From Bacteroidales bacterium (GTDB taxonomy: Bacteria; Bacteroidota; Bacteroidia; Bacteroidales; P3): a DNA stretch of 64,000 bases. Shown piece by piece: positions 1-64,000 of the stretch (positions are counted from its first letter, which is position 1; every line of letters begins with the position of its first letter). The notes below the pieces were generated by a model. That model was not told where the DNA came from and did no database searches. It saw only the letters and a list, made by a program, of their open reading frames with translations. The DNA lies in assembly GCA_017449975.1 (NCBI GenBank), contig JAFSYK010000044.1, positions 1 to 64,000 on the forward strand, read 5' to 3'. The translations under genes and the position numbers were made by a program.

Positions 1-107
1 AGGCCGCGGGCCTGGAAGTAGTTGTTCATGTCGAGGTACAGATAGGCGGAGTACAGCTCTTTATTGATTTGCTCGTTGAGCAGGTCGGCAACTTTTTTGT
101 TAAGCAT
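1..107 (-). CDS. ftnA: Non-heme ferritin, N-terminal part (cut by window edge)
   Basis: The reading frame starts with MLNKKVADLLNEQINKELYS and stays open to the window edge, giving 35 residues. This is helix A of a bacterial 24-mer ferritin. Glu17 falls where the ferroxidase-centre glutamate sits in FtnA. The protein would oxidise and store iron in the cytoplasm. It lies next to rubredoxin and flavodiiron genes, a common oxidative-stress grouping in anaerobes. The rest of the gene is outside the window, so the remaining iron ligands cannot be checked. Confidence 0.88.
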   Translation of the reverse strand, partial: MLNKKVADLLNEQINKELYSAYLYLDMNNYFQARG

Positions 108-126
108 AATTAATTGATTATTGTGG

Positions 127-191
127 GGGCGTACCCCCGTGTACGCCCGTAATGATATTTCTTGGAAGAGGGCGTACACGGGGGTACGCCC
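127..191. repeat. REPIN-like pair of inverted REP hairpins
   Basis: Two 22-nt hairpins lie in opposite orientation, 21 nt apart. Copy one (127-148) has stem GGGCGTAC/GTACGCCC and loop CCCCGT. Copy two (170-191) has the same stem and loop ACGGGG, so it is the exact reverse complement. Single copies lie at 3046-3067 and 17992-18013. An inverted pair of REPs is the layout called a REPIN. Confidence 0.85.
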
Positions 192-198
192 TTACAAA

Positions 199-357
199 TT
201 ATTTTTTCTCGAAATCCTCTTTGCCGACACCGCAGAGGGGGCAGACCCAGTCGGCGGGGAGATCTTCAAATTTGGTACCGGGGGCGATGCCGTTGTCGGG
301 GTCGCCCTTTGCGGGGTCATACTCATACCCGCAGATGGTGCATACGTACTTTTCCAT
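199..357 (-). CDS. rub: Rubredoxin
   Basis: A 52-residue protein with the four iron-binding cysteines in the standard places: Cys6 and Cys9 (CTICGY) and Cys39 and Cys42 (CPLCG). The segment between them ([19 protein letters not shown]) is typical of rubredoxin, and the length is exactly that of small rubredoxins. It is a one-electron carrier that reduces flavodiiron proteins or rubrerythrins. It shares strand and direction with the flavin reductase-rubredoxin and flavodiiron genes upstream of it, so it is probably part of the same electron path. The REPIN-like pair begins just beyond its stop codon. Confidence 0.96.
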
Positions 358-398
358 AGGGTTAAAGGGTTAAAAGGTTTTAGGGTTAAAGGGTTAAA
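358..398. repeat. Period-8 tandem spacer (agggttaa units)
   Basis: The gap between the rubredoxin start and the next stop codon is filled with repeats of agggttaa, some degenerate. It is one of many short tandem arrays between genes in this window. Confidence 0.8.
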
Positions 399-1025
399 TT
401 ATTCCATCAGTTTGAAATCGCTCTTGCCGTGCTTGCACACGGGACAGACGAAGTCGTCGGGCAGCTCGTTGCCTTCGTAGACGTATCCACAGACCTCACA
501 GACCCATTTCTTCTTGTTGGAGGTTTCGAGGGTTTGCGTGTTTGAAGGTTTGGGCTTGATGTGCTCTTGGTAGTAGGCATAGGTGATGCTGGGACTGTCG
601 GTGAGCACCTTGGCCTCCATCGGCATGGCGATGAACAGGGTGTGGGTGCCGAGGTCGATACTTTTGGTGACCACACAGCTGATGACGCTGTTGATGTATT
701 TGGGCAGGTAGCGCAGACCGTTGTCGGTGCGCAGCTCCACTTCGCACTCGGCGAACTTGTCCACCGTCTTGCCGCTCTGGAAGCCGAAGTGCTGGAACGG
801 CTTCATGGTGGCCTCCTCGCTGAGGGGGCAGAGATTGAACTTCAAGGTGTGCAGCACCATGTCGTGCGTTAGGTTCTGCTTGTTGATACAGATGGCCAGC
901 TGCAGCGGATCGCTGGTGATTTGTTGTGCCACATTGATGATGCAGGCGTTGTCTTTCTCGCCCTGACGTGCCACAAGCACAAAGAGTCCGTAGCTGATAT
1001 TGAAGATGGCTTTGTCGTCGATCAT
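399..1025 (-). CDS. Flavin reductase domain fused to rubredoxin (Hrb-like)
   Basis: A 208-residue protein in two parts. Residues 1 to about 160 look like the FMN-binding split-barrel flavin reductase fold. The C-terminal 37 residues are a compact rubredoxin with CEVCGYVYEG and CPVCK cysteine pairs. The same fusion is known from the high-molecular-weight rubredoxin Hrb of acetogens, which passes electrons from NAD(P)H to the flavodiiron protein FprA. Here the flavodiiron gene lies directly upstream on the same strand, which supports that role. The linker is rich in Thr, Ser, Lys and Asn. Confidence 0.9.
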   Translation of the reverse strand: MIDDKAIFNISYGLFVLVARQGEKDNACIINVAQQITSDPLQLAICINKQNLTHDMVLHTLKFNLCPLSEEATMKPFQHFGFQSGKTVDKFAECEVELRTDNGLRYLPKYINSVISCVVTKSIDLGTHTLFIAMPMEAKVLTDSPSITYAYYQEHIKPKPSNTQTLETSNKKKWVCEVCGYVYEGNELPDDFVCPVCKHGKSDFKLME

Positions 1026-1058
1026 AGGGAAGGGTTATGGGTTATTGGTTATTGAGGG
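1026..1058. repeat. Degenerate ggttattg spacer
   Basis: Short AT-rich near-repeats of gggttat and ggttattg fill the 33-nt gap between the flavodiiron and flavin reductase genes. Confidence 0.6.
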
Positions 1059-2276
1059 TTAAGAATGAGGGACTGTTTCCACCAGCAGGTCGGCCAGTGC
1101 TGTGAGTTGTTGCTCCTGGGCGGGCTGCATGGCGCTCTTCAGCGTGAGGGTGTCGCCTACGAGGGTGATGTCCTTCATCTGCTCCAGCTCGGCACGCATC
1201 AGCTTGCCACTCTGCGGTGCCCAGCTGCCGTTCTCGATGAGTGCCACGGTGCGCCGCTGCCAGCCGTGCGCCTTCAGGTCGAGCAGCAGGTTCTCCATGG
1301 GGGTGAAGATACCGTTGTTGTAGGTGCTGGAGGCCAGTACAACATGGCTCACGCGGAAGCATTCGGCCACCAGCTCGCTGACGTGCGTGCGACTGGCGTC
1401 GTAGGCTTTGATGTTCTTTACACCACGTTCAGCCAGCAGGGTACCCAGACGCAGGGCGGCCGACTCGGTGTGGCCGTAGATGCTGCCGTAGACAATCACC
1501 ACGCCCTTTTCTTCGGGCTCGTAGCGGCTCCACACGTCGTGCTTGCCGATGAAATAGGACAGGTTCTCACGCCACACGGGGCCGTGTAACGGACATATCA
1601 GCTGGATGTCCAGCGTGGCGGCTTTCTTCAGCACATTCTGCACCTGCACGCCGTATTTGCCTACGATGTTGATGAAGTAGCGGCGGGCGTCGTCGATCCA
1701 TTCCGTCTCGAAGTTCACCTCATCGGCATAGAGGTTGCCACTCAGCGCGCCGAAGGTGCCAAAGGCATCGGCCGAGAAGAGTACCTTGTCGGTCTGGTCG
1801 TAGGTCATCATCACCTCGGGCCAGTGTACCATGGGAGCCATGACGAACGACAGCGTGTGTCGACCCGTGCAGAGCGTGTCGCCCTCTTTGACGGTTTTTA
1901 TCTCCGGCGCATCCGCATGATCCAGCAGCACTCCGAACTGTTTTATCATCTGTTCGGCTTTGGCCGAGCAGATGAGGGTGCATTGCGGATATCGAATCAG
2001 CAGCGGCTGGATGAGGGCGGCGTGGTCGGGCTCCATGTGGTTGACAACGAGGTAGTCGAGCGGACGGCCGTTGAGGGCGGCGGTCAGGTTCTCGAAGAAC
2101 TGTTCCCCTACGGTGGCATCGGCTGTGTCCAGCAGAACGGTCTTGTCGTCGCACAGCAGGTAGCTGTTGTACGACACCCCACGCGGGATGGGATAGACGT
2201 TCTCAAACAGGGAGTTGCGGCGGTCGCTTACGCCGATGTAGTAGAGGTCGGGATGTATCTGTCGTATGTTGTGCAT
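1059..2276 (-). CDS. fprA: Flavodiiron protein (oxygen/NO reductase)
   Basis: A protein of about 405 residues with an N-terminal metallo-beta-lactamase-like domain holding the diiron site, and a C-terminal flavodoxin domain (from about residue 255, VVIVYGSIYGHTESAA). The diiron motif HMEPDH gives His80, Glu82, Asp84 and His85, as in this family. It reduces O2 or NO to harmless products using electrons from rubredoxin. The start at MHNIRQIHPD fits family length better than an upstream start 13 codons earlier, and a TATCTTTG-type -7 box lies about 30 nt upstream. It heads a run with the flavin reductase-rubredoxin fusion and rubredoxin. Confidence 0.95.
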   Translation of the reverse strand: MHNIRQIHPDLYYIGVSDRRNSLFENVYPIPRGVSYNSYLLCDDKTVLLDTADATVGEQFFENLTAALNGRPLDYLVVNHMEPDHAALIQPLLIRYPQCTLICSAKAEQMIKQFGVLLDHADAPEIKTVKEGDTLCTGRHTLSFVMAPMVHWPEVMMTYDQTDKVLFSADAFGTFGALSGNLYADEVNFETEWIDDARRYFINIVGKYGVQVQNVLKKAATLDIQLICPLHGPVWRENLSYFIGKHDVWSRYEPEEKGVVIVYGSIYGHTESAALRLGTLLAERGVKNIKAYDASRTHVSELVAECFRVSHVVLASSTYNNGIFTPMENLLLDLKAHGWQRRTVALIENGSWAPQSGKLMRAELEQMKDITLVGDTLTLKSAMQPAQEQQLTALADLLVETVPHS

Positions 2277-2304
2277 CGTTTGAATGATGATGTTTTTATG
2301 AGAG

Positions 2305-2350
2305 CAAAGATACATTTTTTTTCGTAATTAACAAGAGTTTCTTATCTTTG
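2305..2350. promoter_or_regulatory. Divergent promoters between fprA and cutC
   Basis: The minus strand has TATCTTTG at 2305-2312 with CTTG at 2332-2335, 19 nt away, facing fprA. The plus strand has TATCTTTG at 2343-2350 facing cutC, with start codon at 2371. Both match the Bacteroidetes -7 consensus TAnnTTTG. Confidence 0.7.
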
Positions 2351-2370
2351 TAGGAAAGAATTGACCCTTT

Positions 2371-3045
2371 ATGATACAAGTAGAGATATGTTGTAATTCC
2401 ATTGCATCGGCTACCGCCGCCAAGGCGGGCGGTGCCACACGCATCGAGCTCTGCCGCGACCTGGAGTGCGGCGGCCTCACCCCCTCCGACGAGGAGATAG
2501 CCTATTGTATCTCCGAGCTGGGGCTGCGCACCCATGTGCTGGTGCGTCCGCGTGCGGGCAATTTCTGCTATACCGAGGCGGAACGGATGGTGATGATGGA
2601 GTCGATCAAGCGCTGCAAGGCGCTGGGCGCCGCCGCCGTGGTGCTGGGCATCCTCACCGAGGAGGGCAGGGTGGATGTCGAACTGACACGTCGCATGGTG
2701 CTGCTGGCGTCGCCGATGGAGGTGACATTCCACCGCGCCTTCGACGAGGCGCTGGAGGACCCGGTGGAGGCATTGTGGGATGTGACGGCGGCACGCTGTC
2801 ACCGACTGCTTACCTCCGGTCAGCGGTCCACGGCGCTGGAGGGCGCTGCGGTCATCCGTTCGCTGGTGGGCGAGACCGGTGTCAAGATACTTGCCGGTGG
2901 CGGCGTGACGCCCGCCAACGTGCGTCAGCTGCTGCAGGACACCGGCGTGGAAGAGGTGCACGCCAGCTGCAAGACCACGCTCCCCGACGGCACCCTCGTC
3001 ACCGATCCCGAGACAGTAAGGAGGCTGATGGAAGAGGTGCGGTAG
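2371..3045 (+). CDS. cutC: CutC family protein
   Basis: A 224-residue TIM-barrel protein matching the CutC family along its length: N-terminal VEICCNS, central LVRPRAGNFCY, then MEVTFHRAFDE, LLTSG and the glycine-rich ILAGGGV near the end. CutC was first linked to copper tolerance in E. coli, but its biochemical role is unclear. It is cytoplasmic, and nothing nearby is copper-specific, although a metal efflux operon lies further along. It has its own upstream -7 box, and a REP hairpin begins right after its stop codon. Confidence 0.93.
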   Translation: MIQVEICCNSIASATAAKAGGATRIELCRDLECGGLTPSDEEIAYCISELGLRTHVLVRPRAGNFCYTEAERMVMMESIKRCKALGAAAVVLGILTEEGRVDVELTRRMVLLASPMEVTFHRAFDEALEDPVEALWDVTAARCHRLLTSGQRSTALEGAAVIRSLVGETGVKILAGGGVTPANVRQLLQDTGVEEVHASCKTTLPDGTLVTDPETVRRLMEEVR

Positions 3046-3067
3046 GGGCGTACCCCCGTGTACGCCC
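3046..3067. repeat. REP hairpin, single copy
   Basis: Identical to the first REP at 127-148 (stem GGGCGTAC/GTACGCCC, loop CCCCGT). It begins at the base after the cutC stop codon, so it may act as a 3' hairpin for that transcript. Confidence 0.85.
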
Positions 3068-3096
3068 GAATGAAAAAGTAGTTAAGGCAAATGGGA

Positions 3097-3150
3097 AATT
3101 ATAGGACTAATCAGACCAATTGGACCTATAGGACCAATCCTCCCTCAAAA
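3097..3150. repeat. Period-9 spacer (ggaccaatt/ggacctata family)
   Basis: Near-repeats of 9 nt built from gaccaattg and gacctatag fill the upstream region of the transglutaminase gene. The same family recurs at 13414-13455, 44917-44972 and 52100-52172. Confidence 0.75.
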
Positions 3151-3164
3151 AATCTCCCCAGATT

Positions 3165-5807
3165 ATGAAAAGAATTCTGACACTTGTGATGGGCGTGCTG
3201 CTGTTGGCAGCCTGCCAGCGCGACCCGCATTTCATCACCGACAAGGACTACCGCAACGAAGTCCACGCAGACTTCGAAGCCCGTATGGCTGAATTCCCGG
3301 TCATCCATCATCAGTTGTCCTCGCTCGACACCTTGTCGCGCGCCGAGCGAGAGGCCATGGAGTTTCTCTACGCCTATATGCCCTACAGCGACCTGGCGGA
3401 CTACGATCCGGCCTTCTTCCTGCAGCAGGTGCGCTACGCTTTCATGGCCCGTGAGGCGATGCCGTGGGGCAGCTCCGTGCCCGAGGATGTGTTCCGCCAC
3501 TTCGTGCTGGTCTACCGTGTCAACAACGAGAATCTCGACACCGCCCGCAGGGTCTTCTTCCACGAGCTGAAGGAGCGTGTAGCGGGGCTGTCCATGGAGG
3601 AGGCTGCCCTGGAGGTTAACCACTGGTGCCACGAACATGTGGCCTACCGTGCCAGCGACAGCCGCACCTCGGCGCCGCTGGCCACCCTGCGCACCTCATT
3701 GGGCCGCTGCGGTGAGGAGAGCACCTTCGCCGTTACGGCGCTGCGCGCCGTGGGCATACCGGCGCGTCAGTGCTACACGCCGCGCTGGGCACACTGCGAC
3801 GACAATCACGCCTGGGTGGAGGTCTTTGTCGACGGCGAGTGGAAGTTCCTCGGGGCCTGCGAGCCCGACCCCAAGCTCAACATGGGCTGGTTCGCCGTGC
3901 CCGCTACCCGCTGCATGATGGTGCACAGCAAGGCCTTCGGTAAATACAAGGGCGACGAAGAGGTGGTGAAACGCACGGGACTCTATAGCGAGCTCAACCT
4001 GCTGTCGCACTACGCCCCTACACGCCGTGTCACCGTCACGGTGCAGGACAAGAGTGGCAAGCCGCTATCGGGTGCGCAGGTGAAGTTCAAGCTCTACAAC
4101 TACGCCGAGTACTACACCCTTGCCACCATGACCGCCGATGCCGAAGGCCGTGCCTCGCTGACCACCGGCCTGGGCGATTTGTTGATATGGGCCAGCGACG
4201 GAAGCCGCTACGTTTTCGACAAACTGGATGTCCGCCAGGACAGCACCATGACACTGGTACTGTCAGATAAGTCTGACCCGTCCGACACCTATCTCTTCGA
4301 AATAGTGCCGCCGGAGGCGGGCAGTCCCAAGGAGACCGCCACTGACGAGGAGACCGCCGACAACGCCCGTCGACTGGCCTACGAGGACTCGCTGCGCAAC
4401 GCCTACACCGCCACCTTCCCGACAAAAGACAACTATAAGCAATACCTGAAGCCCAATCCCAACCTCACCGACGAACAGGCTTGGGAAATTATCCGCAAAA
4501 GCGAGGGCAATTATGCCGAGATTATCAAGTTTCTCAACAACCACGCGGAAGAGAACTCGGCGATAGCTGGTGAAACGAAAGCCACCTGTATTAGCTGTTC
4601 TGATGATTTTATCATAAGTTGGAACGCATTTTATGATTACCTTTGCTCGTTCAGCGACAAGGATTTAAGAGACATCACCGCCGAGGTGTTGGAAGCCCAT
4701 TGGGTGGTGCCCCCCATGCATCCGATGGCAAATGAATATGGCCCCTACAGGAAGGGAGGCCTCCCTGCCCGCATCAGCAACGAGAAGGTGCGGCCATACC
4801 GTGAGGAGCTGGCTTGCTTCAAGGGCATGACCGCCGAGGAAATCAGGCAGTGGGTGATAGACAGCATCACGATTGACGACAGCAGCAACTATTACAACTG
4901 TCCCATCTCGCCGGTGGGAGTCTACAAGCTGCGCCATGCCGACCGACACAGCCGCGACATCTTCTTCGTGGCCGCCTGTCGTGCCGCCGCCCTCCCCGCC
5001 TACCTCGACAACGCCACCAACACTATCTACGTATGGAATCACAATGCCTGGCAAAAGTCTGACTGGTCCGACCTGTCCGAACCGTCCGACAAGTCTAACC
5101 GGGTCCGCCTCACCCTCACCTACCATGGCAAAGAGCCCGCCAAGCCTATCTATTGGCCGCACTTCACGCTGGCCAAGCTGGAGAACGGTGACCTGCGCAC
5201 TTTCGATTTCGAGGACGACAGCCGCATGGCTACGTTCCCTGCCGCCATCGAGCTGGAGCCTGGCACCTACTGTCTCTCCACCGGCAACCGCTACCCCGAC
5301 GGGACTGTGCGCTCGCGTCTGGAGTTCTTCGAAATCCATGTCGGCGAAACCCTCACCAAAGAGATTGTCCTTTTGCCTCTGGAAGACAAAAATTCTCAAT
5401 CCTCAACGCTCAACCCCCATTGGGAGTTGTTCGACGGCATCGAGCTGTGGGACTATGCCGGCAAATCGGGCATGCTCTACATCAATCTCGGCAACTACGG
5501 CGAGCCGTCGAAGCACCTCGTGGTGGAGTTGAAGAACCATCAGAATGAGATGAAGCAGTGGGGTGGCATGACTTTCCTGGTGGGTCCCGCCACCGTCGAC
5601 ATGCTGTCGTGGCGACTGGTGAATACCGACCTCGCCAATCAGCGTGGCAATCTGGAGACACAGATTGTCTCGGCACTGAAACTGAAACTTTCGTCGTCCG
5701 ATTACCCGTTGGTGGCGCTCATCGACAAAGAGGGGCGTATCCGCTACCACAGCACGGGCTACAAGATTGGCGTGATAGAACAGGTGCTGAAAGCCGCCAA
5801 GCGATAA
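3165..5807 (+). CDS. Transglutaminase-domain lipoprotein
   Basis: An 880-residue protein with a lipoprotein signal (MKRILTLVMGVLLLAAC). A transglutaminase-like core spans about residues 130-240. Its probable triad is the Cys of RCGEES (near 182), the His of DNHAWVEV (near 215) and the Asp of CEPDP (near 232). An Ig-like or carboxypeptidase-regulatory segment follows, then a second half with a similar CPISPVGVYKLRHAD region. It is probably anchored in the outer membrane or periplasm, and may be a protease or cross-linking enzyme. Two in-frame stretches, LSDKSDPSDT and KSDWSDLSEPSDKSN, are encoded by 9-bp repeats seen elsewhere between genes. Confidence 0.85.
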   Translation: MKRILTLVMGVLLLAACQRDPHFITDKDYRNEVHADFEARMAEFPVIHHQLSSLDTLSRAEREAMEFLYAYMPYSDLADYDPAFFLQQVRYAFMAREAMPWGSSVPEDVFRHFVLVYRVNNENLDTARRVFFHELKERVAGLSMEEAALEVNHWCHEHVAYRASDSRTSAPLATLRTSLGRCGEESTFAVTALRAVGIPARQCYTPRWAHCDDNHAWVEVFVDGEWKFLGACEPDPKLNMGWFAVPATRCMMVHSKAFGKYKGDEEVVKRTGLYSELNLLSHYAPTRRVTVTVQDKSGKPLSGAQVKFKLYNYAEYYTLATMTADAEGRASLTTGLGDLLIWASDGSRYVFDKLDVRQDSTMTLVLSDKSDPSDTYLFEIVPPEAGSPKETATDEETADNARRLAYEDSLRNAYTATFPTKDNYKQYLKPNPNLTDEQAWEIIRKSEGNYAEIIKFLNNHAEENSAIAGETKATCISCSDDFIISWNAFYDYLCSFSDKDLRDITAEVLEAHWVVPPMHPMANEYGPYRKGGLPARISNEKVRPYREELACFKGMTAEEIRQWVIDSITIDDSSNYYNCPISPVGVYKLRHADRHSRDIFFVAACRAAALPAYLDNATNTIYVWNHNAWQKSDWSDLSEPSDKSNRVRLTLTYHGKEPAKPIYWPHFTLAKLENGDLRTFDFEDDSRMATFPAAIELEPGTYCLSTGNRYPDGTVRSRLEFFEIHVGETLTKEIVLLPLEDKNSQSSTLNPHWELFDGIELWDYAGKSGMLYINLGNYGEPSKHLVVELKNHQNEMKQWGGMTFLVGPATVDMLSWRLVNTDLANQRGNLETQIVSALKLKLSSSDYPLVALIDKEGRIRYHSTGYKIGVIEQVLKAAKR
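4254..4287 (+). repeat. In-frame 9-bp repeat (gtctgaccc/gtccgacac)
   Basis: Units of the gtc-gac family inside the transglutaminase gene encode LSDKSDPSD. The same units lie between genes at 17115-17150 and 44008-44056. Confidence 0.7.
5056..5100 (+). repeat. In-frame 9-bp repeat, second copy in same gene
   Basis: Five near-perfect 9-nt units (gtctgactg, gtccgacct, gtccgaacc and so on) encode KSDWSDLSEPSDKSN in frame. Confidence 0.8.
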
Positions 5808-5810
5808 AGA

Positions 5811-5839
5811 AAGAGCCGCGCTTTTGCGCGGCTCTTTTT
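5811..5839. terminator. Bidirectional terminator between convergent genes
   Basis: An 11-bp perfect stem (AAGAGCCGCGC / GCGCGGCTCTT) with a TTTT loop is flanked by A and T runs. It serves the transglutaminase gene on plus and the DPP IV gene on minus. Confidence 0.93.
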
Positions 5840-5842
5840 GGC

Positions 5843-7867
5843 TTATTTCAGGAAGGTCTCGTAGTATTGGAATATCTTCTGGTAGAGGTGTAGCCGTTCG
5901 CGGCCGAGGACGTTGTGCTCGTGGTGTGGGTAGACGAAGTAGTCGACCTGCTTGTAGTTGTTGATGCAACGCTCGATGAATTCCAACGAGTGCTGCCACA
6001 CCACCGTGTTGTCCTCCGCGCCGTGGATGACCAGCAGACGGCCTTCGAGGTCTTTGGCTTTGTTGAGGAGGCAGTTGGCCTCGTAGCCTTCGGGGTTCTC
6101 CTGCGGGGTGTCCATATAACGCTCGCCGTACATAATCTCATACCATTTCCAGTCGATGACGGGACCGCCGGCACAGCCCACCTTGAACACTTCGGGGTGC
6201 GCCAGTTTCATGGTGATGGTCATAAAGCCGCCGAAGCTCCAGCCCTCCACGCCCATGCGGTTCTCGTCAACATAGGGCAGGCTTTTGAGGAACTTGACGC
6301 CCTCCATCTGGTCGGCCATCTCGATCTCGCCGAGGCGACGGTGTGTGCAGCTCTCGAACTCGAAGCCACGGTTGTCGGTGCCACGGTTGTCAACGGTGAA
6401 GACCACATAGCCCTGCTGGGCGAGGTACATGAAGTAGAGGTTGCCGCCACCCAGCCAGCTGTCGGTGACCAGCTGCGAGTGCGGGCCGCCATAGACGTAA
6501 ACGAGGGTGGGATATTGCTTGATTGCTTGATTGCTTGATTGCTTGATTGTGTTGGGGTCGACTCCGGGAGGTGTGATGAGGCGGTAGTAGAGATCCGTCT
6601 TACCGTCGGCTGCCTTGATGGTGCCGAGCTTCACGCCGGGCATGGCGTAGTCCTTCAGGGGGTTTTCGGCGGTATATAACGTATAGCCGATGCCGAAGGA
6701 GGCACCCTTTTTGCTGTACTTGACAGGCCAGTAGGTGGCGCTGGCGGGGACGTTAATGGATGTGTTTATGTCCACCATGGCGGTTCCGTTCTCATTTAGG
6801 ACGACGGTATGGGTGCCCTCGTCGCTGGTGAGTTGCAGCATCTCGCCGCTCTTTAGGTTCACGCGGTAGACGCCGCGTCCGGCCAGGTTGTCCTTGTTGG
6901 CATAGATAAAGATATTCTCGCCTTTCTTGTCGAACTGGATGAAGCCCTCGACTTCGTACTCACCCTTGGTCACCTGCTTCACCAACGTGCCGTCGAGTTT
7001 ATACAGGTACAGGTGCTTGTAGCCGTCGCGCATCGAATACCATAGGAACTGGTCGCCTTTGGGGGTGAATATCATGGGCTCGCAGGGCTCCACATAGCGG
7101 GGGTTCTCCTCCTCGAAGAGCACTTTGACGAGCTTGCCGCTCACGGCGTCGTACTGCTCCAGCCACATGTGGTTCTGCTCACGGTTGATCTTGGCGATGA
7201 AGACAAATTTCTCATCGGGGCTCCAAGCGATGTTGGTGAGGTACATCTCGCGCTCGTGGACGGTAGTATCCTTGCGGGTGTCAAGGTAGACAAGCTTCTC
7301 GGTCTTGGTGTCCCATACGCCCACGGTCACCTCGTGGCTCTTCATTCCGGCCATGGGGTACTTGATGGGTTTGGGTTCTGCCTCGCGGGCTTTGGTGTTT
7401 ACCAGCGGGTAGTCCACCACCATGCTCTGGTCCATGCGGTAGAAAGCCAGGCGGCTGCGCTTGGGCGACCAGAAGAGGCCGCCGTCGATGCCGAACTCAT
7501 TGCGGTGCACGCTCTCGCCCAGGACAATGTTGTAGCCGTCGCCCTTCTCGACGAACTGGCCGTCGACATAGAGGCTGCCCTCCTCGAAGGTCACACGTTC
7601 CTTCTTCTCGGGACGCACTATGCCCTTGTACTGCTCTTTTTCGGCGGCGGTCATGGCACGTTCCTCCCGTCCGTTGAAGAGCATATAGGCTGTGTCCTTC
7701 ATGTACATCACCTGGTCGGTGCCGGGCACAAAAGTGAAGCCGCGCATCTCCCGCTGCGGGTAGAGGCTGCGGTCCATCAGCTGGTCCCACTGCAGCAGTT
7801 TCTGTCCCTGTGCCATCATTGTGGCGGCGCACATCACCGCTGCCAATGTCAGTAAAATCTTTCTCAT
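5843..7867 (-). CDS. S9 family dipeptidyl-peptidase IV-like protease
   Basis: A 674-residue exported peptidase. A signal peptide (MRKILLTLAAVMCAATMMAQ) leads into a DPP IV N-terminal beta-propeller and a C-terminal alpha/beta-hydrolase domain. The nucleophile motif is GWSFGGF, with AEDNTV and HHEHNV giving the probable Asp and His of the triad. It would release X-Pro dipeptides from peptides in the periplasm or at the surface. An in-frame 8-bp tandem repeat (6514-6549) adds NTIKQSSNQAIKQ just before the conserved VYVYGGPHSQ that opens the catalytic domain. It converges on the transglutaminase gene with a shared terminator. Confidence 0.94.
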   Translation of the reverse strand: MRKILLTLAAVMCAATMMAQGQKLLQWDQLMDRSLYPQREMRGFTFVPGTDQVMYMKDTAYMLFNGREERAMTAAEKEQYKGIVRPEKKERVTFEEGSLYVDGQFVEKGDGYNIVLGESVHRNEFGIDGGLFWSPKRSRLAFYRMDQSMVVDYPLVNTKAREAEPKPIKYPMAGMKSHEVTVGVWDTKTEKLVYLDTRKDTTVHEREMYLTNIAWSPDEKFVFIAKINREQNHMWLEQYDAVSGKLVKVLFEEENPRYVEPCEPMIFTPKGDQFLWYSMRDGYKHLYLYKLDGTLVKQVTKGEYEVEGFIQFDKKGENIFIYANKDNLAGRGVYRVNLKSGEMLQLTSDEGTHTVVLNENGTAMVDINTSINVPASATYWPVKYSKKGASFGIGYTLYTAENPLKDYAMPGVKLGTIKAADGKTDLYYRLITPPGVDPNTIKQSSNQAIKQYPTLVYVYGGPHSQLVTDSWLGGGNLYFMYLAQQGYVVFTVDNRGTDNRGFEFESCTHRRLGEIEMADQMEGVKFLKSLPYVDENRMGVEGWSFGGFMTITMKLAHPEVFKVGCAGGPVIDWKWYEIMYGERYMDTPQENPEGYEANCLLNKAKDLEGRLLVIHGAEDNTVVWQHSLEFIERCINNYKQVDYFVYPHHEHNVLGRERLHLYQKIFQYYETFLK
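6514..6549 (-). repeat. In-frame 8-bp tandem repeat (attgcttg x4)
   Basis: Four perfect attgcttg units plus a partial one lie inside the DPP IV gene. The same unit, read as caagcaat, forms the array at 57632-57722. Confidence 0.92.
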
Positions 7868-7904
7868 ATCTCTGTGTATCTTTTTTCTCTGTTAATCTAT
7901 TCTC

Positions 7905-7994
7905 CTGCTTCGCGAGATCTCGTTGATCTTGTAGATTTTCTGCTTGCGCAAGCCTTCTATAAGATCTACGGGATCTCTGCCCGCAGGGCAAGGA
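7905..7994. repeat. Modular hairpin / gatctacaa repeat, left of GxxExxY gene
   Basis: This stretch combines ctcctgcttcgcgag, 9-nt gatct units, a perfect palindrome (GCTTGCGCAAGC) and a 34-nt terminal module at 7961-7994 with hairpin GCCC-GCA-GGGC. The terminal module is repeated directly at 8393-8426. Confidence 0.8.
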
Positions 7995-7996
7995 TA

Positions 7997-8368
7997 TCAA
8001 ATAGTCACACGTCTCAAACCTTTTTTGAAATCATACTCCCCAAAGTTGACGAGGAGTCCCTCTTCTTTATCCATCAACTTAAGGTATGTACGCAACTGTT
8101 TATAAAACACATCTTTTATTTCCTCAACGGATTTTAGCTCCACGATCAACTCATCTTCCACAAGTAAATCTATTCGTAAATCATCACCCACAGGCGCTCC
8201 TTTGTACAATATTGGGATATTTACCTGTGATTGCACTTTCAGTCCACGCAACTCTATCTCTCGAATCATCGCCTTTTCGTACACAGATTCAAGTAAACCA
8301 GGTCCGAAATAGCTGTAAACCTCCATTGCGGCCCCTCGAACTTGATATTTTATTTCATCAAAATCCAT
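7997..8368 (-). CDS. GxxExxY family protein (putative PD-(D/E)XK nuclease fold)
   Basis: A 123-residue protein with the family signature GLLESVYEKAM (G-x-x-E-x-x-Y) near residues 24-34. Further along are DLRIDLLVEDELIVELKSVE, which resembles the D...E-x-K core of PD-(D/E)XK nucleases, and NFGEYDFKKGLRRV at the end. The cellular function of the family is not established. The gene is closely bracketed by 34-nt direct repeats that differ at two positions; its stop codon is 3 nt from one and its start 25 nt from the other. This suggests it could move as a unit. Confidence 0.9.
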   Translation of the reverse strand: MDFDEIKYQVRGAAMEVYSYFGPGLLESVYEKAMIREIELRGLKVQSQVNIPILYKGAPVGDDLRIDLLVEDELIVELKSVEEIKDVFYKQLRTYLKLMDKEEGLLVNFGEYDFKKGLRRVTI

Positions 8369-8392
8369 TGTTGTTGCGTTAGCAAAATCAAC

Positions 8393-8426
8393 AAGATCTA
8401 CGAGATCTCTGCCCGGAGGGCAAGGA
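8393..8426. repeat. 34-nt direct repeat, right of GxxExxY gene
   Basis: Matches 7961-7994 at 32 of 34 positions in the same orientation. The hairpin stem GCCC/GGGC is kept while the loop changes from GCA to GGA. Confidence 0.88.
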
Positions 8427-8447
8427 GAATTGGGATCTATCGAGAAC

Positions 8448-9173
8448 CTAGTAGTTGCGCCAGTTGCGGAAGCGCAAGTTGAAGACGCCGAAGAAGGCTT
8501 CTTTGAAGATCTTCATGCTCATCTTGCTGGTGCCCAGCACGCGGTCGGTGAAGATGATGGGCACCTCGTAGACCTTGAAGCCCAGCCGTGTGGCGGTGTA
8601 CTTCATCTCTATCTGGAAGGCGTAGCCCACAAATTTCACCTTGTCGAACTTCATCTTCTCCAGCACGCGGCGGCTCCAGCACACGAAACCTGCAGTGGCG
8701 TCGCACACCTTCATGCCGGTGACAATCTTCACATATTTCGATGCGAAGTAGCTCATCAGAAGACGTCCCATAGGCCAGTTGACCACCGAGACCTTGCCGT
8801 CGACATAGCGGCTGCCCACCACCACGTCGCCTTTGCCTGAGGAGCAGGCATCGTAGAGACGCACCAAGTCGTCGGGGTTGTGCGAGAAGTCGGCATCCAT
8901 CTCTATCATATAGTCGTAGCCGTGCTCGTTGCCCCAGCGCATACCGTCGAGGTAGGCGGTGCCGAGACCCAGTTTACCTTTGCGTTCCACGATAAAGAGA
9001 CGGTTGGGAAACTCCTGCATCAGACGCTTCACGATGTCGGCGGTGCCGTCGGGTGAGTTGTCTTCGACAATGAGCATATCAAACTCTTTCTCAAGCGAGA
9101 AAACTTTGCGGATGATTTTTTCGATATTCTCTTTTTCGTTGTAGGTAGGGGTGATAACCAGCGTGTCGGACAT
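8448..9173 (-). CDS. Polyprenol monophosphomannose synthase (GT2)
   Basis: A 241-residue GT2 glycosyltransferase of the DPM1 type. Features in order: VITPTYNEKENI at the start, VEDNSPDGTAD, the DADFSHNPDD metal-binding region, VGSRYVDG, and VPIIFTDRVLGTSKMS near the end. It transfers mannose (or a similar sugar) from a nucleotide donor to a polyprenyl phosphate on the inner face of the cytoplasmic membrane. There are no C-terminal membrane helices, unlike the GT2 at 38952. A TACCTTTG/CTTG promoter lies upstream. Confidence 0.93.
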   Translation of the reverse strand: MSDTLVITPTYNEKENIEKIIRKVFSLEKEFDMLIVEDNSPDGTADIVKRLMQEFPNRLFIVERKGKLGLGTAYLDGMRWGNEHGYDYMIEMDADFSHNPDDLVRLYDACSSGKGDVVVGSRYVDGKVSVVNWPMGRLLMSYFASKYVKIVTGMKVCDATAGFVCWSRRVLEKMKFDKVKFVGYAFQIEMKYTATRLGFKVYEVPIIFTDRVLGTSKMSMKIFKEAFFGVFNLRFRNWRNY

Positions 9174-9211
9174 AGGGCAGGATTATGAAAATAATGATGA
9201 AAATGAATATG

Positions 9212-9243
9212 CAAAGGTAGGTAAAAAATATCAGATTGACAAG
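9212..9243 (-). promoter_or_regulatory. Promoter of the mannosyltransferase gene
   Basis: TACCTTTG (-7) at 9212-9219 and CTTG (-33) at 9240-9243 on the minus strand, 20 nt apart, start 39 nt downstream. Confidence 0.7.
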
Positions 9244-9362
9244 TGCGAAATGGGGGAATGGTGCCAATGGCCCCTATTCGTCCAGTGGGCATAATAAGAG
9301 CCCGTCGTTTTTACGCCGCCGGAGGCACGTAACGCCGCCGCGTGGAGGTGCGACAAGGCGCC

Positions 9363-9737
9363 CTATTGGCAGAAACGTTTTCTGTAGCTTGGGATGCGGA
9401 GGAGCAGCAGTCCGACGGTGACGCCGAGGAGGTTGGCGATGAGGTCGTTGATGTCGAAGCCGCGGTAGGGCAACAGCCACTGCACCAGTTCGGTGGTCAT
9501 GGCGATGAGGAGGCCTGTCGGCCAGGCGCTCCGCCAGCGGTAGCGGCAGAGTGGCATGAGCATCACCACGCAGGGGATGTAGACGGTGGCATGGTATAGG
9601 TGGTCGATGCGGATGCCCAGCACAAAGTTGTCCATGGGTATCTTCAGCCCTTGGAGCGGCAGCCACATGAGTGCCGCCAGCATCACCATGTAGACAACCG
9701 ACAGGGTGGGATAGACCCATTGGCGATTTTGTTCCAT
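9363..9737 (-). CDS. VanZ family membrane protein
   Basis: A 124-residue protein starting at MEQNRQWVYP, with hydrophobic segments around residues 10-30, 45-65, 68-85 and 95-115. MTTELVQWLLPYRGFDINDLIANLLGV is the VanZ-like core with its conserved Glu-Leu-x-Gln and Asp. VanZ proteins are linked to low-level glycopeptide tolerance, but most homologues have no known role. The start is taken just after the upstream PqqD-like stop, with a 4-nt gap, so the two are probably co-translated. Confidence 0.85.
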   Translation of the reverse strand: MEQNRQWVYPTLSVVYMVMLAALMWLPLQGLKIPMDNFVLGIRIDHLYHATVYIPCVVMLMPLCRYRWRSAWPTGLLIAMTTELVQWLLPYRGFDINDLIANLLGVTVGLLLLRIPSYRKRFCQ

Positions 9738-9741
9738 ACCG

Positions 9742-10014
9742 TTATTTGTTGAGAAGCAGGTTGTGTGCCACCAGTGTGTCAATCCAGGCCTGCGCGTCGC
9801 GTGTCGCCGTGTCGCCGTCGATGTCATAGTGCTGCTGCAACAGTGCGGCGACGTCGGCCAGTTCAAACTCTTGCTGCGACAACGATTCCCACAACATCTT
9901 GGCGGTGTCGTTGAAGTCGATGACTTGCAACTCTTCGCCTGCCGTGGTGGCCGGCTGTATGATGATATGTTCGCCAGCGACGCTATGCAGCTGGCATTGG
10001 GAGTTGAGTTTCAC
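9742..10014 (-). CDS. PqqD-like peptide chaperone protein
   Basis: About 90 residues with the PqqD-like pattern FNDTAKMLWESL...DVAALLQQHYDID...DAQAWIDTLVAHNLL. PqqD-family proteins bind precursor peptides for radical SAM modification, but no radical SAM gene or obvious precursor is close. The chosen start is GTG at 10014. The only upstream ATG (10068) would overlap the end of the neighbouring TPR gene. A TATTTTTG box ends 5 nt before the GTG, which would make a transcript from there nearly leaderless; alternatively it is read as part of the operon. Confidence 0.75.
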   Translation of the reverse strand: MKLNSQCQLHSVAGEHIIIQPATTAGEELQVIDFNDTAKMLWESLSQQEFELADVAALLQQHYDIDGDTATRDAQAWIDTLVAHNLLLNK

Positions 10015-10037
10015 GGTGCAAAAATACAAAGTTTTCC

Positions 10038-10853
10038 TTATAGGCCGTCCACCAGTCGTTCGCGACATTGTTGGTTGAACTGTGCCGTGCGCCGCTCGTT
10101 GGTTTTCTTTGCGTGGATGGTGGCGCTACGCATGGCGCCCGGGTAGGTGGCGCTGAGCAGCCCGGCGCCGCCGATGTAGGCGGTGATGTAGCACCGTTCA
10201 AAGACCTGCCACACGCCGAAGCCCAAGGCGGCGGCATTGATGGTGAAGGCGGCGACAGCTTCCAGCGGATAGCAGGCATAGAGGTGGCCCAGTCCGGGGA
10301 TAAGCGACAGCCAGCGGGCTTTGTCCTCACTTTTGAGTTTTGGCGGTTGTGCGTAGCACTGTTCAATGACGTCCCGCAGCGTGTCGCCGCGTTCCGGCGG
10401 CAGTGTGGCAGCCATACGCAGGGCCACGGCATGGGCTGCGTCGTACTGTCCCATCTCGTTGAGCGCGAGGGTCTGCAGCAGCAACAGGTCGGCGGCGGTG
10501 GTGTCGTATTGCAGCGCGGCGCTCTCGGCGGTCTCCACCGCTTGTGCGAACTGGCCGGAGAGGTAGAGGCTGAGCGTCAGTTGCAGCAGGTCGTCGTAGC
10601 TCTCGGCGCAGCGTTTCAGCGTGGTGGCCACCAGGTCGAAGCGCTGCAGCAGTTTGTAGCATTCCGCTTTGCGGTGCAACGCGGTCTGCGATGCCTCGGC
10701 GGTGGTGGCCAGGTAGTGGCACCGCTCGTACTCGATGGCGGCCATCTCGTAGCGTCCCGCCTGCATCAGGCTGTCGGCATAGCGGCAGTCCTGGGCGTTA
10801 GCGACGATAGCTGTTGCGCAGAGGAATATGGATATGATACAGTATCTGAACAT
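10038..10853 (-). CDS. Exported TPR protein with C-terminal membrane segments (paralogue 2)
   Basis: A 271-residue protein with a signal peptide (MFRYCIISIFLCATAIVANA), TPR-like helical repeats from about 25 to 170, and a hydrophobic C-terminal part opening with LSLIPGLGHLYACYPLEA. The same plan, including the PGLG-x-x-YA motif, is seen in the upstream gene, so the two are probably diverged duplicates. The function is unknown. Its start lies 56 nt inside the end of the upstream gene, so the two are probably translationally coupled. Cysteines are frequent in the TPR region. Confidence 0.82.
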   Translation of the reverse strand: MFRYCIISIFLCATAIVANAQDCRYADSLMQAGRYEMAAIEYERCHYLATTAEASQTALHRKAECYKLLQRFDLVATTLKRCAESYDDLLQLTLSLYLSGQFAQAVETAESAALQYDTTAADLLLLQTLALNEMGQYDAAHAVALRMAATLPPERGDTLRDVIEQCYAQPPKLKSEDKARWLSLIPGLGHLYACYPLEAVAAFTINAAALGFGVWQVFERCYITAYIGGAGLLSATYPGAMRSATIHAKKTNERRTAQFNQQCRERLVDGL

Positions 10854-11640
10854 CGGTTTGATTGTTGCGGTCGTCCATGCCCACACGGACGCTGACGGCC
10901 GATCCGTAGATGTTGCCCAGGTAAAACACGGTCGACAGGGAGCCGAAAAGCAGCGTCTTCCAGTTGGTCCAGCCCTCTTTGTAGGCGTTCTCGGCGGTGG
11001 CCGCCATGAGGGAGCCGACGATGAGGAAGGCGGAGACGCCTTCGCCCGGTCGGCCGGCATACACCTTGCCCAGTCCGGGCACCACGGCCGACAGGCCCGC
11101 CGCCACCCAGGGCGATTTGTTTTTGTGCGGCAGGCCGGCACGTAGCTGTGCGAGGGCGGCAGCCTCGGAGGCGATGCGGAAGTCGTCGGGCTGCAGCAGC
11201 GCGTAACAGCTGTCGAAGCAGCGCAGGTCGCGTTGCAACAGGCCGATGCCGGCCTGCTCGAAGTGGTAGAGGTTGCGCACCGCCGGGTCGTCGGTCTGGC
11301 GTAGCGGCTGCAACAGCTGCGCCGCGTCGTGGTAGCGATTGTCGTGTGCCGCGCTCAGCGCACCGTAGAAACGGGCTTCGGCGAAGAGCTGCGATTGGCT
11401 GCCGACGCTGGAAAGGTAGTGTACGGCGGAGTCGAGCTGATGGTTGCTGTAGAGCACATAGCCCTTGACAAAGCTGATGCTGTCGCCGTCGGGACGGTAG
11501 TGCCGCAGCAGTGTGGCGGCATCCTCTTTGAATCCGCTGCCCACCAGATAGAGCGCAAAGTCAAAATCGGCTGTCGCCGATGTCGGTTGCGCCCATGCCA
11601 GCACGGGCAGCCAGGACAGAAGGAGCAGCAGCCTTTTCAT
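10798..11640 (-). CDS. Exported TPR protein with C-terminal membrane segments (paralogue 1)
   Basis: A 280-residue protein with signal peptide MKRLLLLLSWLPVLAWAQ, TPR-like repeats (about 25-180) and a hydrophobic C-terminus with PWVAAGLSAVVPGLGKVYAG followed by two or three membrane segments. It resembles the downstream paralogue in layout and motif. The tail runs 56 nt into that gene in another frame. The start codon at 11640 overlaps the end of the YidD-like gene by 4 nt. Membrane-associated scaffolding is a guess; no specific function is recognised. Confidence 0.82.
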   Translation of the reverse strand: MKRLLLLLSWLPVLAWAQPTSATADFDFALYLVGSGFKEDAATLLRHYRPDGDSISFVKGYVLYSNHQLDSAVHYLSSVGSQSQLFAEARFYGALSAAHDNRYHDAAQLLQPLRQTDDPAVRNLYHFEQAGIGLLQRDLRCFDSCYALLQPDDFRIASEAAALAQLRAGLPHKNKSPWVAAGLSAVVPGLGKVYAGRPGEGVSAFLIVGSLMAATAENAYKEGWTNWKTLLFGSLSTVFYLGNIYGSAVSVRVGMDDRNNQTDVQILYHIHIPLRNSYRR

Positions 11641-12125
11641 CGCAGTCGGTAACGGTCGACGGACTCGTGGATATGGCCGTCGTGGATGTCGATGAGGGAA
11701 TAGGTGATGGGGTCGGCCAGCGAGATGCGGTTGCAGCGCATCAGGCGGTCGGCAGAGCAGATGACGCCTTTGGCCATGCCGTATTCGGCAATCAGCGCCT
11801 TGCTGTAGCCCGAGCAGGTGGGCGAGAAGGCGCAGGAGCGCACGATGACGGGCGAGATGCAGCGCTGGTAGAGGTACATGCCCGAAGAGAGCACGTGATA
11901 GATGGGGTTGAAACGCTGTCTGCGGTTGCCAAAGCCATAGTGCACATGGCGGTCGGCGACGGTGAAACGCTGCACCTTCGTGTTGCGCACCAGCTGCAGG
12001 TCGGCAGCCGACAGGCGGTTGGACTGTTGCGCGAAAGTCCCTGTCGAGGCCAGCAGCAACAAACAAAACAGCAACATGCGGGCATGTCGCTGTCGGGGGC
12101 ATTCGGTGTGGCTACCTGTTTTCAT
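11637..12125 (-). CDS. YidD-like protein with N-terminal signal sequence
   Basis: A 162-residue protein whose C-terminal half contains the YidD pattern: YQRCISPVIVRSCAFSPTC, SGYSKALIAEYG and a following Cys-rich CSADRLMRCN. Ordinary YidD is a 70-110 residue membrane-insertion factor beside yidC. This copy has an added N-terminal hydrophobic signal (MLLFCLLLLASTGTFAQ), so it is probably exported or anchored in the periplasm. The start at 12125 overlaps the upstream stop codon by 4 nt (ATGA), which supports it. An alternative start is Met17. Confidence 0.85.
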   Translation of the reverse strand: MKTGSHTECPRQRHARMLLFCLLLLASTGTFAQQSNRLSAADLQLVRNTKVQRFTVADRHVHYGFGNRRQRFNPIYHVLSSGMYLYQRCISPVIVRSCAFSPTCSGYSKALIAEYGMAKGVICSADRLMRCNRISLADPITYSLIDIHDGHIHESVDRYRLR

Positions 12126-12844
12126 CGTTTCATGTCAAACGGGTTCACACGCTTCGCTTTGGCGGGCACCTGGTAGTTGAAAGGTGCGTCGGCGGCAAAG
12201 CCGCTGGTCTTGATATTTTTGTATTCCTCCTTGCGGATGGTCGAGTCGCCCACCGTGTTGTAGGAGATTTGTGTGATGCGTGTCGGGAAGCTGACCCGCG
12301 GCAACGTGGTGTAGTTGCTGTAGTAGGTCTTCTTCACAATCGTCGACGACTGGTCGTAGAAGGCGCAGTAGATGGGTCTGTTGTCCTCCAGCACCAGCAC
12401 CACCTTGGAGTAGATTTTGTCCTCCAGCAGGGTGGGGGTGAAGGTCTTGACGATGCGTTTCCCCTGTTTCTCGGTCTTCTGCAGCACGAAGCCCATGCGT
12501 GTCAGGTTGAGGTTGGCATGGTCGGGCGAGAAGAACTGCAGCATCACTTCCGACTGCTCGGCCATCTCTTTGTCGTTGATCATGGCCACCTCGTTGGTCG
12601 AGGGCTGATAAACCACCACCTCACCCAGCCGGTTGGTCTTCATGTAGTATTCCTGCGGATAGGTGTAGTGGACCACCAGGTCGCCACCGGCGGTGTAGAA
12701 CAGCTGTCGTTCAACGCGGATGGCTTTGTTCTTGACCACCTGACGGGTGGTCACATCGGCCGATATACGTTGCTGCGCATGGAGGCCGCCTACAAGGCAG
12801 AGCAGCAGAAAAAAGAAGGAAGAGCATAGTCCGTTGCGGACCAT
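12122..12844 (-). CDS. LolA-like outer membrane lipoprotein carrier family protein
   Basis: About 240 residues with a signal peptide (MVRNGLCSSFFFLLLCLVGG). The body resembles the LolA/LolB half-barrel: alternating strands, VVVYQPSTNEVAMI, a long middle strand and a late FPTRITQISY. It is placed in the LolA-like superfamily with moderate confidence; an exported lipid- or lipoprotein-binding role in the periplasm is inferred. The start is placed at Met14 of the open frame, which begins a clean signal peptide and leaves a 29-nt gap from the TM2 gene. It is in operon with the YidD-like and TPR genes. Confidence 0.7.
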   Translation of the reverse strand: MVRNGLCSSFFFLLLCLVGGLHAQQRISADVTTRQVVKNKAIRVERQLFYTAGGDLVVHYTYPQEYYMKTNRLGEVVVYQPSTNEVAMINDKEMAEQSEVMLQFFSPDHANLNLTRMGFVLQKTEKQGKRIVKTFTPTLLEDKIYSKVVLVLEDNRPIYCAFYDQSSTIVKKTYYSNYTTLPRVSFPTRITQISYNTVGDSTIRKEEYKNIKTSGFAADAPFNYQVPAKAKRVNPFDMKR

Positions 12845-12873
12845 ACTCTTCCTTTCTCTGTATAAGTTAGATT

Positions 12874-13305
12874 TTAGAGCCACATGAAAAAGCTGCTGTT
12901 GTTGGTGTACTCGTGGATGTCGTTTTGGATGGCACCGACGAGCAACACGACACAGTCAACAAGGGTCACGATACCGAAGATACCGCCGCAAGTGAAGGTG
13001 TAGATAGCCCACATCCATTTGCTGGTACCCATGTAGTGACGGTGAATACCAAAGCCACCGAGCACCCAGCAGAGAGCGAAAGCAACCCAAGGATTGGCGT
13101 TCTTGAAAGAAGCGGTGCTGTTGTCCGTGAGGGGCATGCCAAAATCGTTGATGATGGCGGTGTTCATGTCGTTGACGGTAATCTCCGCAGCCTGTGCGAA
13201 GGTCTGGTCAATAGCGTTGTCGTCAACCACATAGGGGTCGACCTCAGCGAAAGAGCTGAACGACAAGGCGAAGATAGCCACTGCAAAGAATAACAACTTT
13301 TTCAT
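12874..13305 (-). CDS. TM2 domain protein
   Basis: A 143-residue protein with a signal peptide (MKKLLFFAVAIFALSFSSFA), a short polar region and a C-terminal TM2 domain. The domain has two membrane helices with the typical WVLGGFGIHRHYMG turn followed by GIFGIVTLVDCVVLL. Specific function unknown. It has a clear promoter of its own and heads the minus-strand run down to VanZ. Start set at the MKKLL signal, 53 nt from the -7 box. Confidence 0.88.
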   Translation of the reverse strand: MKKLLFFAVAIFALSFSSFAEVDPYVVDDNAIDQTFAQAAEITVNDMNTAIINDFGMPLTDNSTASFKNANPWVAFALCWVLGGFGIHRHYMGTSKWMWAIYTFTCGGIFGIVTLVDCVVLLVGAIQNDIHEYTNNSSFFMWL

Positions 13306-13357
13306 AATGATTGAAATAAAGATGAATAATTGATGAATTGTTCTGTTAGTAACATTG

Positions 13358-13389
13358 CAAAGATACAAATAAAACTAAATTGCACCAAA
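13358..13389 (-). promoter_or_regulatory. Promoter of the TM2-LolA-YidD run
   Basis: TATCTTTG at 13358-13365 and TTTG at 13386-13389 on the minus strand, exactly 20 nt apart, matching the Bacteroidetes -7/-33 pair. Confidence 0.85.
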
Positions 13390-13413
13390 TTATTCCTAAA
13401 AAATGATAATTTT

Positions 13414-13455
13414 ATTGGACCTATAAGACTTATAAGACCTATTATCCCTATAAGC
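13414..13455. repeat. Period-9 spacer (tataagacc family)
   Basis: Units such as gacctataa, gacttataa and gacctatta lie between recO and the TM2 gene. Same family as 44917-44972. Confidence 0.8.
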
Positions 13456-13477
13456 CTTCTCTTCCCCAAAGAATCCC

Positions 13478-14200
13478 TCAGTTCAGCACCGTGTGCAGTA
13501 TCTCGTGCGAGGTGAAGTGGTGGAATTCGTTGAGGTGGCTGCCGAAGTAGGCGAGGAGCAGGTCCAGCAGTCTGTTCCGCTGGCTCTGCGTGGCGGCGGG
13601 GAGTGGAGCCTCGTGGTGGACGGTCTGCAGATACAGGTGCAGCAGGGTGCTGCTTTCGGGGTCGAAGACGGTGGTGGCCGCCTTGTCGCCTGTCACGGTG
13701 ACGGTCGCCTCGAAATGACCCTCGTCGGGGTTGAAGTGGGGCGTGTGGTCGCTGTAGTCGTCCAGCGGCTCTATGCCCAGATGACGGCTGAGGTGCAGCA
13801 GGAACAGGATTGGCTGGTGGGCGGCGGGGTAGGGCGACGCGGCGGTGACATAGTCGAACAGCACAGGCTGTGGGTCGTCGTTGCGCAGCGTTTTGTAGAG
13901 CAGCTCGGCTTTGAAGAAACGCAGCGCGTTGTCCACCATCGAGCTATTGGCGACGGCGTGACGCAGCGTGATTTCTTTTACATATTGTATTTCGGCCCGC
14001 GGGTTGTTGTAGGCGGTGAGCTCGATGTGGCTGAGAGGCTCGAGCTGGTTCTGCTTGACTTTGCCGTTGCGGCCGCGGACCCCTTTCACCATATAGCTCT
14101 GCACCCCCATGGTGCGGGTGAAGATGCGTGCGATGACGGCACTCTCCGAATAGTGGGTGCTGTGCAGCACGATGCCGTCGGTGGTTATCAGCGTACTCAT
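13478..14200 (-). CDS. recO: DNA repair protein RecO
   Basis: A 240-residue protein with the RecO plan. An N-terminal OB-fold begins TTDGIVLHSTHYSESAVIARIFTR and has KGVRGRNGK and ELTAYNNPRAEIQYVKE; a helical domain with FKAELLYKTLRN follows. It loads RecA with RecF and RecR in gap repair. The C-terminal part lacks the four-cysteine zinc site found in some RecO proteins. It overlaps porZ by 4 nt at its start (ATGA), so the two are coupled. Confidence 0.93.
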   Translation of the reverse strand: MSTLITTDGIVLHSTHYSESAVIARIFTRTMGVQSYMVKGVRGRNGKVKQNQLEPLSHIELTAYNNPRAEIQYVKEITLRHAVANSSMVDNALRFFKAELLYKTLRNDDPQPVLFDYVTAASPYPAAHQPILFLLHLSRHLGIEPLDDYSDHTPHFNPDEGHFEATVTVTGDKAATTVFDPESSTLLHLYLQTVHHEAPLPAATQSQRNRLLDLLLAYFGSHLNEFHHFTSHEILHTVLN

Positions 14201-16509
14201 CGGACCACCAGTATCTTGGTCACCGACCGGTTGCCTTTCTCCTCGTCAGAGGCGAAGACGTAATAGACACCGCTGGCCACCTGCACACCGTTGTTGGTGC
14301 GTCCGTACCAGATGGCCTGTCCGCCCAGCGCACGCGTGCTGTAGACCACATGTCCGGCGGCGTCGGTGATGTGTACCAGCGCATCGCGGGTGAAGCCTTT
14401 GATGGCGATGGGGCCGTCGTAGCCAGGTTCTACGGGGTTGGGGTAGGCGTGGATGTCGTCGTCGGGCAGCGCCGTGGCATAGGTGGCGGTGCTGCGGTAG
14501 GAGATAAGTCCTTGGTCGGTGCCGATGAACACCTCGCCGCTGCTGGGATGGATGGCCAGCGAGACAATCTTGTTGGAAATCAGCGGACTGTTCTGCGTGG
14601 TGAAGTGCAACAGTTCCTCTTGTCCGCTGGAGGAGATGAGGTAGAGGCCACCGTTGGCGGTGCCCACCCATTTGCGGTTGGCGCCGTCGACAGCCATGCA
14701 GGTGATGCTCTCGTAGGCCATGAGGTATTCGACGAATTCGCCGTTGTCGATGATGATGTTGCTACAGGTGACGGGCGATTTCTCGCCGTTGCCGCCGTTG
14801 GAGAAGGCGCGGTAGGCGTCGTAGATTACTTTGATGCCGCCATTGGTGCCCATCCACAGGTCGCCTTTGTGGTCCTGCACCACACAGCTGACAGCCGTCG
14901 TGGTTTTCTTGCTGCCGTTGTTGGGATCCACGTAGGCCATACGGTTGGCGCCGTCGTGCACAAAGAGTATGTTGGACTTGCCGTAGAACCAGATGTAGCC
15001 GCGAACGCTGTCGCACAGCACATGGTCCAGCTCGTTGGAGCCCACCATGCTGTAGGTGTCGAAGGCTTTCCAGCTGCCGTCGTTGCCGAGGCGCACAATC
15101 CCGTAGCGGCTCAGCGAGTTGGTGGCCCACAGGTTGCCCTCTGTGTCAAAGGCTACGCCACCGGTGCGCAGCGAGCGGTAGCTGCCGCTGCGGTAGGGCT
15201 GCAGCGTGCCGTTGCTGGTGGCTTCGTTGTAGATGGCTACAACCTTGCCGTTGCGGATGTCCACCAGACCTTGTCCCCAGCTGGCGGCCACGATGCGGGC
15301 GTCGTTGGTGGGGTCGGTGACGGCCTCCACGATGTCGGTGACGGTGTCGAAGGCGTGGTCGAAGATGTGCAGCCACTGTTCCTGCTCCAGACTGCACACC
15401 TGTGCCGGCAGGTAGGTATTCTCGAATGTGGTGCGCTTGCCGCCGGGCGCCACCACCACACGCCGTTTGTCGGCGCTGAGGCGGTAGACGTTGTCGCTGT
15501 TGAGCGGAGCGTTGGGCAGTATGTTGGCCACGGCGTTTGTGGCGGTGAGGTCGATGGCCAGCAATCCGTAGTAGTCGTGTGCCACCCATAGGCTGCGGTT
15601 GTCGTAAGTCACAGCGTCGTGGTTGGCCATGCCGGTCCAGTAGCCGCTGCCGTGCAGCCGCCTGACGACCGACGAGCCGGTGGGGTAGATGGAGACGCTG
15701 GGCCAGGCGCACACGGTGAGTGCCGCCGGCGTGACCTGCAGACTCGTGATGTGGCCGCTGTCCAGCAGCTGCAGACTGTTGTCGCTATTGTAACGATAGA
15801 GCCGTAGGCTGTCGGGCTGGAAGGTCTGCCCCAGGCAGTAGAGACGGCTGTCGTGGTAGGCCAGCGTGACGGGCGTCATGCCCAGGTCGATGAGGGTGCT
15901 GTCGCACTGCCAGCGGCTGGCGATGTTGGGGTAGGGGTCGTCGAGTGCGATACGCATCAGTCCTCTCGAGGTGGCGGCGATCTTCTCGTCGTTGGTGAAG
16001 GCGATGTCGTAGGTCGCCACGTCGCCGGCGCTGCCGCCCAGGTAGAGCGTCTGGGCCACCTCGTGGCGCTCCAGGTCGACGACGACGATGCCGAAGTCGC
16101 AGCAGAGCCACATCGCGCCGTCGTGGAAACGGATGTGGTGGATGGTCTTGCCGCCGTCGATGTCGGCACGGCGGATATCCGAGAGGTTGTATACCGTGCC
16201 GCGTTGCAGCAGGTCGATATTGGCGCTGTTGTAGGCCACCACCAGCGTCTGGCTCACGCTGTCGTAGGCGATGGCGCTGATGCCGGCCTCCGACAGGCCT
16301 GTCGTGCGACTCAGGGTGCTGGTCTTACCCGACCAGGGTTCGTAGCAGAGCACACCTTGTTTGCCGGCGGCATAGATGTTGTTGCCGTCGGAGGTGAGGT
16401 GGAACAGCTGGCTGTAGGCGTGGTACGTGCGCCATGTACCGATGGGTGTCTGCGCCCATAACGCAGTGCCCATGCAGCAGAGCAGCAGTGTTAGCAGTTG
16501 GCGCATCAT
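14197..16509 (-). CDS. porZ: PorZ-like T9SS protein (beta-propeller)
   Basis: A 770-residue protein with a signal peptide (MMRQLLTLLLCCMGTALWAQ) and two-component-regulator-type beta-propeller repeats over about residues 25-680. A C-terminal Ig-like sorting domain carries YPNPVEPGY near 690 and ends with GNRSVTKILVVR. Length and layout match PorZ, the surface protein that delivers anionic LPS to the type IX secretion system in Porphyromonas. It overlaps mreD and recO by 4 nt each. A general propeller sensor is the alternative, but the lack of a kinase or membrane anchor argues for PorZ. Confidence 0.82.
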   Translation of the reverse strand: MMRQLLTLLLCCMGTALWAQTPIGTWRTYHAYSQLFHLTSDGNNIYAAGKQGVLCYEPWSGKTSTLSRTTGLSEAGISAIAYDSVSQTLVVAYNSANIDLLQRGTVYNLSDIRRADIDGGKTIHHIRFHDGAMWLCCDFGIVVVDLERHEVAQTLYLGGSAGDVATYDIAFTNDEKIAATSRGLMRIALDDPYPNIASRWQCDSTLIDLGMTPVTLAYHDSRLYCLGQTFQPDSLRLYRYNSDNSLQLLDSGHITSLQVTPAALTVCAWPSVSIYPTGSSVVRRLHGSGYWTGMANHDAVTYDNRSLWVAHDYYGLLAIDLTATNAVANILPNAPLNSDNVYRLSADKRRVVVAPGGKRTTFENTYLPAQVCSLEQEQWLHIFDHAFDTVTDIVEAVTDPTNDARIVAASWGQGLVDIRNGKVVAIYNEATSNGTLQPYRSGSYRSLRTGGVAFDTEGNLWATNSLSRYGIVRLGNDGSWKAFDTYSMVGSNELDHVLCDSVRGYIWFYGKSNILFVHDGANRMAYVDPNNGSKKTTTAVSCVVQDHKGDLWMGTNGGIKVIYDAYRAFSNGGNGEKSPVTCSNIIIDNGEFVEYLMAYESITCMAVDGANRKWVGTANGGLYLISSSGQEELLHFTTQNSPLISNKIVSLAIHPSSGEVFIGTDQGLISYRSTATYATALPDDDIHAYPNPVEPGYDGPIAIKGFTRDALVHITDAAGHVVYSTRALGGQAIWYGRTNNGVQVASGVYYVFASDEEKGNRSVTKILVVR

Positions 16510-17024
16510 GTGTTCGGTCGTTTCATGAAGAGCGTCTGCGACAGCAGTATCAGCAGGGAGGTCAGCAGGGTGCTCAGCAGGGTGCTCAGCAGCAGACGGA
16601 AGATGCCGTGGCTGTCGAAGAGCTCCAGTGCATAGAAAGCAAGGTAGAAGATGCCCGTCAGCAGCAGCATGTAGTTGATGAAATAGGACGGCTTGACGGA
16701 GTAGATAGAGGGGGTGGCGATAATCACCGCCTCGTTGCGCGTCAGGATGCGGTCGGCAAAGAGGATGCGACAGAAGGCCACCAATGTGCAGGCCGCCGTA
16801 TGGAATCCCAACATATTGCTGAAGATGTCGATGGTCAGGCCACAGAGGAAGCCCAGCAGCAGCATCGGTATCTTGCCGGTGTTCGTCGGCAACATCAGGA
16901 TGAAGAGCAGGTAGAGGTAAGGAATTGCGAAGCCGCTGATGTTCACATTGTTCAGTATCAGTATCTGTGCTAATACCAGCACGATAAATCGGATAATATT
17001 CTGTATGACCAGTCGGCTGTTCAT
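16506..17024 (-). CDS. mreD: Rod shape-determining protein MreD
   Basis: A 172-residue membrane protein with about five hydrophobic helices and the MreD-like segment GFLCGLTIDIFSNMLGFHTA in the middle. It works with MreC, MreB and RodA/PBP2 in cell-wall elongation. It lies directly downstream of mreC, with a spacer of 9-bp repeats between them, and overlaps porZ by 4 nt at its end. Confidence 0.92.
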   Translation of the reverse strand: MNSRLVIQNIIRFIVLVLAQILILNNVNISGFAIPYLYLLFILMLPTNTGKIPMLLLGFLCGLTIDIFSNMLGFHTAACTLVAFCRILFADRILTRNEAVIIATPSIYSVKPSYFINYMLLLTGIFYLAFYALELFDSHGIFRLLLSTLLSTLLTSLLILLSQTLFMKRPNT

Positions 17025-17039
17025 GTGAAGGCTATCTGT

Positions 17040-17150
17040 ATTTAGTAGTTGTGTAGACAGTAGTTAAGTAGTTAAGTAGTTAAGGCAAATGTTTTATCGG
17101 GGGTGGTGTTTTGGATTGTCGGACTAGTCGAACAGGTCTGACTAACCCTG
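17040..17150. repeat. mreC-mreD spacer with two 9-bp families
   Basis: Units of agtagttaa (about 17045-17085) are followed by gtcggactagtcgaacaggtctgac units (17115-17150). The first family recurs at 39909-39962 and the second at 44008-44056. Confidence 0.8.
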
Positions 17151-17162
17151 ATTCCCAAATTC

Positions 17163-17972
17163 TCACAGTTGGTCTTGTTCCTCTTTAAAGCGGTTTTCTA
17201 TGATGTAGACGTTGTCTAAGCGGTTGAAGTCGGTGGAGAGGCGGATGCGCAGGTCGTAGAAGCCGCTGCCTTGCTTGGTGTGGACGTTGGTCACATAGCC
17301 CACCACGATGCCTTCGGGGAAGTCGTTGGCAAGACCGGAGGTGATGATGGTGTCGTTTTTGTACAGCTTGTGTGTTGACGGGATGTCCATCACGGTGGCG
17401 TAGCGGTAGTCGGTGCCGTCCCAGCGCAGGGTGCCGTTGCTGCCAGTACGTTTGATCTTCACACTGTTTTCACTGTTGGAGTGGAGTACGGGCATGATGG
17501 AGGAGAAGTTGTCGGTGGTGTTGACCACGATGCCCACGATACCTTGGGCGCAGATCACCGCCATATCGCGTCGGATGCCTTGGTTGTGGCCGATGTTGAC
17601 CATAATCATGTTGTCCTGCTGCCGCCACGATTTCTTGATGACGCTGGCTTTGTGGTAGTAGAACTGCTGCTTGTAGACGGTGTCGTTCCACACAAACTCG
17701 CGCTGGTCGTAGCTGATATACGACGAGGCCAGCTGGGCACGCAGCTGGGCATTCTCTTCGGCCAACGCCTCGTTCTCGTGCTTCAGTCCAAAGTAACCCG
17801 TGACGGAGTGGACACCGCTGTACCAGCGGCCGGCGATGCCGTTGCTCCAGGCCAGCATCTTGCTGCCCTGGTAGTAGGAGTTGTGTACCATCATCACCAC
17901 GGCCAACACCTCCAGCAGCAGGAAAAGCAGTACGTGGTTGTTTCGTTTCAGAAATTCAATGAGGGTACGCAT
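17163..17972 (-). CDS. mreC: Rod shape-determining protein MreC
   Basis: A 269-residue protein: a short cytoplasmic start, one membrane helix (about 13-31), a coiled coil (LKHENEALAEENAQLRAQLA near 60-80) and a periplasmic beta-rich domain with NIGHNQGIRRDMAV, GIVGIV and VVGYVTNVH. This is the standard MreC plan. It links the MreB cytoskeleton with the wall-synthesis enzymes. A degenerate REP lies just upstream of its start. Confidence 0.94.
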   Translation of the reverse strand: MRTLIEFLKRNNHVLLFLLLEVLAVVMMVHNSYYQGSKMLAWSNGIAGRWYSGVHSVTGYFGLKHENEALAEENAQLRAQLASSYISYDQREFVWNDTVYKQQFYYHKASVIKKSWRQQDNMIMVNIGHNQGIRRDMAVICAQGIVGIVVNTTDNFSSIMPVLHSNSENSVKIKRTGSNGTLRWDGTDYRYATVMDIPSTHKLYKNDTIITSGLANDFPEGIVVGYVTNVHTKQGSGFYDLRIRLSTDFNRLDNVYIIENRFKEEQDQL

Positions 17973-17991
17973 CTTATGGGAGTTTTTGTAG

Positions 17992-18013
17992 GGGCGTACT
18001 CCAGTGTACGCCC
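17992..18013. repeat. REP hairpin with changed loop
   Basis: The stem GGGCGTAC/GTACGCCC is unchanged from the copies at 127 and 3046, but the loop is TCCAGT instead of CCCCGT. It lies upstream of mreC. Confidence 0.82.
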
Positions 18014-18083
18014 GATAATAAAGTCAAGTAGTTAAAAAATATTATGTTTGGTGTTCTTTGTCGGACTCGTCGGATGGGTTGGA

Positions 18084-18653
18084 TTATTGTTGTAGGAACT
18101 TTTCTATTGCTTTTTGGGCTTCGGCTACGGCGGTCTGCAGGTCGTCGTTGACAATGGTCAGGTTGAACTGCGGTGCCAGTTGCAGCTCGGCTTCCGACCG
18201 TGCCAGCCGTTTGGCGATGGAGTCGGCGCTCTCGGTGCCGCGGCCCTGCAGGCGCTGGCGCAGCACCTCGATGCTGGGCGGCATCACGAAGAGGGCCAGG
18301 GCGTCGTCGCCAAAGTAGCGCTTGATGTTCATGCCCCCTTTCACGTCGACGTCGAAGATGATGATGTGGCCGTTGTTCCAAATACGGTCGATCTCCGACT
18401 TCAGCGTTCCGTAGAGCATGTCGGTGTACACCTCCTCCCACTCCAGGAAGTCGCCGTTGGCCACCCGCTGGCGGAAGGCGTCGGGCGTAAGGTAGTAGTA
18501 GTCCACGCCGTCCTGCTCGCCGGCACGCGGCTGGCGACTGGTGGCGGAGATGGCGAATTCGAAGCAGTCGAAACGCTTCAGCAGCTCGCGGATGATGGTG
18601 GTCTTGCCGCTGCCCGACGGTGCCGAGAAGAGAAGTGCTTTATGCTGATTCAT
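18084..18653 (-). CDS. gmk: Guanylate kinase
   Basis: A 189-residue protein with the P-loop SAPSGSGKTT at residues 9-18, then the GMP-binding region SATSRQPRAGEQDGVDYYYL and DVDVKGGMNIK. Length is typical. It phosphorylates GMP to GDP with ATP in the cytoplasm. Met21 of the open frame is chosen, as family members start just before the P-loop. It lies between a coiled-coil protein and mreC. Confidence 0.95.
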   Translation of the reverse strand: MNQHKALLFSAPSGSGKTTIIRELLKRFDCFEFAISATSRQPRAGEQDGVDYYYLTPDAFRQRVANGDFLEWEEVYTDMLYGTLKSEIDRIWNNGHIIIFDVDVKGGMNIKRYFGDDALALFVMPPSIEVLRQRLQGRGTESADSIAKRLARSEAELQLAPQFNLTIVNDDLQTAVAEAQKAIEKFLQQ

Positions 18654-18709
18654 ATTGAATTGATAGAAATCGTTAATCCGTACTCTTAAACTCTCAACCC
18701 CTCTCCCCC

Positions 18710-19624
18710 TCAAAACTTCCGATCAAAAATACTGTAGAAGGTCTTGACGGTCAGCGAGCCCTTGTCCCAGTTGTAGAGCTGTGCCACCTCGTCTACGCGC
18801 CGCTGTGCCGTGGCGCGGTCCTCGATGCTGTTTAGCTGTAGGATGAAGTCGTTGTAGGCCTTCATGTTGTTCTGGAACAGGTCTTTCATGAAGCTGAACT
18901 TGTCGTTGATGTTGATGATGGTGCGCAGGTCGCTGACGCGCTTGTGCTGTGCCGTCTCGCCTCGCATTTCGTTGCCGGTGCGACCGATCTTGTCGCCCAG
19001 TGTCGCCGGGGCTGCCTCCTGCGTCTGGTTGGAGGTGCGGATGTAGTCGAACAGCGACGACTGACGCTGGCTTGCGGCGGCCTGTAGGGTTGCGGGGTCG
19101 GCTTTCTCTTCGGGGACGGGTATTGCAACAATGGCCGGTTCGACTTTCTCAACAGGCTTGGGCTCGGGTTTCGGCTCCGGCATTGGCGCTGGTTCTGGTT
19201 CCACCTTCGTCTCGGGCGCTGCGGGGGCGTCGAAGAGGGTTTCGGTGTCGTTGTCTTCCAGCGACTGCATCAGCGGCTGGGCTTCCACCTCGGGGTCTTC
19301 CTCGGCGTCTTCGGGTGCCACGACATGGCGCGGCTGCTGCGGGGTGTTGTCCACGGGTGCCACGACGGGTGTCGGTGCGGGTGTCGCCTCCACCACGGGT
19401 TCGGGGGCTTCCTCCACCTGCGGGAGGGGTTCGGGTTGGGCCGCCGTGTGGGGCTGCGGCTGTTGTGCCGTTGTCGGCAGCGACAGCGCGACGCCATACA
19501 GCGCACGCAGTTCCTGCAGCAGCAGGTCTATCTCAATGCGGTCCACGGCGTCGGATTCCTCCATACGCCGCAACAGGCGTTCAATACGTTGGACGCCCTG
19601 TGTCAGTTCTGCTATCTCTTTCAT
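18710..19624 (-). CDS. Conserved coiled-coil / proline-rich protein, unknown function
   Basis: A 304-residue acidic protein in three parts. The N-terminal helical segment has a coiled-coil look (residues 1-40, LTQGVQRIERLLRRMEESDA). A long Pro/Glu/Ala-rich linker covers about 50-190. The C-terminal helical domain (about 215-304) has KRVSDLRTIININDKFSF, LFQNNMKAYNDFILQLN and YNWDKGSLTVKTF. The C-terminal part is the conserved piece. It is upstream of gmk on the same strand. A TACTTTTG -7 box lies at 19633-19640. No function is recognised. Confidence 0.8.
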   Translation of the reverse strand: MKEIAELTQGVQRIERLLRRMEESDAVDRIEIDLLLQELRALYGVALSLPTTAQQPQPHTAAQPEPLPQVEEAPEPVVEATPAPTPVVAPVDNTPQQPRHVVAPEDAEEDPEVEAQPLMQSLEDNDTETLFDAPAAPETKVEPEPAPMPEPKPEPKPVEKVEPAIVAIPVPEEKADPATLQAAASQRQSSLFDYIRTSNQTQEAAPATLGDKIGRTGNEMRGETAQHKRVSDLRTIININDKFSFMKDLFQNNMKAYNDFILQLNSIEDRATAQRRVDEVAQLYNWDKGSLTVKTFYSIFDRKF

Positions 19625-19684
19625 CGTAGATGCAAAAGTACAAGTTTCGCCGCAACCATAAAATCCCCCTCCAAAAAAGTTATT

Positions 19685-19880
19685 ACAATACGCTGTTCAT
19701 AACGTGAAGTAACCAGCCATGGCTGCTTGTGATAGATCATCACTTCGCGTAATCTTCTCGTAAATTCGCATTGATTTACGAGAATTATATCGGATATTAT
19801 CTGTTGAAATTCAATGAGCTATATTTGCTGCTCGCATAAATCTCGCATAAACTTCGCATTTTTTTTCTCGTAAAGTATGT
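19685..19880. repeat. Low-GC boundary with tcgcataa / ctcgtaaa repeats
   Basis: A perfect 11-bp inverted repeat (TTCTCGTAAAT at 19755-19765, ATTTACGAGAA at 19774-19784) is followed by direct tcgcataa-type units up to the end of the AlbA_2 gene. A palindrome CAGCCATGGCTG lies at about 19712-19725. No gene is seen. It marks the start of the lower-GC block. Confidence 0.7.
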
Positions 19881-19884
19881 GAAC

Positions 19885-21573
19885 TTATTTCTTTTTCCAC
19901 AGTCTTTTCTCTCCAACCTCAATCTTCTCTTTTTTACGCAATGCCAAAAGCAGGTTCCCAATCTTTATTAACTTCTGTTTCTCCGTCAGAGCATCCGGCA
20001 ACTTGTTCATCAGCAGTTCGTTTATCTGCGTTCTGCTCAATCTCTTGTGTTGGTCGATGGCTTTAAGGATAAGGTCTTTGTAGTATTCGTCGTCGAAACC
20101 TCTCTTTCGGGTGTATTCCACCTCTTGACCCGTGGCTTTGGCCACACTTTTGGCGAAATACAGGGCATTTTTCCGTCCTTCGACCAGCTTCCGCTTCCGC
20201 AAATAGGCAATTTCGTCGTCGTTCAATGTACGGTGCATCTGCAAACGGCTCAGCATCTCTATCTCAAGCAAGTTGAGCGACTTGTCGCGAGTCAGCAGCA
20301 TCGCATAATCCATATCCATCACTTTGCCGACGATGGTGACTTTCACCTTGTTGTCCCTGAAGTCGTAGTCGGGCATCGGGAACAGTCTCTCACGTTGCTT
20401 GTTGAACATGCGCCGTATGCCGCTACCGATGGTGTCCACCAGTCCTAGCTCTACCATCGCGTTGGCAAGCATCCTGTTACGATAGTTCTCTTCGGGTGCA
20501 TCGTTTTCGAGCACATTGCGGATACTGTTGGGAATAAAGCCACCAAGGTTGCTGAAGATGAGGCGGTCTTCCTCCTCAACTACGTTTATCATCCCGTGAC
20601 AGCGGTAATCCTGGTGGGCGATTGCATTGTTCAATGCCTCACGGATGATGAAGGGGTCGTATGTGTCCAGTTCGTCCGGCACCAGCGAGAGCAGTGTCGG
20701 GTTCATGTAGCGGTACTTAAAGTTGCGAATCTTTCCGTACACAGTCTCTGCTGCTATTACAAACGGGCAGGTCTCTATCGAGAAGTCACGCTCGTTGCCG
20801 GTGGAGTCTTTGTATATCCAGCGAATACGAGCCACCGCAGGTGAAATGAGTGCCTCGCTTTCCGGGCGACCCAGCAACAATATGGTGGTATTTGTAATCT
20901 TTCCCTTCAGTGTTATCTTGGCCTTATTGAGGAAAGTAACATCATCCCATGCCTCCATCTCCTTTCTCAAATCCTCATGCTTCTTGCCGTAGAGTTCACG
21001 GGCTTTTTTGATTGCTTCGGGGTCTAGGTCATCCAATGTCGCCTCGTTCACGACCTCTGCACTCCAATCCTTCTGCGAGTTGTATATATGACGCACGAAG
21101 TCGGGGAAATCCTTGAGTTTGGTCAGGTTGCTGTTCACTCGCACGTAAGCCACTCCTTTGAAGTTTACCGGTTCACCTACTGCGGCCTGTATCTCAAAGA
21201 TGACGACATGATTACCCTTGTAGTCGAATTCTTCAATCTCGAACGGGATGATTGGCGAGCAGCCCTTCCGCAGCCATAGTTCATAGTCTTGATTGCCGTA
21301 TTTTGCCGTTGGCATCCGCAGGTTAGTTCCCACCACGTTCCATGATCCGTCCTCCACACCCAGTACCAAGTATCCATGTGACTTGTATTTCAGGCAAGCC
21401 GAGTTGGAGAGGCCAGAGATATAGTTGCCCACCCCTTCGTAGGTGATGCTGCAATGCGACTCACCGATATTGGTCTTGAACTCCAGCCATTCTCTCTCGC
21501 CCGCACTTTTGCGCTTGCGGGCCTCCGACAGAAGTTCCTCCAGCAGTTTATGTTGTTCTTCGAGTGTTCTCAT
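19885..21573 (-). CDS. AlbA_2 (Schlafen-type) / RecG-like ATP-binding protein
   Basis: A 562-residue protein. The N-terminal AlbA_2 domain starts REWLEFKTNIG and includes YISGLSNSACLKYKSHGYLVLGVED. A middle region with PFIIREALNNAIAHQDYRCHG and DRLIFSNLGGFIP is a GHKL-type ATP-binding fold. The C-terminal part has winged-helix features (LSRTQINELLMNKLP). Proteins of this plan occur as transcription regulators and in phage-defence islands. It lies beside a type IIG restriction enzyme in lower-GC sequence, which favours defence, but its target is unknown. Confidence 0.87.
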   Translation of the reverse strand: MRTLEEQHKLLEELLSEARKRKSAGEREWLEFKTNIGESHCSITYEGVGNYISGLSNSACLKYKSHGYLVLGVEDGSWNVVGTNLRMPTAKYGNQDYELWLRKGCSPIIPFEIEEFDYKGNHVVIFEIQAAVGEPVNFKGVAYVRVNSNLTKLKDFPDFVRHIYNSQKDWSAEVVNEATLDDLDPEAIKKARELYGKKHEDLRKEMEAWDDVTFLNKAKITLKGKITNTTILLLGRPESEALISPAVARIRWIYKDSTGNERDFSIETCPFVIAAETVYGKIRNFKYRYMNPTLLSLVPDELDTYDPFIIREALNNAIAHQDYRCHGMINVVEEEDRLIFSNLGGFIPNSIRNVLENDAPEENYRNRMLANAMVELGLVDTIGSGIRRMFNKQRERLFPMPDYDFRDNKVKVTIVGKVMDMDYAMLLTRDKSLNLLEIEMLSRLQMHRTLNDDEIAYLRKRKLVEGRKNALYFAKSVAKATGQEVEYTRKRGFDDEYYKDLILKAIDQHKRLSRTQINELLMNKLPDALTEKQKLIKIGNLLLALRKKEKIEVGEKRLWKKK

Positions 21574-21724
21574 GTTCTTTATAACGTTTGACTTGGTGCT
21601 GTATTATTCCGATTTCTAACATCTATTGTTTTTCGCCCTCTACTCGTATTGTATAAAAGTGTCTGTTCCCTTGATTCTTTGCATAAAGCTCCAACTGTTA
21701 ATTATCTAATAATATATCATATAA

Positions 21725-22549
21725 TTACGATAGATGCCAGTCGATAGTTTCAACGCCGAATGGTGTATTCTTTCGTTTCTCGTCTATTGTATTTCTAACA
21801 TCATACACTTGCAAATTAGTACCATCATATAATTGATCCTTCCAGTTTTCCATAATGGCTTTTTTGACTTGTTCAACAGTCACCAAGTCCTCCGAGAGTT
21901 GTTCTGATTTTAAAAGTTCCCTTAAATCATAGTCAAATAGCTGTTGATTTTGTTTCCGCCCATCGGGATATGTAATGGTGACCAAAAATCTTGTATTTGA
22001 ATGAATACTTGGACTTTCATAGGTGTAAGGACCTCCGTAGTGCAAATGAATAGGATAAATTATCTTAGTGTTATCTTGTCTACTATATGGTGGCTCCCAA
22101 ATCGTAACACTCTCAGCAATCACCTTCCCATAATTCGTAGATAATACTATATTATCCCATTTTTCTTTGAATAATTCATCAACATTATCAACCCTCACCA
22201 TACCATTTTTGTAAGCAATAGGTGGTCCTAAATTAATAATCTTAACACCGAAAGGAGGCAAAAGAATGGATTTGATGGGACTGTTGCAGTTAGAGTTTTG
22301 ATGAAGTAAATCTAAATATAGAACTTCATTAATCTGAACATATATGTTATAAACAGCTACCTCCTTGTCTTTTCGGTTTTCCAATAGTATCTGCGAAACA
22401 TAAGGCTCGATATTATCTGAACTCATTAGAATTCTTCTCAATTGAACTGCCACCTTGCAATCTTTCTTCAAATAAAATGTTCTGATTGTATAGATTGCTG
22501 ATGCTACAGCTGCAAATAATGCTGTAAGTGAAATAATAAGATTCCACAT
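21725..22549 (-). CDS. Membrane-anchored protein of unknown function in defence island
   Basis: A 274-residue protein with one N-terminal membrane helix (about 4-24, MWNLIISLTALFAAVASAIY) and a soluble rest with no recognised domain. Segments such as LENRKDKEVAVYNIYVQINEVLYLDLL and GVKIINLGPP suggest a beta-rich fold. Codon use is clearly AT-rich against the rest of the window, so it was probably acquired. It lies between the AlbA_2 protein and the restriction enzyme, all on the minus strand. Confidence 0.8.
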   Translation of the reverse strand: MWNLIISLTALFAAVASAIYTIRTFYLKKDCKVAVQLRRILMSSDNIEPYVSQILLENRKDKEVAVYNIYVQINEVLYLDLLHQNSNCNSPIKSILLPPFGVKIINLGPPIAYKNGMVRVDNVDELFKEKWDNIVLSTNYGKVIAESVTIWEPPYSRQDNTKIIYPIHLHYGGPYTYESPSIHSNTRFLVTITYPDGRKQNQQLFDYDLRELLKSEQLSEDLVTVEQVKKAIMENWKDQLYDGTNLQVYDVRNTIDEKRKNTPFGVETIDWHLS

Positions 22550-22652
22550 GATAGTGCTATATTATTTTTGTCACAATTTATTTCACTGCTTCTGCCCTGT
22601 CTTTTTTTCGTCTTATTACTCCGGATATATTCATTAATTCCTCAATGCTTTC

Positions 22653-25600
22653 TTATTCTTCAAGTGGTAACAATTCGTAGTATTTGCGGATTATTTCGTC
22701 TACTTCGGCGCTGAGTTGAACGAATTCGGTTTCGTTTTCACGGGCGGCCATTAGACGGTCGGCGTAGTCGTTCAGTTCTGTGGGCAGTTCTTTAGGGATG
22801 GGTATTTGCCGGAAGTTGTCCCATATGAGTTGTCTGCCGTTCTGAATCGGTGGACAGAATTCCTTGATAAGCCACCAACCTACGCTTGAACACAACAATG
22901 CGAGCAAACGTTTGTCATTAACAGGAAGGAAGTACATGGAATTGTTACAGAAGGTGGACGATTCATCATAGATAAAACATGGCTTTGTCTGAAAAACTTG
23001 GTAGAACAACTTCGGTTCAGCAAACTTGTCGTAATAAGCACAGGCACGCAGTTCCCACCAATAATCGCCTTTGTCGGAACGGCGGCGAGCTCGATCAGCA
23101 AAGGGTGCGAGCCATCGGGCTACTGCGGGATAGTGCTCAGAGAACCACAACCAGGCAACATCCTCCACCGGCAGCGTCTGAGATTCTCTATCGATACCCA
23201 TACCAAGAGCCGTAAATCCTTTGGGAGTGAACACAAGATAAGAACTGGCCACCGCTTCTCCATACGCCACCAATCCACGACCTTGCAAAAATGGCCTCAA
23301 AATCTCTCGCGAACAATCATCCTCTTGTATCAGTTCGTTGGCTTTATCGACGGGAATAAGGAATGCTTCCGACAATCCAGTCTTTATCCCATAATACTCT
23401 TCTCCACTTACAAATTCGTCGAGGGTAATCATTTCCTTTTTGAGTCTTTCCACATGATGGAAATTCTCGAGGCTGGAGACAACCCAGATGTCGGCACTCA
23501 TCTCGTTTTTGTCGAAAAGTTCCCGCTGTTCTTCCACATCATCTGGCAATGTCTCTGCATTCACTTTTTCGATTGTGGAAATGTGCAACTCTCCGCTGGA
23601 CGGTTCATTTGACATCTGAATGATACAAGTGTAGGTGGTGGCGTCATCGAAGATTTGGTTGTCACCAAAGTCAATGAGTGTGGAAAGATTGTTGTCGAGA
23701 AAGAGTTGCCTCAGCGGGCGTCCGTACATCACTTTCTGCCACTTGTTGGGCATGATGTATGACAGTCGTCCACCCTTATGCAGCAGTTGCAGGCCTCGTT
23801 CGACAAAGAGGGAGTAGATGTCGCCACGTGATTCAAGGGTTTTGTAGGTGAGTTTCTGCTCGTTGTTCTCACCAAGTTGCTTCATGTTACGGTACACCGC
23901 CACATCATGCGAGAGGTTCTCCAAACTGATATAGGGAGGGTTGCCTATCACCACGTCAAAGCCATCAAATGATCCATCTTCTTGTAATACCTCAGGAAAT
24001 TCTATCATCCATTCAATAGAATGAGCCATTACGGATTGATGCTCAGATAGCCGGTCGTAGTCGGTACCGAAAATATTGGTTTGTATGCCAGGTAGAAGTT
24101 TGTCTTTTATTGCACGGATTTCATTGTCAAGTTTACTTTTCAAAGCTTTGGAGCGACAATTTTTGTATTCTCCCACATTTCGCTTGTATTCCCGCACAAG
24201 ATTCTGACGACCTGCTCCCTCTGAAATTTTCTTTCCGAGATACACGGGGTGTAACGATGCAAGCGAGTTGCCGCACTTGATATTGATATCGATATTAGGC
24301 AAAGTTTGTAGATGGCGCTTACCATCATCGGTGCGATAATAATAAGCATTTTTCAGCAACTCAATCCACAGGCGCAAACGGCAAATTTCCACACTCTTCG
24401 GGTTGAGGTCGACACCAAACAGGCAGTTCTCTATAATAGTTCGTTTTTCTTCGAAGAGAGTTTCCTGAATACGCTGACTTGCGGGTTCCGATGGATTATA
24501 CCTGAACACATCGCCGTCCTCGTCGCTTGCCACCAACTCGTCGTATTCCACCCGCACATCATAGTCGCGGATTCTCTTGGGTTTCTCAGTCCTGTCTTGC
24601 AGGATTCCCAATTCACTCTTGATGGCAATAATCTCATTAAGAGCCGACACTAGGAAGTGGCCACTACCTACGGCTGGGTCGCAAATACGGAGGCTGTTGA
24701 TGATATTGTTTGCCTCGAGGCGTTCTTCACGATTTCCTTCGTCAATTAGATCCTTCAACTCCTCGAAATCCTTGCAATGCCACTTCTTTTTTTTATTGAA
24801 TTTATCTACAACGGCATTTCTCAACGTCTCACGGCACATATACTCTGTGATGTAACCAGGAGTGAAGAAAGAGCCATCCTTGTATCCGTTGATTTTCTCA
24901 AAGATAAGACCCAGCACCGAAGCATTGATCAGGGTTCTGCTTTCCGTCCGAATGGTATCGTCGTCGCTTGAGTCGCTGCTGAAATCGTAGGCATCGAGGA
25001 ATCGCAACAAATAGTCAAGCGATGAAAGGTTTCCGGTAATGCGCTTCCCATTGCCGTCTTTCAGCACAGTACGTGAGTACACCTGCATATCACCCAACCG
25101 GATACCACTCACGGGGAAGAAATCCTGTTCCACTTGGGAGAGCTCGAAGAGGGAACTGTTGAGATACGGCACTTCAGGGAACATGTTGTGCATCTCCTCG
25201 CTTCGTTCCTCCACAGGTTTTGCCAACACCTGCATAAAGAGGTCGTGAAGCACATCATAGTCGCTGATATGGGCCATATCAAGGAACCTCACTTCGTTTT
25301 CACGATTAAAACTCTTAAGTTGAGATTCCAGTAGTTTTAGGAAAAGTATGCGGTTTATCCAAGTCAGGGTTAAACCCAGCGCAGCCTCAAAGCGTTGTTC
25401 CTCGGTCGTGACTTTGGGATAGTCTTCAAGTTTTGAATATGCCTGTTCCACCAAAGAAAAAGGTTGTCGACCGTTTTTCAGCCGCTTAATCTTGCGAACC
25501 TTGTTGTCTGTCACCTCCTCGACACCCATTATGTAAAGCAGTTCGGCATAGAAAGCTCGGTTGAGTGTGTTGTGGTCGGAAGTGAAAGGTAGTCTCAGAA

Positions 25601-26282
25601 GATGTGTGGGCGAGAAGAATTTAAAGATTGACAAGAATGTGCGGTTTCTGATTACCTCATTGTTGGCGAGACGTTTCTTTAGTGAACGGAGGTCGACATA
25701 GACAAACTGAAGCCTATGTTCCACCCGTTCCACTTCGGGACGGATAATCTGCTCGTAGATATACTCCGTTTTATCGTCGCCCGTATCGGCTGTTATCACT
25801 TTTTCGACAAAACGACGGTTTCGCACAAAGAGTTGGTAGAAGAGCTTTTTTTCGAATACAAAATATTCCCAGCAGTTGGTGATTATCAGGTGCTTGATTT
25901 CCGTGTTATGGTTGCATTCCTCTTCGCGGATATAGTAAAGGATAAGTTCGTAGAGCGACTTACGCTTAAGATCTTCCTTTGTGACCATTTCGGCACTCCC
26001 GGGTCTTTTGAATTCAAAAAGTACCATCGGGCGATTGTCTTTAAAGATGGCAAGGTCGGTACGCTGGTAGGTATTAACCATATAAGTGCGTTCGCGATAA
26101 AGACTCCTGCTGAAAAATTCATCAACAAGATTTTTGTTGAACTCCTCCGATTCTTCAGGTTGGATACGCGACAGCAGTTCTTGCAAAGCGGTATGGAACG
26201 CCTGCACATCAGCTTCGTTTGAAGGTTGACGCAGAAACACTTTTGGTAATGCTTGGGTGGCGTTTAGAATATTATAGGGCAT
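22653..26282 (-). CDS. Type IIG restriction-modification enzyme (Eco57I-like)
   Basis: A 1209-residue single-chain enzyme. The N-terminal PD-(D/E)XK-like nuclease region has TDLAIFKDNRP then LFEFKRP (about 75-105). The methyltransferase has the AdoMet motif DPAVGSGHFLVSAL (near 540) and the catalytic NPPY of VIGNPPYISLENLS (near 780), marking an N6-adenine methylase. The C-terminal 300 residues (LIDFGDNQIFDDATTYTCII onward) are TaqI/Eco57I-type, with a target-recognition region. It would both methylate and cut DNA. A TATCTTTG box lies at 26312-26319. No separate S or R subunit is near. Confidence 0.9.
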   Translation of the reverse strand: MPYNILNATQALPKVFLRQPSNEADVQAFHTALQELLSRIQPEESEEFNKNLVDEFFSRSLYRERTYMVNTYQRTDLAIFKDNRPMVLFEFKRPGSAEMVTKEDLKRKSLYELILYYIREEECNHNTEIKHLIITNCWEYFVFEKKLFYQLFVRNRRFVEKVITADTGDDKTEYIYEQIIRPEVERVEHRLQFVYVDLRSLKKRLANNEVIRNRTFLSIFKFFSPTHLLRLPFTSDHNTLNRAFYAELLYIMGVEEVTDNKVRKIKRLKNGRQPFSLVEQAYSKLEDYPKVTTEEQRFEAALGLTLTWINRILFLKLLESQLKSFNRENEVRFLDMAHISDYDVLHDLFMQVLAKPVEERSEEMHNMFPEVPYLNSSLFELSQVEQDFFPVSGIRLGDMQVYSRTVLKDGNGKRITGNLSSLDYLLRFLDAYDFSSDSSDDDTIRTESRTLINASVLGLIFEKINGYKDGSFFTPGYITEYMCRETLRNAVVDKFNKKKKWHCKDFEELKDLIDEGNREERLEANNIINSLRICDPAVGSGHFLVSALNEIIAIKSELGILQDRTEKPKRIRDYDVRVEYDELVASDEDGDVFRYNPSEPASQRIQETLFEEKRTIIENCLFGVDLNPKSVEICRLRLWIELLKNAYYYRTDDGKRHLQTLPNIDINIKCGNSLASLHPVYLGKKISEGAGRQNLVREYKRNVGEYKNCRSKALKSKLDNEIRAIKDKLLPGIQTNIFGTDYDRLSEHQSVMAHSIEWMIEFPEVLQEDGSFDGFDVVIGNPPYISLENLSHDVAVYRNMKQLGENNEQKLTYKTLESRGDIYSLFVERGLQLLHKGGRLSYIMPNKWQKVMYGRPLRQLFLDNNLSTLIDFGDNQIFDDATTYTCIIQMSNEPSSGELHISTIEKVNAETLPDDVEEQRELFDKNEMSADIWVVSSLENFHHVERLKKEMITLDEFVSGEEYYGIKTGLSEAFLIPVDKANELIQEDDCSREILRPFLQGRGLVAYGEAVASSYLVFTPKGFTALGMGIDRESQTLPVEDVAWLWFSEHYPAVARWLAPFADRARRRSDKGDYWWELRACAYYDKFAEPKLFYQVFQTKPCFIYDESSTFCNNSMYFLPVNDKRLLALLCSSVGWWLIKEFCPPIQNGRQLIWDNFRQIPIPKELPTELNDYADRLMAARENETEFVQLSAEVDEIIRKYYELLPLEE

Positions 26283-26497
26283 CTTCCGTTTTTATGTACG
26301 ATTTCAAACTGCAAAGATACGTAATCTTTTCTACAAGGATCAGAGAATCAAAGGAGAATCAAAGGGATGGGGACTTTGAAATAAAATATCGTGATAGGTG
26401 ACCTGTGACAAGTGACATGGGGATTTTTTAGGGTTTTAGGGATGAAGGGGTAATAGAGTAAAAACTAAAAGTGTGGTTAGCAGTCGTACTTTTTTTG
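26283..26497. other. Gene-free divergent intergenic region
   Basis: It holds the -7 box of the restriction enzyme (26312-26319), near-repeats (gagaatcaaaggagaatcaaag; ggtgacctgtgacaagtgac) and agggttttaggg units. No ORF is convincing. Confidence 0.6.
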
Positions 26498-26505
26498 TAC
26501 CTTTG
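26498..26505 (+). promoter_or_regulatory. -7 box of the M16 peptidase gene
   Basis: TACCTTTG on the plus strand, 38 nt before the start codon. No good -33 TTTG at 19-20 nt spacing. Confidence 0.6.
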
Positions 26506-26543
26506 TACTTTCATTTGGAACCAAATCTTAAATCAATAATCCT

Positions 26544-29477
26544 ATGAGAAAAACACGTTATTTCTTCTGCTTTGTGCTTCTGGTAGTGACGGCACTGTCG
26601 GTGTCGGCACAGAAGCAGTACAAGTACAAGACCTATCCCAACGACCCGCTGGGCGTGCGCGAGTATACGCTCGACAACGGTCTGAAGGTCTTTATGAGCG
26701 TCTATAAGGACGAACCCAAGATCCAGACCTACATCGCCGTGCGCGCCGGCTCCCGCAACGACCCGCACGAGACCACCGGTCTGGCCCACTACCTGGAACA
26801 CATGATGTTCAAAGGCTCCGAGCGACTGGGCACCACCGACTGGGCCAAGGAGAAGGTGCTGATCCAGAAGATAGAGGACCTCTTCGAGGCCTACCGCATG
26901 TTCGACGACTCGCTGACGCGCGCCGCCATCTACCACAAGATCGACAGCCTCAGCTACGAGGCGTCGAAGATCGCCATCGCCAACGAGTACGACAAGGCGA
27001 TGACGGCCATCGGCAGCACCGGAACCAACGCCTTCACCTCCAACGACTATACGATGTATGTGGAGAATATCCCCAACAACCAGCTGGAGACCTGGTGCGA
27101 GATTGAGGCCGACCGCTTCCAGCACCTGGTGCTGCGCCTGTTCCACACCGAGCTGGAGACCATCTACGAGGAGAAGAACATGAGCCTCACCAAGGACGGC
27201 CGTCGCGTCAACGAGACGATGTTCGCCGCCCTTTTCCCCCATCACCCCTACGGCAACCAGACCACGCTGGGCAGCCAGGAGCACCTGAAGAACCCCTCAA
27301 TGCGCAATATCCGCAACTTCGTGGCACAGTACTATGTGCCCAACAATATTTGCATCAGCCTGGCCGGCGATTTTGACCCCGACGAGGCTATCCGCATCAT
27401 CGACAAGTACTGGGGCCAGATGCAGCCGCGCGAGGTGCCCGAACTGCAGTTTGAGCGCGAGCAGCCCATCACCAGCGTCATCACCCGCACCGTGTCGGGT
27501 CTCGAGGCCGAGAACACCGTCCGCGCCTACCGTCTCGACCACGGCAACGGCAGCCACGACGCCATGCTCGCCGACCTGCTCGAGAGCGTGCTCAACAACG
27601 GCAAGTGCGGTCTCATCGACCTCAACGTGAACCAGCGTCAGCGCTGCATGGGCGCCTATGCCGGCACCTATACGCTGAACGACTACGGTGCCTTCATGTT
27701 TGGCGGCCAGCCGCTGCAGGGACAGACCTTGGCCGACGTGCAGGCACTCTTCGACGAACAGATTGCGCTGGTCAAGCAGGGCCAGTTCGACGACTGGCTG
27801 CTCGAGGCCGCCATCAACAATATGAAGCTGGCCATCATGAAGCGCGCCGAGAGTAACAACAGCCGCGCCAGCCAGATGGCCTACGCCTATGTCCAGCATC
27901 AGGACTGGGGCGATGTGTGCAACGAAATCAACGAGCTCGGCCGCATCACCAAGAAGGAACTCGTCGACTTTGCCAACCGGCTGTTCAAGGACAACAACTA
28001 CGTCATCGTCAACAAGCTGCAGGGTGAGCCCGAGCCCATCCTCAAGGTCTCCAAGCCGCCCATCACCCCCATCGAGGTGGGTCGCGACAACGAGAGTGCC
28101 TACCTGGCCAACATCAAGGCTCGTCAGGTGAAGCCCATCGAGCCGGTATTCGTCGACTTCAGCAAGGACCTCACCATCCGCAAGTGCAACGACGCGGCGA
28201 AGACCGAGATGCTCTATGTGCAGAACAAGGAGAACAAGACCTTCAACCTCGTCTACCGCTTCGACTTCGGCTACCGCGCCGGCGAGCTGGGCAAGACCTA
28301 CGACCTGGCGGCCGACGTGCTCGACTTCCTGGGCACCACTAAGCACACCGCCGACGAGCTGCAGCAGGAGTTCTACAAACTGGCCTGCAACTACGGCGTC
28401 TCGGTGGGCACCGAGAATATCACCGTCAGCATCAGCGGCCTCAGCGAGAACATGGCCAAGGCGATGGCGCTGGTGGAGGAGATTATGAGCGACGTGCAGC
28501 CCAACGAGGAGGCGCTGCAGATGCTGGTGGCGCGCATCCTCAAGTCGCGTCAGGACGCCAAACACAACCAGCAGCGCTGCTTCTCGGCGCTGGGCAACTA
28601 CGGCATCTACGGCGCCGACTCGCCCACGCTCGACCAGCTCAGCGAGGAGCAGCTGAAGGGCTACACCTGCCGTCAGCTCTGCGACGCCCTGCACAACCTC
28701 TTCAACTACCAGCACCGCGTGCTCTACTACGGTCCCGAGACCGACGACGCGATGGCTAAGACCATTGCTGCCAATCACGCCACCCCCAAGAAATACCAGA
28801 AGGCTCCCGCCAACAAGAAGATCACCCCCAAGGCCGTCAGCGAGAACACCGTCTATTTCTGCGACTACAACGCCAACCAGACCTATATGCGCGAGCATTT
28901 TCGCGGCGAGAAGTACAACACCAAGAACGAGGCGGCGATGGATATCTACAACAGCTACTTCGGCGGCTCGATGAACGCCATCGTCTTCCAGGAGATGCGT
29001 GAGAAACGCAGCCTGGCCTACTCGGCGCAGAGCTACTATATCACCCCTGGCGACAAGGACGGTTATTTCATGAACGCCGCCATCATCGCCACGCAGAACG
29101 ACAAGCTCATCGACGCGCTCACCGCCTTCAACGAGCTCTTCGACGAGATGCCCACCGCCGATGCCAACTTCCAGATGGCCAAGGAGGCCGAAATCAGCGG
29201 CATCCGCACCGCCCGCACGCGCAAGATGGGCATCATCAACAGCTACCTCTACTACGAGCGCATGGGTCTCGACCCCAAGAAGAACCACTCCAAGATGCTC
29301 TTCGAGGCCTATCCCAATGTAACGATGCAGGATGTGGTCAACTTCAACCACAAGTACATCCGTGGCCAGAAGAAACACTACATGGTGCTGGGCAAAGAGA
29401 GCGAGATGGACTTCGACGCCCTGGCCAAGTTCGGCAAGGTGAAGAAGCTGTCGCTCACTGATATCTTCGGATATTGA
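26544..29477 (+). CDS. M16 family zinc peptidase
   Basis: A 977-residue exported protein with a signal peptide (MRKTRYFFCFVLLVVTALSVSA) and two tandem M16 (pitrilysin) halves. The zinc site HYLEHMMFKG is near residue 82 (H-x-x-E-H), with the second Glu in ELETIYEEKNMS near 205. The inactive C-terminal half includes FGGSMNAIVFQEMREKRSLAYS. It would degrade peptides in the periplasm. It stands alone between the defence island and the T9SS cargo genes, with a strong terminator. Confidence 0.94.
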   Translation: MRKTRYFFCFVLLVVTALSVSAQKQYKYKTYPNDPLGVREYTLDNGLKVFMSVYKDEPKIQTYIAVRAGSRNDPHETTGLAHYLEHMMFKGSERLGTTDWAKEKVLIQKIEDLFEAYRMFDDSLTRAAIYHKIDSLSYEASKIAIANEYDKAMTAIGSTGTNAFTSNDYTMYVENIPNNQLETWCEIEADRFQHLVLRLFHTELETIYEEKNMSLTKDGRRVNETMFAALFPHHPYGNQTTLGSQEHLKNPSMRNIRNFVAQYYVPNNICISLAGDFDPDEAIRIIDKYWGQMQPREVPELQFEREQPITSVITRTVSGLEAENTVRAYRLDHGNGSHDAMLADLLESVLNNGKCGLIDLNVNQRQRCMGAYAGTYTLNDYGAFMFGGQPLQGQTLADVQALFDEQIALVKQGQFDDWLLEAAINNMKLAIMKRAESNNSRASQMAYAYVQHQDWGDVCNEINELGRITKKELVDFANRLFKDNNYVIVNKLQGEPEPILKVSKPPITPIEVGRDNESAYLANIKARQVKPIEPVFVDFSKDLTIRKCNDAAKTEMLYVQNKENKTFNLVYRFDFGYRAGELGKTYDLAADVLDFLGTTKHTADELQQEFYKLACNYGVSVGTENITVSISGLSENMAKAMALVEEIMSDVQPNEEALQMLVARILKSRQDAKHNQQRCFSALGNYGIYGADSPTLDQLSEEQLKGYTCRQLCDALHNLFNYQHRVLYYGPETDDAMAKTIAANHATPKKYQKAPANKKITPKAVSENTVYFCDYNANQTYMREHFRGEKYNTKNEAAMDIYNSYFGGSMNAIVFQEMREKRSLAYSAQSYYITPGDKDGYFMNAAIIATQNDKLIDALTAFNELFDEMPTADANFQMAKEAEISGIRTARTRKMGIINSYLYYERMGLDPKKNHSKMLFEAYPNVTMQDVVNFNHKYIRGQKKHYMVLGKESEMDFDALAKFGKVKKLSLTDIFGY

Positions 29478-29505
29478 TAGACTAGCATCACCAATTAGCT
29501 CTTTT

Positions 29506-29544
29506 ATGACCTCGGCATACGTCGTATGCCGAGGTCATGATTTT
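29506..29544. terminator. Terminator of M16 peptidase gene
   Basis: A perfect 16-bp stem (ATGACCTCGGCATACG, 29506-29521, with 29523-29538) around one central base, followed by gattttt. Confidence 0.9.
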
Positions 29545-29630
29545 TACACCCGCTGTAAACTTTTGCCTGAATAATTTGTTATTATAAATATGAGGGTGTC
29601 TTCGGTGAATTTAGATAATCCTCACACTAT

Positions 29631-29661
29631 TTTGATTTTATCACAATTATTTATACCTTTG
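29631..29661 (+). promoter_or_regulatory. Promoter of the broken T9SS cargo gene
   Basis: TTTG at 29631-29634 and TACCTTTG at 29654-29661, 19 nt apart. The promoter is intact even though the gene behind it is damaged. Confidence 0.8.
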
Positions 29662-29748
29662 CATCGAAGTCCTGCTGTTTCCCACTTCCCCCGACTTTTT
29701 CTTTTCTCGCCATAACCTAAAAACCATATAAATACGAAAACCAGTTGT

Positions 29749-30512
29749 ATAAAAAAGCTGGCGCTATTGCTAGCGTTATTCGTTCCTCTCGTGCTTCAGG
29801 CACAGCAACCTCCACAGCCATGCCACATCGTCATCACTGGCGATTTCGAATCGCAGTGTCTTCTGCCAACAGACAAGGACTCTTTCTATGTCGAGAACGG
29901 CGATATGCTCATTGCCTGTCAAGGTATGCGGGTCACCTACACTGCCTCCGTCAACACCGGTGGAATAACCGTCACCAACTGGAAGTGGAATGTAGTGGGT
30001 GCCGCCACATGGAACGACAACTACAACGGCACCGCCTTTATCGCGAAGTATGTCGACACGTCGCTGATGCGTCCCTACGTCTACAGCGACCCGCGGCAGC
30101 CCCAGTATATCGAGTGGGAGCAAGACCTGACGCTGCCGCTAACGGACATGCTGGTCACGCTGACGGTGACGGCCACGCAAGGCGGCAGCACCTACGGCTA
30201 CTACCCCGCCGCGCCGGTCACCAAGCTGGTGACCATCCACAACGTCGGCATCGACGATATTCAAAATTCAAAATTCGAAATTTGAGTATCTACCCCAACC
30301 CCACGGCGGGCGAGGTGCAGGTTATGGGCGCGGCTGGTGAGGTTTCCGAGGTGCTGGTGCTGGATATGAAGGGAAGGCAGGTGGCTAAATTCGAGCACAC
30401 CGACCGGTTTGATATTTCAGGTCTCCCCTCGGGTGCCTACATTGTCCGTCTCAGGACTCGCTCCGGCGAGGATGCGAATGACATAACCTATCTGAAATTG
30501 GTAAAGGAATAA
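29749..30512 (+). pseudogene. T9SS cargo gene with lost start and frameshifted sorting domain
   Basis: The frame from 29749 gives KKLALLLALFVPLVLQAQ, a good signal peptide, but the codon where ATG is expected is ATA; the only alternative is a TTG inside the signal. The body ends GIDDIQNSKFEI with a stop at 30283-30285. Directly after, in another frame, comes a complete T9SS sorting domain (LSIYPNPTAGEVQVMG to LKLVKE, ending 30512). The break lies in an array of three ATTCAAA units; the paralogue at 30536 has four and is in frame. It is probably a decaying gene, or a phase-variable one if another start is used. Confidence 0.75.
30259..30279 (+). repeat. Heptamer tract causing frameshift (3 units)
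   Basis: attcaaa, attcaaa, attcgaa. The matching tract at 32528-32555 has four units. Loss or gain of one 7-nt unit changes the frame. Confidence 0.9.
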
Positions 30513-30535
30513 CCATAATCAAATAATCAAGCCTT

Positions 30536-32773
30536 ATGCGTAAAATATTAGTTTCCTGTTCGATTATAGCAGCATTGCTCGCAATCCCTGTTCATGCCCA
30601 GCATTTCAAGTGGGCGGATGGTTTTACAGGGCCCCAGTATCGGCTCAATAATATTGTTGGATCTGTAACAGACTCAGAAGGAAATCTTTATTTCTTAGGA
30701 AGTTTTTCAGGACATGCCGATATCAACGGCATTGAGTTTGCCTCGCCACAACTCAACACCGCCCAAATTTGCACTGTTCTTGGGAAACTGTCACCATCGG
30801 GAGAACTTCTCTGGCATAAAACATTGGCTAGTTCGATGTTACCTGCCTCTCCAGTTGCTGACTTAGTCAAATCTAGTGATTCAACGTTGATGATTGCAGT
30901 AGGATTCCGGCTTCCCTATTATGAAAATTTGACAAACACAGGACACAACTATGTTTATTATTTCGATACGCTACTGACATCGGATGACGGTTATCTGATG
31001 CCGACCGACAGCATCTATATGGGATCGGTTACAGCCTTCGTTACATTTAACCTAGATGGTAACATATTGGAACAGAAATTTTTACAAATAGCCTACGAAG
31101 ATACGCTGGGCAACATAATCCGCTACCCAGCTTTTGTGAATGAATCCTATGAGAGGATATATAACGATGTCTTCTATTTTAGCCAATTCACTATTGACAA
31201 CGAGGGGAATATTATTATGGTACGCTATGCGGACGATCATGTTCACATATCATGCGATACTTGTACAAATAATGCCCATACGATGTCTGTGGCAAATGGA
31301 GAGATTGGTGCGTTGAAGATACTCGTCGACGGTTTCCCGCGACATACGTGGTATCCACCATATAGAACAAGTCAACACAATGTCCAGTTGTTGAAGTTTT
31401 CTCCAGGGTTCGACAGTCTATTAGCTGCCACCTATTTTCTGAACGATTCCAATAATGCATATGCGGAAGCGTTTGTGGCCACCACCGAATATATCAATTC
31501 CATAGAGACTGACAACGAAGGGAATATCTATTTCGATATGATGCACGTCGGTTTTCCGTCCATTCCGATATATAATTCCGACACCATGTATTTCGGGGGA
31601 TCTGCCATGTCCTGCTGTGTGAAATACAATCCCCAGCTGAAGCCTGTAAAGAAATATACCATAGAATCAGGAGACTATTATTCACGCTACTCTCATATCA
31701 CGCCGGAGGGAGAATTATATATGTTTTGTACAAGCTTTTGGATCGATATAAGCAGAACGCTCCCTCCTTATTTTATGGTATACCGTGGCGATACGCTGGA
31801 TGTCGACCACGAGTCTTTCTGGATTCGGATTGACACGGCCGACGGCCGGATGCTGGCCTACGGCAAGGTGCCGTCGACAGTAGAATCGTTGATGAATGGC
31901 TTGCATCCGCAGTATACGGTTGCAAACAACAGGGTTTTTGCTCAGGTGAGATACTGGGGAAGCATCGAGGCTCCTGACACCTGCATCCAGTTGGATGAAA
32001 TAGAACAACGTAGCATAGGTCTTATGCAGTGGGATACAGATGGACATATACTCAGTCTGAAGGACTTCGGTGCGCATACTATGAATGATGGTGGCAGTCA
32101 GATTCATCTTGTCGACAGTATTGTCTATCTGACGGGGCTGGTCTTTGGCGGCGCCACATTCGGGTCCTGGCAGGTGGAGGCATCAGACGCAGGTGTTGCC
32201 TATATAGCAATCTATGTCGACACGTCGCTGATGCACCCCTACGTCTACAGCGACCCGCGGCAGCCCCAGTATATCGAGTGGGAGCAGGACCTGACGTTGC
32301 CGCTGACGGACACGCTGGTCATGCTGACGGCCACGGCGACGAGTGGACTTCCCGTAGGCTACAGCTGCGACGACAGCACGGTGGCACTTGTCGTTGACGG
32401 CGTGCTGCAGCCGCTGCGCGTGGGCACGGCCACGGTGACGGCCACACAGGGCGGCAGCACCTACGGCTACTACCCCGCTGCCCCCGTCACCAAGCTGGTG
32501 ACCATCCACAACGTCGGCATCGACGACATTCAAAATTCAGCATTCAATATTCAAAATTTGAGTATCTACCCCAACCCCACCCGCGGGGATGTGTACATCC
32601 ACACGGAAGGTGAGACCGTCAAGAAAGTCAACCTCTACAGCTCCGACGGCAGACAGCTGCCCATCCAGCCGCAAGGTACCACCGTTCCCCTGTCGCCATA
32701 CCCGGCCGGAGTCTACTACCTCCAGCTGACCACCCAAACCGGAACCTGTCAGTTTAAGGTAACGAAGTACTAA
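30536..32773 (+). CDS. T9SS-secreted propeller-like protein with sorting domain
   Basis: A 745-residue protein: signal peptide (MRKILVSCSIIAALLAIPVHA), a long region with repeated DSEGNLYFLGSF / NEGNIYF pieces like beta-propeller blades (about 25-540), an Ig-like piece, and a type IX sorting domain (LSIYPNPTRGDVYIH to CQFKVTKY). From about residue 555 (YVDTSLMHPYVYSD) the DNA is nearly identical to the upstream broken gene, while the first 540 residues are unrelated. It is therefore a composite of a unique front and a shared tail. Cargo is expected at the cell surface or outside. Substrate unknown. Confidence 0.85.
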   Translation: MRKILVSCSIIAALLAIPVHAQHFKWADGFTGPQYRLNNIVGSVTDSEGNLYFLGSFSGHADINGIEFASPQLNTAQICTVLGKLSPSGELLWHKTLASSMLPASPVADLVKSSDSTLMIAVGFRLPYYENLTNTGHNYVYYFDTLLTSDDGYLMPTDSIYMGSVTAFVTFNLDGNILEQKFLQIAYEDTLGNIIRYPAFVNESYERIYNDVFYFSQFTIDNEGNIIMVRYADDHVHISCDTCTNNAHTMSVANGEIGALKILVDGFPRHTWYPPYRTSQHNVQLLKFSPGFDSLLAATYFLNDSNNAYAEAFVATTEYINSIETDNEGNIYFDMMHVGFPSIPIYNSDTMYFGGSAMSCCVKYNPQLKPVKKYTIESGDYYSRYSHITPEGELYMFCTSFWIDISRTLPPYFMVYRGDTLDVDHESFWIRIDTADGRMLAYGKVPSTVESLMNGLHPQYTVANNRVFAQVRYWGSIEAPDTCIQLDEIEQRSIGLMQWDTDGHILSLKDFGAHTMNDGGSQIHLVDSIVYLTGLVFGGATFGSWQVEASDAGVAYIAIYVDTSLMHPYVYSDPRQPQYIEWEQDLTLPLTDTLVMLTATATSGLPVGYSCDDSTVALVVDGVLQPLRVGTATVTATQGGSTYGYYPAAPVTKLVTIHNVGIDDIQNSAFNIQNLSIYPNPTRGDVYIHTEGETVKKVNLYSSDGRQLPIQPQGTTVPLSPYPAGVYYLQLTTQTGTCQFKVTKY
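32208..32580 (+). repeat. Shared 3' cassette (paralogous to 30047-30304)
   Basis: The stretch from tatgtcgacacgtcgctgatg to ctaccccaacccca is almost identical in both T9SS genes, apart from an extra block of about 100 nt (about 32335-32440) here and the extra heptamer. Confidence 0.85.
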
Positions 32774-32782
32774 TGTGTGGCT

Positions 32783-34795
32783 TTATTCTATCACAATCTC
32801 ATAGACGCGGCCTTCGATGTCGGTGGCGTTGAAGGGGATGAGACCTTGCATGTAGACGATGGGGGGCCACCATTCGGAGTAGTGGTACTCCTGCGTGACG
32901 ATGCAGAGCATCTGGTTGCTGGGGATGGCGGTGTAGGTGTCGTTCATATAGCCCACCACCCGCATGTGCTGCGGGTCGGGGCCCACGCGCCAGATAATCT
33001 CTTTGGGTTTCCACTCGATCTCGAAGTAATAGTAGTCCTCGTCAAAGATGCTGTTGGGGATGGGCGTCTTGGTGGTCAGCGCCTTGTAGGTGTCGGTCCA
33101 GCGCATGGCCTCGTAGGACTGCCCCTGGTAGGGGATGTGCGTGAGGCCGGCGGCGAAGCGGCTGGGCTCCTGGCAGGCCAGGTCCCAGTTGGTGCAGCAG
33201 TACATGACATCGCTGTTGGCGCGGCCATCCTCCACCTTGTCGGGCTGGGTATAGTAGTCTTTGGGCCAGTAGCGCGAGGCTTTGACAATCTCTATGTCTA
33301 TCTCCGAATAGTTGTCGTGCACATGCCTGTCGGGGTTCTCGCTGTCGTCGTTCTTGCTGATATAGCCGCCGTGGTAGCTGGGTCTGCGCCGGTTCCACTG
33401 GCTGCCGTCCTGATAGATGAGCCAGAAAGCATAGGTCAGGCCATTCCAGACATTCTCCTTGTTGAGCATGGGCGGGAACTTGATTTTGCCGCGGTACTTG
33501 CCATAGGAAAAGCCTACACGGGTCTTCACGCCAGTGGACTCCTTCTTTAATTTTGAATTTTGGATTTTGAATTTTGAAGGGTCTTTTTTTTCAGAATTCG
33601 AATTTCGAATTTCAAAATTAGCATTGCCGGGGTTGATGATGGAGATATAGCTGCCGTCGGCGGAGGGGTAGACGGTGCTGCCCGGGCAGTCGGTGATGTG
33701 GGGATGGTCGTAGACGAGCTGGGTGCTGTCGTAGCGGGTGGCCGCCGCGTCGTAGTCGGCCTGCGTGTATTCGTCGATGTCCATCACCAGTGGTATGTTG
33801 CGCAGCGTGCGTTCCTGGCTGATGGCGGGGAAGAACTGTTGGTACAACGCATGACGGTACAGCGTGGTGTCGCTGCCCACACGGCCCGGTATCTCGTTCT
33901 TGTGCCGGTAGGCAACGCGTATCTGTGTCTCGTCGACGTAGACGCCCTGCTGCGGTGTCAGCACGGCACGGGTACGGAGCATCTTGCTGCCGTGCAGCAG
34001 ATGGATGTGCCGGTTTTTGTTTTGGGCGAACCAGCTGTAGGGGTTCACGTAGTGGCTGTCGGCATCGGTGCGGTTGATATGCTGCACATAGTCGGGTATA
34101 CGCTGCAGTCCCTCCTCGTCGCACACCACCAGCAGGAACGAATAGAGACCCGTGCGGGGGTTGCGTTTCCAGCGGTGGTTGACGTCGCCGCCCTGGTGAC
34201 GTCGCTCGTTAAGCACCCAGCGGGTGTCGAGGAAGAGTTGCTCCTCCAGGCTGCGGTTGTTCTCGGGAGCCGCCACATCGCGCACATAGCGGAACCAGTG
34301 GGTGTCGTTCCTTATCTCGCGCTCGATGTCGTGCAGCGTCTCAAGGCTACAGTCAAAGTCGGTGAGATCGGCACCGTAGTATTGCCGCTCGTCGCGCGGG
34401 TTGCCCACGATGCGGAAGCTGTCGGCCACATGTCCGTCTGCCGGCACCTGGCGGAAGCCCACTGTCACATCCTCCCACGACCCGTAGAAGTTTTCGTAGT
34501 TCAGCGAGTCTGCGTCGTCGAACCTGTAGCTCTCGTTCTGGTAGTAAATCTTGTAGTAGAGCGGCTGGTCGGCGGTGGTGTCGAACACAAAGTGGAAATA
34601 CTCGCCTTGGGCGGGCAGCACGACACCCTCCAATACCGCGTTTTCCATGTCCATGTCCATGCACACCGTGTCGCCCGCATACCCCACCATGGGGTCGAAA
34701 GTCCGCTCCCGCGGGGAACAAGCGGAGAAAGCTAAAAAGTAAAAAGATAAAACTAAAAGGGGAAGCCCTGTTTTGGTTATCGTTGTTGTTTTCAT
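32783..34795 (-). CDS. GH16-like lipoprotein
   Basis: A 670-residue protein with a lipoprotein signal (LPLLVLSFYFLAFSAC) and a C-terminal half resembling a GH16 / concanavalin-like glucanase: YGKYRGKIKFPPML, NGLTYAFWLIYQDG, SEIDIEI near residue 500 (the E-x-D-x-E catalytic pattern), and DYYYFEIEWKPKEIIWRVG. The first half is not recognised. It may bind or cut beta-glucan at the cell surface. An in-frame block of 7-bp repeats (33545-33620) adds NFEIRNSNSEKK and SKFKIQNSKLKK before the GH16-like part. The signal core itself is encoded by an AAACTAAAAAGTAA-type repeat. Confidence 0.75.
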   Translation of the reverse strand: MKTTTITKTGLPLLVLSFYFLAFSACSPRERTFDPMVGYAGDTVCMDMDMENAVLEGVVLPAQGEYFHFVFDTTADQPLYYKIYYQNESYRFDDADSLNYENFYGSWEDVTVGFRQVPADGHVADSFRIVGNPRDERQYYGADLTDFDCSLETLHDIEREIRNDTHWFRYVRDVAAPENNRSLEEQLFLDTRWVLNERRHQGGDVNHRWKRNPRTGLYSFLLVVCDEEGLQRIPDYVQHINRTDADSHYVNPYSWFAQNKNRHIHLLHGSKMLRTRAVLTPQQGVYVDETQIRVAYRHKNEIPGRVGSDTTLYRHALYQQFFPAISQERTLRNIPLVMDIDEYTQADYDAAATRYDSTQLVYDHPHITDCPGSTVYPSADGSYISIINPGNANFEIRNSNSEKKDPSKFKIQNSKLKKESTGVKTRVGFSYGKYRGKIKFPPMLNKENVWNGLTYAFWLIYQDGSQWNRRRPSYHGGYISKNDDSENPDRHVHDNYSEIDIEIVKASRYWPKDYYTQPDKVEDGRANSDVMYCCTNWDLACQEPSRFAAGLTHIPYQGQSYEAMRWTDTYKALTTKTPIPNSIFDEDYYYFEIEWKPKEIIWRVGPDPQHMRVVGYMNDTYTAIPSNQMLCIVTQEYHYSEWWPPIVYMQGLIPFNATDIEGRVYEIVIE
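33545..33620 (-). repeat. In-frame 7-bp repeat block (ttttgaa / aattcga units)
   Basis: Two runs, one of ttttgaattttggattt units and one of gaattcgaatttcgaa units, separated by aagggtctttttttt. Same family as the heptamers in the T9SS genes. Confidence 0.85.
34731..34759 (-). repeat. Repeat forming a signal-peptide core
   Basis: Units of aaaagtaaaaa and aaaactaaa encode LVLSFYFLAFS in the GH16-like protein. The same sequence forms the signal of the membrane protein at 38862-38899. Confidence 0.8.
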
Positions 34796-34796
34796 T

Positions 34797-36137
34797 TTAG
34801 TTTTTAGTTTTTACTTTCTCAAAAAATTCCTCTGGGCGGGTGTGGATGAGGTATTCGGCGTCGTTGTAGATGGCCTGGTCGAGGTCGATGCCTTCGTTGG
34901 CGGCTTTCTCGCGCAGATAGCCCAGCCAGTGCTCGTCGGCGCGGATGTTGTCGCTGATGCTGTCGCGCACCGCCGCGATCTCCTCGTCGCTGTAGTTCAG
35001 CGCCAGCAGCGCGTTGACGATAAAGCCGTTGCCGAGGTCGTAGAGCTGACCGCTGCAGTAGATAAGCATGATGTAGTCGGCATCGTCGAGGGTCTGCCGC
35101 AGGTCGACTTGCGACACGTTGTCGTGCTCTGCGTCGAAGTAGATGGTGCTGTTGTAGAACCAGTAGTGGGCGTAGCGGAACAGCGAGTCGAGGGGGTAGT
35201 TGTAGCTGATGGTCCAGAAGAAGGAGTCGCCCACGGTAATCATCCCGGGCTTCTGTTGCGTTGCCTCTGCCGGCGCCAGCGTCACGTCGACATACTGGCA
35301 TCTCTTCTGCCGCGGTATGAAGGTGGTGTTGAGCAGCCGTCCCAGGTCGTCGTCGGGTTGCCGTGTCTTGTCGACGTAGGGTGTGCCGAGTTGCACGGGA
35401 CGGATGGCGGCGCCGCCCAGTCCTTGCATATAGCGCAGGATGGAGTCGAAGGCATAGGTGGCGGCGATATTGCTCCAGTGGGTGCCCAGCGGCATCATGA
35501 TGTCGTAGTCGACGCACTCCTTGAGTTGCAGAAACCAGCCGAGGATGTCGACATAGTTCACCCCGTAGCGGTCGAACAGCCGCGGATATTCGGGATAGGC
35601 GCGGGGCCCGAGCGGTCGTGTCAGGGTGTCGCGGGCGGGCAGGTGCTCGGGATAGAGGAAGTCTTTGCCCGGCGGTATGACGACGAACAGCGTGGTGCCG
35701 CGTTCCGCCAGCTGTCGCTGCAGCAGGGCGAGGCGCCGCGCCTCCAGGTCGAAACCGGCCAGCAGCTCCTCGGGCTTCTCCGTATACTTGTACATGCGGC
35801 TCTCGTAGTGGTCCTCCACAAAATAGCGTTCGTAGAGATAGCCGTCGCGCCCGATGATGAGTCCCTTGTTCGTCGTCCGGTGGAAGCCGCTGAAGACATA
35901 CTGGTTGTAGAGCCGTATCGCCGCCTCGTTGAAGCCGAAATGTCCACGGAGGTATTTCTCCATCTGCGGCTGCCAGCTGCCGTCGTGGAAGCCGCGTGCC
36001 GTAAGGCGCGGAGCCTCCTCCATCACCCAGATGCCACGTAGTCCGCGCATGGGGATAAAATGCCACACACCCTGCGCCATGGCGAGAAAGAGCACGGTGA
36101 GAGAGATGAGGCAAAGTGTGCGGTGGATGCGGTGCAT
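34797..36137 (-). CDS. AlgX/AlgJ-like SGNH acetyltransferase-type protein
   Basis: A 446-residue exported protein with one N-terminal membrane segment (about 8-25) and the SGNH-hydrolase pattern of AlgX/AlgJ: VVIPPGKDFLYPEHLP, PLGTHWSN (His) and ITVGDSFFW (GDS block with Ser). In alginate-type systems it passes acetyl groups to a polysaccharide in the periplasm, with the MBOAT protein supplying them. The MBOAT gene lies 4 nt upstream. Its last residues (KVKTKN) and stop codon fall within an AAAACTAAAA repeat. Confidence 0.87.
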   Translation of the reverse strand: MHRIHRTLCLISLTVLFLAMAQGVWHFIPMRGLRGIWVMEEAPRLTARGFHDGSWQPQMEKYLRGHFGFNEAAIRLYNQYVFSGFHRTTNKGLIIGRDGYLYERYFVEDHYESRMYKYTEKPEELLAGFDLEARRLALLQRQLAERGTTLFVVIPPGKDFLYPEHLPARDTLTRPLGPRAYPEYPRLFDRYGVNYVDILGWFLQLKECVDYDIMMPLGTHWSNIAATYAFDSILRYMQGLGGAAIRPVQLGTPYVDKTRQPDDDLGRLLNTTFIPRQKRCQYVDVTLAPAEATQQKPGMITVGDSFFWTISYNYPLDSLFRYAHYWFYNSTIYFDAEHDNVSQVDLRQTLDDADYIMLIYCSGQLYDLGNGFIVNALLALNYSDEEIAAVRDSISDNIRADEHWLGYLREKAANEGIDLDQAIYNDAEYLIHTRPEEFFEKVKTKN

Positions 36138-36141
36138 GGTG

Positions 36142-37662
36142 TCAGAATCTGAAATAGATGAAGGGGCTGAAATCGGTGGCGGCGAGGGCGCCCACGCAGA
36201 GGAAGAACAGCAGTCCTGCCGCGACCCACACGGCGATGTGCTGGCGCGGACTGTAGTCGGTATAGTAGACCCATTGCTGCAGCTTGCGACCCCAGGGGAC
36301 GAGTGTCACGAAGGCGAAGCAGAGCGCGGCGATGAGGGTGACAATAAATTGAGAATTGAGAATTGAGAATTGAGAATGGGTCTGTGTTGGGGTGAAATCG
36401 AACGCGAAGAGGCGGGTGAGGAAGGTCCAGCAGTCGCCCAGGTTCTCGATGCGGAACAGCGCCCAGCCCACCATGACCACGAGGAAGGTGAGAAGAACCT
36501 TTATTAAATTGAGAAGTGAGAAGTGAGAATTGAGAATTGAGAACTGTGGTTGGCGGCCCTGTGGAGCCAATTGAAAATTGAAATTTTTATTCTTTTGGGG
36601 TTGGGGCGGTTGGTTCCAGCCGGTGAGGCGTTCCAGCACCAGAAAGAAGCCGTGGTAGGCGCCCCACAGCACGAAGTTCCAGCCGGCGCCGTGCCACAGG
36701 CCGCTGAGCAGGAAAACCACCCAGAGGTTGAGGTAGGTGCGCCAGACCCCTTTGCGGTTGCCGCCGAGGGGGATGTAGAGGTAGTTGCGCATAAAGGTGC
36801 CGAGGGTGATGTGCCAGCGGCGCCAGAACTCGGTGACGGAGGTAGAGATGTAGGGGTTGTCGAAGTTCTCGGGGAAGCGGAACCCCATGATGCGACCCAG
36901 ACCGATGGCCATGTCGCTGTAGCCCGAGAAGTCGAAGTAGAGCTGCATGGTGTAGGCGGCTATCGTCACCCATGCCGTGCCGCTGTCCAGCGTCGCCAGG
37001 TCGCCGCCCAGCACCACGTCCACGGTGCGGCCGATGACGTCGGCGACGAGCACCTTCTTCGACAGACCGATGACGAAGCGGTAGAAGCCCTGCAGGCACT
37101 CGTCCCAGCGCAGCCGTCGCCGGGCGGAGATCTGGTCGGCAATCTCGTTGTAGCGCACTATGGGTCCCGCTATCAGCTGCGGGAACATGATGATGTAGAC
37201 CACATAGTCCGTCAGCCTCTCCATGGGTCGGTTGACTCCGCGGTAGGTGTCGATGACATAGGTCACCGACTGGAAGGTGAAGAAACTGATGCCGATGGGC
37301 AGCAGCACATGGGTCCAGCTCATCGTGCCCAGGCCGAGTGCCGTCAGCATGGCGTTGACGTTGTCAACAAAGAAATTGGCGTATTTGAAGTAGGCCAGCA
37401 GTCCCAGACTCACCGTCAGCGCCGCCGCGCACCACAGCCGTTTGGCGGTGACGGTGCGGGCTTTTTCCATTGCCCGCACGAGGTAGAAATTGGCGACGGT
37501 CGAGGCCAGCAGCGTCAGCACGAAGTCCGGCGCACCCCAGGCGTAGAACACAATCGAGGCGACCAGCAGCACGACATTGCGCCACCGTTCCCGCACAAGG
37601 AAGTAGACCAGCAGGAACACTGGCAGGAAATACAACAGGAATATGTGACTGCTGAAAACCAC
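36142..37662 (-). CDS. MBOAT family O-acyltransferase (AlgI-like)
   Basis: A 506-residue polytopic membrane protein with the MBOAT pattern: WNFVLWGAYHGF with the conserved His, LLPIGISFFTFQSVTYVID, FWRRWHITLGTFMRNYLYIPLGG. It moves acetyl groups across the inner membrane for polysaccharide O-acetylation with the AlgX-like partner. Two in-frame repeat blocks add SQFSILNSQF near residue 430 and QPQFSILNSHFSLLN near 380, the latter next to a small REP-like element. Both lie between membrane segments, where insertions are probably tolerated. Confidence 0.92.
   Translation of the reverse strand: MVFSSHIFLLYFLPVFLLVYFLVRERWRNVVLLVASIVFYAWGAPDFVLTLLASTVANFYLVRAMEKARTVTAKRLWCAAALTVSLGLLAYFKYANFFVDNVNAMLTALGLGTMSWTHVLLPIGISFFTFQSVTYVIDTYRGVNRPMERLTDYVVYIIMFPQLIAGPIVRYNEIADQISARRRLRWDECLQGFYRFVIGLSKKVLVADVIGRTVDVVLGGDLATLDSGTAWVTIAAYTMQLYFDFSGYSDMAIGLGRIMGFRFPENFDNPYISTSVTEFWRRWHITLGTFMRNYLYIPLGGNRKGVWRTYLNLWVVFLLSGLWHGAGWNFVLWGAYHGFFLVLERLTGWNQPPQPQKNKNFNFQLAPQGRQPQFSILNSHFSLLNLIKVLLTFLVVMVGWALFRIENLGDCWTFLTRLFAFDFTPTQTHSQFSILNSQFIVTLIAALCFAFVTLVPWGRKLQQWVYYTDYSPRQHIAVWVAAGLLFFLCVGALAATDFSPFIYFRF
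36346..36377 (-). repeat. In-frame 7-bp repeat (aattgag x4)
   Basis: Tandem aattgag units inside the MBOAT gene, in frame; the same unit lies between genes at 59042-59060 and 61372-61402. Confidence 0.9.
36505..36590 (-). repeat. In-frame aattgag block plus REP-like element
   Basis: Units of aattgag/aagtgag (36505-36545) are followed by GGCGGCCCTGTGGAGCC (36552-36568) and aattgaaaattgaaat. The REP-like element recurs at 42852-42868. Confidence 0.85.
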
Positions 37663-37663
37663 T

Positions 37664-37692
37664 TTTTAGTTTTTAGCTTTTACTTTTTAATT
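37664..37692. repeat. Period-7 spacer (gttttta/cttttta units)
   Basis: It fills the gap between the membrane protein and the MBOAT gene and contains the membrane protein's stop codon. Confidence 0.75.
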
Positions 37693-38905
37693 TAATACTC
37701 TCCCAGTCCACCAGGCTGGCGGCGGCGAAGAGCAGCCCCAGGATGGTGACGGCGAGGATGCGGTAGGTGAACCAGAAATGAAGCCCCGAATGGTTGGCCA
37801 GAGCCATGAACCAGACGAGGGGTGCCAGTGCTACGACAAAGCAGGTCAGCGCCTGTCGCCAGCCTTTGCGGTTGAAGTGACGCACTGCCAGTACGACCAA
37901 CACGACCAGCGCCACTGTGGCGTAGAACCACGGCACCTGCTCCAGGTTGCGTGTCATGGCCTCCCAGCGGTCGAACTGTTCGACAGAGGCACGCAACGCC
38001 ACCTGTCCGGTGGCGTCGGCAAAGACATCGAACGAGGTGGTCACGGTGGCCAGCAGCCATTTGGCAGCCCAGGTGGCGCCATAGCCGACGACCCAGATGA
38101 GGGAGTGTAAAATTGAGGATTTGTGCGTCTCACATATACCATCATCCACCTTTTCTCTTGAAACCAGCCACACCAGCAGGGGGATGCCCCAGGTGAGCAG
38201 GGGACAGGTGAGCAGGTCGAAGTAAGCGGTCAGCGAGCCCATCACCAAGAAGAACGGCAGCAGCTGTCGCGGTTCCCGCACACGGTACAGCACCCACAGT
38301 GTTCCTGCCAGGGCCAGCAGCAGGGTGGTGAAAAACTGGATGGAGTGCTGCATGATGAAGAGGTTGACGGAGGCCAGGGCGAGCGCGTAAACCACCGCTG
38401 CCCAGGTGCCAATGCGGCGTGCCATGAGGACGAGTGCCCATGCCAGCAGCAGCGACGACAGCAGGTAGAAAAAGGTGCGCAGCGCCAAGTAGTCGTTGAT
38501 GTAGAGCAGCGCGCGCATGAGGAATGTGCTGCCGTGCCAATAGCGGGGGTAGCATAGCTCTTGTAGCGGCTGGTCGCCGTCGACCATAAGCCGCAGGTTT
38601 GCGCACTCTTCTCCGCCGCTAACCTGTCGCGGCACCAGCATCGTGCGCTGCCACAGGTTCTGCTCCGTCCGTCCGTTGGTCAGCGCCTGGTTGACAATCA
38701 GTGCGTCGGTGAAGTTGTCCATGTAGTAGGTGGACTTGTAGAGGAAGGCAAACCAGAAATCGGACTGGAGGTCGTGTTGGTCGACGGTTTCTTTCACATG
38801 CTCCTCCACTGGCGCCTGGGGCAGCAGGGAGGTGGCCAGCCCGAAAAGCAGATAGCAGGCGATTAAAACTAAAAAGTAAAAACTAAAAACTAAAAATCTT
38901 TTCAT
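37673..38905 (-). CDS. Polytopic membrane protein, unknown (glycan-cluster neighbour)
   Basis: About 410 residues with around ten hydrophobic segments and a large periplasmic loop after the first (about residues 30-110, with YKSTYYMDNFTDALIVNQAL). The layout resembles membrane glycosyltransferases of the GT-C type, but no signature confirms it. The start is set at MKRFLVFSFYF; seven codons upstream in the frame are made of aaacatt repeats. The first helix (FLVFSFYFLVLIA) and the last residues (KLKSKS) are both encoded by AAACTAAAA-type repeats. It lies between GT2 and MBOAT genes. Confidence 0.78.
   Translation of the reverse strand: MKRFLVFSFYFLVLIACYLLFGLATSLLPQAPVEEHVKETVDQHDLQSDFWFAFLYKSTYYMDNFTDALIVNQALTNGRTEQNLWQRTMLVPRQVSGGEECANLRLMVDGDQPLQELCYPRYWHGSTFLMRALLYINDYLALRTFFYLLSSLLLAWALVLMARRIGTWAAVVYALALASVNLFIMQHSIQFFTTLLLALAGTLWVLYRVREPRQLLPFFLVMGSLTAYFDLLTCPLLTWGIPLLVWLVSREKVDDGICETHKSSILHSLIWVVGYGATWAAKWLLATVTTSFDVFADATGQVALRASVEQFDRWEAMTRNLEQVPWFYATVALVVLVVLAVRHFNRKGWRQALTCFVVALAPLVWFMALANHSGLHFWFTYRILAVTILGLLFAAASLVDWESIKLKSKS
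38862..38899 (-). repeat. Repeat forming first membrane helix
   Basis: Tandem aaaaact/aaaaagt units encode RFLVFSFYFLVL. Same units as 34731-34759. Confidence 0.85.
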
Positions 38906-38917
38906 GGCCGGAAACAC

Positions 38918-38948
38918 ATTAAACATTAAACGTTAAACATTAAACGTA
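38918..38948. repeat. Period-7 spacer (aaacatt/aaacgtt)
   Basis: Four units of ttaaacat/ttaaacgt lie between the GT2 and membrane protein genes. The family recurs at 40099-40133. Confidence 0.85.
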
Positions 38949-38951
38949 TGC

Positions 38952-39887
38952 TCAGTTTCCCTCCGCGTAGCGGAGAAGGGCGAGTTCATAGCTCTTCCTA
39001 TCTTTGGTGACGATGACGTCGAGACAGAGTCCCACCGCCACCGCCAGCAGGGCGGCCAGCAGCAGGAACATGGCGACGATGAGGGTCGGGAAGCGCGGCA
39101 CCAGTCCCGTCTGGAAATACTCCACCAGCACGGGCAGTAGCATGCCGACGCCCAGCACGGCCAGCAACACGGCCAGCCAGCCGAAGAAACGCATGGGACG
39201 GTATTCTTTGAAAAGGGTGACGATGGTCATCAGCACCTTCCAGCCATCCTTGAAGGTGTTGAGTTTGGAGACACTGCCGGCGGGCCGGTCACGGTAGTCC
39301 ACAGGCACCTCTTTCAGCCGGAAACGCTTGTCGAGGGCGTGGATGGTCATCTCCGTCTCTATCTCAAACTGGCCGCTCATGACGGGGAACAGCTTGACGA
39401 AGCGACGGCTGAAAGCGCGGTAGCCGGTCATGATGTCTTTCACCTCGGTGTGCCACAGTCGGCAGATGAGGCTGCGCACCAGCCGGTTGCCGCTGTTGTG
39501 GAACGGACGTTTGTTCTGTTGGAAGTAGGTCGACGACAGCCGGTCGCCGATGACCATGTCCACCTGCTCGTCGCGCACCGCCTCCACCATGGCCGTTGCG
39601 TGGTGGGCAGGGTAGGTGTCGTCGCCGTCCACCATGAGGTAGCAGTCGGCCTCCACCTCGCGGAACATGCGACGGATGACGTGCCCCTTGCCTTGCTCGT
39701 GCTCGTGGCGCACAACGGCGCCGGCCTTGGCGGCCAGCAGGGCGGTGCGGTCGGTGGAGTTGTTGTCGTAGACATAGATGTCGGCGTCGGGCAGCACCTC
39801 ACGGAAATCGCGCACCACCTTGCCGATGGTCTTCTCTTCGTTGAAGCAGGGTATCAGCACAGCAGTGCGATAGATTTTCGTCTCCAT
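38952..39887 (-). CDS. GT2 family glycosyltransferase with C-terminal membrane helices
   Basis: A 311-residue enzyme with an N-terminal GT2 domain (VLIPCFNEEKTIGKVVRDF, VYDNNSTDRT, DGDDTYPAHHA, IGDRLSSTYF, DIMTGYRAFSRRFV) and two membrane helices near 240-290. It resembles enzymes that load sugars onto polyprenyl phosphate or extend a surface glycan. With the membrane protein and the O-acetylation pair downstream, it suggests a small surface-polysaccharide group. Confidence 0.9.
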   Translation of the reverse strand: METKIYRTAVLIPCFNEEKTIGKVVRDFREVLPDADIYVYDNNSTDRTALLAAKAGAVVRHEHEQGKGHVIRRMFREVEADCYLMVDGDDTYPAHHATAMVEAVRDEQVDMVIGDRLSSTYFQQNKRPFHNSGNRLVRSLICRLWHTEVKDIMTGYRAFSRRFVKLFPVMSGQFEIETEMTIHALDKRFRLKEVPVDYRDRPAGSVSKLNTFKDGWKVLMTIVTLFKEYRPMRFFGWLAVLLAVLGVGMLLPVLVEYFQTGLVPRFPTLIVAMFLLLAALLAVAVGLCLDVIVTKDRKSYELALLRYAEGN

Positions 39888-40132
39888 TAAACCTGATACT
39901 ATTTTGGTAGTTAATGTAGTTAAGGTAGTTAAAGTAGTTAAGGTGGTTAAAGTTAGTTAAAGGACAAATGACTAATAACTTCTTAGTTCTTAACTCTTAC
40001 TTCTTACTTCCCCTAACTGCTAACCGCTTTTTAGATTTTAGTTTTTACTTTTTAGTTTAAAACCTACCCCTTTAACCTTTTGAACCCCTTAACCCCTTTA
40101 AACGTTAAACCTTAAACGTTAAACGATAAACA
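39888..40132. repeat. Gene-free spacer built of four repeat families
   Basis: In order: gtagttaag units (39909-39962), tcttacttctta units (39978-40005), gtttttactttttag units (40028-40060), then ccctttaac and aaacgtt units (40065-40133). No ORF is convincing. Confidence 0.8.
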
Positions 40133-40609
40133 TCAGTATATCTCTTGTATCGTTTGGCTGATGCCGTTGAAGACGATGGTGTCGCCTATCTTGTGACCTT
40201 TCAGCGCCAGGTAGATGGGGGTCTGGGCGCTGATGGCAAAGTAGGTCTCCTGCGGCTGGCTCAGCGGCGCCTGGTGCGGCACCAGGAATTTGCCGGCGCC
40301 GATGCTGAGGAAAAACCGTTGCTTATCGGTCTCGACGATGGCGCCGTGGTCGGCGCTGTCGTGGGGTGCCTGCTGCAGCAGTTCGCGCAGCACACGGATG
40401 CTGGCGTTGGCGTTGGCGAGCTGTTTGGCGTACATGTCGCGCGACCGCATCAATTTGGTGCGGTAGCTGTCGTAGCGGTCCACGTTGGCGCCGTAGTCGT
40501 TGCTCTGCTGCTGCGCCGAGTCCATCTCCTGCTTGGCAATAGACGCAATCTGCTCCTGCTGGCTAAGGCAGGAGCAGATCACTTGTTGGCGTTTTTCGTC
40601 TCTATTCAT
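40133..40609 (-). CDS. GreA/GreB-like C-terminal domain protein
   Basis: A 158-residue protein with a coiled-coil start (about 20-80) and a C-terminal part resembling the GreA/GreB FKBP-like domain (FFLSIGAGKF, then YFAISAQTPIYLALKGHKIGDTIVFNG). Transcript-cleavage factors of this type bind RNA polymerase in the secondary channel. The N-terminal coiled coil is less standard than in true GreA, so it may be an anti-cleavage or regulatory relative. It stands next to an aminotransferase, probably unrelated in function. Confidence 0.75.
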   Translation of the reverse strand: MNRDEKRQQVICSCLSQQEQIASIAKQEMDSAQQQSNDYGANVDRYDSYRTKLMRSRDMYAKQLANANASIRVLRELLQQAPHDSADHGAIVETDKQRFFLSIGAGKFLVPHQAPLSQPQETYFAISAQTPIYLALKGHKIGDTIVFNGISQTIQEIY

Positions 40610-40662
40610 AATCTAGGTTTTCTAGATTATCTAGATTGTCCAGATATCCTGGATTTGGATTA
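40610..40662. repeat. tctagatt spacer
   Basis: Near-repeats of tctagatta and tctagattg with ccagatatcctgg, between the GreA-like and aminotransferase genes. Confidence 0.7.
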
Positions 40663-41877
40663 TCGGGTTCTACCGGGATAAACCTTCAAGGCCTCTTCGA
40701 GGCACTTGATGGCGGCTTTCAGGTCGTCGATGCAGATGCAGTAGGTGATACGGGCCTGATGACGTCCGCGCTCGGGGTCGACATAGAAGCCGGTGGCGGG
40801 AGCCAGCATGACGGTGGCACCGTTGTGGCTGAAGTCTGTCAGCAGCCACTGGCAGAACTTGTCGCTGTCGTCCACGGGCAGGTCGATGACGGTGTAGAAG
40901 GCACCCTTGGGCATGGGGCAGAAGCAGCCGGGAATCTTGTTGATGCCCTCGACCACCACGTTGCGGCGTGCCACATATTCAGCCTGCACCTTGTCGAAAT
41001 ACTCCTGCGGCGTGTTGACGGCGGCCTCGGCGAAGATCTGGCCGAAGCTGGGGGGCGACAGACGGGCCTGTGCCAGACGCATGGCGATGGCGTAGACCTC
41101 GCTGTTGCGGGTCACGAGGCATCCCACACGGGCACCGCAAGCGCTGTAGCGTTTCGACACCGAGTCAAACAGGATGGTGTTGCGCTCCAGACCCTCGAGT
41201 TGCATGACGCTGAAGTGCTTGGCACCGTCGTAGCAGAACTCGCGGTACACCTCGTCGGCAAAGAGGTAGAGGTCGTATTTCTTCACCAGACCGGCCACCT
41301 TCAGCAGCTCCTCATGGGTGTAGAGGTAACCCGTGGGGTTGTTGGGGTTGCAGATCATGATGGCCTTGGTGTGCGGCGTGATGGCCTTCTCGAAATCCTC
41401 GATGGGCGGCAGGGCGAAGCCCGTCTTGATGTCGCTGGGGATGGTGACAATCTTGGCGTCGCACAGCTTGGCGAAAGTGTTGTAGTTGGTGTAGTAGGGT
41501 TCGGGGATGATGATTTCGTCGCCGGGGTTGAGGCAGACGGTGAAAGCCATCTGCAGCGCTTCGCTGCCGCCGGTGGTGACGAGCACCTGGTTGGGCGTCA
41601 CGTCGATGCCGTGCTTGTGGTAGTAGTTGCACAGGGCGCGACGATAGCTCATGATACCGGCCGAGTGGCTGTATTCCAGCACACCGTTGCTCTCCGGAAG
41701 TTCGCGGGCGGTCTCGGCGAGGGCGGCCAGTGCGCCTTTGGGCGTTTCGATATCGGGTTGTCCAATGTTGAGGTGGTATACATGTACGCCGCGTTCTTTG
41801 GCGGCATCGGCGAAGGGCACCAGTTTGCGGATGGCCGACTGGGGCAGCTCCATACCTTTATTGGAAATCTTGGGCAT
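40660..41877 (-). CDS. Class I/II PLP-dependent aminotransferase
   Basis: A 405-residue aminotransferase of fold type I. Conserved parts: HLNIGQPDIETP, VTTGGSEALQMAF, NPNNPTGYLY, and the PLP lysine in SVSKRYSACGARVG. It is probably an aspartate- or aromatic-type aminotransferase. Exact substrate cannot be read from sequence. Its end overlaps the neighbouring repeat spacer. Confidence 0.92.
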   Translation of the reverse strand: MPKISNKGMELPQSAIRKLVPFADAAKERGVHVYHLNIGQPDIETPKGALAALAETARELPESNGVLEYSHSAGIMSYRRALCNYYHKHGIDVTPNQVLVTTGGSEALQMAFTVCLNPGDEIIIPEPYYTNYNTFAKLCDAKIVTIPSDIKTGFALPPIEDFEKAITPHTKAIMICNPNNPTGYLYTHEELLKVAGLVKKYDLYLFADEVYREFCYDGAKHFSVMQLEGLERNTILFDSVSKRYSACGARVGCLVTRNSEVYAIAMRLAQARLSPPSFGQIFAEAAVNTPQEYFDKVQAEYVARRNVVVEGINKIPGCFCPMPKGAFYTVIDLPVDDSDKFCQWLLTDFSHNGATVMLAPATGFYVDPERGRHQARITYCICIDDLKAAIKCLEEALKVYPGRTR

Positions 41878-41927
41878 AATATTGTACTTGTTAGTATTGT
41901 TTCAGTAAAAGGGTTCGGCGCGGTCGT

Positions 41928-42338
41928 TTATTCGGGTTTCTTGACGTTGCCTTTGATTTTCAGCTGTACACGGGGGTTGTTGACAGCGTTCGAGGTCACC
42001 GTGATGGATTTGGTGAAGCCGCCCACGTTGTTGGTGTTGTACTTCACATCGATGGTGCCTTGCTGGCCCGGCATCACGGGTTTCTGCGTCCAAGAAGGTG
42101 TGGTGCAGCCGCAGCTGGCGCGCACATTCGAGAGGATAAGCGGCTCGTTGCCGGTGTTGGTGAAGGTGAACTCGCACTTGCCGTCGGCGCCCTTCTCGAT
42201 GGTGCCGTAGTCATGAACGAGCGACACAAATTGGATTTTGGGACCGTTGTTGGTGTCCTGTACTGTGGTAACATCCTGTGCATGGACAAAGGCCGATGCA
42301 AACAGAGCAAAGATGCTCAAAATGAATAACTTTTTCAT
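41928..42338 (-). CDS. DUF1573 exported protein
   Basis: A 136-residue exported protein: signal peptide (MKKLFILSIFALFASAFVHA) and a DUF1573 domain with HDYGTIEKG, EFTFTNTGNEPLILSNV and SCGCTTPSW. DUF1573 is an Ig-like fold, common in Bacteroidetes, of unknown function. The start is at MKKLF; an open stretch upstream is repeat-like and has no signal. A TACCTTTG box lies at 42384-42391. Confidence 0.92.
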   Translation of the reverse strand: MKKLFILSIFALFASAFVHAQDVTTVQDTNNGPKIQFVSLVHDYGTIEKGADGKCEFTFTNTGNEPLILSNVRASCGCTTPSWTQKPVMPGQQGTIDVKYNTNNVGGFTKSITVTSNAVNNPRVQLKIKGNVKKPE

Positions 42339-42383
42339 GGTGAAAAGATTGATATTGTTTTGCGTTTTTAGGTTCTGAACTTG

Positions 42384-42391
42384 CAAAGGTA
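42384..42391 (-). promoter_or_regulatory. -7 box of the DUF1573 gene
   Basis: TACCTTTG on the minus strand, 45 nt from the start codon; no good -33 partner. Confidence 0.6.
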
Positions 42392-42518
42392 CTAAATAAT
42401 TTTTGTTTGATGCCAATACGTTGAGGTGTTGTTACGTTTTTTTGTGTTGGCAACGGTGGATTTATTGCAGTCGTTAAATTTATTTCTCTTCTTGCAGTTG
42501 CAATTTGGAAAAAAGATG

Positions 42519-42526
42519 TAACTTTG
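42519..42526 (+). promoter_or_regulatory. -7 box of the 2-oxoacid oxidoreductase operon
   Basis: TAACTTTG on the plus strand, 67 nt before the ferredoxin-subunit start. A weak TTG lies about 18 nt further upstream. Confidence 0.6.
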
Positions 42527-42593
42527 CAGTCTCACTGTTTTGGGTGAGCATCGAAATGCCGATTTTATTATTAATCACATAAAACTCAAATCT

Positions 42594-42812
42594 ATGGCTT
42601 TTAAAGGACAAATCGTAATCGATACCGAGCGCTGCAAAGGCTGCGGAGTCTGTGTACCCGTCTGCCCGATGAAGTGCATCGCGTTGTCGAAAAATGTAAA
42701 CGGCAAAGGTTACAACTACACCGAGACCGTGAACGACAGTTGCATTGGCTGCGCCAGCTGCGCAATGGTGTGCCCCGACGGCGTAATCTCTGTTTACAAG
42801 AAAAAAATCTAA
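42594..42812 (+). CDS. 2-oxoacid:ferredoxin oxidoreductase, ferredoxin-like (delta) subunit
   Basis: A 72-residue protein with two 4Fe-4S motifs, CKGCGVCVPVCP and CIGCASCAMVCP. It carries electrons from the catalytic subunits to ferredoxin. It is first in a four-gene plus-strand operon (delta, alpha, beta, gamma). The start at MAFKG is chosen because homologues begin just ahead of the first cluster. Confidence 0.94.
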   Translation: MAFKGQIVIDTERCKGCGVCVPVCPMKCIALSKNVNGKGYNYTETVNDSCIGCASCAMVCPDGVISVYKKKI

Positions 42813-42815
42813 ATT

Positions 42816-42915
42816 AGTGACAAGTGAATAGTGAATCGTGAAGTGAAAGTCGGCGCCCCTGTGGAGCCCAATGAGAAAGTCTCGTCACTAATCACCAATC
42901 ACTAATCACACAAAA
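42816..42915. repeat. Spacer with agtga/aatcac repeats and a REP-like element
   Basis: Units of agtgaatagtgaatcgtgaag precede GGCGCCCCTGTGGAGCC (42852-42868), then tcactaatcaccaatcactaatcac. It separates the delta and alpha subunit genes. Confidence 0.8.
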
Positions 42916-42925
42916 AGAACAAAGT

Positions 42926-44008
42926 ATGGCAAGAGAACTTCAACTGATGAAGGGCAACGAAGCTATTGCCCGCGCAATGATTGCCAGCGGTACGGACGGC
43001 TACTTCGGCTATCCTATCACTCCGCAGTCGGAAGTAATGGAAACCTTAATGGCCGAGAAACCGTGGGAGACCACTGGTATGACTGTTCTGCAGGCCGAGA
43101 GCGAGGTCGCCTCGATCAACATGGTTTACGGCGGTGCCGCCACCGGCAAGAAAGTCGCCACCTCGAGCTCCAGCCCCGGAATTTCGCTGATGCAGGAAGG
43201 CCTCACCTATCTGGCAGGTGCCGAAATCCCCTGCCTCATCGTCAACGTGATGCGCGGCGGCCCCGGTCTGGGTACCATCCAGCCTTCGCAGAGCGACTAT
43301 TTCCAGAGCACCAAGGGCGGTGGTCACGGTGACTACCAGCTCTACACCCTGGCTCCCGCCAGCGTGCAGGAGATGTACGACTTCGTGTTCGACGCCTGGG
43401 ACATCGCTTTCAAGTATCGCAACCCGGTTCTCATCCTCTCCGACGGTGCCATCGGACAGTGCATGGAAAAACTGTACACCCGTGACAATATGCCTCGCTG
43501 GACCGAGGAAGAGCGTCGCAAGAACGCTCCCTGGGGCACCTGGGGCAAACCCGCCAACCGCAACCACAACATCATCACCTCGCTCGAACTCGACTCCGCT
43601 CGTCAGGAGGTCTTCAACCTGAAGCTCCAGAAGAAATACGACGAGATGAAAGAGAAAGAGGTTCGCTACGAGATGCTGAACTGCGAAGACGCCGAGTACA
43701 TCATCGTGGCCTACGGTTCCAGCAGCCGTATCGCTATGAAGGCTATGCAGATGGCCCGCGAAAAGGGCATCAAGGTCGGCCTCTTCCGCCTCATCACCCT
43801 CTTCCCCTTCCCGACCAAACAGCTGGCCGAGGTGGCTGCTCACGTAAAGGGTATCCTCTGCGTCGAGATGAGCGCCGGTCAGATGATCGAGGATGTGAAG
43901 CTTGCCACCAAGTGCGGTGTCAAGACTGAGCATTTCGGTCGTTTCGGTGGCATCATCCCCACCCCCGGCGAGGTCCTGGAGGCTCTGGAAAACAAAATCA
44001 TTAAGTAA
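42926..44008 (+). CDS. vorB: 2-oxoacid:ferredoxin oxidoreductase alpha subunit (VorB/KorA type)
   Basis: A 360-residue subunit. It starts MKGNEAIARAMIASG and has FGYPITPQSEVMETL, an early QAESEVASINMVYGGAATG and a C-terminal half with EYIIVAYGSSSRIAMKAM and FPFPTKQLAEVA. It oxidatively decarboxylates a 2-oxoacid (2-oxoglutarate or branched-chain) to an acyl-CoA with reduction of ferredoxin. VorB and KorA types cannot be told apart here. Confidence 0.92.
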   Translation: MARELQLMKGNEAIARAMIASGTDGYFGYPITPQSEVMETLMAEKPWETTGMTVLQAESEVASINMVYGGAATGKKVATSSSSPGISLMQEGLTYLAGAEIPCLIVNVMRGGPGLGTIQPSQSDYFQSTKGGGHGDYQLYTLAPASVQEMYDFVFDAWDIAFKYRNPVLILSDGAIGQCMEKLYTRDNMPRWTEEERRKNAPWGTWGKPANRNHNIITSLELDSARQEVFNLKLQKKYDEMKEKEVRYEMLNCEDAEYIIVAYGSSSRIAMKAMQMAREKGIKVGLFRLITLFPFPTKQLAEVAAHVKGILCVEMSAGQMIEDVKLATKCGVKTEHFGRFGGIIPTPGEVLEALENKIIK

Positions 44009-44056
44009 CATCCGACAGGTCTGACTAGTCCGACTAGTCTGACACGTCTGACAAAA
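44008..44056. repeat. Period-9 spacer (gtctgacta / gtccgacta)
   Basis: Units of tctgactagtccgactag and tctgacacg separate the alpha and beta genes. The same units occur in frame in the transglutaminase gene. Confidence 0.88.
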
Positions 44057-44068
44057 CACAGAAAAACA

Positions 44069-44917
44069 ATGAATCAAGATATTGAAGCTCGCAAACAAGA
44101 GTTGCTGAAAGAGGGTTACGAGGAGGTTTACACCCGTACCAAGGTGCTCACCGACGCCGTCATGCACTACTGCCCCGGTTGCGGTCACGGCACCACCCAC
44201 CGTCTTGTCGCCGAAGTGATCGACGAGATCGGCATTCAGGACCAAGTCGTCGGCGTCTCGCCCGTGGGATGCTCCGTGTTGGCCTATAACTATTTCGACG
44301 TTGACTTCCAGGAGGCCGCCCACGGTCGTGCACCCGCAGTGGCTACCGCTGTCAAGCGTCTCAACCCCGACACCTTTGTGTTCACCTATCAGGGCGACGG
44401 CGACCTCGCCGCTATCGGTACCGCCGAGACCATCCATGCCGCCAACCGTGGCGAGAACATCACCATGATCTTCGTCAACAACGGTATCTACGGTATGACC
44501 GGTGGCCAGATGGCCCCCACCACGCTGGTCGGTATGAAGAGCGCCACCACGCCTTACGGCCGTCGCGTGGACCTCAACGGCTTCCCCCTCCGCATGACGG
44601 AGCTCCTCGCCACCCTGCCCGGCACCTACTACGTGACCCGTCAGAGCGTGCAGAACCCCGCCGCCGTGCGCAAGGCCAAAGCTGCTATCCGCAAGGCTTT
44701 CGAGAACCAGAAACTGAAAAAAGGTCTCAGCTTCGTCGAGATCCTCTCCAACTGCAACAGCGGCTGGAAGATGACCCCCGTGCAGGCCAACAAGTGGATG
44801 GAAGACAACATGATGCCCAACTATCCTATCGGCGACATCAAGGTCGACGGTAAGATTGCCGAAGGTATCGACGTCAACCGCCTGGTGCTGGATCACCCGT
44901 TAACTGTTCAGCAATAA
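44069..44917 (+). CDS. 2-oxoacid:ferredoxin oxidoreductase beta subunit (TPP-binding)
   Basis: A 282-residue subunit with the thiamine-pyrophosphate motif GDGDLAAIGTAET...NNGIYGMTGGQ (near 110-150) and the cysteine pair of CPGCGHGTTHR near residue 33. It forms the active site together with the alpha subunit. Confidence 0.94.
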   Translation: MNQDIEARKQELLKEGYEEVYTRTKVLTDAVMHYCPGCGHGTTHRLVAEVIDEIGIQDQVVGVSPVGCSVLAYNYFDVDFQEAAHGRAPAVATAVKRLNPDTFVFTYQGDGDLAAIGTAETIHAANRGENITMIFVNNGIYGMTGGQMAPTTLVGMKSATTPYGRRVDLNGFPLRMTELLATLPGTYYVTRQSVQNPAAVRKAKAAIRKAFENQKLKKGLSFVEILSNCNSGWKMTPVQANKWMEDNMMPNYPIGDIKVDGKIAEGIDVNRLVLDHPLTVQQ

Positions 44918-44972
44918 CTTATAAGTCCTATAAGGCCTATAAGTCCTATAGGTCCTATAAGTATCAAACAAT
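44917..44972. repeat. Period-9 spacer (tataagtcc)
   Basis: Five tandem tataagtcc-type units (cttataagtcctataaggcc and so on) separate the beta and gamma genes. Confidence 0.9.
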
Positions 44973-44987
44973 CAAATAAAGAAAACA

Positions 44988-45539
44988 ATGACTGAAGAAA
45001 TCATCATCGCCGGATTCGGAGGACAGGGTGTCCTCTCCATGGGCAAAATCCTTGCCTACTCCGGAGTCATGCAAGATAAAGAAGTCAGCTGGATGCCCAG
45101 CTACGGCCCCGAGATGCGCGGTGGCACCGCCAATGTGTCGGTCATCATCAGCGACGAGCGCATCAGCTCGCCCATCATCAACCAGTTCGACACGGCCATT
45201 ATCCTCAACCAGCAGTCGCTCGACAAGTTCGAGGCCAGCGTGAAGCCCGGCGGTCTGCTCATCTTTGACCCCAACGGCATCACCCACGAGCCCACCCGCA
45301 AGGATATCAACATCTACAAGATCGCCGCTACGGCCAAGGCCCAGGAGCTCGGCATCAGCAAGGTGTTCAACATGGTTGTCCTCGGCGGTTTCCTGAAGCT
45401 GAAACCCATCGTCGACAAGCAGTATATCCACGAAGGTCTCGAGCACTCGCTGCCCCAGCGCCACTGGAACCTCATTCCCCAGAACGAGGAAGCCATCGAG
45501 ATTGGCAAGGGTCTCATCGAGGCCGTCCAGGTTCTCTAA
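44988..45539 (+). CDS. 2-oxoacid:acceptor oxidoreductase gamma subunit
   Basis: A 183-residue subunit with the standard start IIIAGFGGQGVLSMGKILAY, the SYGPEMRGGTANVSVIISD block and QFDTAIILNQQSLDKF. It completes the four-subunit enzyme and ends at a strong hairpin terminator. Confidence 0.94.
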   Translation: MTEEIIIAGFGGQGVLSMGKILAYSGVMQDKEVSWMPSYGPEMRGGTANVSVIISDERISSPIINQFDTAIILNQQSLDKFEASVKPGGLLIFDPNGITHEPTRKDINIYKIAATAKAQELGISKVFNMVVLGGFLKLKPIVDKQYIHEGLEHSLPQRHWNLIPQNEEAIEIGKGLIEAVQVL

Positions 45540-45562
45540 TGCATTCGTCGAATGAATAGCAG

Positions 45563-45603
45563 ACAGGGTGGTGCGTTGCTCTGACGCACTACCCTGTTTT
45601 TAC
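45563..45603. terminator. Terminator of the 2-oxoacid oxidoreductase operon
   Basis: A 14-bp stem (ACAGGGTGGTGCGT with ACGCACTACCCTGT, one G-T pair) with a 7-nt loop and a T run. Confidence 0.9.
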
Positions 45604-45607
45604 TTTT

Positions 45608-46045
45608 ATGTCGCCGTCTCGTCACCGTCTGTCTGTCCTGTTGCCGCGCCTGTCGTTTGTGCTGGCGTGCGCCATCATCCTGCTGCATGTCGTCGTGCCC
45701 CATCACCACCACGACTGTGCGGAGGGCGTCGGACTGGTGTTCGAGAACGAGCTGGCATGTCATTGCCACGATGTGGGCGACGAGCCGGACGGCGATTCGG
45801 GTCGGTCGCACCACCCGCTGGATGGCTGCGGTCTGCAACATCTGTTGTCGCAACTGACGCTGGCGTCAGACGAGAAATGGGGCCACGCCTTGCTGGTCGC
45901 CTCGTTCTGTCTGCCCGCCGTCTTCGATGTCGTGGAGGATGGAGCGACCTATTGTGTGCGCATCCGTCCGTGCGGACCGCGTGTGACGCTGCCACCGGGC
46001 AGCCACGGGGCGCAGCCGCCGTTGCGCGCCCCTCCCGCTTGTTGA
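45608..46045 (+). CDS. Small His-rich protein (DUF6769-like), metal-efflux operon leader
   Basis: A 145-residue protein with one N-terminal hydrophobic segment (VLLPRLSFVLACAIILLHVVV) followed by PHHHHDC and further His/Cys residues (CHCHD, SHHPLDGCGLQH). Similar small proteins precede Cus-type efflux genes in Bacteroidales, which suggests a periplasmic metal-binding or sensing role. It starts five nt after the terminator T run. Function not proven. Confidence 0.72.
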   Translation: MSPSRHRLSVLLPRLSFVLACAIILLHVVVPHHHHDCAEGVGLVFENELACHCHDVGDEPDGDSGRSHHPLDGCGLQHLLSQLTLASDEKWGHALLVASFCLPAVFDVVEDGATYCVRIRPCGPRVTLPPGSHGAQPPLRAPPAC

Positions 46046-46140
46046 ATAGCATGAATCGGAATGCCGATGGCCACCCCTCCCACTCAAGGCGGCGGTGTGG
46101 CGTTGGCGTTGTTCAGTCTGTTATTTAACAAGTGTTCATT

Positions 46141-47649
46141 ATGTCTCAACGATTTTTTTCTTTCCTATTGGCGGGCGCCATGGTGTGCGCGCTTGCCGCT
46201 TGTCGCCATCATCACGACGAGCATGGGCATCACCACGATGCCGAGCATTATACCGCCTACACGGCCCACTACGAGCTGTATGCCGAGGCGGAACCCTTTA
46301 TCGTCGGTCAGGAGGCGTCGCTGCTGCTGCATCTGACGCGGCTGACCGATTTCAAGCCGGTGGGCGACGCCAATATCGCGGTGCTGGTCGACGGTAAGGC
46401 CGTCGACGCTCACGCCCACGCCGAGGAGACGCAGGGTCTCTACCACATTGCGCTGACGCCCCAGAAATCGGGCCACAGCCATCTGTCGCTGGTGGTCGGC
46501 CATCCCTACGCCACCGACACGGCGACGTTCCACCTCGATGTCTTCGCCTCGCATGAGGAGATGCACCACCACGAAGGACACCATCATCACCACAGCGAAG
46601 AGGAGCCCGCAGCCGACGGCATCACCTTCACCAAGGAGCAGAGCTGGCAGGTCGATTTTGCCACCGCTGTGGTGCGTCAGCAGCCCTTCGATGCCGTTAT
46701 CCGTACCACGGCACAGATATTGCCCTCACAGGGCGACGAACGCGTCGTGACGGCCAAATCGTCGGGCATCGTCGTGCTCTCCCAGCCCAACTGGGTTGAA
46801 GGGTCGGCGGTGCGCGCCGGACAGCCGCTCTGCACCATAGAGAGCGCCGATATGGCCGACAACAACATGGTGGTGCGCCTGCAGCAGGCCGCCGCGGCCT
46901 ACGAGGAGGCCAGTGCCACCTACGAGCGGCAGCAGAAGCTGGCCGAGGACCGCATCGTGTCGCAGACCGAGCTCGACCGCAGCCGTTCCCGCTACGAGGA
47001 GGCGAAGGCGCTCTACGAGAGTCTGCGCCGCAACAGCACCGGCCGCGGCACCCAGGCGGTGTCGCCGATGGGCGGCTTCATCCGTGAAATCAACGTCCGC
47101 AACGGCTCCTACGTCGAGGCGGGGCAGCCGCTGATGGTCATCTCGCAGAACCGCGACCTGATGGTGCGCGCCGAGGTGCCGCCGCGCTACTACCCCCAGC
47201 TGCATCACATCACGTCGGCCCATTTCGCCCTGGGCGACAGCGTCTACACGCTCGACGACCTGCAGGGTACGCTGGTGGGCTACGGCCACTCCACCGAGGC
47301 GGCGTCGACGCTGATACCGGTGACCTTCCGTGTGCGCAACAGCGCGGGATGGGTGCCGGGCACCTTCCTCACCGCCTACATCCTCACCGCCTCCGACAGC
47401 GAGGTACTGTCGGTGCCCAACAGCGGCATCGTCGAGGAGATGGGCAACCACTTCGTCTTTGTGCAGCAGACCCCCGAGCGGTTCGAGAAGCGGCTCGTTA
47501 CGCTGGGCGCCACCGACGGCCTCCGCACGGTGGTGGCGTCGGGTCTCCGCCCGGGAGAGCGCGTGGTGACCCGTGGCGCCGCCCTCGTCAAGATGGCGCA
47601 GGCCACGGCGACACTCGACCCCCACGCCGGACATGTGCACAGTCATTAA
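46141..47649 (+). CDS. CusB/CzcB-like RND periplasmic adaptor, His-rich
   Basis: A 502-residue lipoprotein (signal ending VCALAAC) with long His clusters (RHHHDEHGHHHDAEH near 25 and HEEMHHHEGHHHHH near 145). The adaptor fold follows: a DERVVTAKSSGIV barrel-sandwich part, helical hairpin YERQQKLAEDRIVSQTELDR and C-terminal RPGERVVTRGAALV. It links the inner-membrane pump to the outer-membrane channel. The His clusters point to Cu, Ag, Zn or Co handling. Start ATG at 46141. Confidence 0.92.
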   Translation: MSQRFFSFLLAGAMVCALAACRHHHDEHGHHHDAEHYTAYTAHYELYAEAEPFIVGQEASLLLHLTRLTDFKPVGDANIAVLVDGKAVDAHAHAEETQGLYHIALTPQKSGHSHLSLVVGHPYATDTATFHLDVFASHEEMHHHEGHHHHHSEEEPAADGITFTKEQSWQVDFATAVVRQQPFDAVIRTTAQILPSQGDERVVTAKSSGIVVLSQPNWVEGSAVRAGQPLCTIESADMADNNMVVRLQQAAAAYEEASATYERQQKLAEDRIVSQTELDRSRSRYEEAKALYESLRRNSTGRGTQAVSPMGGFIREINVRNGSYVEAGQPLMVISQNRDLMVRAEVPPRYYPQLHHITSAHFALGDSVYTLDDLQGTLVGYGHSTEAASTLIPVTFRVRNSAGWVPGTFLTAYILTASDSEVLSVPNSGIVEEMGNHFVFVQQTPERFEKRLVTLGATDGLRTVVASGLRPGERVVTRGAALVKMAQATATLDPHAGHVHSH

Positions 47650-47662
47650 AAACCGCCGCCCT

Positions 47663-48844
47663 ATGAAGAAATATCTTGTCACGCTGTCGCTGGCGGTGCT
47701 CGTCAGCGCGTCAGCCGCCGCACAACATCATTATCAGCAGGTGCTCGACACGCTGCAGCGTCGCAGCACCGCTTACCTGGCCATACAGAAGGAGAAGTCG
47801 GCACGACAGTCCGAGACAACGGCCACGCCGCTGCTGGCCGACCCCAGCGTCTCCTTCGACTACCTCTGGGCGTCGCGTACCGGCGAGGGCAACCGCTGGA
47901 GCGCCAGCCTCTCACAGGAGCTGCCGCTGCCGGGACGCTACAGCTCGATGCGCCGCATCCGCAGCCTGGCGGGCGACACCATCGAAGCGGGCTGGCTGCT
48001 GCAGCGGCAACGGTGGATGCTGGAGATACAGCACCTCTGTGCCGAAATCGTCTACGCCAATATGCAGCTGGCACACTACGACCACTGTGTCGGCATCGCC
48101 CGCCAGGTGGCCGACGCCATGTCGCGCCGCATGGAGCTGGGCGACTGTGGCATCATCGAATACAACCGCGCACAGCTGGAGCTGGTGGCGTTGCAGAACA
48201 GACAGCAGATGCTGCAGACACAGCGCGACAGCCGTCTGCAGCAGCTGCGCACCTATAACGACAACGTCGCCGTGACGGTCGCCGACACGCTGTTTCCGGC
48301 GGTCGTGCTGCCTGCCGACTTCTCGGCGTGGTACGACGAGGTGAGCCGTCAGGCTCCCGAACGTCGCATGGCGGCGATGCACACCGATCTGCACCACGAA
48401 CAGTACCGCCTTACCTGCAAGGAGTCGCTGCCGGCCCTGACGGCTGGCGTCGTGGCCGAATACGAGGCCGACTGCCTCTTCCGCGGCGTGGCACTGGGTG
48501 TCAATATACCGCTGTGGAACCGCCGCCGTCAGGTGAGCGGTGCCCGTCTGGCATGGCAGGCGTCGCAGCACGACGAGCAGCGCGTGCAAATGGAACTCTA
48601 CGGCCGTCTGAGCCGGCTCTACGCACAGGTACAGACCCTGTCCGACGAGGTGCAGCGGCTCGCCGCGCAATGCGAGCGGTACGACAGCGAGGCGTTGCTG
48701 CTCAAATCGTTCCTGGCGGGCGAGATACCGCTGGAGTCCTATCTGCGACAGGTGGAGTTCTTCCACGACACCGAGATGGCCGTCATCGACGCCCGCTACG
48801 CCCTAGAATGCGCCTGGTTGGAGCTGATGTCTGTCACACTATAG
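47663..48844 (+). CDS. TolC-family outer membrane channel (CusC-like)
   Basis: A 393-residue protein with a signal peptide (MKKYLVTLSLAVLVSASAAA) and two TolC-type halves; SYDYLWASR-like start, coiled-coil helices (QLAHYDHCVGIARQVADAM; VQTLSDEVQRLAAQ) and beta segments. It forms the outer-membrane exit for the adaptor and pump encoded around it. The open frame starts earlier, but MKKYL gives the signal peptide; start 13 nt after the adaptor stop. Confidence 0.88.
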   Translation: MKKYLVTLSLAVLVSASAAAQHHYQQVLDTLQRRSTAYLAIQKEKSARQSETTATPLLADPSVSFDYLWASRTGEGNRWSASLSQELPLPGRYSSMRRIRSLAGDTIEAGWLLQRQRWMLEIQHLCAEIVYANMQLAHYDHCVGIARQVADAMSRRMELGDCGIIEYNRAQLELVALQNRQQMLQTQRDSRLQQLRTYNDNVAVTVADTLFPAVVLPADFSAWYDEVSRQAPERRMAAMHTDLHHEQYRLTCKESLPALTAGVVAEYEADCLFRGVALGVNIPLWNRRRQVSGARLAWQASQHDEQRVQMELYGRLSRLYAQVQTLSDEVQRLAAQCERYDSEALLLKSFLAGEIPLESYLRQVEFFHDTEMAVIDARYALECAWLELMSVTL

Positions 48845-48988
48845 GTAATTTTGGAGTTATAATGGAAGTTAAAGTTGAAGTTAAAGTGGACGATACAACA
48901 CTAATATCATGCGCGAAGCGGTCATAACTTCCTGCCAGCAACGCTGGTATAGCTCCCGATATCACTCCCTTCAAAAAATACAGAAATC
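48845..48988. repeat. gaagttaaa spacer before the RND pump
   Basis: Units of gaagttaaagtt (48863-48888) lie in this gap; the rest holds no gene. The gap is long for an efflux operon. Confidence 0.65.
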
Positions 48989-51900
48989 ATGTTGAACAAA
49001 ATCATAAAATTCAGTCTCGACCACAAGCTCTTCATCCTCCTGGCAGCACTGCTGTTGATGGTGGCGGGCGTCTGGAGCGCGCGTCACACCGATGTCGATG
49101 TCTTCCCCGACCTGACGGCGCCCACGGTGGTCGTGATGACCGACGCCCACAACATGGCGCCCGAGGAGGTCGAGCGCCGCGTCACCTTCCCCATCGAGTC
49201 GGCCGTCAACGGCGCCACCCATGTGCGCCGTGTGCGCTCGGTGTCGCAACAGGGCTGCAGCTTTGTCTTCGTCGAATTCGACTGGGGCATGGACCCCTAC
49301 CTGGCACGCCAGATCGTGGGCGAGAAGATGAACACGCTGTCCGAGACGCTGCCGCCCGATGTGTCGCCCGTGCTGGCGCCACAGAGCAGCGTGATGGGCG
49401 AGATTATGTTTGTCTCCCTGCAGGTCGACACCACAGCGGCCGTCGACAACCCCACGTCGCAGCAGGCGCTCTACACGCTGGCCGACTGGGTGGTCAAACC
49501 CGCCGTGCTGGCCACCGGCGGCGTGTCGCAGGTGACGGTGATAGGCGGCGAGAGCCGCCAATATCAGGTGCTGGCCGACCCCGTCAGGATGCACGCCTAC
49601 GGCGTGACGATGCACGACCTCGAGGAGGTCTGCGGCGCGTTGGGCACCAATGCGTCGGCCGGCATGGTGCGCGACTACGGCAACGAGTATGCGCTGCGCG
49701 GCGTCACCCGCACCGCCGACCCCGAGGCGCTGGGACGCTCGCTGGTATGCTTCCGCGACGGCCATCCCGTCTGCCTGTCCGATGTGGCGGAGGTGGTGGT
49801 GGGCCATGCGGTGCGCATGGGCACCGCCTCGGTCAACGCACGGCCCGCCGTGCTGCTCTCCATCTCCAAGCAGCCCAACGTCAACACGCTGCGCGTCACC
49901 GAGGAGATCGACGCACAGCTGGAGTCGGTGCGCCACTCCTTCCCGGCCGATGTGCAGATGAACACCCACGTGTTCCGCCAGGCCGATTTCATCGCCTCGT
50001 CGGTGGGCAACGTGGGACGCGCGCTGCTCGAAGGAGCCCTCTTCGTCGTCGTGGTGCTGCTGCTCTTCCTGGGCAGCTTCCGCACCACACTCATCTCGAT
50101 GGTGGCCATACCGCTGTCGCTGCTCGGCACCCTGCTCTGCCTCTACCTGCTGGGCATGGAAATCAACACGATGACGCTGGGCGGCATGTGCATCGCCATC
50201 GGATCGCTGGTCGACGACGCCATCATCGATGTGGAGAATGTCTTCAAAGGGCTGCGCCGCAACCACCTGCTGCCACCCGACCAGCGACAGTCGGCCTACG
50301 CCGTCGTCTTCCGCGGCTCCACCGAGATACGCGGCTCCATCATCCACGCCACACTGATCATCATGCTCAGCTTCGTGCCGCTCTTCTTCCTTACAGGACT
50401 GGAGGGACGCATGCTCAAACCGTTGGGCGTGGCCTATCTGATATCGCTCTTCATGTCGCTGCTGGTGGCCATGACGGTCACGCCGCTGCTTTGCAAGCTC
50501 TTTCTGTCGGGCGACCGCTACCTCGACCGCCGCTCCCAGCCCATGGGACTGGTGCAGTGGCTCGAGCGGCACTACCGCACGGCGCTGACCTGGGTGCTGG
50601 GCCACAAACGGCCCGTACTCTACAGCACGCTGGCGCTGCTCTTCTTGGCACTGGGACTGCTCGCCACGATGGGTCGGGGCTTCCTGCCCGAGTTCAACGA
50701 GGGGTCGCTGACCATCGCCATGGTGGCGCAGCCCGGCGTGTCGCTCGACGAGAGCGACCATCTGGGACGGCTGGCTGAAGAGCAGCTGCTGGCGATACCA
50801 GAGGTGACGGCGACATCGCGCCGCACCGGCCGCGGCGACCTCGACGAGCATTCGCAGTCGACCAACGGCGCGGAGATCGATGTCAACTTCCAGCTCGACG
50901 GCCGCAGCAAAGAGGCGTTCCTCGCCGAGGTGCGCCAACGGCTGGCCATGGTGCCAGGCATCACGGTGTCGATAGGACAGCCGCTGGGTCACCGCATCGA
51001 GCACATGGTCAGCGGCACCCAAGCCGCCATCGCCATCAAGCTGTTCGGCGACGACCTGTCGCGGCTCTACCTCATCGGCAACCAAATCAAGCACGCCACG
51101 GCCGACATCGACGGTCTGGTCGATGTGGTGGTTGAACAGCAGACCGAGGTGCCGCAGATACAGGTGCGTGCCGACCGCGAGAAGCTGGCGCGCTACGGCC
51201 TCACCATCGCCGATTTCAACGAGGTGCTGTCGCTGGCCTTCCAGGGCGAGCCGCTGTGCAAGATATACGAAGGACAGTATGCCTTCGACCTGGTGCTGCG
51301 CCACCGTACCGTGGGCGAGTGCCCCACCATCGACGAGGTGCGTGACCTGCTGGTCAACACACCGCAGGGCAGCCTGGTGCCGCTCTCCGAGTTGGCCGAG
51401 GTGGTGTCGGCCGGTGGTCCCAACGCCATCTCGCGCGAGAACGTGCAGCGCAAGCTGGTGGTATCGGCCAACGTCAGCGGACGCGACGCGGTGAGCGTGG
51501 TCGACGATATCCGTCGTGTGGTCGACGCACAGGTGACGCTTCCCGAGGGCTACCGCATCGAATACGGTGGCCAGTTCGCCACCGCCAAGACGGCGTCGCG
51601 CACACTGCTGCTCACCTTCGTCGTCGTGCTGCTGCTCATCTATCTGCTGCTCTACACCGAGTTCAACCGCTGGTCGCTGGCGCTGATGGTGCTGCTCAAC
51701 CTGCCGCTGGCACTCATCGGCGGCGTGGTGGCCATCAAGCTGGGCGGCAACCTGCTCAGCATACCCGCCATCATCGGATTCATCACCCTCTTCGGCATCG
51801 CCACACGCAATGGCATCATTCTGATATCGAAATATCAGCGACTGCGTGACGAGACGCCGTCGTCCGCCGTGCGAGAGGTGGTGCTGCAGGGTTCCGTCGA

Positions 51901-52099
51901 CCGTCTCAACCCCATCATCATGACGGCGCTCACCACGGCGCTGTCGCTGATACCGATGGTGCTGGCTGCCGACAAGGCCGGCAACGAGATACAGGCCCCG
52001 ATGGCTGTCGTCGTGCTGGGCGGCCTCATCACCTCCACCCTCCTCAACATCTTCGTCGTCCCCGCCGTCTACGAATGGTACGCCCAAAAGAATGTGTGA
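48989..52099 (+). CDS. CusA/CzcA-type heavy-metal RND transporter
   Basis: A 1036-residue pump with 12 membrane helices in the RND layout: N-terminal helix, large periplasmic loop, SLVDDAIIDVENVF (TM4 proton-relay region), a second periplasmic loop with GGQFATAKTASRTLL, and LFGIATRNGIILISKYQRL near 940. It moves monovalent or divalent metal out of the periplasm or cytoplasm with proton influx. It completes the efflux operon. The antisense 1038-codon frame is spurious. Confidence 0.95.
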   Translation: MLNKIIKFSLDHKLFILLAALLLMVAGVWSARHTDVDVFPDLTAPTVVVMTDAHNMAPEEVERRVTFPIESAVNGATHVRRVRSVSQQGCSFVFVEFDWGMDPYLARQIVGEKMNTLSETLPPDVSPVLAPQSSVMGEIMFVSLQVDTTAAVDNPTSQQALYTLADWVVKPAVLATGGVSQVTVIGGESRQYQVLADPVRMHAYGVTMHDLEEVCGALGTNASAGMVRDYGNEYALRGVTRTADPEALGRSLVCFRDGHPVCLSDVAEVVVGHAVRMGTASVNARPAVLLSISKQPNVNTLRVTEEIDAQLESVRHSFPADVQMNTHVFRQADFIASSVGNVGRALLEGALFVVVVLLLFLGSFRTTLISMVAIPLSLLGTLLCLYLLGMEINTMTLGGMCIAIGSLVDDAIIDVENVFKGLRRNHLLPPDQRQSAYAVVFRGSTEIRGSIIHATLIIMLSFVPLFFLTGLEGRMLKPLGVAYLISLFMSLLVAMTVTPLLCKLFLSGDRYLDRRSQPMGLVQWLERHYRTALTWVLGHKRPVLYSTLALLFLALGLLATMGRGFLPEFNEGSLTIAMVAQPGVSLDESDHLGRLAEEQLLAIPEVTATSRRTGRGDLDEHSQSTNGAEIDVNFQLDGRSKEAFLAEVRQRLAMVPGITVSIGQPLGHRIEHMVSGTQAAIAIKLFGDDLSRLYLIGNQIKHATADIDGLVDVVVEQQTEVPQIQVRADREKLARYGLTIADFNEVLSLAFQGEPLCKIYEGQYAFDLVLRHRTVGECPTIDEVRDLLVNTPQGSLVPLSELAEVVSAGGPNAISRENVQRKLVVSANVSGRDAVSVVDDIRRVVDAQVTLPEGYRIEYGGQFATAKTASRTLLLTFVVVLLLIYLLLYTEFNRWSLALMVLLNLPLALIGGVVAIKLGGNLLSIPAIIGFITLFGIATRNGIILISKYQRLRDETPSSAVREVVLQGSVDRLNPIIMTALTTALSLIPMVLAADKAGNEIQAPMAVVVLGGLITSTLLNIFVVPAVYEWYAQKNV

Positions 52100-52172
52100 A
52101 TGTCCGATTAGACTAATTGGACCAATTAGACTAATTAGACCAATTAGACCAATTAGACCAATAATTTCTATT
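52100..52172. repeat. Period-9 spacer (ttagaccaa x6)
   Basis: Tandem units of attagaccaatt-type lie between the RND pump and NUDIX genes. One of the clearest 9-bp arrays in the window. Confidence 0.92.
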
Positions 52173-52201
52173 CTCTTCTAACCCTTAAACCCTTCCACCC
52201 C

Positions 52202-52675
52202 ATGAAACAAACCACCCTCTGTTATCTGCAAAGCAACGACTGTTACCTGATGTTGCACCGTGTCAAGAAAGCCAACGACGCCAGCCACGACAAATGGATT
52301 GGGGTAGGGGGGAAGTGCGAAGCCGACGAGAGTCCCGACGAGTGCATGCTGCGCGAGGTGTGGGAGGAGACCGGCCTGACGGTGCAGCAGTGGCGCTACC
52401 GTGGCATCGTCACCTTCATCTCCGACGTCTGGCCCTGCGAGTACATGCACCTCTTCACCGCCACGCAGTGGGAGGGCACCCTGACAGCCTGCGACGAGGG
52501 TGTTCTGCAGTGGGTGCCCATCGCGCAGCTGGAAGAGCTCAACCTCTGGGAGGGCGACAAAATTTTCCTGCGCCTGCTCCGCGATCCCGCCCAGCCCTTC
52601 TTCTCCCTCAAGCTGGTCTACCAAGGCGACGACCTCGTCTCCGCCAAGCTCGACGGAAAGAAACTTGCGCTCTGA
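52202..52675 (+). CDS. NUDIX hydrolase (MutT-like)
   Basis: A 157-residue hydrolase with the NUDIX box GGKCEADESPDECMLREVWE ending EETG, which fits G-x5-E-x7-REVxEExG. It probably removes pyrophosphate from 8-oxo-dGTP or similar nucleotides. The last codons contain the TTTG (-33) of the tRNA promoter. Confidence 0.92.
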   Translation: MKQTTLCYLQSNDCYLMLHRVKKANDASHDKWIGVGGKCEADESPDECMLREVWEETGLTVQQWRYRGIVTFISDVWPCEYMHLFTATQWEGTLTACDEGVLQWVPIAQLEELNLWEGDKIFLRLLRDPAQPFFSLKLVYQGDDLVSAKLDGKKLAL

Positions 52676-52707
52676 TTTGGTGGGTTAAAAAAAAATATGT
52701 ACCTTTG
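52676..52707 (+). promoter_or_regulatory. Promoter of tRNA-fMet
   Basis: TTTG at 52676-52679 and TACCTTTG at 52700-52707, exactly 20 nt apart. The -33 box overlaps the NUDIX stop region. Confidence 0.85.
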
Positions 52708-52737
52708 CACCCGATTTCCGTAACGGAAAAGTTACAG

Positions 52738-52810
<73 letters not shown>

Positions 52811-52812
<2 letters not shown>

Positions 52813-52934
52813 AAATCAAAAGTGAGCAGGACGCAGTCCTGCTTTTTTTATGTGGTCAACTCGGCTAAAGCTTGCTTTCAGCCGGGTTGACTGCATAAAA
52901 AGGGTCCTGTACAGCATACTCACTTTTGATTTTG
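52811..52934. repeat. Structured element with 16-bp terminal inverted repeats
   Basis: The termini CAAAATCAAAAGTGAG (52811-52826) and CTCACTTTTGATTTTG (52919-52934) are perfect inverted repeats; the left overlaps the tRNA's last two bases. Between lie the terminator at 52826-52849 and a long hairpin at 52855-52891. Confidence 0.85.
52826..52849 (+). terminator. Terminator of tRNA-fMet
   Basis: Stem GCAGGAC/GTCCTGC, loop GCA, followed by seven T. Confidence 0.9.
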
Positions 52935-52950
52935 AGCAAAGTCCCCTCCA

Positions 52951-52979
52951 CTGGATCGCGAGCGAAGCGAGCAATCCAG
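52951..52979. repeat. Hairpin with GCGAGCGAAGCGAGC core beside the transposase
   Basis: Stem CTGGAT/ATCCAG around the 17-mer CGCGAGCGAAGCGAGCA. The same 17-mer is at 61458-61474. Confidence 0.8.
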
Positions 52980-53004
52980 CTTCCGCTATTTCCCAAAAGT
53001 TTCC

Positions 53005-54162
53005 TCAAATCCCGCCATTCCCATCGGATAGCGCGCAGATTTCGGTGGCGAGGGTGTTGAGATTGTGGAAGCGGCTGTAGTCGCTGTCGGAGGGCACCCC
53101 GGCCACCTCACCCATCGCATCGAGGCTCCAGGGGGCGAGGATGAGCAGGCTGCCGTTGGCACAGGCGTCGAAGCGCTGTCGCTCGGGCTTCCATAGGGGG
53201 CCGATAGGCTCTTTCTGGAGGTGTATCAGCGGGTAGCCTTTCTCAAGGCATTCGTTCTTTATAAACAGCTCGCCACGCGAGATACCGGGGGTCACGATCA
53301 CCGTTTGTCCGCCGAGGATGGCCGACAGCCACCGCGCGTGCTGTTGGGCGTAGTCGTCGGTGGTCTCGTAGGGCTGGCCGGTGACAGGGTGCCGGCGGTG
53401 GCACTGTACCTGTATCTTGTTGGCCCAGCGCAATAGAAACAGGTTGCCGAAGGTGCCGTAGTAGTGGCTGCCTATCTGCATCCTCAAGCTGCGCTGCATG
53501 GCGTCGGGCATGCTCCGTCGCAGGATGGCGCGGCGTGGATTGTCGTGTACATAATTGATCATCGCCCGCTTGTGGCGTTCGTCGAGACAGACGGTGTCGT
53601 CGTAGTTGTCGTCAAACAGGGGGCTCCGCTGTCGCCCTGCCAGGGCGTAGTATTCTTGTCGTTGCTTCTTGGACAGCACTGCCAGCAGGGCTCCTTCGGT
53701 GAGGTATGTCGAGGCCTTCTCCCGCAGCCATTCGGGTGTGTCGGGGCTGTCGCTGTCGATAGTCAGGGGCCGTTCGCTGGCCTTGGGCAGCCCTTGCATC
53801 TCGTGCCACCGCCGTGTGCATGTGGCTTTGAAGGCTTGCATGATGTCGCCAAGGCTCCATTCCATGGGCTCCAGCACCTCTATCACGCCGTGGAAGTGGT
53901 CGGGCATGCAGACGCAAGCGTGCACCATAATGCGGTTGCCGTGGCTGGCCTGAAAGGCTGGCGTCTGTTCCCACATCTGTGCCACCACCGCTCCCAGCGG
54001 AGAGAGCACCACCCCCTCGCGGCCTACCCCCTCGCGGCCAATCTTGGCCGTGAGGGACCCCAGCAACGGCCGCCGATCCTTCACCACCAGTGTGATGAGG
54101 TAGATGCCGCGACCGTGGTAATCGTGCCCAGGGTTGCGTGGACGATAGGAACCGGCCGGCAT
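53005..54162 (-). CDS. REP-associated (RAYT-like) HUH transposase with extra C-terminal domain
   Basis: A 385-residue protein. The N-terminal half is a Y1/IS200-like HUH nuclease: HUH motif HFH at 89-91 (MPDHFHGVI) and a likely catalytic Tyr187 in DDNYDD, followed by NYVHDNPRRA. Such RAYT proteins cut single-stranded DNA at REP hairpins. Residues from about 230 are an addition: GGQTVIVTPGISRGELFIKN, CLEKGYPLIHLQKEPIG, NGSLLILAPW, resembling a Rossmann-like (SLOG/DprA-like) fold. A 15-nt duplication gives IGREGVGREGVV. The hairpin cluster at 52811-52979 lies just beyond its stop. Confidence 0.85.
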   Translation of the reverse strand: MPAGSYRPRNPGHDYHGRGIYLITLVVKDRRPLLGSLTAKIGREGVGREGVVLSPLGAVVAQMWEQTPAFQASHGNRIMVHACVCMPDHFHGVIEVLEPMEWSLGDIMQAFKATCTRRWHEMQGLPKASERPLTIDSDSPDTPEWLREKASTYLTEGALLAVLSKKQRQEYYALAGRQRSPLFDDNYDDTVCLDERHKRAMINYVHDNPRRAILRRSMPDAMQRSLRMQIGSHYYGTFGNLFLLRWANKIQVQCHRRHPVTGQPYETTDDYAQQHARWLSAILGGQTVIVTPGISRGELFIKNECLEKGYPLIHLQKEPIGPLWKPERQRFDACANGSLLILAPWSLDAMGEVAGVPSDSDYSRFHNLNTLATEICALSDGNGGI

Positions 54163-54208
54163 CGTTGTGCTTGTGTGTGTTTGTATTTAGGCCTTCCGCG
54201 AGTGCCGT

Positions 54209-56275
54209 CTATAGCTGTTTCAGCGCTTTCTCCAGGAACTGCGCCATGCCGTCGGCTTTGCTGTTGGCGCTCTTGGCGGGGTCGTAGATATAGACTTCGG
54301 GCAACACCTGGTTGCCGTCGGCGTCGATGACGGCATAGCAGGGCTGTGCGTTCTGGTTGAACTGTTCTATCTGGTAGCGCAGGTTGCGGCGCCCCAGCGT
54401 CTTGATGGTGCGGCTGCCGTCGACAATCCACTCCTCTTCGGGCAGCTCAATGTCGTTCATGTCGGCATACAGCGCGCAGATGACAAACTCCTCGTTGAGC
54501 AGCTTCTTCACCCTTGGGTCGGTCCACGCCACCTGCTCCATCTCGCGGCAGTTGGCGCAGTTGCGTCCGGTGAAATCGATGAACACCGGCTTGCCCACCT
54601 CGCGGGCGTAGGCCTTGGCCTCCTCAATGTCGTAGAAGCCTTCGAAGCCTGTGGGCAGATGCAGCTTGTCGGCGTATTTACGGTCGGCGGGCAGCTTGCC
54701 TACGGTCACTGTGCCGCCGTTGCCGCCGCCGTGCTCCACCACCAGTTTCTCGATATTGAAATCCTGCGTGTCCATCGGTGGCAGGAAACCGGCGATGCCG
54801 TTGAGCGGGGCGCCCCACATGCCGGGAATCATATAGACCACGAATGAGAAGGTGGCGATGACCAGCGTCAGCCGCAACACGCCGATATGTTCCACCGGCT
54901 CGTCGTTCTTGAACCGTATCTTGCCCAGCAGGTACATACCCATGAGGCCGAAGATCACGATCCACAGCGCCAGGTATACCTCGCGGTCGAGCAGATGCCA
55001 GCTCCAGTAGAGGTCAGCCATCTGCAGGAATTTGAGGCCGAAAGCCAGCTCGAGGAAGGCGAAGACGATCTTCACGGCGTTCATCCAACCGCCCGACTTC
55101 ATATTTTTGATCATCGACGGGAAGATGGCCAGCAGCGTGAACGGCAGCGCGAAGCCGATGCCGAAGCCCAGCATGGTGAGCAGCGACACCCACCGGTTGG
55201 CCGTGCTGGTGGCGAAGCCCACCAGTGCGCCGCCGATGATGGGACCAGTGCAGCTGAAAGAGATGAGCACTGTCGTCAGCGCGATAAAGAACGGTGCCAT
55301 CAGGCCACCCTTGTCGGCCTGCTCGTCGCTCTTGTTCACCCATTTTTCGGGCAGCTTGATCTCAAACAGACCGAAGAACGATAGGGCGAAGACGATGAAG
55401 ATGGCAAAGAAAATGAGGTTCGTCACACCGTGTGTGCCCACCAAGTTCAGCACCTCGGGGCCGAAGAACAGCGACAGTATGGCGCCCAGCACGGTGAAGA
55501 TAAACACGATAGAGAAGCCGAAGAACCACGCCTGGCGACGGCTCTTGCGCTTGCTTCCGTTGCCGTGCATGAAGAAGTTGACGGTCATCGGTATCATGGG
55601 GAACACGCACGGCGTGAACATCGTCACGATGCCGAACAGCAGCGCGCCGAAGAAAATCGCCCAAAGGCCGCCGGAAGCACTCTCTGAGGCGGCAGGCTTG
55701 TCATCAGGGCTCTCTGAATATTCTGAGTACTCAGAGGATTCTGAGGATTCAGAGGATTCAGAGGATTCAGATGACTCCGATACCTCGGATGCCACTTCCG
55801 CCACCACCGTCGCCACTTCCGCCGCCTCTTTCACCTTTATCTCAAACGGCACATCGTCGGGGGCGATGCAGCTGGTCTCGTTGCACAGCTGATAGTAGAG
55901 GCTACCTTTCACGCTAAAACTCTTGCCTGTGGTGCGGCGTATCTTCTGGCGGAACTTCACGGTGCCGTCAAACGACCGTACCACCACGCCAAACATCTCG
56001 TCCATCGCCTCGTGGGGCTTGGGCTCGCGCACTGCGCCGACGCGGCTGTAGTCCTTGCTCTCGTCGAACGTCACCTGCAGCGGGATGGGGCCACCTGTGC
56101 TGGAGTGCTGCGAGTAGATATGCCAGCCGTCGTCGAGTTTGACGGTCAGCGTCAGCTCCACCTCGTCGCCCGACAGGTTCTGTGCATTGAAGCTCCAGTG
56201 GGCGGGGTTCAGCACCTGTGCCGTCGCCGACAGCATACAGATGCAAGCCATTAAGAAAGGTATCAGTTTTCTCAT
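54209..56275 (-). CDS. dsbD: Thiol:disulfide interchange protein DsbD
   Basis: About 688 residues: signal peptide, N-terminal DsbD-alpha domain (FNAQNLSGDEVELTLTVKLD, SCIAPDDVPFEI), eight-helix membrane core (FTPCVFPMIPMTVNFFMHG; FSCTGPIIGGALVG) and a C-terminal thioredoxin domain with NCANC near 571. It carries electrons from cytoplasmic thioredoxin to the periplasm. Between the alpha domain and the core, 9-bp repeats encode SESSESSESSEYSEYSES in frame, forming a flexible linker. Confidence 0.94.
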   Translation of the reverse strand: MRKLIPFLMACICMLSATAQVLNPAHWSFNAQNLSGDEVELTLTVKLDDGWHIYSQHSSTGGPIPLQVTFDESKDYSRVGAVREPKPHEAMDEMFGVVVRSFDGTVKFRQKIRRTTGKSFSVKGSLYYQLCNETSCIAPDDVPFEIKVKEAAEVATVVAEVASEVSESSESSESSESSESSEYSEYSESPDDKPAASESASGGLWAIFFGALLFGIVTMFTPCVFPMIPMTVNFFMHGNGSKRKSRRQAWFFGFSIVFIFTVLGAILSLFFGPEVLNLVGTHGVTNLIFFAIFIVFALSFFGLFEIKLPEKWVNKSDEQADKGGLMAPFFIALTTVLISFSCTGPIIGGALVGFATSTANRWVSLLTMLGFGIGFALPFTLLAIFPSMIKNMKSGGWMNAVKIVFAFLELAFGLKFLQMADLYWSWHLLDREVYLALWIVIFGLMGMYLLGKIRFKNDEPVEHIGVLRLTLVIATFSFVVYMIPGMWGAPLNGIAGFLPPMDTQDFNIEKLVVEHGGGNGGTVTVGKLPADRKYADKLHLPTGFEGFYDIEEAKAYAREVGKPVFIDFTGRNCANCREMEQVAWTDPRVKKLLNEEFVICALYADMNDIELPEEEWIVDGSRTIKTLGRRNLRYQIEQFNQNAQPCYAVIDADGNQVLPEVYIYDPAKSANSKADGMAQFLEKALKQL
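55711..55775 (-). repeat. In-frame 9-bp repeat (gaggattca) in dsbD
   Basis: Six to seven tandem gaggattca/tctgagtac units encode the Ser/Glu linker. Confidence 0.9.
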
Positions 56276-56305
56276 AAGTCTTTTGTTTATTTGTCTAATC
56301 ACCAA

Positions 56306-57631
56306 CTACTTCAAATTATATTTCAAAGTCTTGTGAGCCTTGGCGGTCTCTATCTCCAGCGTATAGCGTCCCTTGGGCAGCTTGTTGATGCCGATGCGTT
56401 TGCCGCTGGTGTAATGCTCGATGGTGCGCACCGTCGTCCCCTCTTTGTCGACAAAGGTGATGGTGGCCTCTTCGCCGCCGCTGTATTTCAGCACGATATA
56501 TCCCAGGTCGAGGTAGGGCACCACCTTCACATCCAGCGTCGCGCTGGCGCTTTTCGTCGTCCCTGCCTTGCCTGTGCTGGCGCCTGTCGTCGCATCGCTG
56601 CTGGCGGCCTCGGCCGTCTCCTCCTTGGGTGGCTCGATGGGTTTCGGCTCGGGGAACTTAAACTCGCTCAGGGCAAACAGGCCGTAGAAATCGCTGCCGA
56701 ACCACACGGTGCCCATGGCGTCGGCCGCCACGCACTGCATATTGGCCTCTGCCGGGAAGGGGCTGTTGGTGGCGTTGAAGGCATACCATTTCCCCTTGCG
56801 GTCGTACACGGCGCCGCCCTTGTTGGTGGCGATCCACAGCCATCCCTGTGCGTCCAGTGCCAGTGCGTTGATCTGGTTGGAGGGCAGGGGAGTGTTGTCG
56901 GTATTGAAAATCTGCCATTTCTCGCCGTCGAAGCGGCAGAGACCCTTGTCGGTGCCCACCCATTTGATATTGTCGCCGTCCACGGCGATGGCAGGCACGA
57001 TATTCGACGGCAGCCGCGAGTTCTTGTTGGTGAACAGCGTCCACGTGCGTCCGTTGTAGAGGCAGAGGCCGGCGTTGGTGCCGATCCATTTGCGGTTGGC
57101 GCGGTCAATGGCGGTGCAGAGCACAAAATCGCTCAGCAGCTCCGAGTCGTCGGGCGTATACTTGTCCCAGTTGCGGCCGTCGTAGCGCACCAGACCGTTC
57201 AGTGTCACGCTGATCCACTTCACGTCGTTGATGTCGATGGCGATGCTGTGTATCAGCCGCATATTGTATTTCTTCAGTTCGTCGGGGTACTCCTTCCACT
57301 CCTTGCCGTCATACGAGATGGGGCCGTAGTCGTCGGTGCCGATCCACAGCACGCCGTCGCGGTCCACGGCGAAGCAGTTCACATACTGTCCTTCCAGCTT
57401 GCTGTTGCTGGCCGACAGGTCCGTCCAGGTGCGTCCCTTGAAGTGGAACAGCCCTTCGGGGGTGCCCACCCACAGGTTATGGCGTGCGTCGGCTGCCAAA
57501 GCCAGAATGGTATTGCCCGCCAGCTTGCTGTTGGTGTTGTTATAGGCTGTCCAGGTCTCCTGCGCCCACAGGCTGCAGGTACTTATCATCAAGGTCAATA
57601 TGGCAATGAGTCGTTTCACAAATTCCCGCAT
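56306..57631 (-). CDS. Exported propeller protein (two-component-regulator type)
   Basis: A 441-residue protein with a signal peptide (MREFVKRLIAILTLMISTCSLWA) and seven or so propeller blades with repeated NxWVGTxxGL motifs (residues 30-330). A linker rich in Pro, Thr and Ala and a small C-terminal beta domain follow. No sensor kinase is attached, so it is probably a surface or periplasmic binding protein. The start lies against the 8-bp array at 57632. Confidence 0.85.
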   Translation of the reverse strand: MREFVKRLIAILTLMISTCSLWAQETWTAYNNTNSKLAGNTILALAADARHNLWVGTPEGLFHFKGRTWTDLSASNSKLEGQYVNCFAVDRDGVLWIGTDDYGPISYDGKEWKEYPDELKKYNMRLIHSIAIDINDVKWISVTLNGLVRYDGRNWDKYTPDDSELLSDFVLCTAIDRANRKWIGTNAGLCLYNGRTWTLFTNKNSRLPSNIVPAIAVDGDNIKWVGTDKGLCRFDGEKWQIFNTDNTPLPSNQINALALDAQGWLWIATNKGGAVYDRKGKWYAFNATNSPFPAEANMQCVAADAMGTVWFGSDFYGLFALSEFKFPEPKPIEPPKEETAEAASSDATTGASTGKAGTTKSASATLDVKVVPYLDLGYIVLKYSGGEEATITFVDKEGTTVRTIEHYTSGKRIGINKLPKGRYTLEIETAKAHKTLKYNLK

Positions 57632-57722
57632 TCAAACAATCAAACAATCAAACAATCAAGCAATCAAACAATCAAGCAATCAAGCAATCAAACAATCAAG
57701 CAATCAAGCAATCAAGCAATTC
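57632..57722. repeat. 8-bp tandem array (aatcaaac / aatcaagc, about 11 copies)
   Basis: A near-perfect array fills the whole gap between two genes. The unit is also found in frame inside the DPP IV gene. Confidence 0.95.
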
Positions 57723-58991
57723 TCAAGTCTTATGCTTCTCCTTCTTCGCGGCCGGAAACAGTATATTGTTAAGTATCAGTCGGTAGCCGGGTGAGTTAGG
57801 GTAGAGGTTCAGGTCGGTCGGAGGGTCGCCCACATAGTGTCGGTAGTCTTCGGGGTCGTGGCCGCCGAGGAACGTCCAGGTCCCCTTGCCGTATTCGCCG
57901 TGCAGGTAGCGCACCTCGCCCAGCGCCTTGTTCTCGGCCAGGATGACCGCGCCCGACTTCACCGTCTCGCGACGGAACGCTGTCGTCTGACCCATGAAGC
58001 CGTGTATCACGCGTGTGTGGTTCTGTGTCAGCATCGTCGGCACCCAGTCCCATTTGGCGGAGAACTCGAACAGGGTGAAAAAATCGTTCTTCTCGTTTAC
58101 CTGTCGGCTGCGGCTGCGGTCGTCCACGTCGATGGTCGAGATTTCATACTCCGACGGGTTGGTGCTGATGCGGAAATCCTTGAAAGCAAAGCACTTGTTG
58201 TAGTCCAGCTGGTTCTGTGCGTCTGGCTGCATCGGGTCGCCGTCGAACATCACATCGCAGATGTCCACATTCTCGGCCGCCAGTGCCACGTCGTAGCTGT
58301 CTGGTGCCGAGCACATGGCGAACAGGAATCCGCCGCCCGCCACAAAGTCGCGTATCTTGTGCGTCACCGCCAGTTTCAGCTGGCTCACCTTGGCGAATCC
58401 CAGCTTCTGTGCCGTAGCCTCTTGTCCGCGCACATCCTCGATATACCACGGCTGGTTGCGGTAGTTGCCCCAGAACTTGCCGTACTGTCCTGTGAAATCC
58501 TCGTGGTGCAGGTGCAGCCAGTCGTACATCGGCAGCACGCCGCCGATCACCTCCTCGTCGTATACCACGTCGTAGGGTATCTCTGCGTAGGTCAGCACCA
58601 GCGTCACGGCGTCGTCCCACGGCAGCTTGTTCTTGGGCGAATAGACGGCTATTTTAGGGGCTTTGTGAAGCTTCACGGCATCCATATTCACCCCGGGGTC
58701 GGCAATCTGCGACAGTATCTCGCTGCTCTGTCCGTCGGCGATCACCTCGCTGCGCACACCGCGCAGCTTGCACTCGCGTTCCAGTGCGTCGGCGTACTTC
58801 ATCATAAAGCTGCCGCCGCGGTAGTTCAGCAGCCACGTCACCTCCACCTCGCGTTCCAGCGCCCAGTAGGCGATGCCGTAGGCCTTCAAGTGGTTCGTCT
58901 GGGTCTCGTCCATCGGCAGCAGCAGATACGCCGCGCGCGTGGGCAGCAGCACCGTCAGAACCATCATCGATACCAACAACAAATGTTTCAT
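57723..58991 (-). CDS. Conserved exported Bacteroidetes protein, unknown function
   Basis: A 422-residue protein with a signal peptide (MKHLLLVSMMVLTVLLPTRA). It has ILNYRGG-like WLLNYRGGSFMMKY, IAVYSPKNKLPWDDAVTLVL, FVAGGGFLFAMCSAPDSYDV and LHGEYGKGTWTFLGGHDPEDY. The GGG-FLFAMCSA turn and late HDPED suggest a class I glutamine-amidotransferase-like fold. Some databases label relatives asparagine synthetase B, which the sequence does not support. It may act on wall or exported peptides, but that is a guess. Confidence 0.75.
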   Translation of the reverse strand: MKHLLLVSMMVLTVLLPTRAAYLLLPMDETQTNHLKAYGIAYWALEREVEVTWLLNYRGGSFMMKYADALERECKLRGVRSEVIADGQSSEILSQIADPGVNMDAVKLHKAPKIAVYSPKNKLPWDDAVTLVLTYAEIPYDVVYDEEVIGGVLPMYDWLHLHHEDFTGQYGKFWGNYRNQPWYIEDVRGQEATAQKLGFAKVSQLKLAVTHKIRDFVAGGGFLFAMCSAPDSYDVALAAENVDICDVMFDGDPMQPDAQNQLDYNKCFAFKDFRISTNPSEYEISTIDVDDRSRSRQVNEKNDFFTLFEFSAKWDWVPTMLTQNHTRVIHGFMGQTTAFRRETVKSGAVILAENKALGEVRYLHGEYGKGTWTFLGGHDPEDYRHYVGDPPTDLNLYPNSPGYRLILNNILFPAAKKEKHKT

Positions 58992-59041
58992 AATTCTTAA
59001 TAACGCACAAATCCCCATAATATTGTTTTATTTATTTTTGC

Positions 59042-59060
59042 AACTCTCAATTCTCAATTT
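59042..59060. repeat. Period-7 spacer (aactctc/aattctc)
   Basis: Same aattgag family as in the MBOAT gene, opposite strand. Confidence 0.8.
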
Positions 59061-59067
59061 CCTAATT

Positions 59068-59136
59068 CTCCTGCTCGGCCTTTCGGCCTCACGAAATCTC
59101 TCGTATCTTGTAGATTTCCCGCTTCGCGGATTTTTT
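59068..59136. repeat. Modular hairpin element, left copy (inverted to 61301-61365)
   Basis: Its reverse complement shares 46 identical nt with 61301-61346, then diverges slightly. Modules: hairpin CCGC-GAA-GCGG, 9-nt atctacaag units, hairpin GGCC-GAAA-GGCC. Confidence 0.9.
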
Positions 59137-59163
59137 AGTTTTTAGTTTTTACTTTTTAGTTTT
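59137..59163. repeat. Period-7 spacer (gttttta units)
   Basis: Tandem tagttttta/ctttttag units directly before the M23 gene. Confidence 0.85.
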
Positions 59164-59183
59164 CTCAACTCTCAATTCTCCCC

Positions 59184-60974
59184 ATGTCCCGCGTCCTCCT
59201 CTGCAGTTTTCTGCTGCTTCCGTTCCTCTTCTGTTCGGACCCCGTCACCACGGCGGCCCCCGAACCGCCGGCGCCCGTCGTCCCGCGAGTCTTTCCCACC
59301 GACCTCTTCTCGCCGCCGCTGAACCGTCCCATGGCCTTCTCCGGCCTCTATGGCGAGATACGCCTCCACCATTTCCACACCGGTGTCGACCTCCGTGTGG
59401 GTGGTGTCGTCGGCGACCCGGTCCACGCCATGGCCGACGGCTACGTCTACCGTATCAACGTCTTGGAGGGCGGTGGCGGCAAGATTCTTGCCGTGGCGCA
59501 TCCCGAAGGCTACATCACCTATTACATGCACCTCAACGGCTATGCTGGCGACATCCAGCGCCTGGTCGACCGCATGCAGCGCAGCCGCCAGTCCTATGCC
59601 GTCGACACCACCCTGCCGGCTGGTGCCATGCCGGTGCGGCGGGGCGACGTCATCGCCTATGTGGGCAACACCGGCGGCAGCGGCGGCCCGCACCTGCACT
59701 TCGAGATACGTGACGCCACCGGCAGCTGGTACTTCAACCCGCTGCTCTTCGGCTTCGCCTACGACGACGCCATCGCCCCCACCATCCGCGGCATCCGCCT
59801 CTATCCCGCCGACGCCTCGGCCACGGTGGCGGGCAGCCGTGTCCCGCAGCCGCTGGCTGGCGACGCCGTCACCGTCGCGGGTCCCTTCTACCTGGGTGTC
59901 TATGCCACCGACGCCTCGGAGGGCTCCACCCTGCGCAACGGTGTCCGTCGCATCGAGGTCAGCGTCGACGGTCAGGACTTCTTCGCCTATCAGGTCGACT
60001 CCCTGCCCAGTGGCTGTGGCTACCTCGTCAATCCCGTCGTCGACTACGACCACTACTGTGCCCACCGTGAGGGCTACGTCCTCACCCGTCGGCTGAAAGG
60101 CATGCGCGACAACCCCATCACATGGGCATCGCCGGCCGACGGCATCCTCCGCTTCGCACCGGGCACCACCCACCGTGTCACCGTTACCGTCTCCGACTGC
60201 AAATCGAACCGTGCCTCGCGCTCCTTCACCGTGCATGCCGTGGCGCCCACGGCGGCGCCCGCCGTGGCGATCGACGACAGCTATCAGCACCTGCCGGCGC
60301 CCTACGACCGTCCTTTCCGCCTGCGGCGCGACGCCTTCGAGGTCGACATGGCGGCCGAGACGCTCTTCGACGATGACACGCTGCGCTACGCCGTCACGCC
60401 GTCCGACAAGCACCTGTCGCCCGTCTACCAGCTGCGCACCACCTGCTATGCCCTGCCGCCGCGCAAAACCTACCGTGTCGCCATCCGTCGCGACCAGTGC
60501 CACGGCATCGTGCCGGGCAAGATGATGATGGCCCTGGTCAACGAGAAAGAGGTGCTCATCGCCAACCCCGTCACCGACAGCGCCGGCTGGTTTGTCGCCA
60601 AGGTTTACGGCTTCGGCCAGTTCTATATGACCAGCGACACCAAGGCGCCGACGCTCAAGCCCGTCAACTTCAAAGAGGGTGGCACCGTCTACAGTAAACA
60701 GCTCAAAGTGAAAGTGGGCGACAACCTGTCGGGCATCACGCAATACAAATGCTATGTCAACGGCAGCTGGGTGCTGGCGGCCTACGACCGCAAAATCGCC
60801 TCCATCCTTATCGACGCCGATGCCCTGACGGTGGGGGAGAACTCGCTGCGTGTCTGTCTCACCGACGCCTGCGACAACACCACCGACGTCACCTACCGCA
60901 TCCACTACAGCACCGCCAAGCCCAAGGCGGCCAAGAAAGGCAAGGGTAAAAGCAAAAAAAGAGCTCGCCGATAA
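59184..60974 (+). CDS. M23 (LytM-type) metallopeptidase
   Basis: A 596-residue exported protein (signal MSRVLLCSFLLLPFLFC, perhaps a lipoprotein). The M23 zinc site is HTGVDLR near 64 and HLHFEIRD near 172. Three or more beta-rich Ig-like domains follow, and the tail is lysine/arginine-rich (KKGKGKSKKRARR). It would cut peptide cross-links in peptidoglycan. It lies between inverted copies of the modular hairpin element and shares a terminator with the small gene on the other strand. Confidence 0.92.
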   Translation: MSRVLLCSFLLLPFLFCSDPVTTAAPEPPAPVVPRVFPTDLFSPPLNRPMAFSGLYGEIRLHHFHTGVDLRVGGVVGDPVHAMADGYVYRINVLEGGGGKILAVAHPEGYITYYMHLNGYAGDIQRLVDRMQRSRQSYAVDTTLPAGAMPVRRGDVIAYVGNTGGSGGPHLHFEIRDATGSWYFNPLLFGFAYDDAIAPTIRGIRLYPADASATVAGSRVPQPLAGDAVTVAGPFYLGVYATDASEGSTLRNGVRRIEVSVDGQDFFAYQVDSLPSGCGYLVNPVVDYDHYCAHREGYVLTRRLKGMRDNPITWASPADGILRFAPGTTHRVTVTVSDCKSNRASRSFTVHAVAPTAAPAVAIDDSYQHLPAPYDRPFRLRRDAFEVDMAAETLFDDDTLRYAVTPSDKHLSPVYQLRTTCYALPPRKTYRVAIRRDQCHGIVPGKMMMALVNEKEVLIANPVTDSAGWFVAKVYGFGQFYMTSDTKAPTLKPVNFKEGGTVYSKQLKVKVGDNLSGITQYKCYVNGSWVLAAYDRKIASILIDADALTVGENSLRVCLTDACDNTTDVTYRIHYSTAKPKAAKKGKGKSKKRARR

Positions 60975-60989
60975 GCGAGCTCTTTTTTT
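60954..60989. terminator. Bidirectional terminator (overlaps the M23 stop codon)
   Basis: A 15-bp perfect stem (AAAAAAAGAGCTCGC with GCGAGCTCTTTTTTT) and loop CGATAA. The stop codon TAA is in the loop. It also ends the small gene on the minus strand. Confidence 0.93.
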
Positions 60990-61007
60990 AAGGGAATGAG
61001 AAATCCG

Positions 61008-61142
61008 TTATTCAGCGTTGATGACGGCTTTGTGAACGGCATTCCAACCGGCGGCGTTGATGCCCCAGTTGTTGGTGGAGTTCTTGTTCACATTGATTCT
61101 CACTTTTCTTCTCTTGACTTTTTTGTTAGCGTTGATACCCAT
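61008..61142 (-). CDS. 44-residue basic protein, unknown function
   Basis: MGINANKKVKRRKVRINVNK and so on, ending VHKAVINAE. The first half is strongly basic (about ten Lys/Arg in 20), the second half is neutral with GWNAVHKA. It has its own consensus promoter and terminator, so it is probably a real and well expressed gene. Possible ribosome- or nucleic-acid-associated protein; no family is recognised. Confidence 0.75.
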   Translation of the reverse strand: MGINANKKVKRRKVRINVNKNSTNNWGINAAGWNAVHKAVINAE

Positions 61143-61216
61143 AGTTGTATGTTTTTATCGTTTAACTTCTTGATAGTGAATCAATCGAATGATTTTTCCA
61201 CAAGCGATTGAGTATG

Positions 61217-61248
61217 CAAAAATAAATCAAATAATTGATATGAACAAA
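61217..61248 (-). promoter_or_regulatory. Promoter of the 44-residue protein gene
   Basis: TATTTTTG at 61217-61224 and TTTG at 61245-61248 on the minus strand, 20 nt apart. The leader is about 70 nt. Confidence 0.88.
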
Positions 61249-61300
61249 TTTTAAAACCAATTTTCTTATAATTTTGAGCGCAGCGACCCATGAGAAAAGA

Positions 61301-61365
61301 AAATCCGCGAAGCGGGAAATCTACAAGATACGAGAGATTTCGTGAGCGCGAAGGCCGAGCAGGAG
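61301..61365. repeat. Modular hairpin element, right copy
   Basis: Inverted relative to 59068-59136. Hairpins CCGC-GAA-GCGG and GCGCGAAGGCC flank the 9-nt atctacaag units. Confidence 0.9.
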
Positions 61366-61436
61366 AACAAGAAAATTGAGAATTGAGAGTAGAGAATTGA
61401 GAATTAAGCTGCCGCCAACCTGCGATAGCAAGAAAA

Positions 61437-61545
61437 TCTACAAGATCTAAAAGATCTCGCGAGCGAAGCGAGCAGAAGCCCAATCCGCGAAGCGGGAATA
61501 ATTTATAAGATCCACGAGATTTCGTGAGCGCGAAGCGCGAGCAGG
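61437..61545. repeat. Further modular element copies
   Basis: Two copies of the gatctacaa/hairpin element in tandem, including the 17-mer at 61458-61474 and hairpin GCGC-GAA-GCGC. Confidence 0.85.
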
Positions 61546-61589
61546 AGAATAAAACCTGCGCTAGCAAGAAAATCTGTTTAAACAGACCG

Positions 61590-63146
61590 CTAAGCCTCCT
61601 CGCGGTGCTCTTTGCGCAGCAGGTCGTTGACCGTCTTGACGGGGTTGAAGGTCTCCAGTGGCACCTCCACGAAGAGGGTGATCCAGTGCGCCATGGCGCC
61701 GTTCCAGAGGCCGGGTAGCTCCTGCGATTTCACAACCTGTGCTCCTTTGCTCTTCTTGCTGATGAAGCCGGTCTGCGGGTCGACAAACTGCCGCAGGTCG
61801 AAATAGCGTCCGCGATAGTCCTTCGTGCCGCACACCAAATCCACGGGGTTGAAGTGGCTGGCGCCTTGCAGGATGGCCTCTTGCGACGGCTCTTTGCGGT
61901 TGATTTGCGCCGTCTCCACAATCTGCAGGCTGCGGCGTCCGTTGCTGTCGGCCACAAAGAAGGGGCCGCCGCCGGGTTCGCCCTGGTTCTTCACCATGCC
62001 GCAGATGCGGATGGGGCGGTTCATGGCGTCAAACAGGATGCTGCATTGCTCCTTGACGGGCCGCTCTTCGAGGTCGTCGGGTAGGGCGATGAGCAGACGC
62101 TCGCTGGCAAAGCGGGCCATCTTCTTCAGCTCTGCCGCCGTCGCCTTGCCTGTGCGCAGCTGGCGCAGGTAGGGGAAATATTGCCGTTGCAGGTCGAGCA
62201 GCAGACCCGCCAGCGCCTTCTTGTAGACGAGGGTGGGCTCCTTCATCCAGTCGGGCACCACGTTGTCGATGTTCTTGATGAAGATGACATCGGCGCGGCA
62301 CCCGTTCAGGTTCTCTATCAGGGCACCGTGGCCGCCGGGGCGCAGCATCAGGCGTCCTTGCTCGTCGCGCACGGGGTTGTTGTATTCGTCCACGGCGATG
62401 GTGTCGGTGCTGTGTTTCTGCTCCGACATCGACACCGACAGGCGGATGCCCAGCGCCGACTCATACTGGTGGCGTACCTGTGCCAGCTTGCGGCGGAACA
62501 GGGCGCGGTGTTCGGGCGAGATGGTGAAATGCAGCCGCACCGTGCCGTCGTTGCCGCGGGCGTAGGCGGCGCCTTCCACGATATGCTCCTCCAGCGGCGT
62601 GCGCTGACGGTTGCCGTATTTGTGGAATTTCAGCAACGCTTTGGGCAGGGAGCCGTAGCCCAGATACTGCTCTTTGAGCAGCATATTGATGACCGAGGCG
62701 TACTCGCGGCGCTCCAGATAGTCCTGGAGGTGCATCGACGTACTTTCTATCTCGGCTTTCAGGTCGTCGTAGAACGCAAAGGTGGACAGGTTCTGGATGA
62801 ACTGCTCCACCGAGGGGTACTCTTTCTCAAAGTTCTTTGCAACGCCGGTATACTGCGCTGTAAAGGCGTAGAGATCCTTGAACATACGGCTGGCGGCACC
62901 CGATGCGGGGACGAATTTCAGCAGCCGTTTCTCCTTCGAAAGTCGCTGATAGCATGATAGATATTTGTCTATCTCTGCCTTGCTCATGCGCAGGATGCCT
63001 CCGTTCTCCACGGTGGCGGCGGCGACCAGCGAGCAGGGGGGAAAGCCCTGACGGAAATGGGTCAGTTGTCGCTCGATTTGTTCGGGCGTGATGCCATACG
63101 ACGCCAGCTGTCGCAGGTCGTCGGGCGAAAACTTCTGGGATGCCAT
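61590..63146 (-). CDS. DUF4301 family protein
   Basis: A 518-residue cytoplasmic protein that matches DUF4301: KFVPASGAASRMFKDLYAF near 78, GSLPKALLKFHKYGN, RPGGHGALIENLN, RICGMVKNQGEPGGGPFFV and NPVDLVCGTKDYRG. GSLPKALLKFHKY and the Gly-rich GHGALIENLN resemble nucleotidyltransferase-like sugar-activating enzymes. No experimental role is known. It starts 12 nt after the small lipoprotein gene on the same strand. Confidence 0.92.
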   Translation of the reverse strand: MASQKFSPDDLRQLASYGITPEQIERQLTHFRQGFPPCSLVAAATVENGGILRMSKAEIDKYLSCYQRLSKEKRLLKFVPASGAASRMFKDLYAFTAQYTGVAKNFEKEYPSVEQFIQNLSTFAFYDDLKAEIESTSMHLQDYLERREYASVINMLLKEQYLGYGSLPKALLKFHKYGNRQRTPLEEHIVEGAAYARGNDGTVRLHFTISPEHRALFRRKLAQVRHQYESALGIRLSVSMSEQKHSTDTIAVDEYNNPVRDEQGRLMLRPGGHGALIENLNGCRADVIFIKNIDNVVPDWMKEPTLVYKKALAGLLLDLQRQYFPYLRQLRTGKATAAELKKMARFASERLLIALPDDLEERPVKEQCSILFDAMNRPIRICGMVKNQGEPGGGPFFVADSNGRRSLQIVETAQINRKEPSQEAILQGASHFNPVDLVCGTKDYRGRYFDLRQFVDPQTGFISKKSKGAQVVKSQELPGLWNGAMAHWITLFVEVPLETFNPVKTVNDLLRKEHREEA

Positions 63147-63158
63147 GATGTGCTGCGG

Positions 63159-63626
63159 TTACTCGGCGGGTTCGGGTTCCACGTCCACCACATTGACGAC
63201 GATGCTGTCCAGCAGGATGTCGCCGTTGATGTAGACAGTGGATTCCACCGTCTCACCCTCTTTCAGGCGGATGGACGATGAGCCGTCGCTGTGGAAATGC
63301 TTGTACGTATAGGTAATCGTCGAGGGGTCGGAAATGGAATCGACCGTGGTCTCGATGATAAACATACGGGCGTTGATGTCAAAGACGGCCGGAGCGGCGA
63401 ATTTGGTGCTGAACACACCCTCGTCGTCGGTGTAGCCGAAATCGCCCACCGTGCTGCCCGATGCGCTGATGGACACAGCGGCATGCGGCACCACGCGGCC
63501 GGTTGCCTGTTCGACGACGGTGACATCCAGATAACTATACGTGTCTTTGTCGCACGATTGAAATGTGATGGCGCCTAAGGCGCTGAAAAATAGAATGCCG
63601 ACGGCAATCAGACCTTTTTTCTTCAT
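63159..63626 (-). CDS. Small lipoprotein with carboxypeptidase-regulatory-like domain
   Basis: A 155-residue protein with a lipoprotein signal (IAVGILFFSALGAITFQSC) and one beta-sandwich resembling a carboxypeptidase-regulatory or Ig-like domain (YLDVTVVEQATGRVVPHAAV, GYTDDEGVFSTKF). Function unknown. A TATTTTTG box lies at 63668-63675. It is probably co-transcribed with the DUF4301 gene. Confidence 0.8.
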   Translation of the reverse strand: MKKKGLIAVGILFFSALGAITFQSCDKDTYSYLDVTVVEQATGRVVPHAAVSISASGSTVGDFGYTDDEGVFSTKFAAPAVFDINARMFIIETTVDSISDPSTITYTYKHFHSDGSSSIRLKEGETVESTVYINGDILLDSIVVNVVDVEPEPAE

Positions 63627-63718
63627 ATTTTTCTCGCTATGTAAATATTTTCAACTAATTTTGCATGCAAAAATAACAAATTTCGGTCTATTCTAATAAA
63701 AAAATAATATTGCACTTC

Positions 63719-63726
63719 TAAATTTG
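63719..63726 (+). promoter_or_regulatory. Possible -7 box of pheS
   Basis: TAAATTTG, 58 nt before the start; no clear -33 TTTG at 19-20 nt. Confidence 0.4.
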
Positions 63727-63784
63727 TTGCAAATTTTTCTTTTGGTTAGACCTATATATCATAGATACAAACTGTTGCATAGTT

Positions 63785-64000
63785 ATGTTGAAGGATCAAA
63801 TCAAGGAGCATCTGAACGACATCCACAACACCCACGTGGAGAATTTTAAGGATCGTATGGCGGAAATCGAGATGTTCCGCGTCCGTTATCTGGGTAAAAA
63901 GGGTTTGTTGAACGACCTGTTCGACCAGTTCAAGTCGCTGCCCAACGAGGAGAAGCGCGAGGTGGGTCAGTTGCTCAACCAGCTGAAAGAGGCCGCCCGT
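63785..64000 (+). CDS. pheS: Phenylalanyl-tRNA synthetase alpha subunit, N-terminal part (cut by window edge)
   Basis: 72 residues open to the edge. The pattern is the PheS N-terminal coiled coil: EIEMFRVRYLGKKGLLNDLF then QFKSLPNEEKREVGQLLNQL. It charges tRNA-Phe with PheT. Confidence 0.92.
   Translation, partial: MLKDQIKEHLNDIHNTHVENFKDRMAEIEMFRVRYLGKKGLLNDLFDQFKSLPNEEKREVGQLLNQLKEAAR

Follow-up and report, generated by a model that had tools for sequence, protein, structure and literature searches.

Polar arrays of 7-9-bp tandem repeats at gene edges of an uncultured gut Bacteroidales genome: possible small insertion elements

How do many different tandem units of 7, 8 and 9 bp come to fill the gene boundaries of one bacterial genome? 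The question is raised by positions 1-64,000 of contig JAFSYK010000044.1 (Bacteroidales bacterium, GCA_017449975.1, an uncultured gut bacterium). This whole stretch of 64,000 nucleotides is referred to as the window, and the complete genome, a draft assembly of 103 contigs, as G000.

Number, period and placement of the arrays

Arrays were called with Tandem Repeats Finder (score ≥40, period 7-9, overlaps removed). The window holds 26 of them, against a mean of 0.07 and a maximum of 1 in 60 Markov-1 shuffles, and the program recovered all nine units quoted in the initial annotation of this DNA (Table 1). For the genome we used a sample composed of the window and twenty 20-kb stretches (together 464 kb of a total of 2313 kb), which is not random because the stretches were taken from contigs picked out by earlier matches. 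It contains 163 arrays belonging to about 30 unit families, i.e. 35 per 100 kb, with 0 in a shuffled control (one shuffle per stretch). The claim of genome-wide repeats of many families is borne out by these counts, and rarity outside the window or an artefact, named in the initial annotation as what would speak against it, was not what we found. Extrapolation from the 464-kb sample gives roughly 800 arrays per genome.

In the same sample the non-genic arrays number 45, 44 and 39 at periods 7, 8 and 9, compared with 1, 3 and 4 at periods 10, 11 and 12 and 0 at periods 4-6. Median array length is 32 bp at period 7, 36 bp at period 8 and 38 bp at period 9, and 63 exact units occur among 126 non-genic arrays of G000. 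Density is highest between co-directional genes (3.1 arrays per kb vs 1.5 and 2.0). Most arrays (128/163) lie outside called genes, in agreement with the described position at gene edges, and no CRISPR-like spacing was seen. The statement that the arrays carry no ORF is partly incorrect, since the other 35 lie within called genes, e.g. at 6514-6549. One of the 35 (window 44014) reflects a gene-calling error over porA/porB. Some genic arrays (55720-55771, SES repeats) resemble ordinary coding repeats.

Occurrence on both strands, with several families in one spacer, was also confirmed. The AAAACTA family is present at 38865-38896 and as its reverse complement at 37663, 40028 and 59132, while spacer 39888-40132 contains four non-overlapping arrays, the last of which is overlapped by a fifth one (40066-40101, score 44). 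The array at 6514-6549 is the reverse complement of the GCAATCAA unit at 57628-57720, and a 24-mer with an identical variant unit is common to the 38865 and 59132 arrays and L030:6489.

Table 1. Arrays and elements located in the window (dot, no strand assigned)
Position	Strand	Feature	Context
358..398	.	AGGGTTAA octamer array, 5.1 copies	separates two minus-strand genes
1033..1054	.	GGTTATT heptamer array, score 37	within 33-bp spacer
3101..3138	.	ATAGGACCA nonamer array	within 119-bp spacer
6514..6549	-	CAAGCAAT octamer array, 4.5 perfect copies	in frame (TIKQSSNQAIKQY) in dipeptidyl-peptidase IV gene, between its two domains
13418..13454	.	GACCTATAA nonamer array	in spacer
17059..17084	.	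AGTAGTTA octamer array, then GCAAATG	
36347..36377	-	AATTGAG array, translated HSQFSILNSQF	within MBOAT-family gene
36510..36588	-	AATTGAG-type array, GC-rich core CTGTGGTTGGCGGCCCTGTGGAGCC, AATTGAA array	element within MBOAT gene
37663..37693	.	TTTTTAG heptamer array	overlaps 3' end of minus-strand gene
38865..38896	.	AAAACTA array (reverse complement of TTTTTAG)	near 5' end of called gene
38916..38945	.	ACATTAA/TTAAACG array	separates two minus-strand genes
39907..39962	.	GTAGTTAAA nonamer array	G-rich half of spacer 39888-40132
39978..40010	.	ACTTCTT heptamer array	spacer 39888-40132
40028..40058	.	TTTTTAG heptamer array	spacer 39888-40132
40066..40101	.	ACCCCTTTA array, score 44	spacer 39888-40132; overlaps TTAAACG array 40098..40131
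40098..40131	.	TTAAACG array	spacer 39888-40132; TTAAACGTTAAACCTTAAACGTTA common with three other sample loci
40611..40645	.	ATCTAGATT nonamer array	within 50-bp spacer
42813..42925	+	hairpin element: AGTGAAT-type arm, core GTCGGCGCCCCTGTGGAGCC, TCACTAA arm (42885-42909)	113-bp spacer before porA
44014..44054	.	GTCTGACTA-type nonamer array	60-bp porA-porB spacer
44920..44962	.	TATAAGTCC nonamer array	70-bp porB-porC spacer
52107..52162	.	ATTAGACCA nonamer array	between AcrB-family and NUDIX genes
57628..57720	.	GCAATCAA octamer array, 11.6 copies	fills spacer; 41 matches in genome
59132..59163	.	TTTTTAG array	just upstream of M23 peptidase gene
61374..61405	.	AATTGAG array	convergent spacer, M23 peptidase / DUF4301 genes

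Occupied and empty sites among congeners

Separately assembled species carry arrays at orthologous places, and the filling of matching spacers varies. The spacer before porA measures 113 bp in G000 vs 17-26 bp, short and empty, in 19/19 congeners. Between porA and porB (60 bp in G000) it is short and empty in 16/20 congeners, being 14 bp in 8 of the 20, and filled in 4/20 (the fillings of G016 and G005 are not tandem by eye). Between porB and porC (70 bp in G000) it is short and empty, at 23-26 bp, in 7/20 and has other fillings in 13/20, three of them not tandem by eye. Units in the filled porA-B and porB-C spacers differ from species to species. The spacer holding the array at 1033..1054 is 10-11 bp long in G009 and G022 and contains an unrelated 122-bp hairpin in G002; that holding 3101..3138 is reduced to 2 bp in G002, G009, G015, G022 and G010, and has other content of 151-805 bp in G019, G008 and G023. 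As for the overall load, the density of non-genic arrays is 13.1 per 100 kb in G014, G009 and G006 are array-poor, and 60 kb of G016 contain 0 arrays. Array turnover is fast, and both the unit families and the repeat load are lineage-specific; relatives with different or no repeats at matching places favour small, fast-changing insertion elements over one fixed repeat. Comparison of occupied and empty sites by eye revealed no target-site duplication or exact junction, the flanks being too diverged for junction placement.

Genes are affected as well. At the 6514-6549 array of dipeptidyl-peptidase IV, 10 residues are missing in three of four congener sequences and 4 in the fourth. In the MBOAT gene, all eight congener sequences are shorter at 36510-36588, and three of eight have FNSQ[FC]SIFNSQF at the 36347-36377 site. 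Among the listed congener matches of the Mur ligase-like gene, 25/27 begin at residue 145-149, past the arrays. NqrA and a fumarate-reductase-like gene would likewise have gained peptides. The PolA linker is of nearly equal length in G000 and G441, and three MBOAT orthologues have an array peptide in place of a conserved segment with no increase in length; therefore, array gain is not always simple insertion.

Polarity, hairpins and related copies

In the direction leading away from the closest gene boundary, units have one orientation at both stops and starts in 55 pairs vs 8 (three genomes). Likewise, in outward reading G exceeds C in the 7/8-mers 50:9 at starts and 51:10 at stops (three genomes), and in mixed spacers the G-rich array precedes the C-rich one in 26/28. 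Stop-codon content alone was rejected as the cause: GGTTATT keeps one outward orientation in 4/4 arrays, on a strand stop-free by inspection, and TTAAACG (8/9) and AAAAACT (6/6) are polar despite stops on both strands, so stop content is insufficient by itself.

Matched inverted edges, i.e. hairpins, were found in 18/72 spacers of G002 (permuted mean 0.8, max 4; same-strand control 4), most with tandem arms. In G014 there were 5 inverted matches vs 4 in the same-strand control, and in G000 6 among 150 spacers (permuted mean 1.3, max 6; same-strand control 10), with a reverse-complement partner nearby for 9/163 arrays (control 1). Units of the two arms match in 9/14 pairs of G002 (P=0.0005) and 5/19 of G000 (P=0.07). 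The idea that every array is half of a hairpin accordingly fails in G000 and holds for a quarter of the G002 spacers tested. Predicted RNA folding of ten chosen spacers gave z of -2.2 to -9.2. The earlier purely intergenic, purely tandem picture was not sustained, given the in-frame arrays in housekeeping genes, the polarity and the hairpin arms of G002.

Related copies exist at different sites. Four pairs of G002 elements are 78-86% identical over 81-133 bp, arms and loop included (one pair lies 1 kb apart), and part of the MBOAT insert (36527-36588) is 92% identical over 63 bp to G000:C41:55075-55137. Related copies elsewhere, as in MITEs, are thus represented by five pairs (78-92% over 63-133 bp), though no core common to element families was found. 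Two G002 copies share an identical T/A change in all four units, and an orthologous array of G021 and G017, a single pair, differs in length by one 9-bp unit. Exact units are identical in 2.1% and 1.8% of comparisons within genomes vs 0.4% between, a four- to fivefold difference, and G000-G002 sharing (0.42%) is ten times composition-matched chance (0.04%). Sharing of variant-unit order exceeded all 50 shuffles at words of 18, 21, 24 and 27; the excess is gone at 30-mers (7 pairs, shuffles reach 8) and absent at 18-24 when arrays involved are counted, and the pairs include ten from a separate 110-bp element.

CCTGTGGAGCC, which seemed common to two window elements, was rejected as a conserved loop core (4 genome-wide occurrences vs 4 control matches); all four occurrences are within or next to arrays, so that at most a single subfamily would be marked by it. 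No hexamer stands out in array flanks except array-like words, and CAAATG is a minor motif of the inner flanks (5/126 in G000, 3/71 in G002, 3/21 in G014).

Possible origin of the arrays and known systems

We put at about one half the probability that the arrays are whole or one-arm-decayed forms of tiny, non-autonomous, mobile-like insertion elements, with units renewed by slippage. The full element would be a palindrome of ~60-130 bp in which a 7-9-bp unit, imperfectly repeated in tandem, makes up both arms; its second form would be a single arm of ~30-40 bp. New sites of entry would be mainly minimal spacers between co-directional genes, and coding genes too, if the insert is in frame and stop-free. 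Units would be renewed within an arm by replication slippage and might be copied from arm to arm by template switching in the hairpin; by the two processes, we propose, a changed unit would replace all copies and new families would therefore bud off. Movement would proceed by copying, G000 elements would have decayed to single arms, and maintenance may be near-neutral or selfish. More tentatively, the elements may form a separate class of minimal genetic parasite that lacks genes and any constant sequence and is defined by architecture alone (inverted 7-9-bp tandem arms, fixed polarity). Such a parasite would copy itself into spacers and coding genes and produce new unit families by slippage and arm-to-arm copying, and a component of the replication or primer machinery would set the 7-9-nt register.

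Slippage in situ, STRR/LSSR-like and of 7-9-nt register, would require nothing to move: arrays would grow from local sequence where tolerated, units would recur through a preference of slippage for certain sequences, and hairpins would arise via quasi-palindrome correction. The sharp period cut, the one-unit change between G021 and G017, the concerted change in the G002 copies and the unit sharing of G000 and G002 all fit this explanation, as do the seldom matching arms of G000 and the array peptides that replace a segment with no gain in length. It appears rather unlikely to us in view of the excess of identical units within genomes, the recurrence of whole elements with their non-tandem loops, the inserts in conserved coding genes and the retention of MutS1, which is above cut-off in 33/33 genomes; on this last ground, a loss of mismatch repair was likewise rejected as an explanation.

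Polarity at starts and stops, predicted RNA hairpins and the density between co-directional genes would be expected if hairpins or leaders between cistrons were under selection because they stabilise mRNA, insulate translation or bind regulators. We regard such a function as improbable, since the matching operon sites are so often short and empty, units differ at one site, G016 does without arrays in 60 kb, and arrays lie within coding genes. Polarity alone would look identical if ordinary genes were carried by larger transposons, each gene bracketed by inverted arrays, but arms flanking one gene match in 0/153 cases in G000 (permuted mean 1.4) and 4/58 in G002 (permuted mean 0.85, max 4), whereas the G002 arms of one spacer do match, making this very improbable. 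An assembly or binning artefact, conceivable in a draft of so many contigs, is scarcely credible because array medians are only 32-38 bp and like arrays, with the same polarity and orthologous placement, occur in separately assembled species; tandem-armed hairpins are present also in the named records L185, L193 and L166.

If the arrays are indeed insertion elements, repeats usually filed as slippage noise would be polar, lineage-specific elements in at least one gut/rumen Bacteroidales lineage, adding peptides to housekeeping proteins (e.g. dipeptidyl peptidase, NqrA, Mur ligase-like and fumarate-reductase-like). The occupied and empty sites would then offer a natural series for studying the birth of tandem repeats and hairpins, the cause of the 7-9-bp register and the question whether a single process underlies slippage and palindrome formation.

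As for the enzyme that would move such insertion elements, REP and GTAG/CGTC-tagged palindromes are small, dispersed and linked to RAYT transposase. The elements described here resemble REPs as small dispersed palindromes and differ in lacking a standout flank hexamer and in not being accompanied by a Y1 transposase: PF01797 (Y1_Tnp) counts are 2 in G000, 3 in G002 and 0 in array-bearing G014, and the family is missing also from array-poor G009 and G006. A RAYT-type (Y1) mover is inconsistent with the arrays of G014.

STRR is the name of cyanobacterial short tandem repeats, and Porphyromonas gingivalis belongs, like G000, to Bacteroidales. In the accessible parts of two reports, simple sequence repeats of 5-11 nt are over-represented in some genomes, heptamers are favoured and slippage is proposed (PMC4679880, PMC4692102). 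Our arrays share with these LSSR/STRR repeats the short, often 7-bp, mainly intergenic units above chance and the sporadic occurrence among species. They depart from what those parts describe in having ~30 unit families per genome sample, near-equal numbers of 7, 8 and 9 bp, gene-edge polarity, hairpins with matching arms in a congener, gene inserts and differing presence among congeners. According to the same portions, GGGAATC arrays occur in Xanthomonas (PMC4692102) and TAACTGA arrays in Beggiatoaceae, Cyanobacteria and five Bacteroidetes, a regulatory or functional role being proposed for those of Beggiatoaceae (PMC4679880). The latter are likewise direct repeats of a heptamer that lie in intergenic DNA close to start codons; close relatives of G. 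forsetii and A. sublithincola have shorter spacers with no obvious repeats, and other heptamers occur in the spacer (PMC4679880). As far as that text extends, Beggiatoa has one favoured unit whose one-base variants are almost never tandem (PMC4679880), whereas a cloud of related units is found here, the 163 arrays of ~30 families showing no single favoured unit.

Rickettsia palindromic elements, in the available text, are also small palindromes of several families lying in frame in unrelated metabolic genes (PMC10969869); in-frame inserts with orthologues lacking them occur here in the dipeptidyl-peptidase IV, MBOAT and Mur ligase-like genes. The Rickettsia elements are ~150 bp long with a conserved peptide (PMC10969869), whereas ours have 7-9-bp tandem arms and no core found across families. 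The BrickBuilt MITE of P. gingivalis is, by the same kind of partial source, intergenic with a tandem repeat inside an inverted-repeat element, yet a single element present 19x in one strain, with a 23-bp unit, leader and tail (PMC4596501), whereas in our elements the inverted arms themselves consist of the repeats. Parallels are known for each property, and we found no report of the combination; the initial statement that no mechanism was described for many different 7-9-bp units in a genome holds insofar as our literature search, which reached few subscription papers, found no polar, multi-family 7-9-bp set in Bacteroidales, with the caveat that single-heptamer arrays are described in the accessible parts of PMC4679880 and PMC4692102.

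Three copies of AATTGAG (≤1 mismatch) occur at 92 sites in G000 and in 12/394 other Bacteroidota genomes. At several loci of one family (f34) in this survey of the phylum, the arrays seem by eye to be within coding sequence, and they were not counted as the same elements. In viral contigs, TTTTTAGTTTTTAGTTTTTAC was observed in 37 stretches.

Census and turnover of the arrays

Arrays of period 7-9 were counted with Tandem Repeats Finder (score ≥40), which recovered all units quoted in the initial annotation; the window holds 26, and 60 Markov-1 shuffles average 0.07 and never exceed 1. The window belongs to contig 11 of G000, a 2.31-Mb draft genome, and among the named records in the matches listed its DUF4301 protein is nearest to that of the MAG 'bacterium P3' (74%), followed by Candidatus Colimorpha and then many rumen and gut Bacteroidales MAGs. 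Within 464 kb of G000 (the window plus 20 stretches of 20 kb, contigs not randomly chosen) we found 163 arrays in 30 unit families, clustered at ≤1 mismatch for 7-mers or ≤2 mismatches, 20 of which have at least two arrays. Among non-genic arrays the distribution of periods is sharp, with 45, 44 and 39 arrays at periods 7, 8 and 9, only 1, 3 and 4 at periods 10, 11 and 12, and none at periods 4-6 or 13. Median array length is 32, 36 and 38 bp at periods 7, 8 and 9, with a tail reaching 213 bp.

A simple hexamer gene caller, which called in error an antisense ORF over porA/porB, places 128 of the 163 arrays outside genes. Genes flank 126 of these on both sides (63 exact units), the spacers being co-directional for 98, divergent for 15 and convergent for 13 arrays, which corresponds to 3.1, 2.0 and 1.5 arrays per kb of spacer.

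Array load differs between species of the genus. Per 100 kb, non-genic arrays number 33.2 in G002, 30 in G011 (20 kb only) and 27.6 in G000, with lower values in G014 (13.1), G009 (6.2), G006 (2.7) and G016 (0 in 60 kb). Before porA, the first spacer compared in the pyruvate:ferredoxin oxidoreductase operon, G000 has 113 bp that carry a hairpin element, against 17-26 bp in 19/19 congeners. The porA-B spacer is ≤16 bp in 16/20 congeners and the porB-C spacer 23-26 bp in 7/20; longer ones are filled mostly by arrays whose units differ between species, and the fillings not tandem by eye are those of G016 and G005 in both spacers and of G011 in porB-C. One 9-bp unit makes the length difference between G021 and G017. 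The nearest species found to G000, G441 (83% identity in PolA), shows a single weak array over 20 kb versus 17 in the G000 polA stretch at the same threshold, although only polA aligns between them.

The remaining 35 arrays lie inside called genes, among them DPP-IV, MBOAT acyltransferase, a Mur ligase-like gene, M20 peptidase, a fumarate-reductase-like flavoprotein, NqrA, an ABC ATPase, DNA polymerase I and a radical-SAM/TRAM protein. Some resemble ordinary coding repeats, but many others, rich in AT, belong to the intergenic families and are read in a frame without stops. Three genes were compared with congeners. At the DPP-IV insert three of four congener sequences lack 10 residues and the remaining one lacks 4, and all eight congener MBOAT sequences are shorter at the element; FNSQFSILNSHY-type peptides occur elsewhere in 3/8 of these MBOAT sequences, where they replace a conserved segment with no gain in length. 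In the Mur ligase-like gene two arrays occupy residues 110-146, and 25 of the 27 congener matches listed begin at residue 145-149, just beyond them. The PolA linker (29 sequences aligned) carries different repeat peptides in G000, G007 and G002, its length being nearly equal in G000 and G441.

Polarity and hairpin elements

Polarity was scored on the 93 of 126 G000 arrays lying ≤60 bp from a gene edge and ≥10 bp nearer to one edge. Read outward, G exceeds C in 38/43 arrays at starts and in 30/47 informative arrays at stops. When G000, G002 and G014 were pooled, 7- and 8-mers gave 50:9 at starts (p=5e-8) and 51:10 at stops (p=1e-7), p-values that are somewhat too small because arrays paired within a spacer do not count as independent; nonamers gave 11:1 and 10:15, respectively. 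In mixed spacers the G-rich array precedes the C-rich one on the plus strand in 26/28. Since TTAAACG and AAAAACT arrays are also polar, and the same exact unit at a stop and a start edge agrees in orientation in 55 pairs and disagrees in 8, orientation is a property of the family, not of G/C or stop content.

In G002 the spacer edges match as inverted repeats in 18/72 spacers (permuted mean 0.8, maximum 4, 40 permutations; same-strand control 4/72), and 17 of the 18 are co-directional, as are 55/72 of all tested. Judged by eye, most of them consist of tandem arms on either side of a non-repetitive loop. The exceptions include two GC-rich palindromes of a different sort (GGGCGTACACGGGGGTACGCCC type) and a single terminator-like hairpin between convergent genes. 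Neighbouring G-then-C arrays share their period in 13/14 pairs, with units ≤2 mismatches apart in 9/14 (P=0.0005). Predicted RNA folding gave z of -2.2 to -9.2 for ten selected spacers of G000, G002 and G015. Edge matching is weak in G000 (6/150 spacers; permuted mean 1.3, maximum 6; same-strand control 10), where G-then-C units match in 5/19 pairs (P=0.07). It was found in 5/55 spacers of G014 (permuted maximum 2, same-strand control 4), 1/38 of G009 and 0/16 of G016. Among named relatives from the DUF4301 search, 6/196 co-directional spacers match (permuted maximum 2), and four of the six have tandem arms. Other families of the order, sampled as 20 stretches, gave no match among 47 spacers and a non-genic load of 2.1 arrays per 100 kb.

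Small GC-rich hairpins (GCGAGCGAAGCGAGC, CCGCGAAGCGG, GGCCTTTCGGCC) stand between array stretches in the window, and similar ones (GCGAGCGCAGCGAGC) occur in G002 loops. The REP-like GGGCGTACACGGGGGTACGCCC-type palindrome, distinct from the AT-rich arrays, is common to G000 and G002 and forms inverted copies around a loop in two G002 spacers.

Proposed copying and slippage, and block repeats

Whole elements recur at other sites, as four pairs in G002 (table) and as a copy of the MBOAT insert on contig C41 of G000 (92% over 63 bp), which counts for copying and against regrowth of arrays in place. Exact units, too, are commoner within a genome (2.1% of array pairs >1.5 kb apart in G000, 1.8% in G002) than between the two (0.4%), which again disfavours regrowth; permutation of labels across the full array set, with nearby pairs kept in, gave a value as high in 0/2000. 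At 18, 21, 24 and 27 letters, more array pairs have an identical imperfect word in common than in any of 50 unit-order shuffles (at 27, 31 pairs; shuffle mean 13.4, maximum 20), one 110-bp repeat supplying ten of the pairs. No excess was seen at 30 letters (7 pairs, shuffles up to 8), nor in the count of arrays involved at lengths 18-24. Regrowth in place, which we hold to be doubtful, is favoured by between-genome sharing at ten times composition-matched chance (0.04%), by the sharp period register and by a concerted change (GTAGTTAAA vs GAAGTTAAA) that affects each of the four units in two G002 copies, all of which count for slippage and sequence preference. With evidence on both sides, we propose, at a probability of about 0.5, that elements are moved or copied and would then evolve by slippage, possibly with template switching from arm to arm.

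MutS1 is present in 33/33 genomes and Y1_Tnp-type transposases in 20 of 25 checked, with none in G014 though arrays occur there. Heptamer arrays of a single unit (PMC4679880; PMC4692102), over-represented 6-11-bp repeats in some archaea (PMC4060949), in-frame palindromic elements of Rickettsia (PMC10969869) and a Porphyromonas MITE containing a tandem repeat (PMC4596501) each have one or two of the present properties; in the literature covered we found no description that unites polarity and coding inserts with tandem-armed hairpins and a cloud of 7-9-bp units.

Positions of repeated elements in the window and in sampled stretches (L-numbers)
Feature	Positions	Identity or remark
MITE-like TAGGTAACCACTAATTATTCG palindrome	L027:5044-5146; L032:5244-5345, 6333-6434, 12612-12723; L036:10246-10357; L029:10506-10614	pairs 84-99%
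TTGTGAAG-CTTAACAT composites	L022:10521-10667; L030:6404-6520, 15355-15476; L032:4406-4565; L024:16866-16975	72-83% over 103-121 bp
Related 2.4-kb segments	window 30294-32676; L027:1-2386	76% DNA identity
GGGCGTACACGGGGGTACGCCC-type palindrome	window 3046-3067, 131-150; L242:14279-14431, 14969-15062; L021:8014-8214	
Small GC-rich hairpins	window 61406-61600, 59060-59130	
G002 element pair	L243:11813, 12860	86% over 133 bp, neighbouring spacers
G002 element pair	L242, L240	84% over 99 bp
G002 element pair	L239, L238	84% over 81 bp; L238 copy within called gene
G002 element pair	L197, L241	78% over 96 bp

Block repeats were seen alongside. The MITE-like palindrome (102-112 bp, interior period 9) occurs six times or more in the G000 sample and entered the array count as AACACGAAT/AACGAATCT. 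Arrays recur in the order TTGTGAAG, CTTAACAT, followed in several of the loci by GCTAACT-type and TTTTTAG arrays, and these composites look as if copied in blocks. The related 2.4-kb segments span a predicted secreted-protein gene of the window, and arrays of AATTCAAA type lie close to the end. In distant Bacteroidota (family f34, L231-L236) AATTGAG arrays seemingly lie, by eye, inside coding sequence, some close to the ends of secreted proteins.
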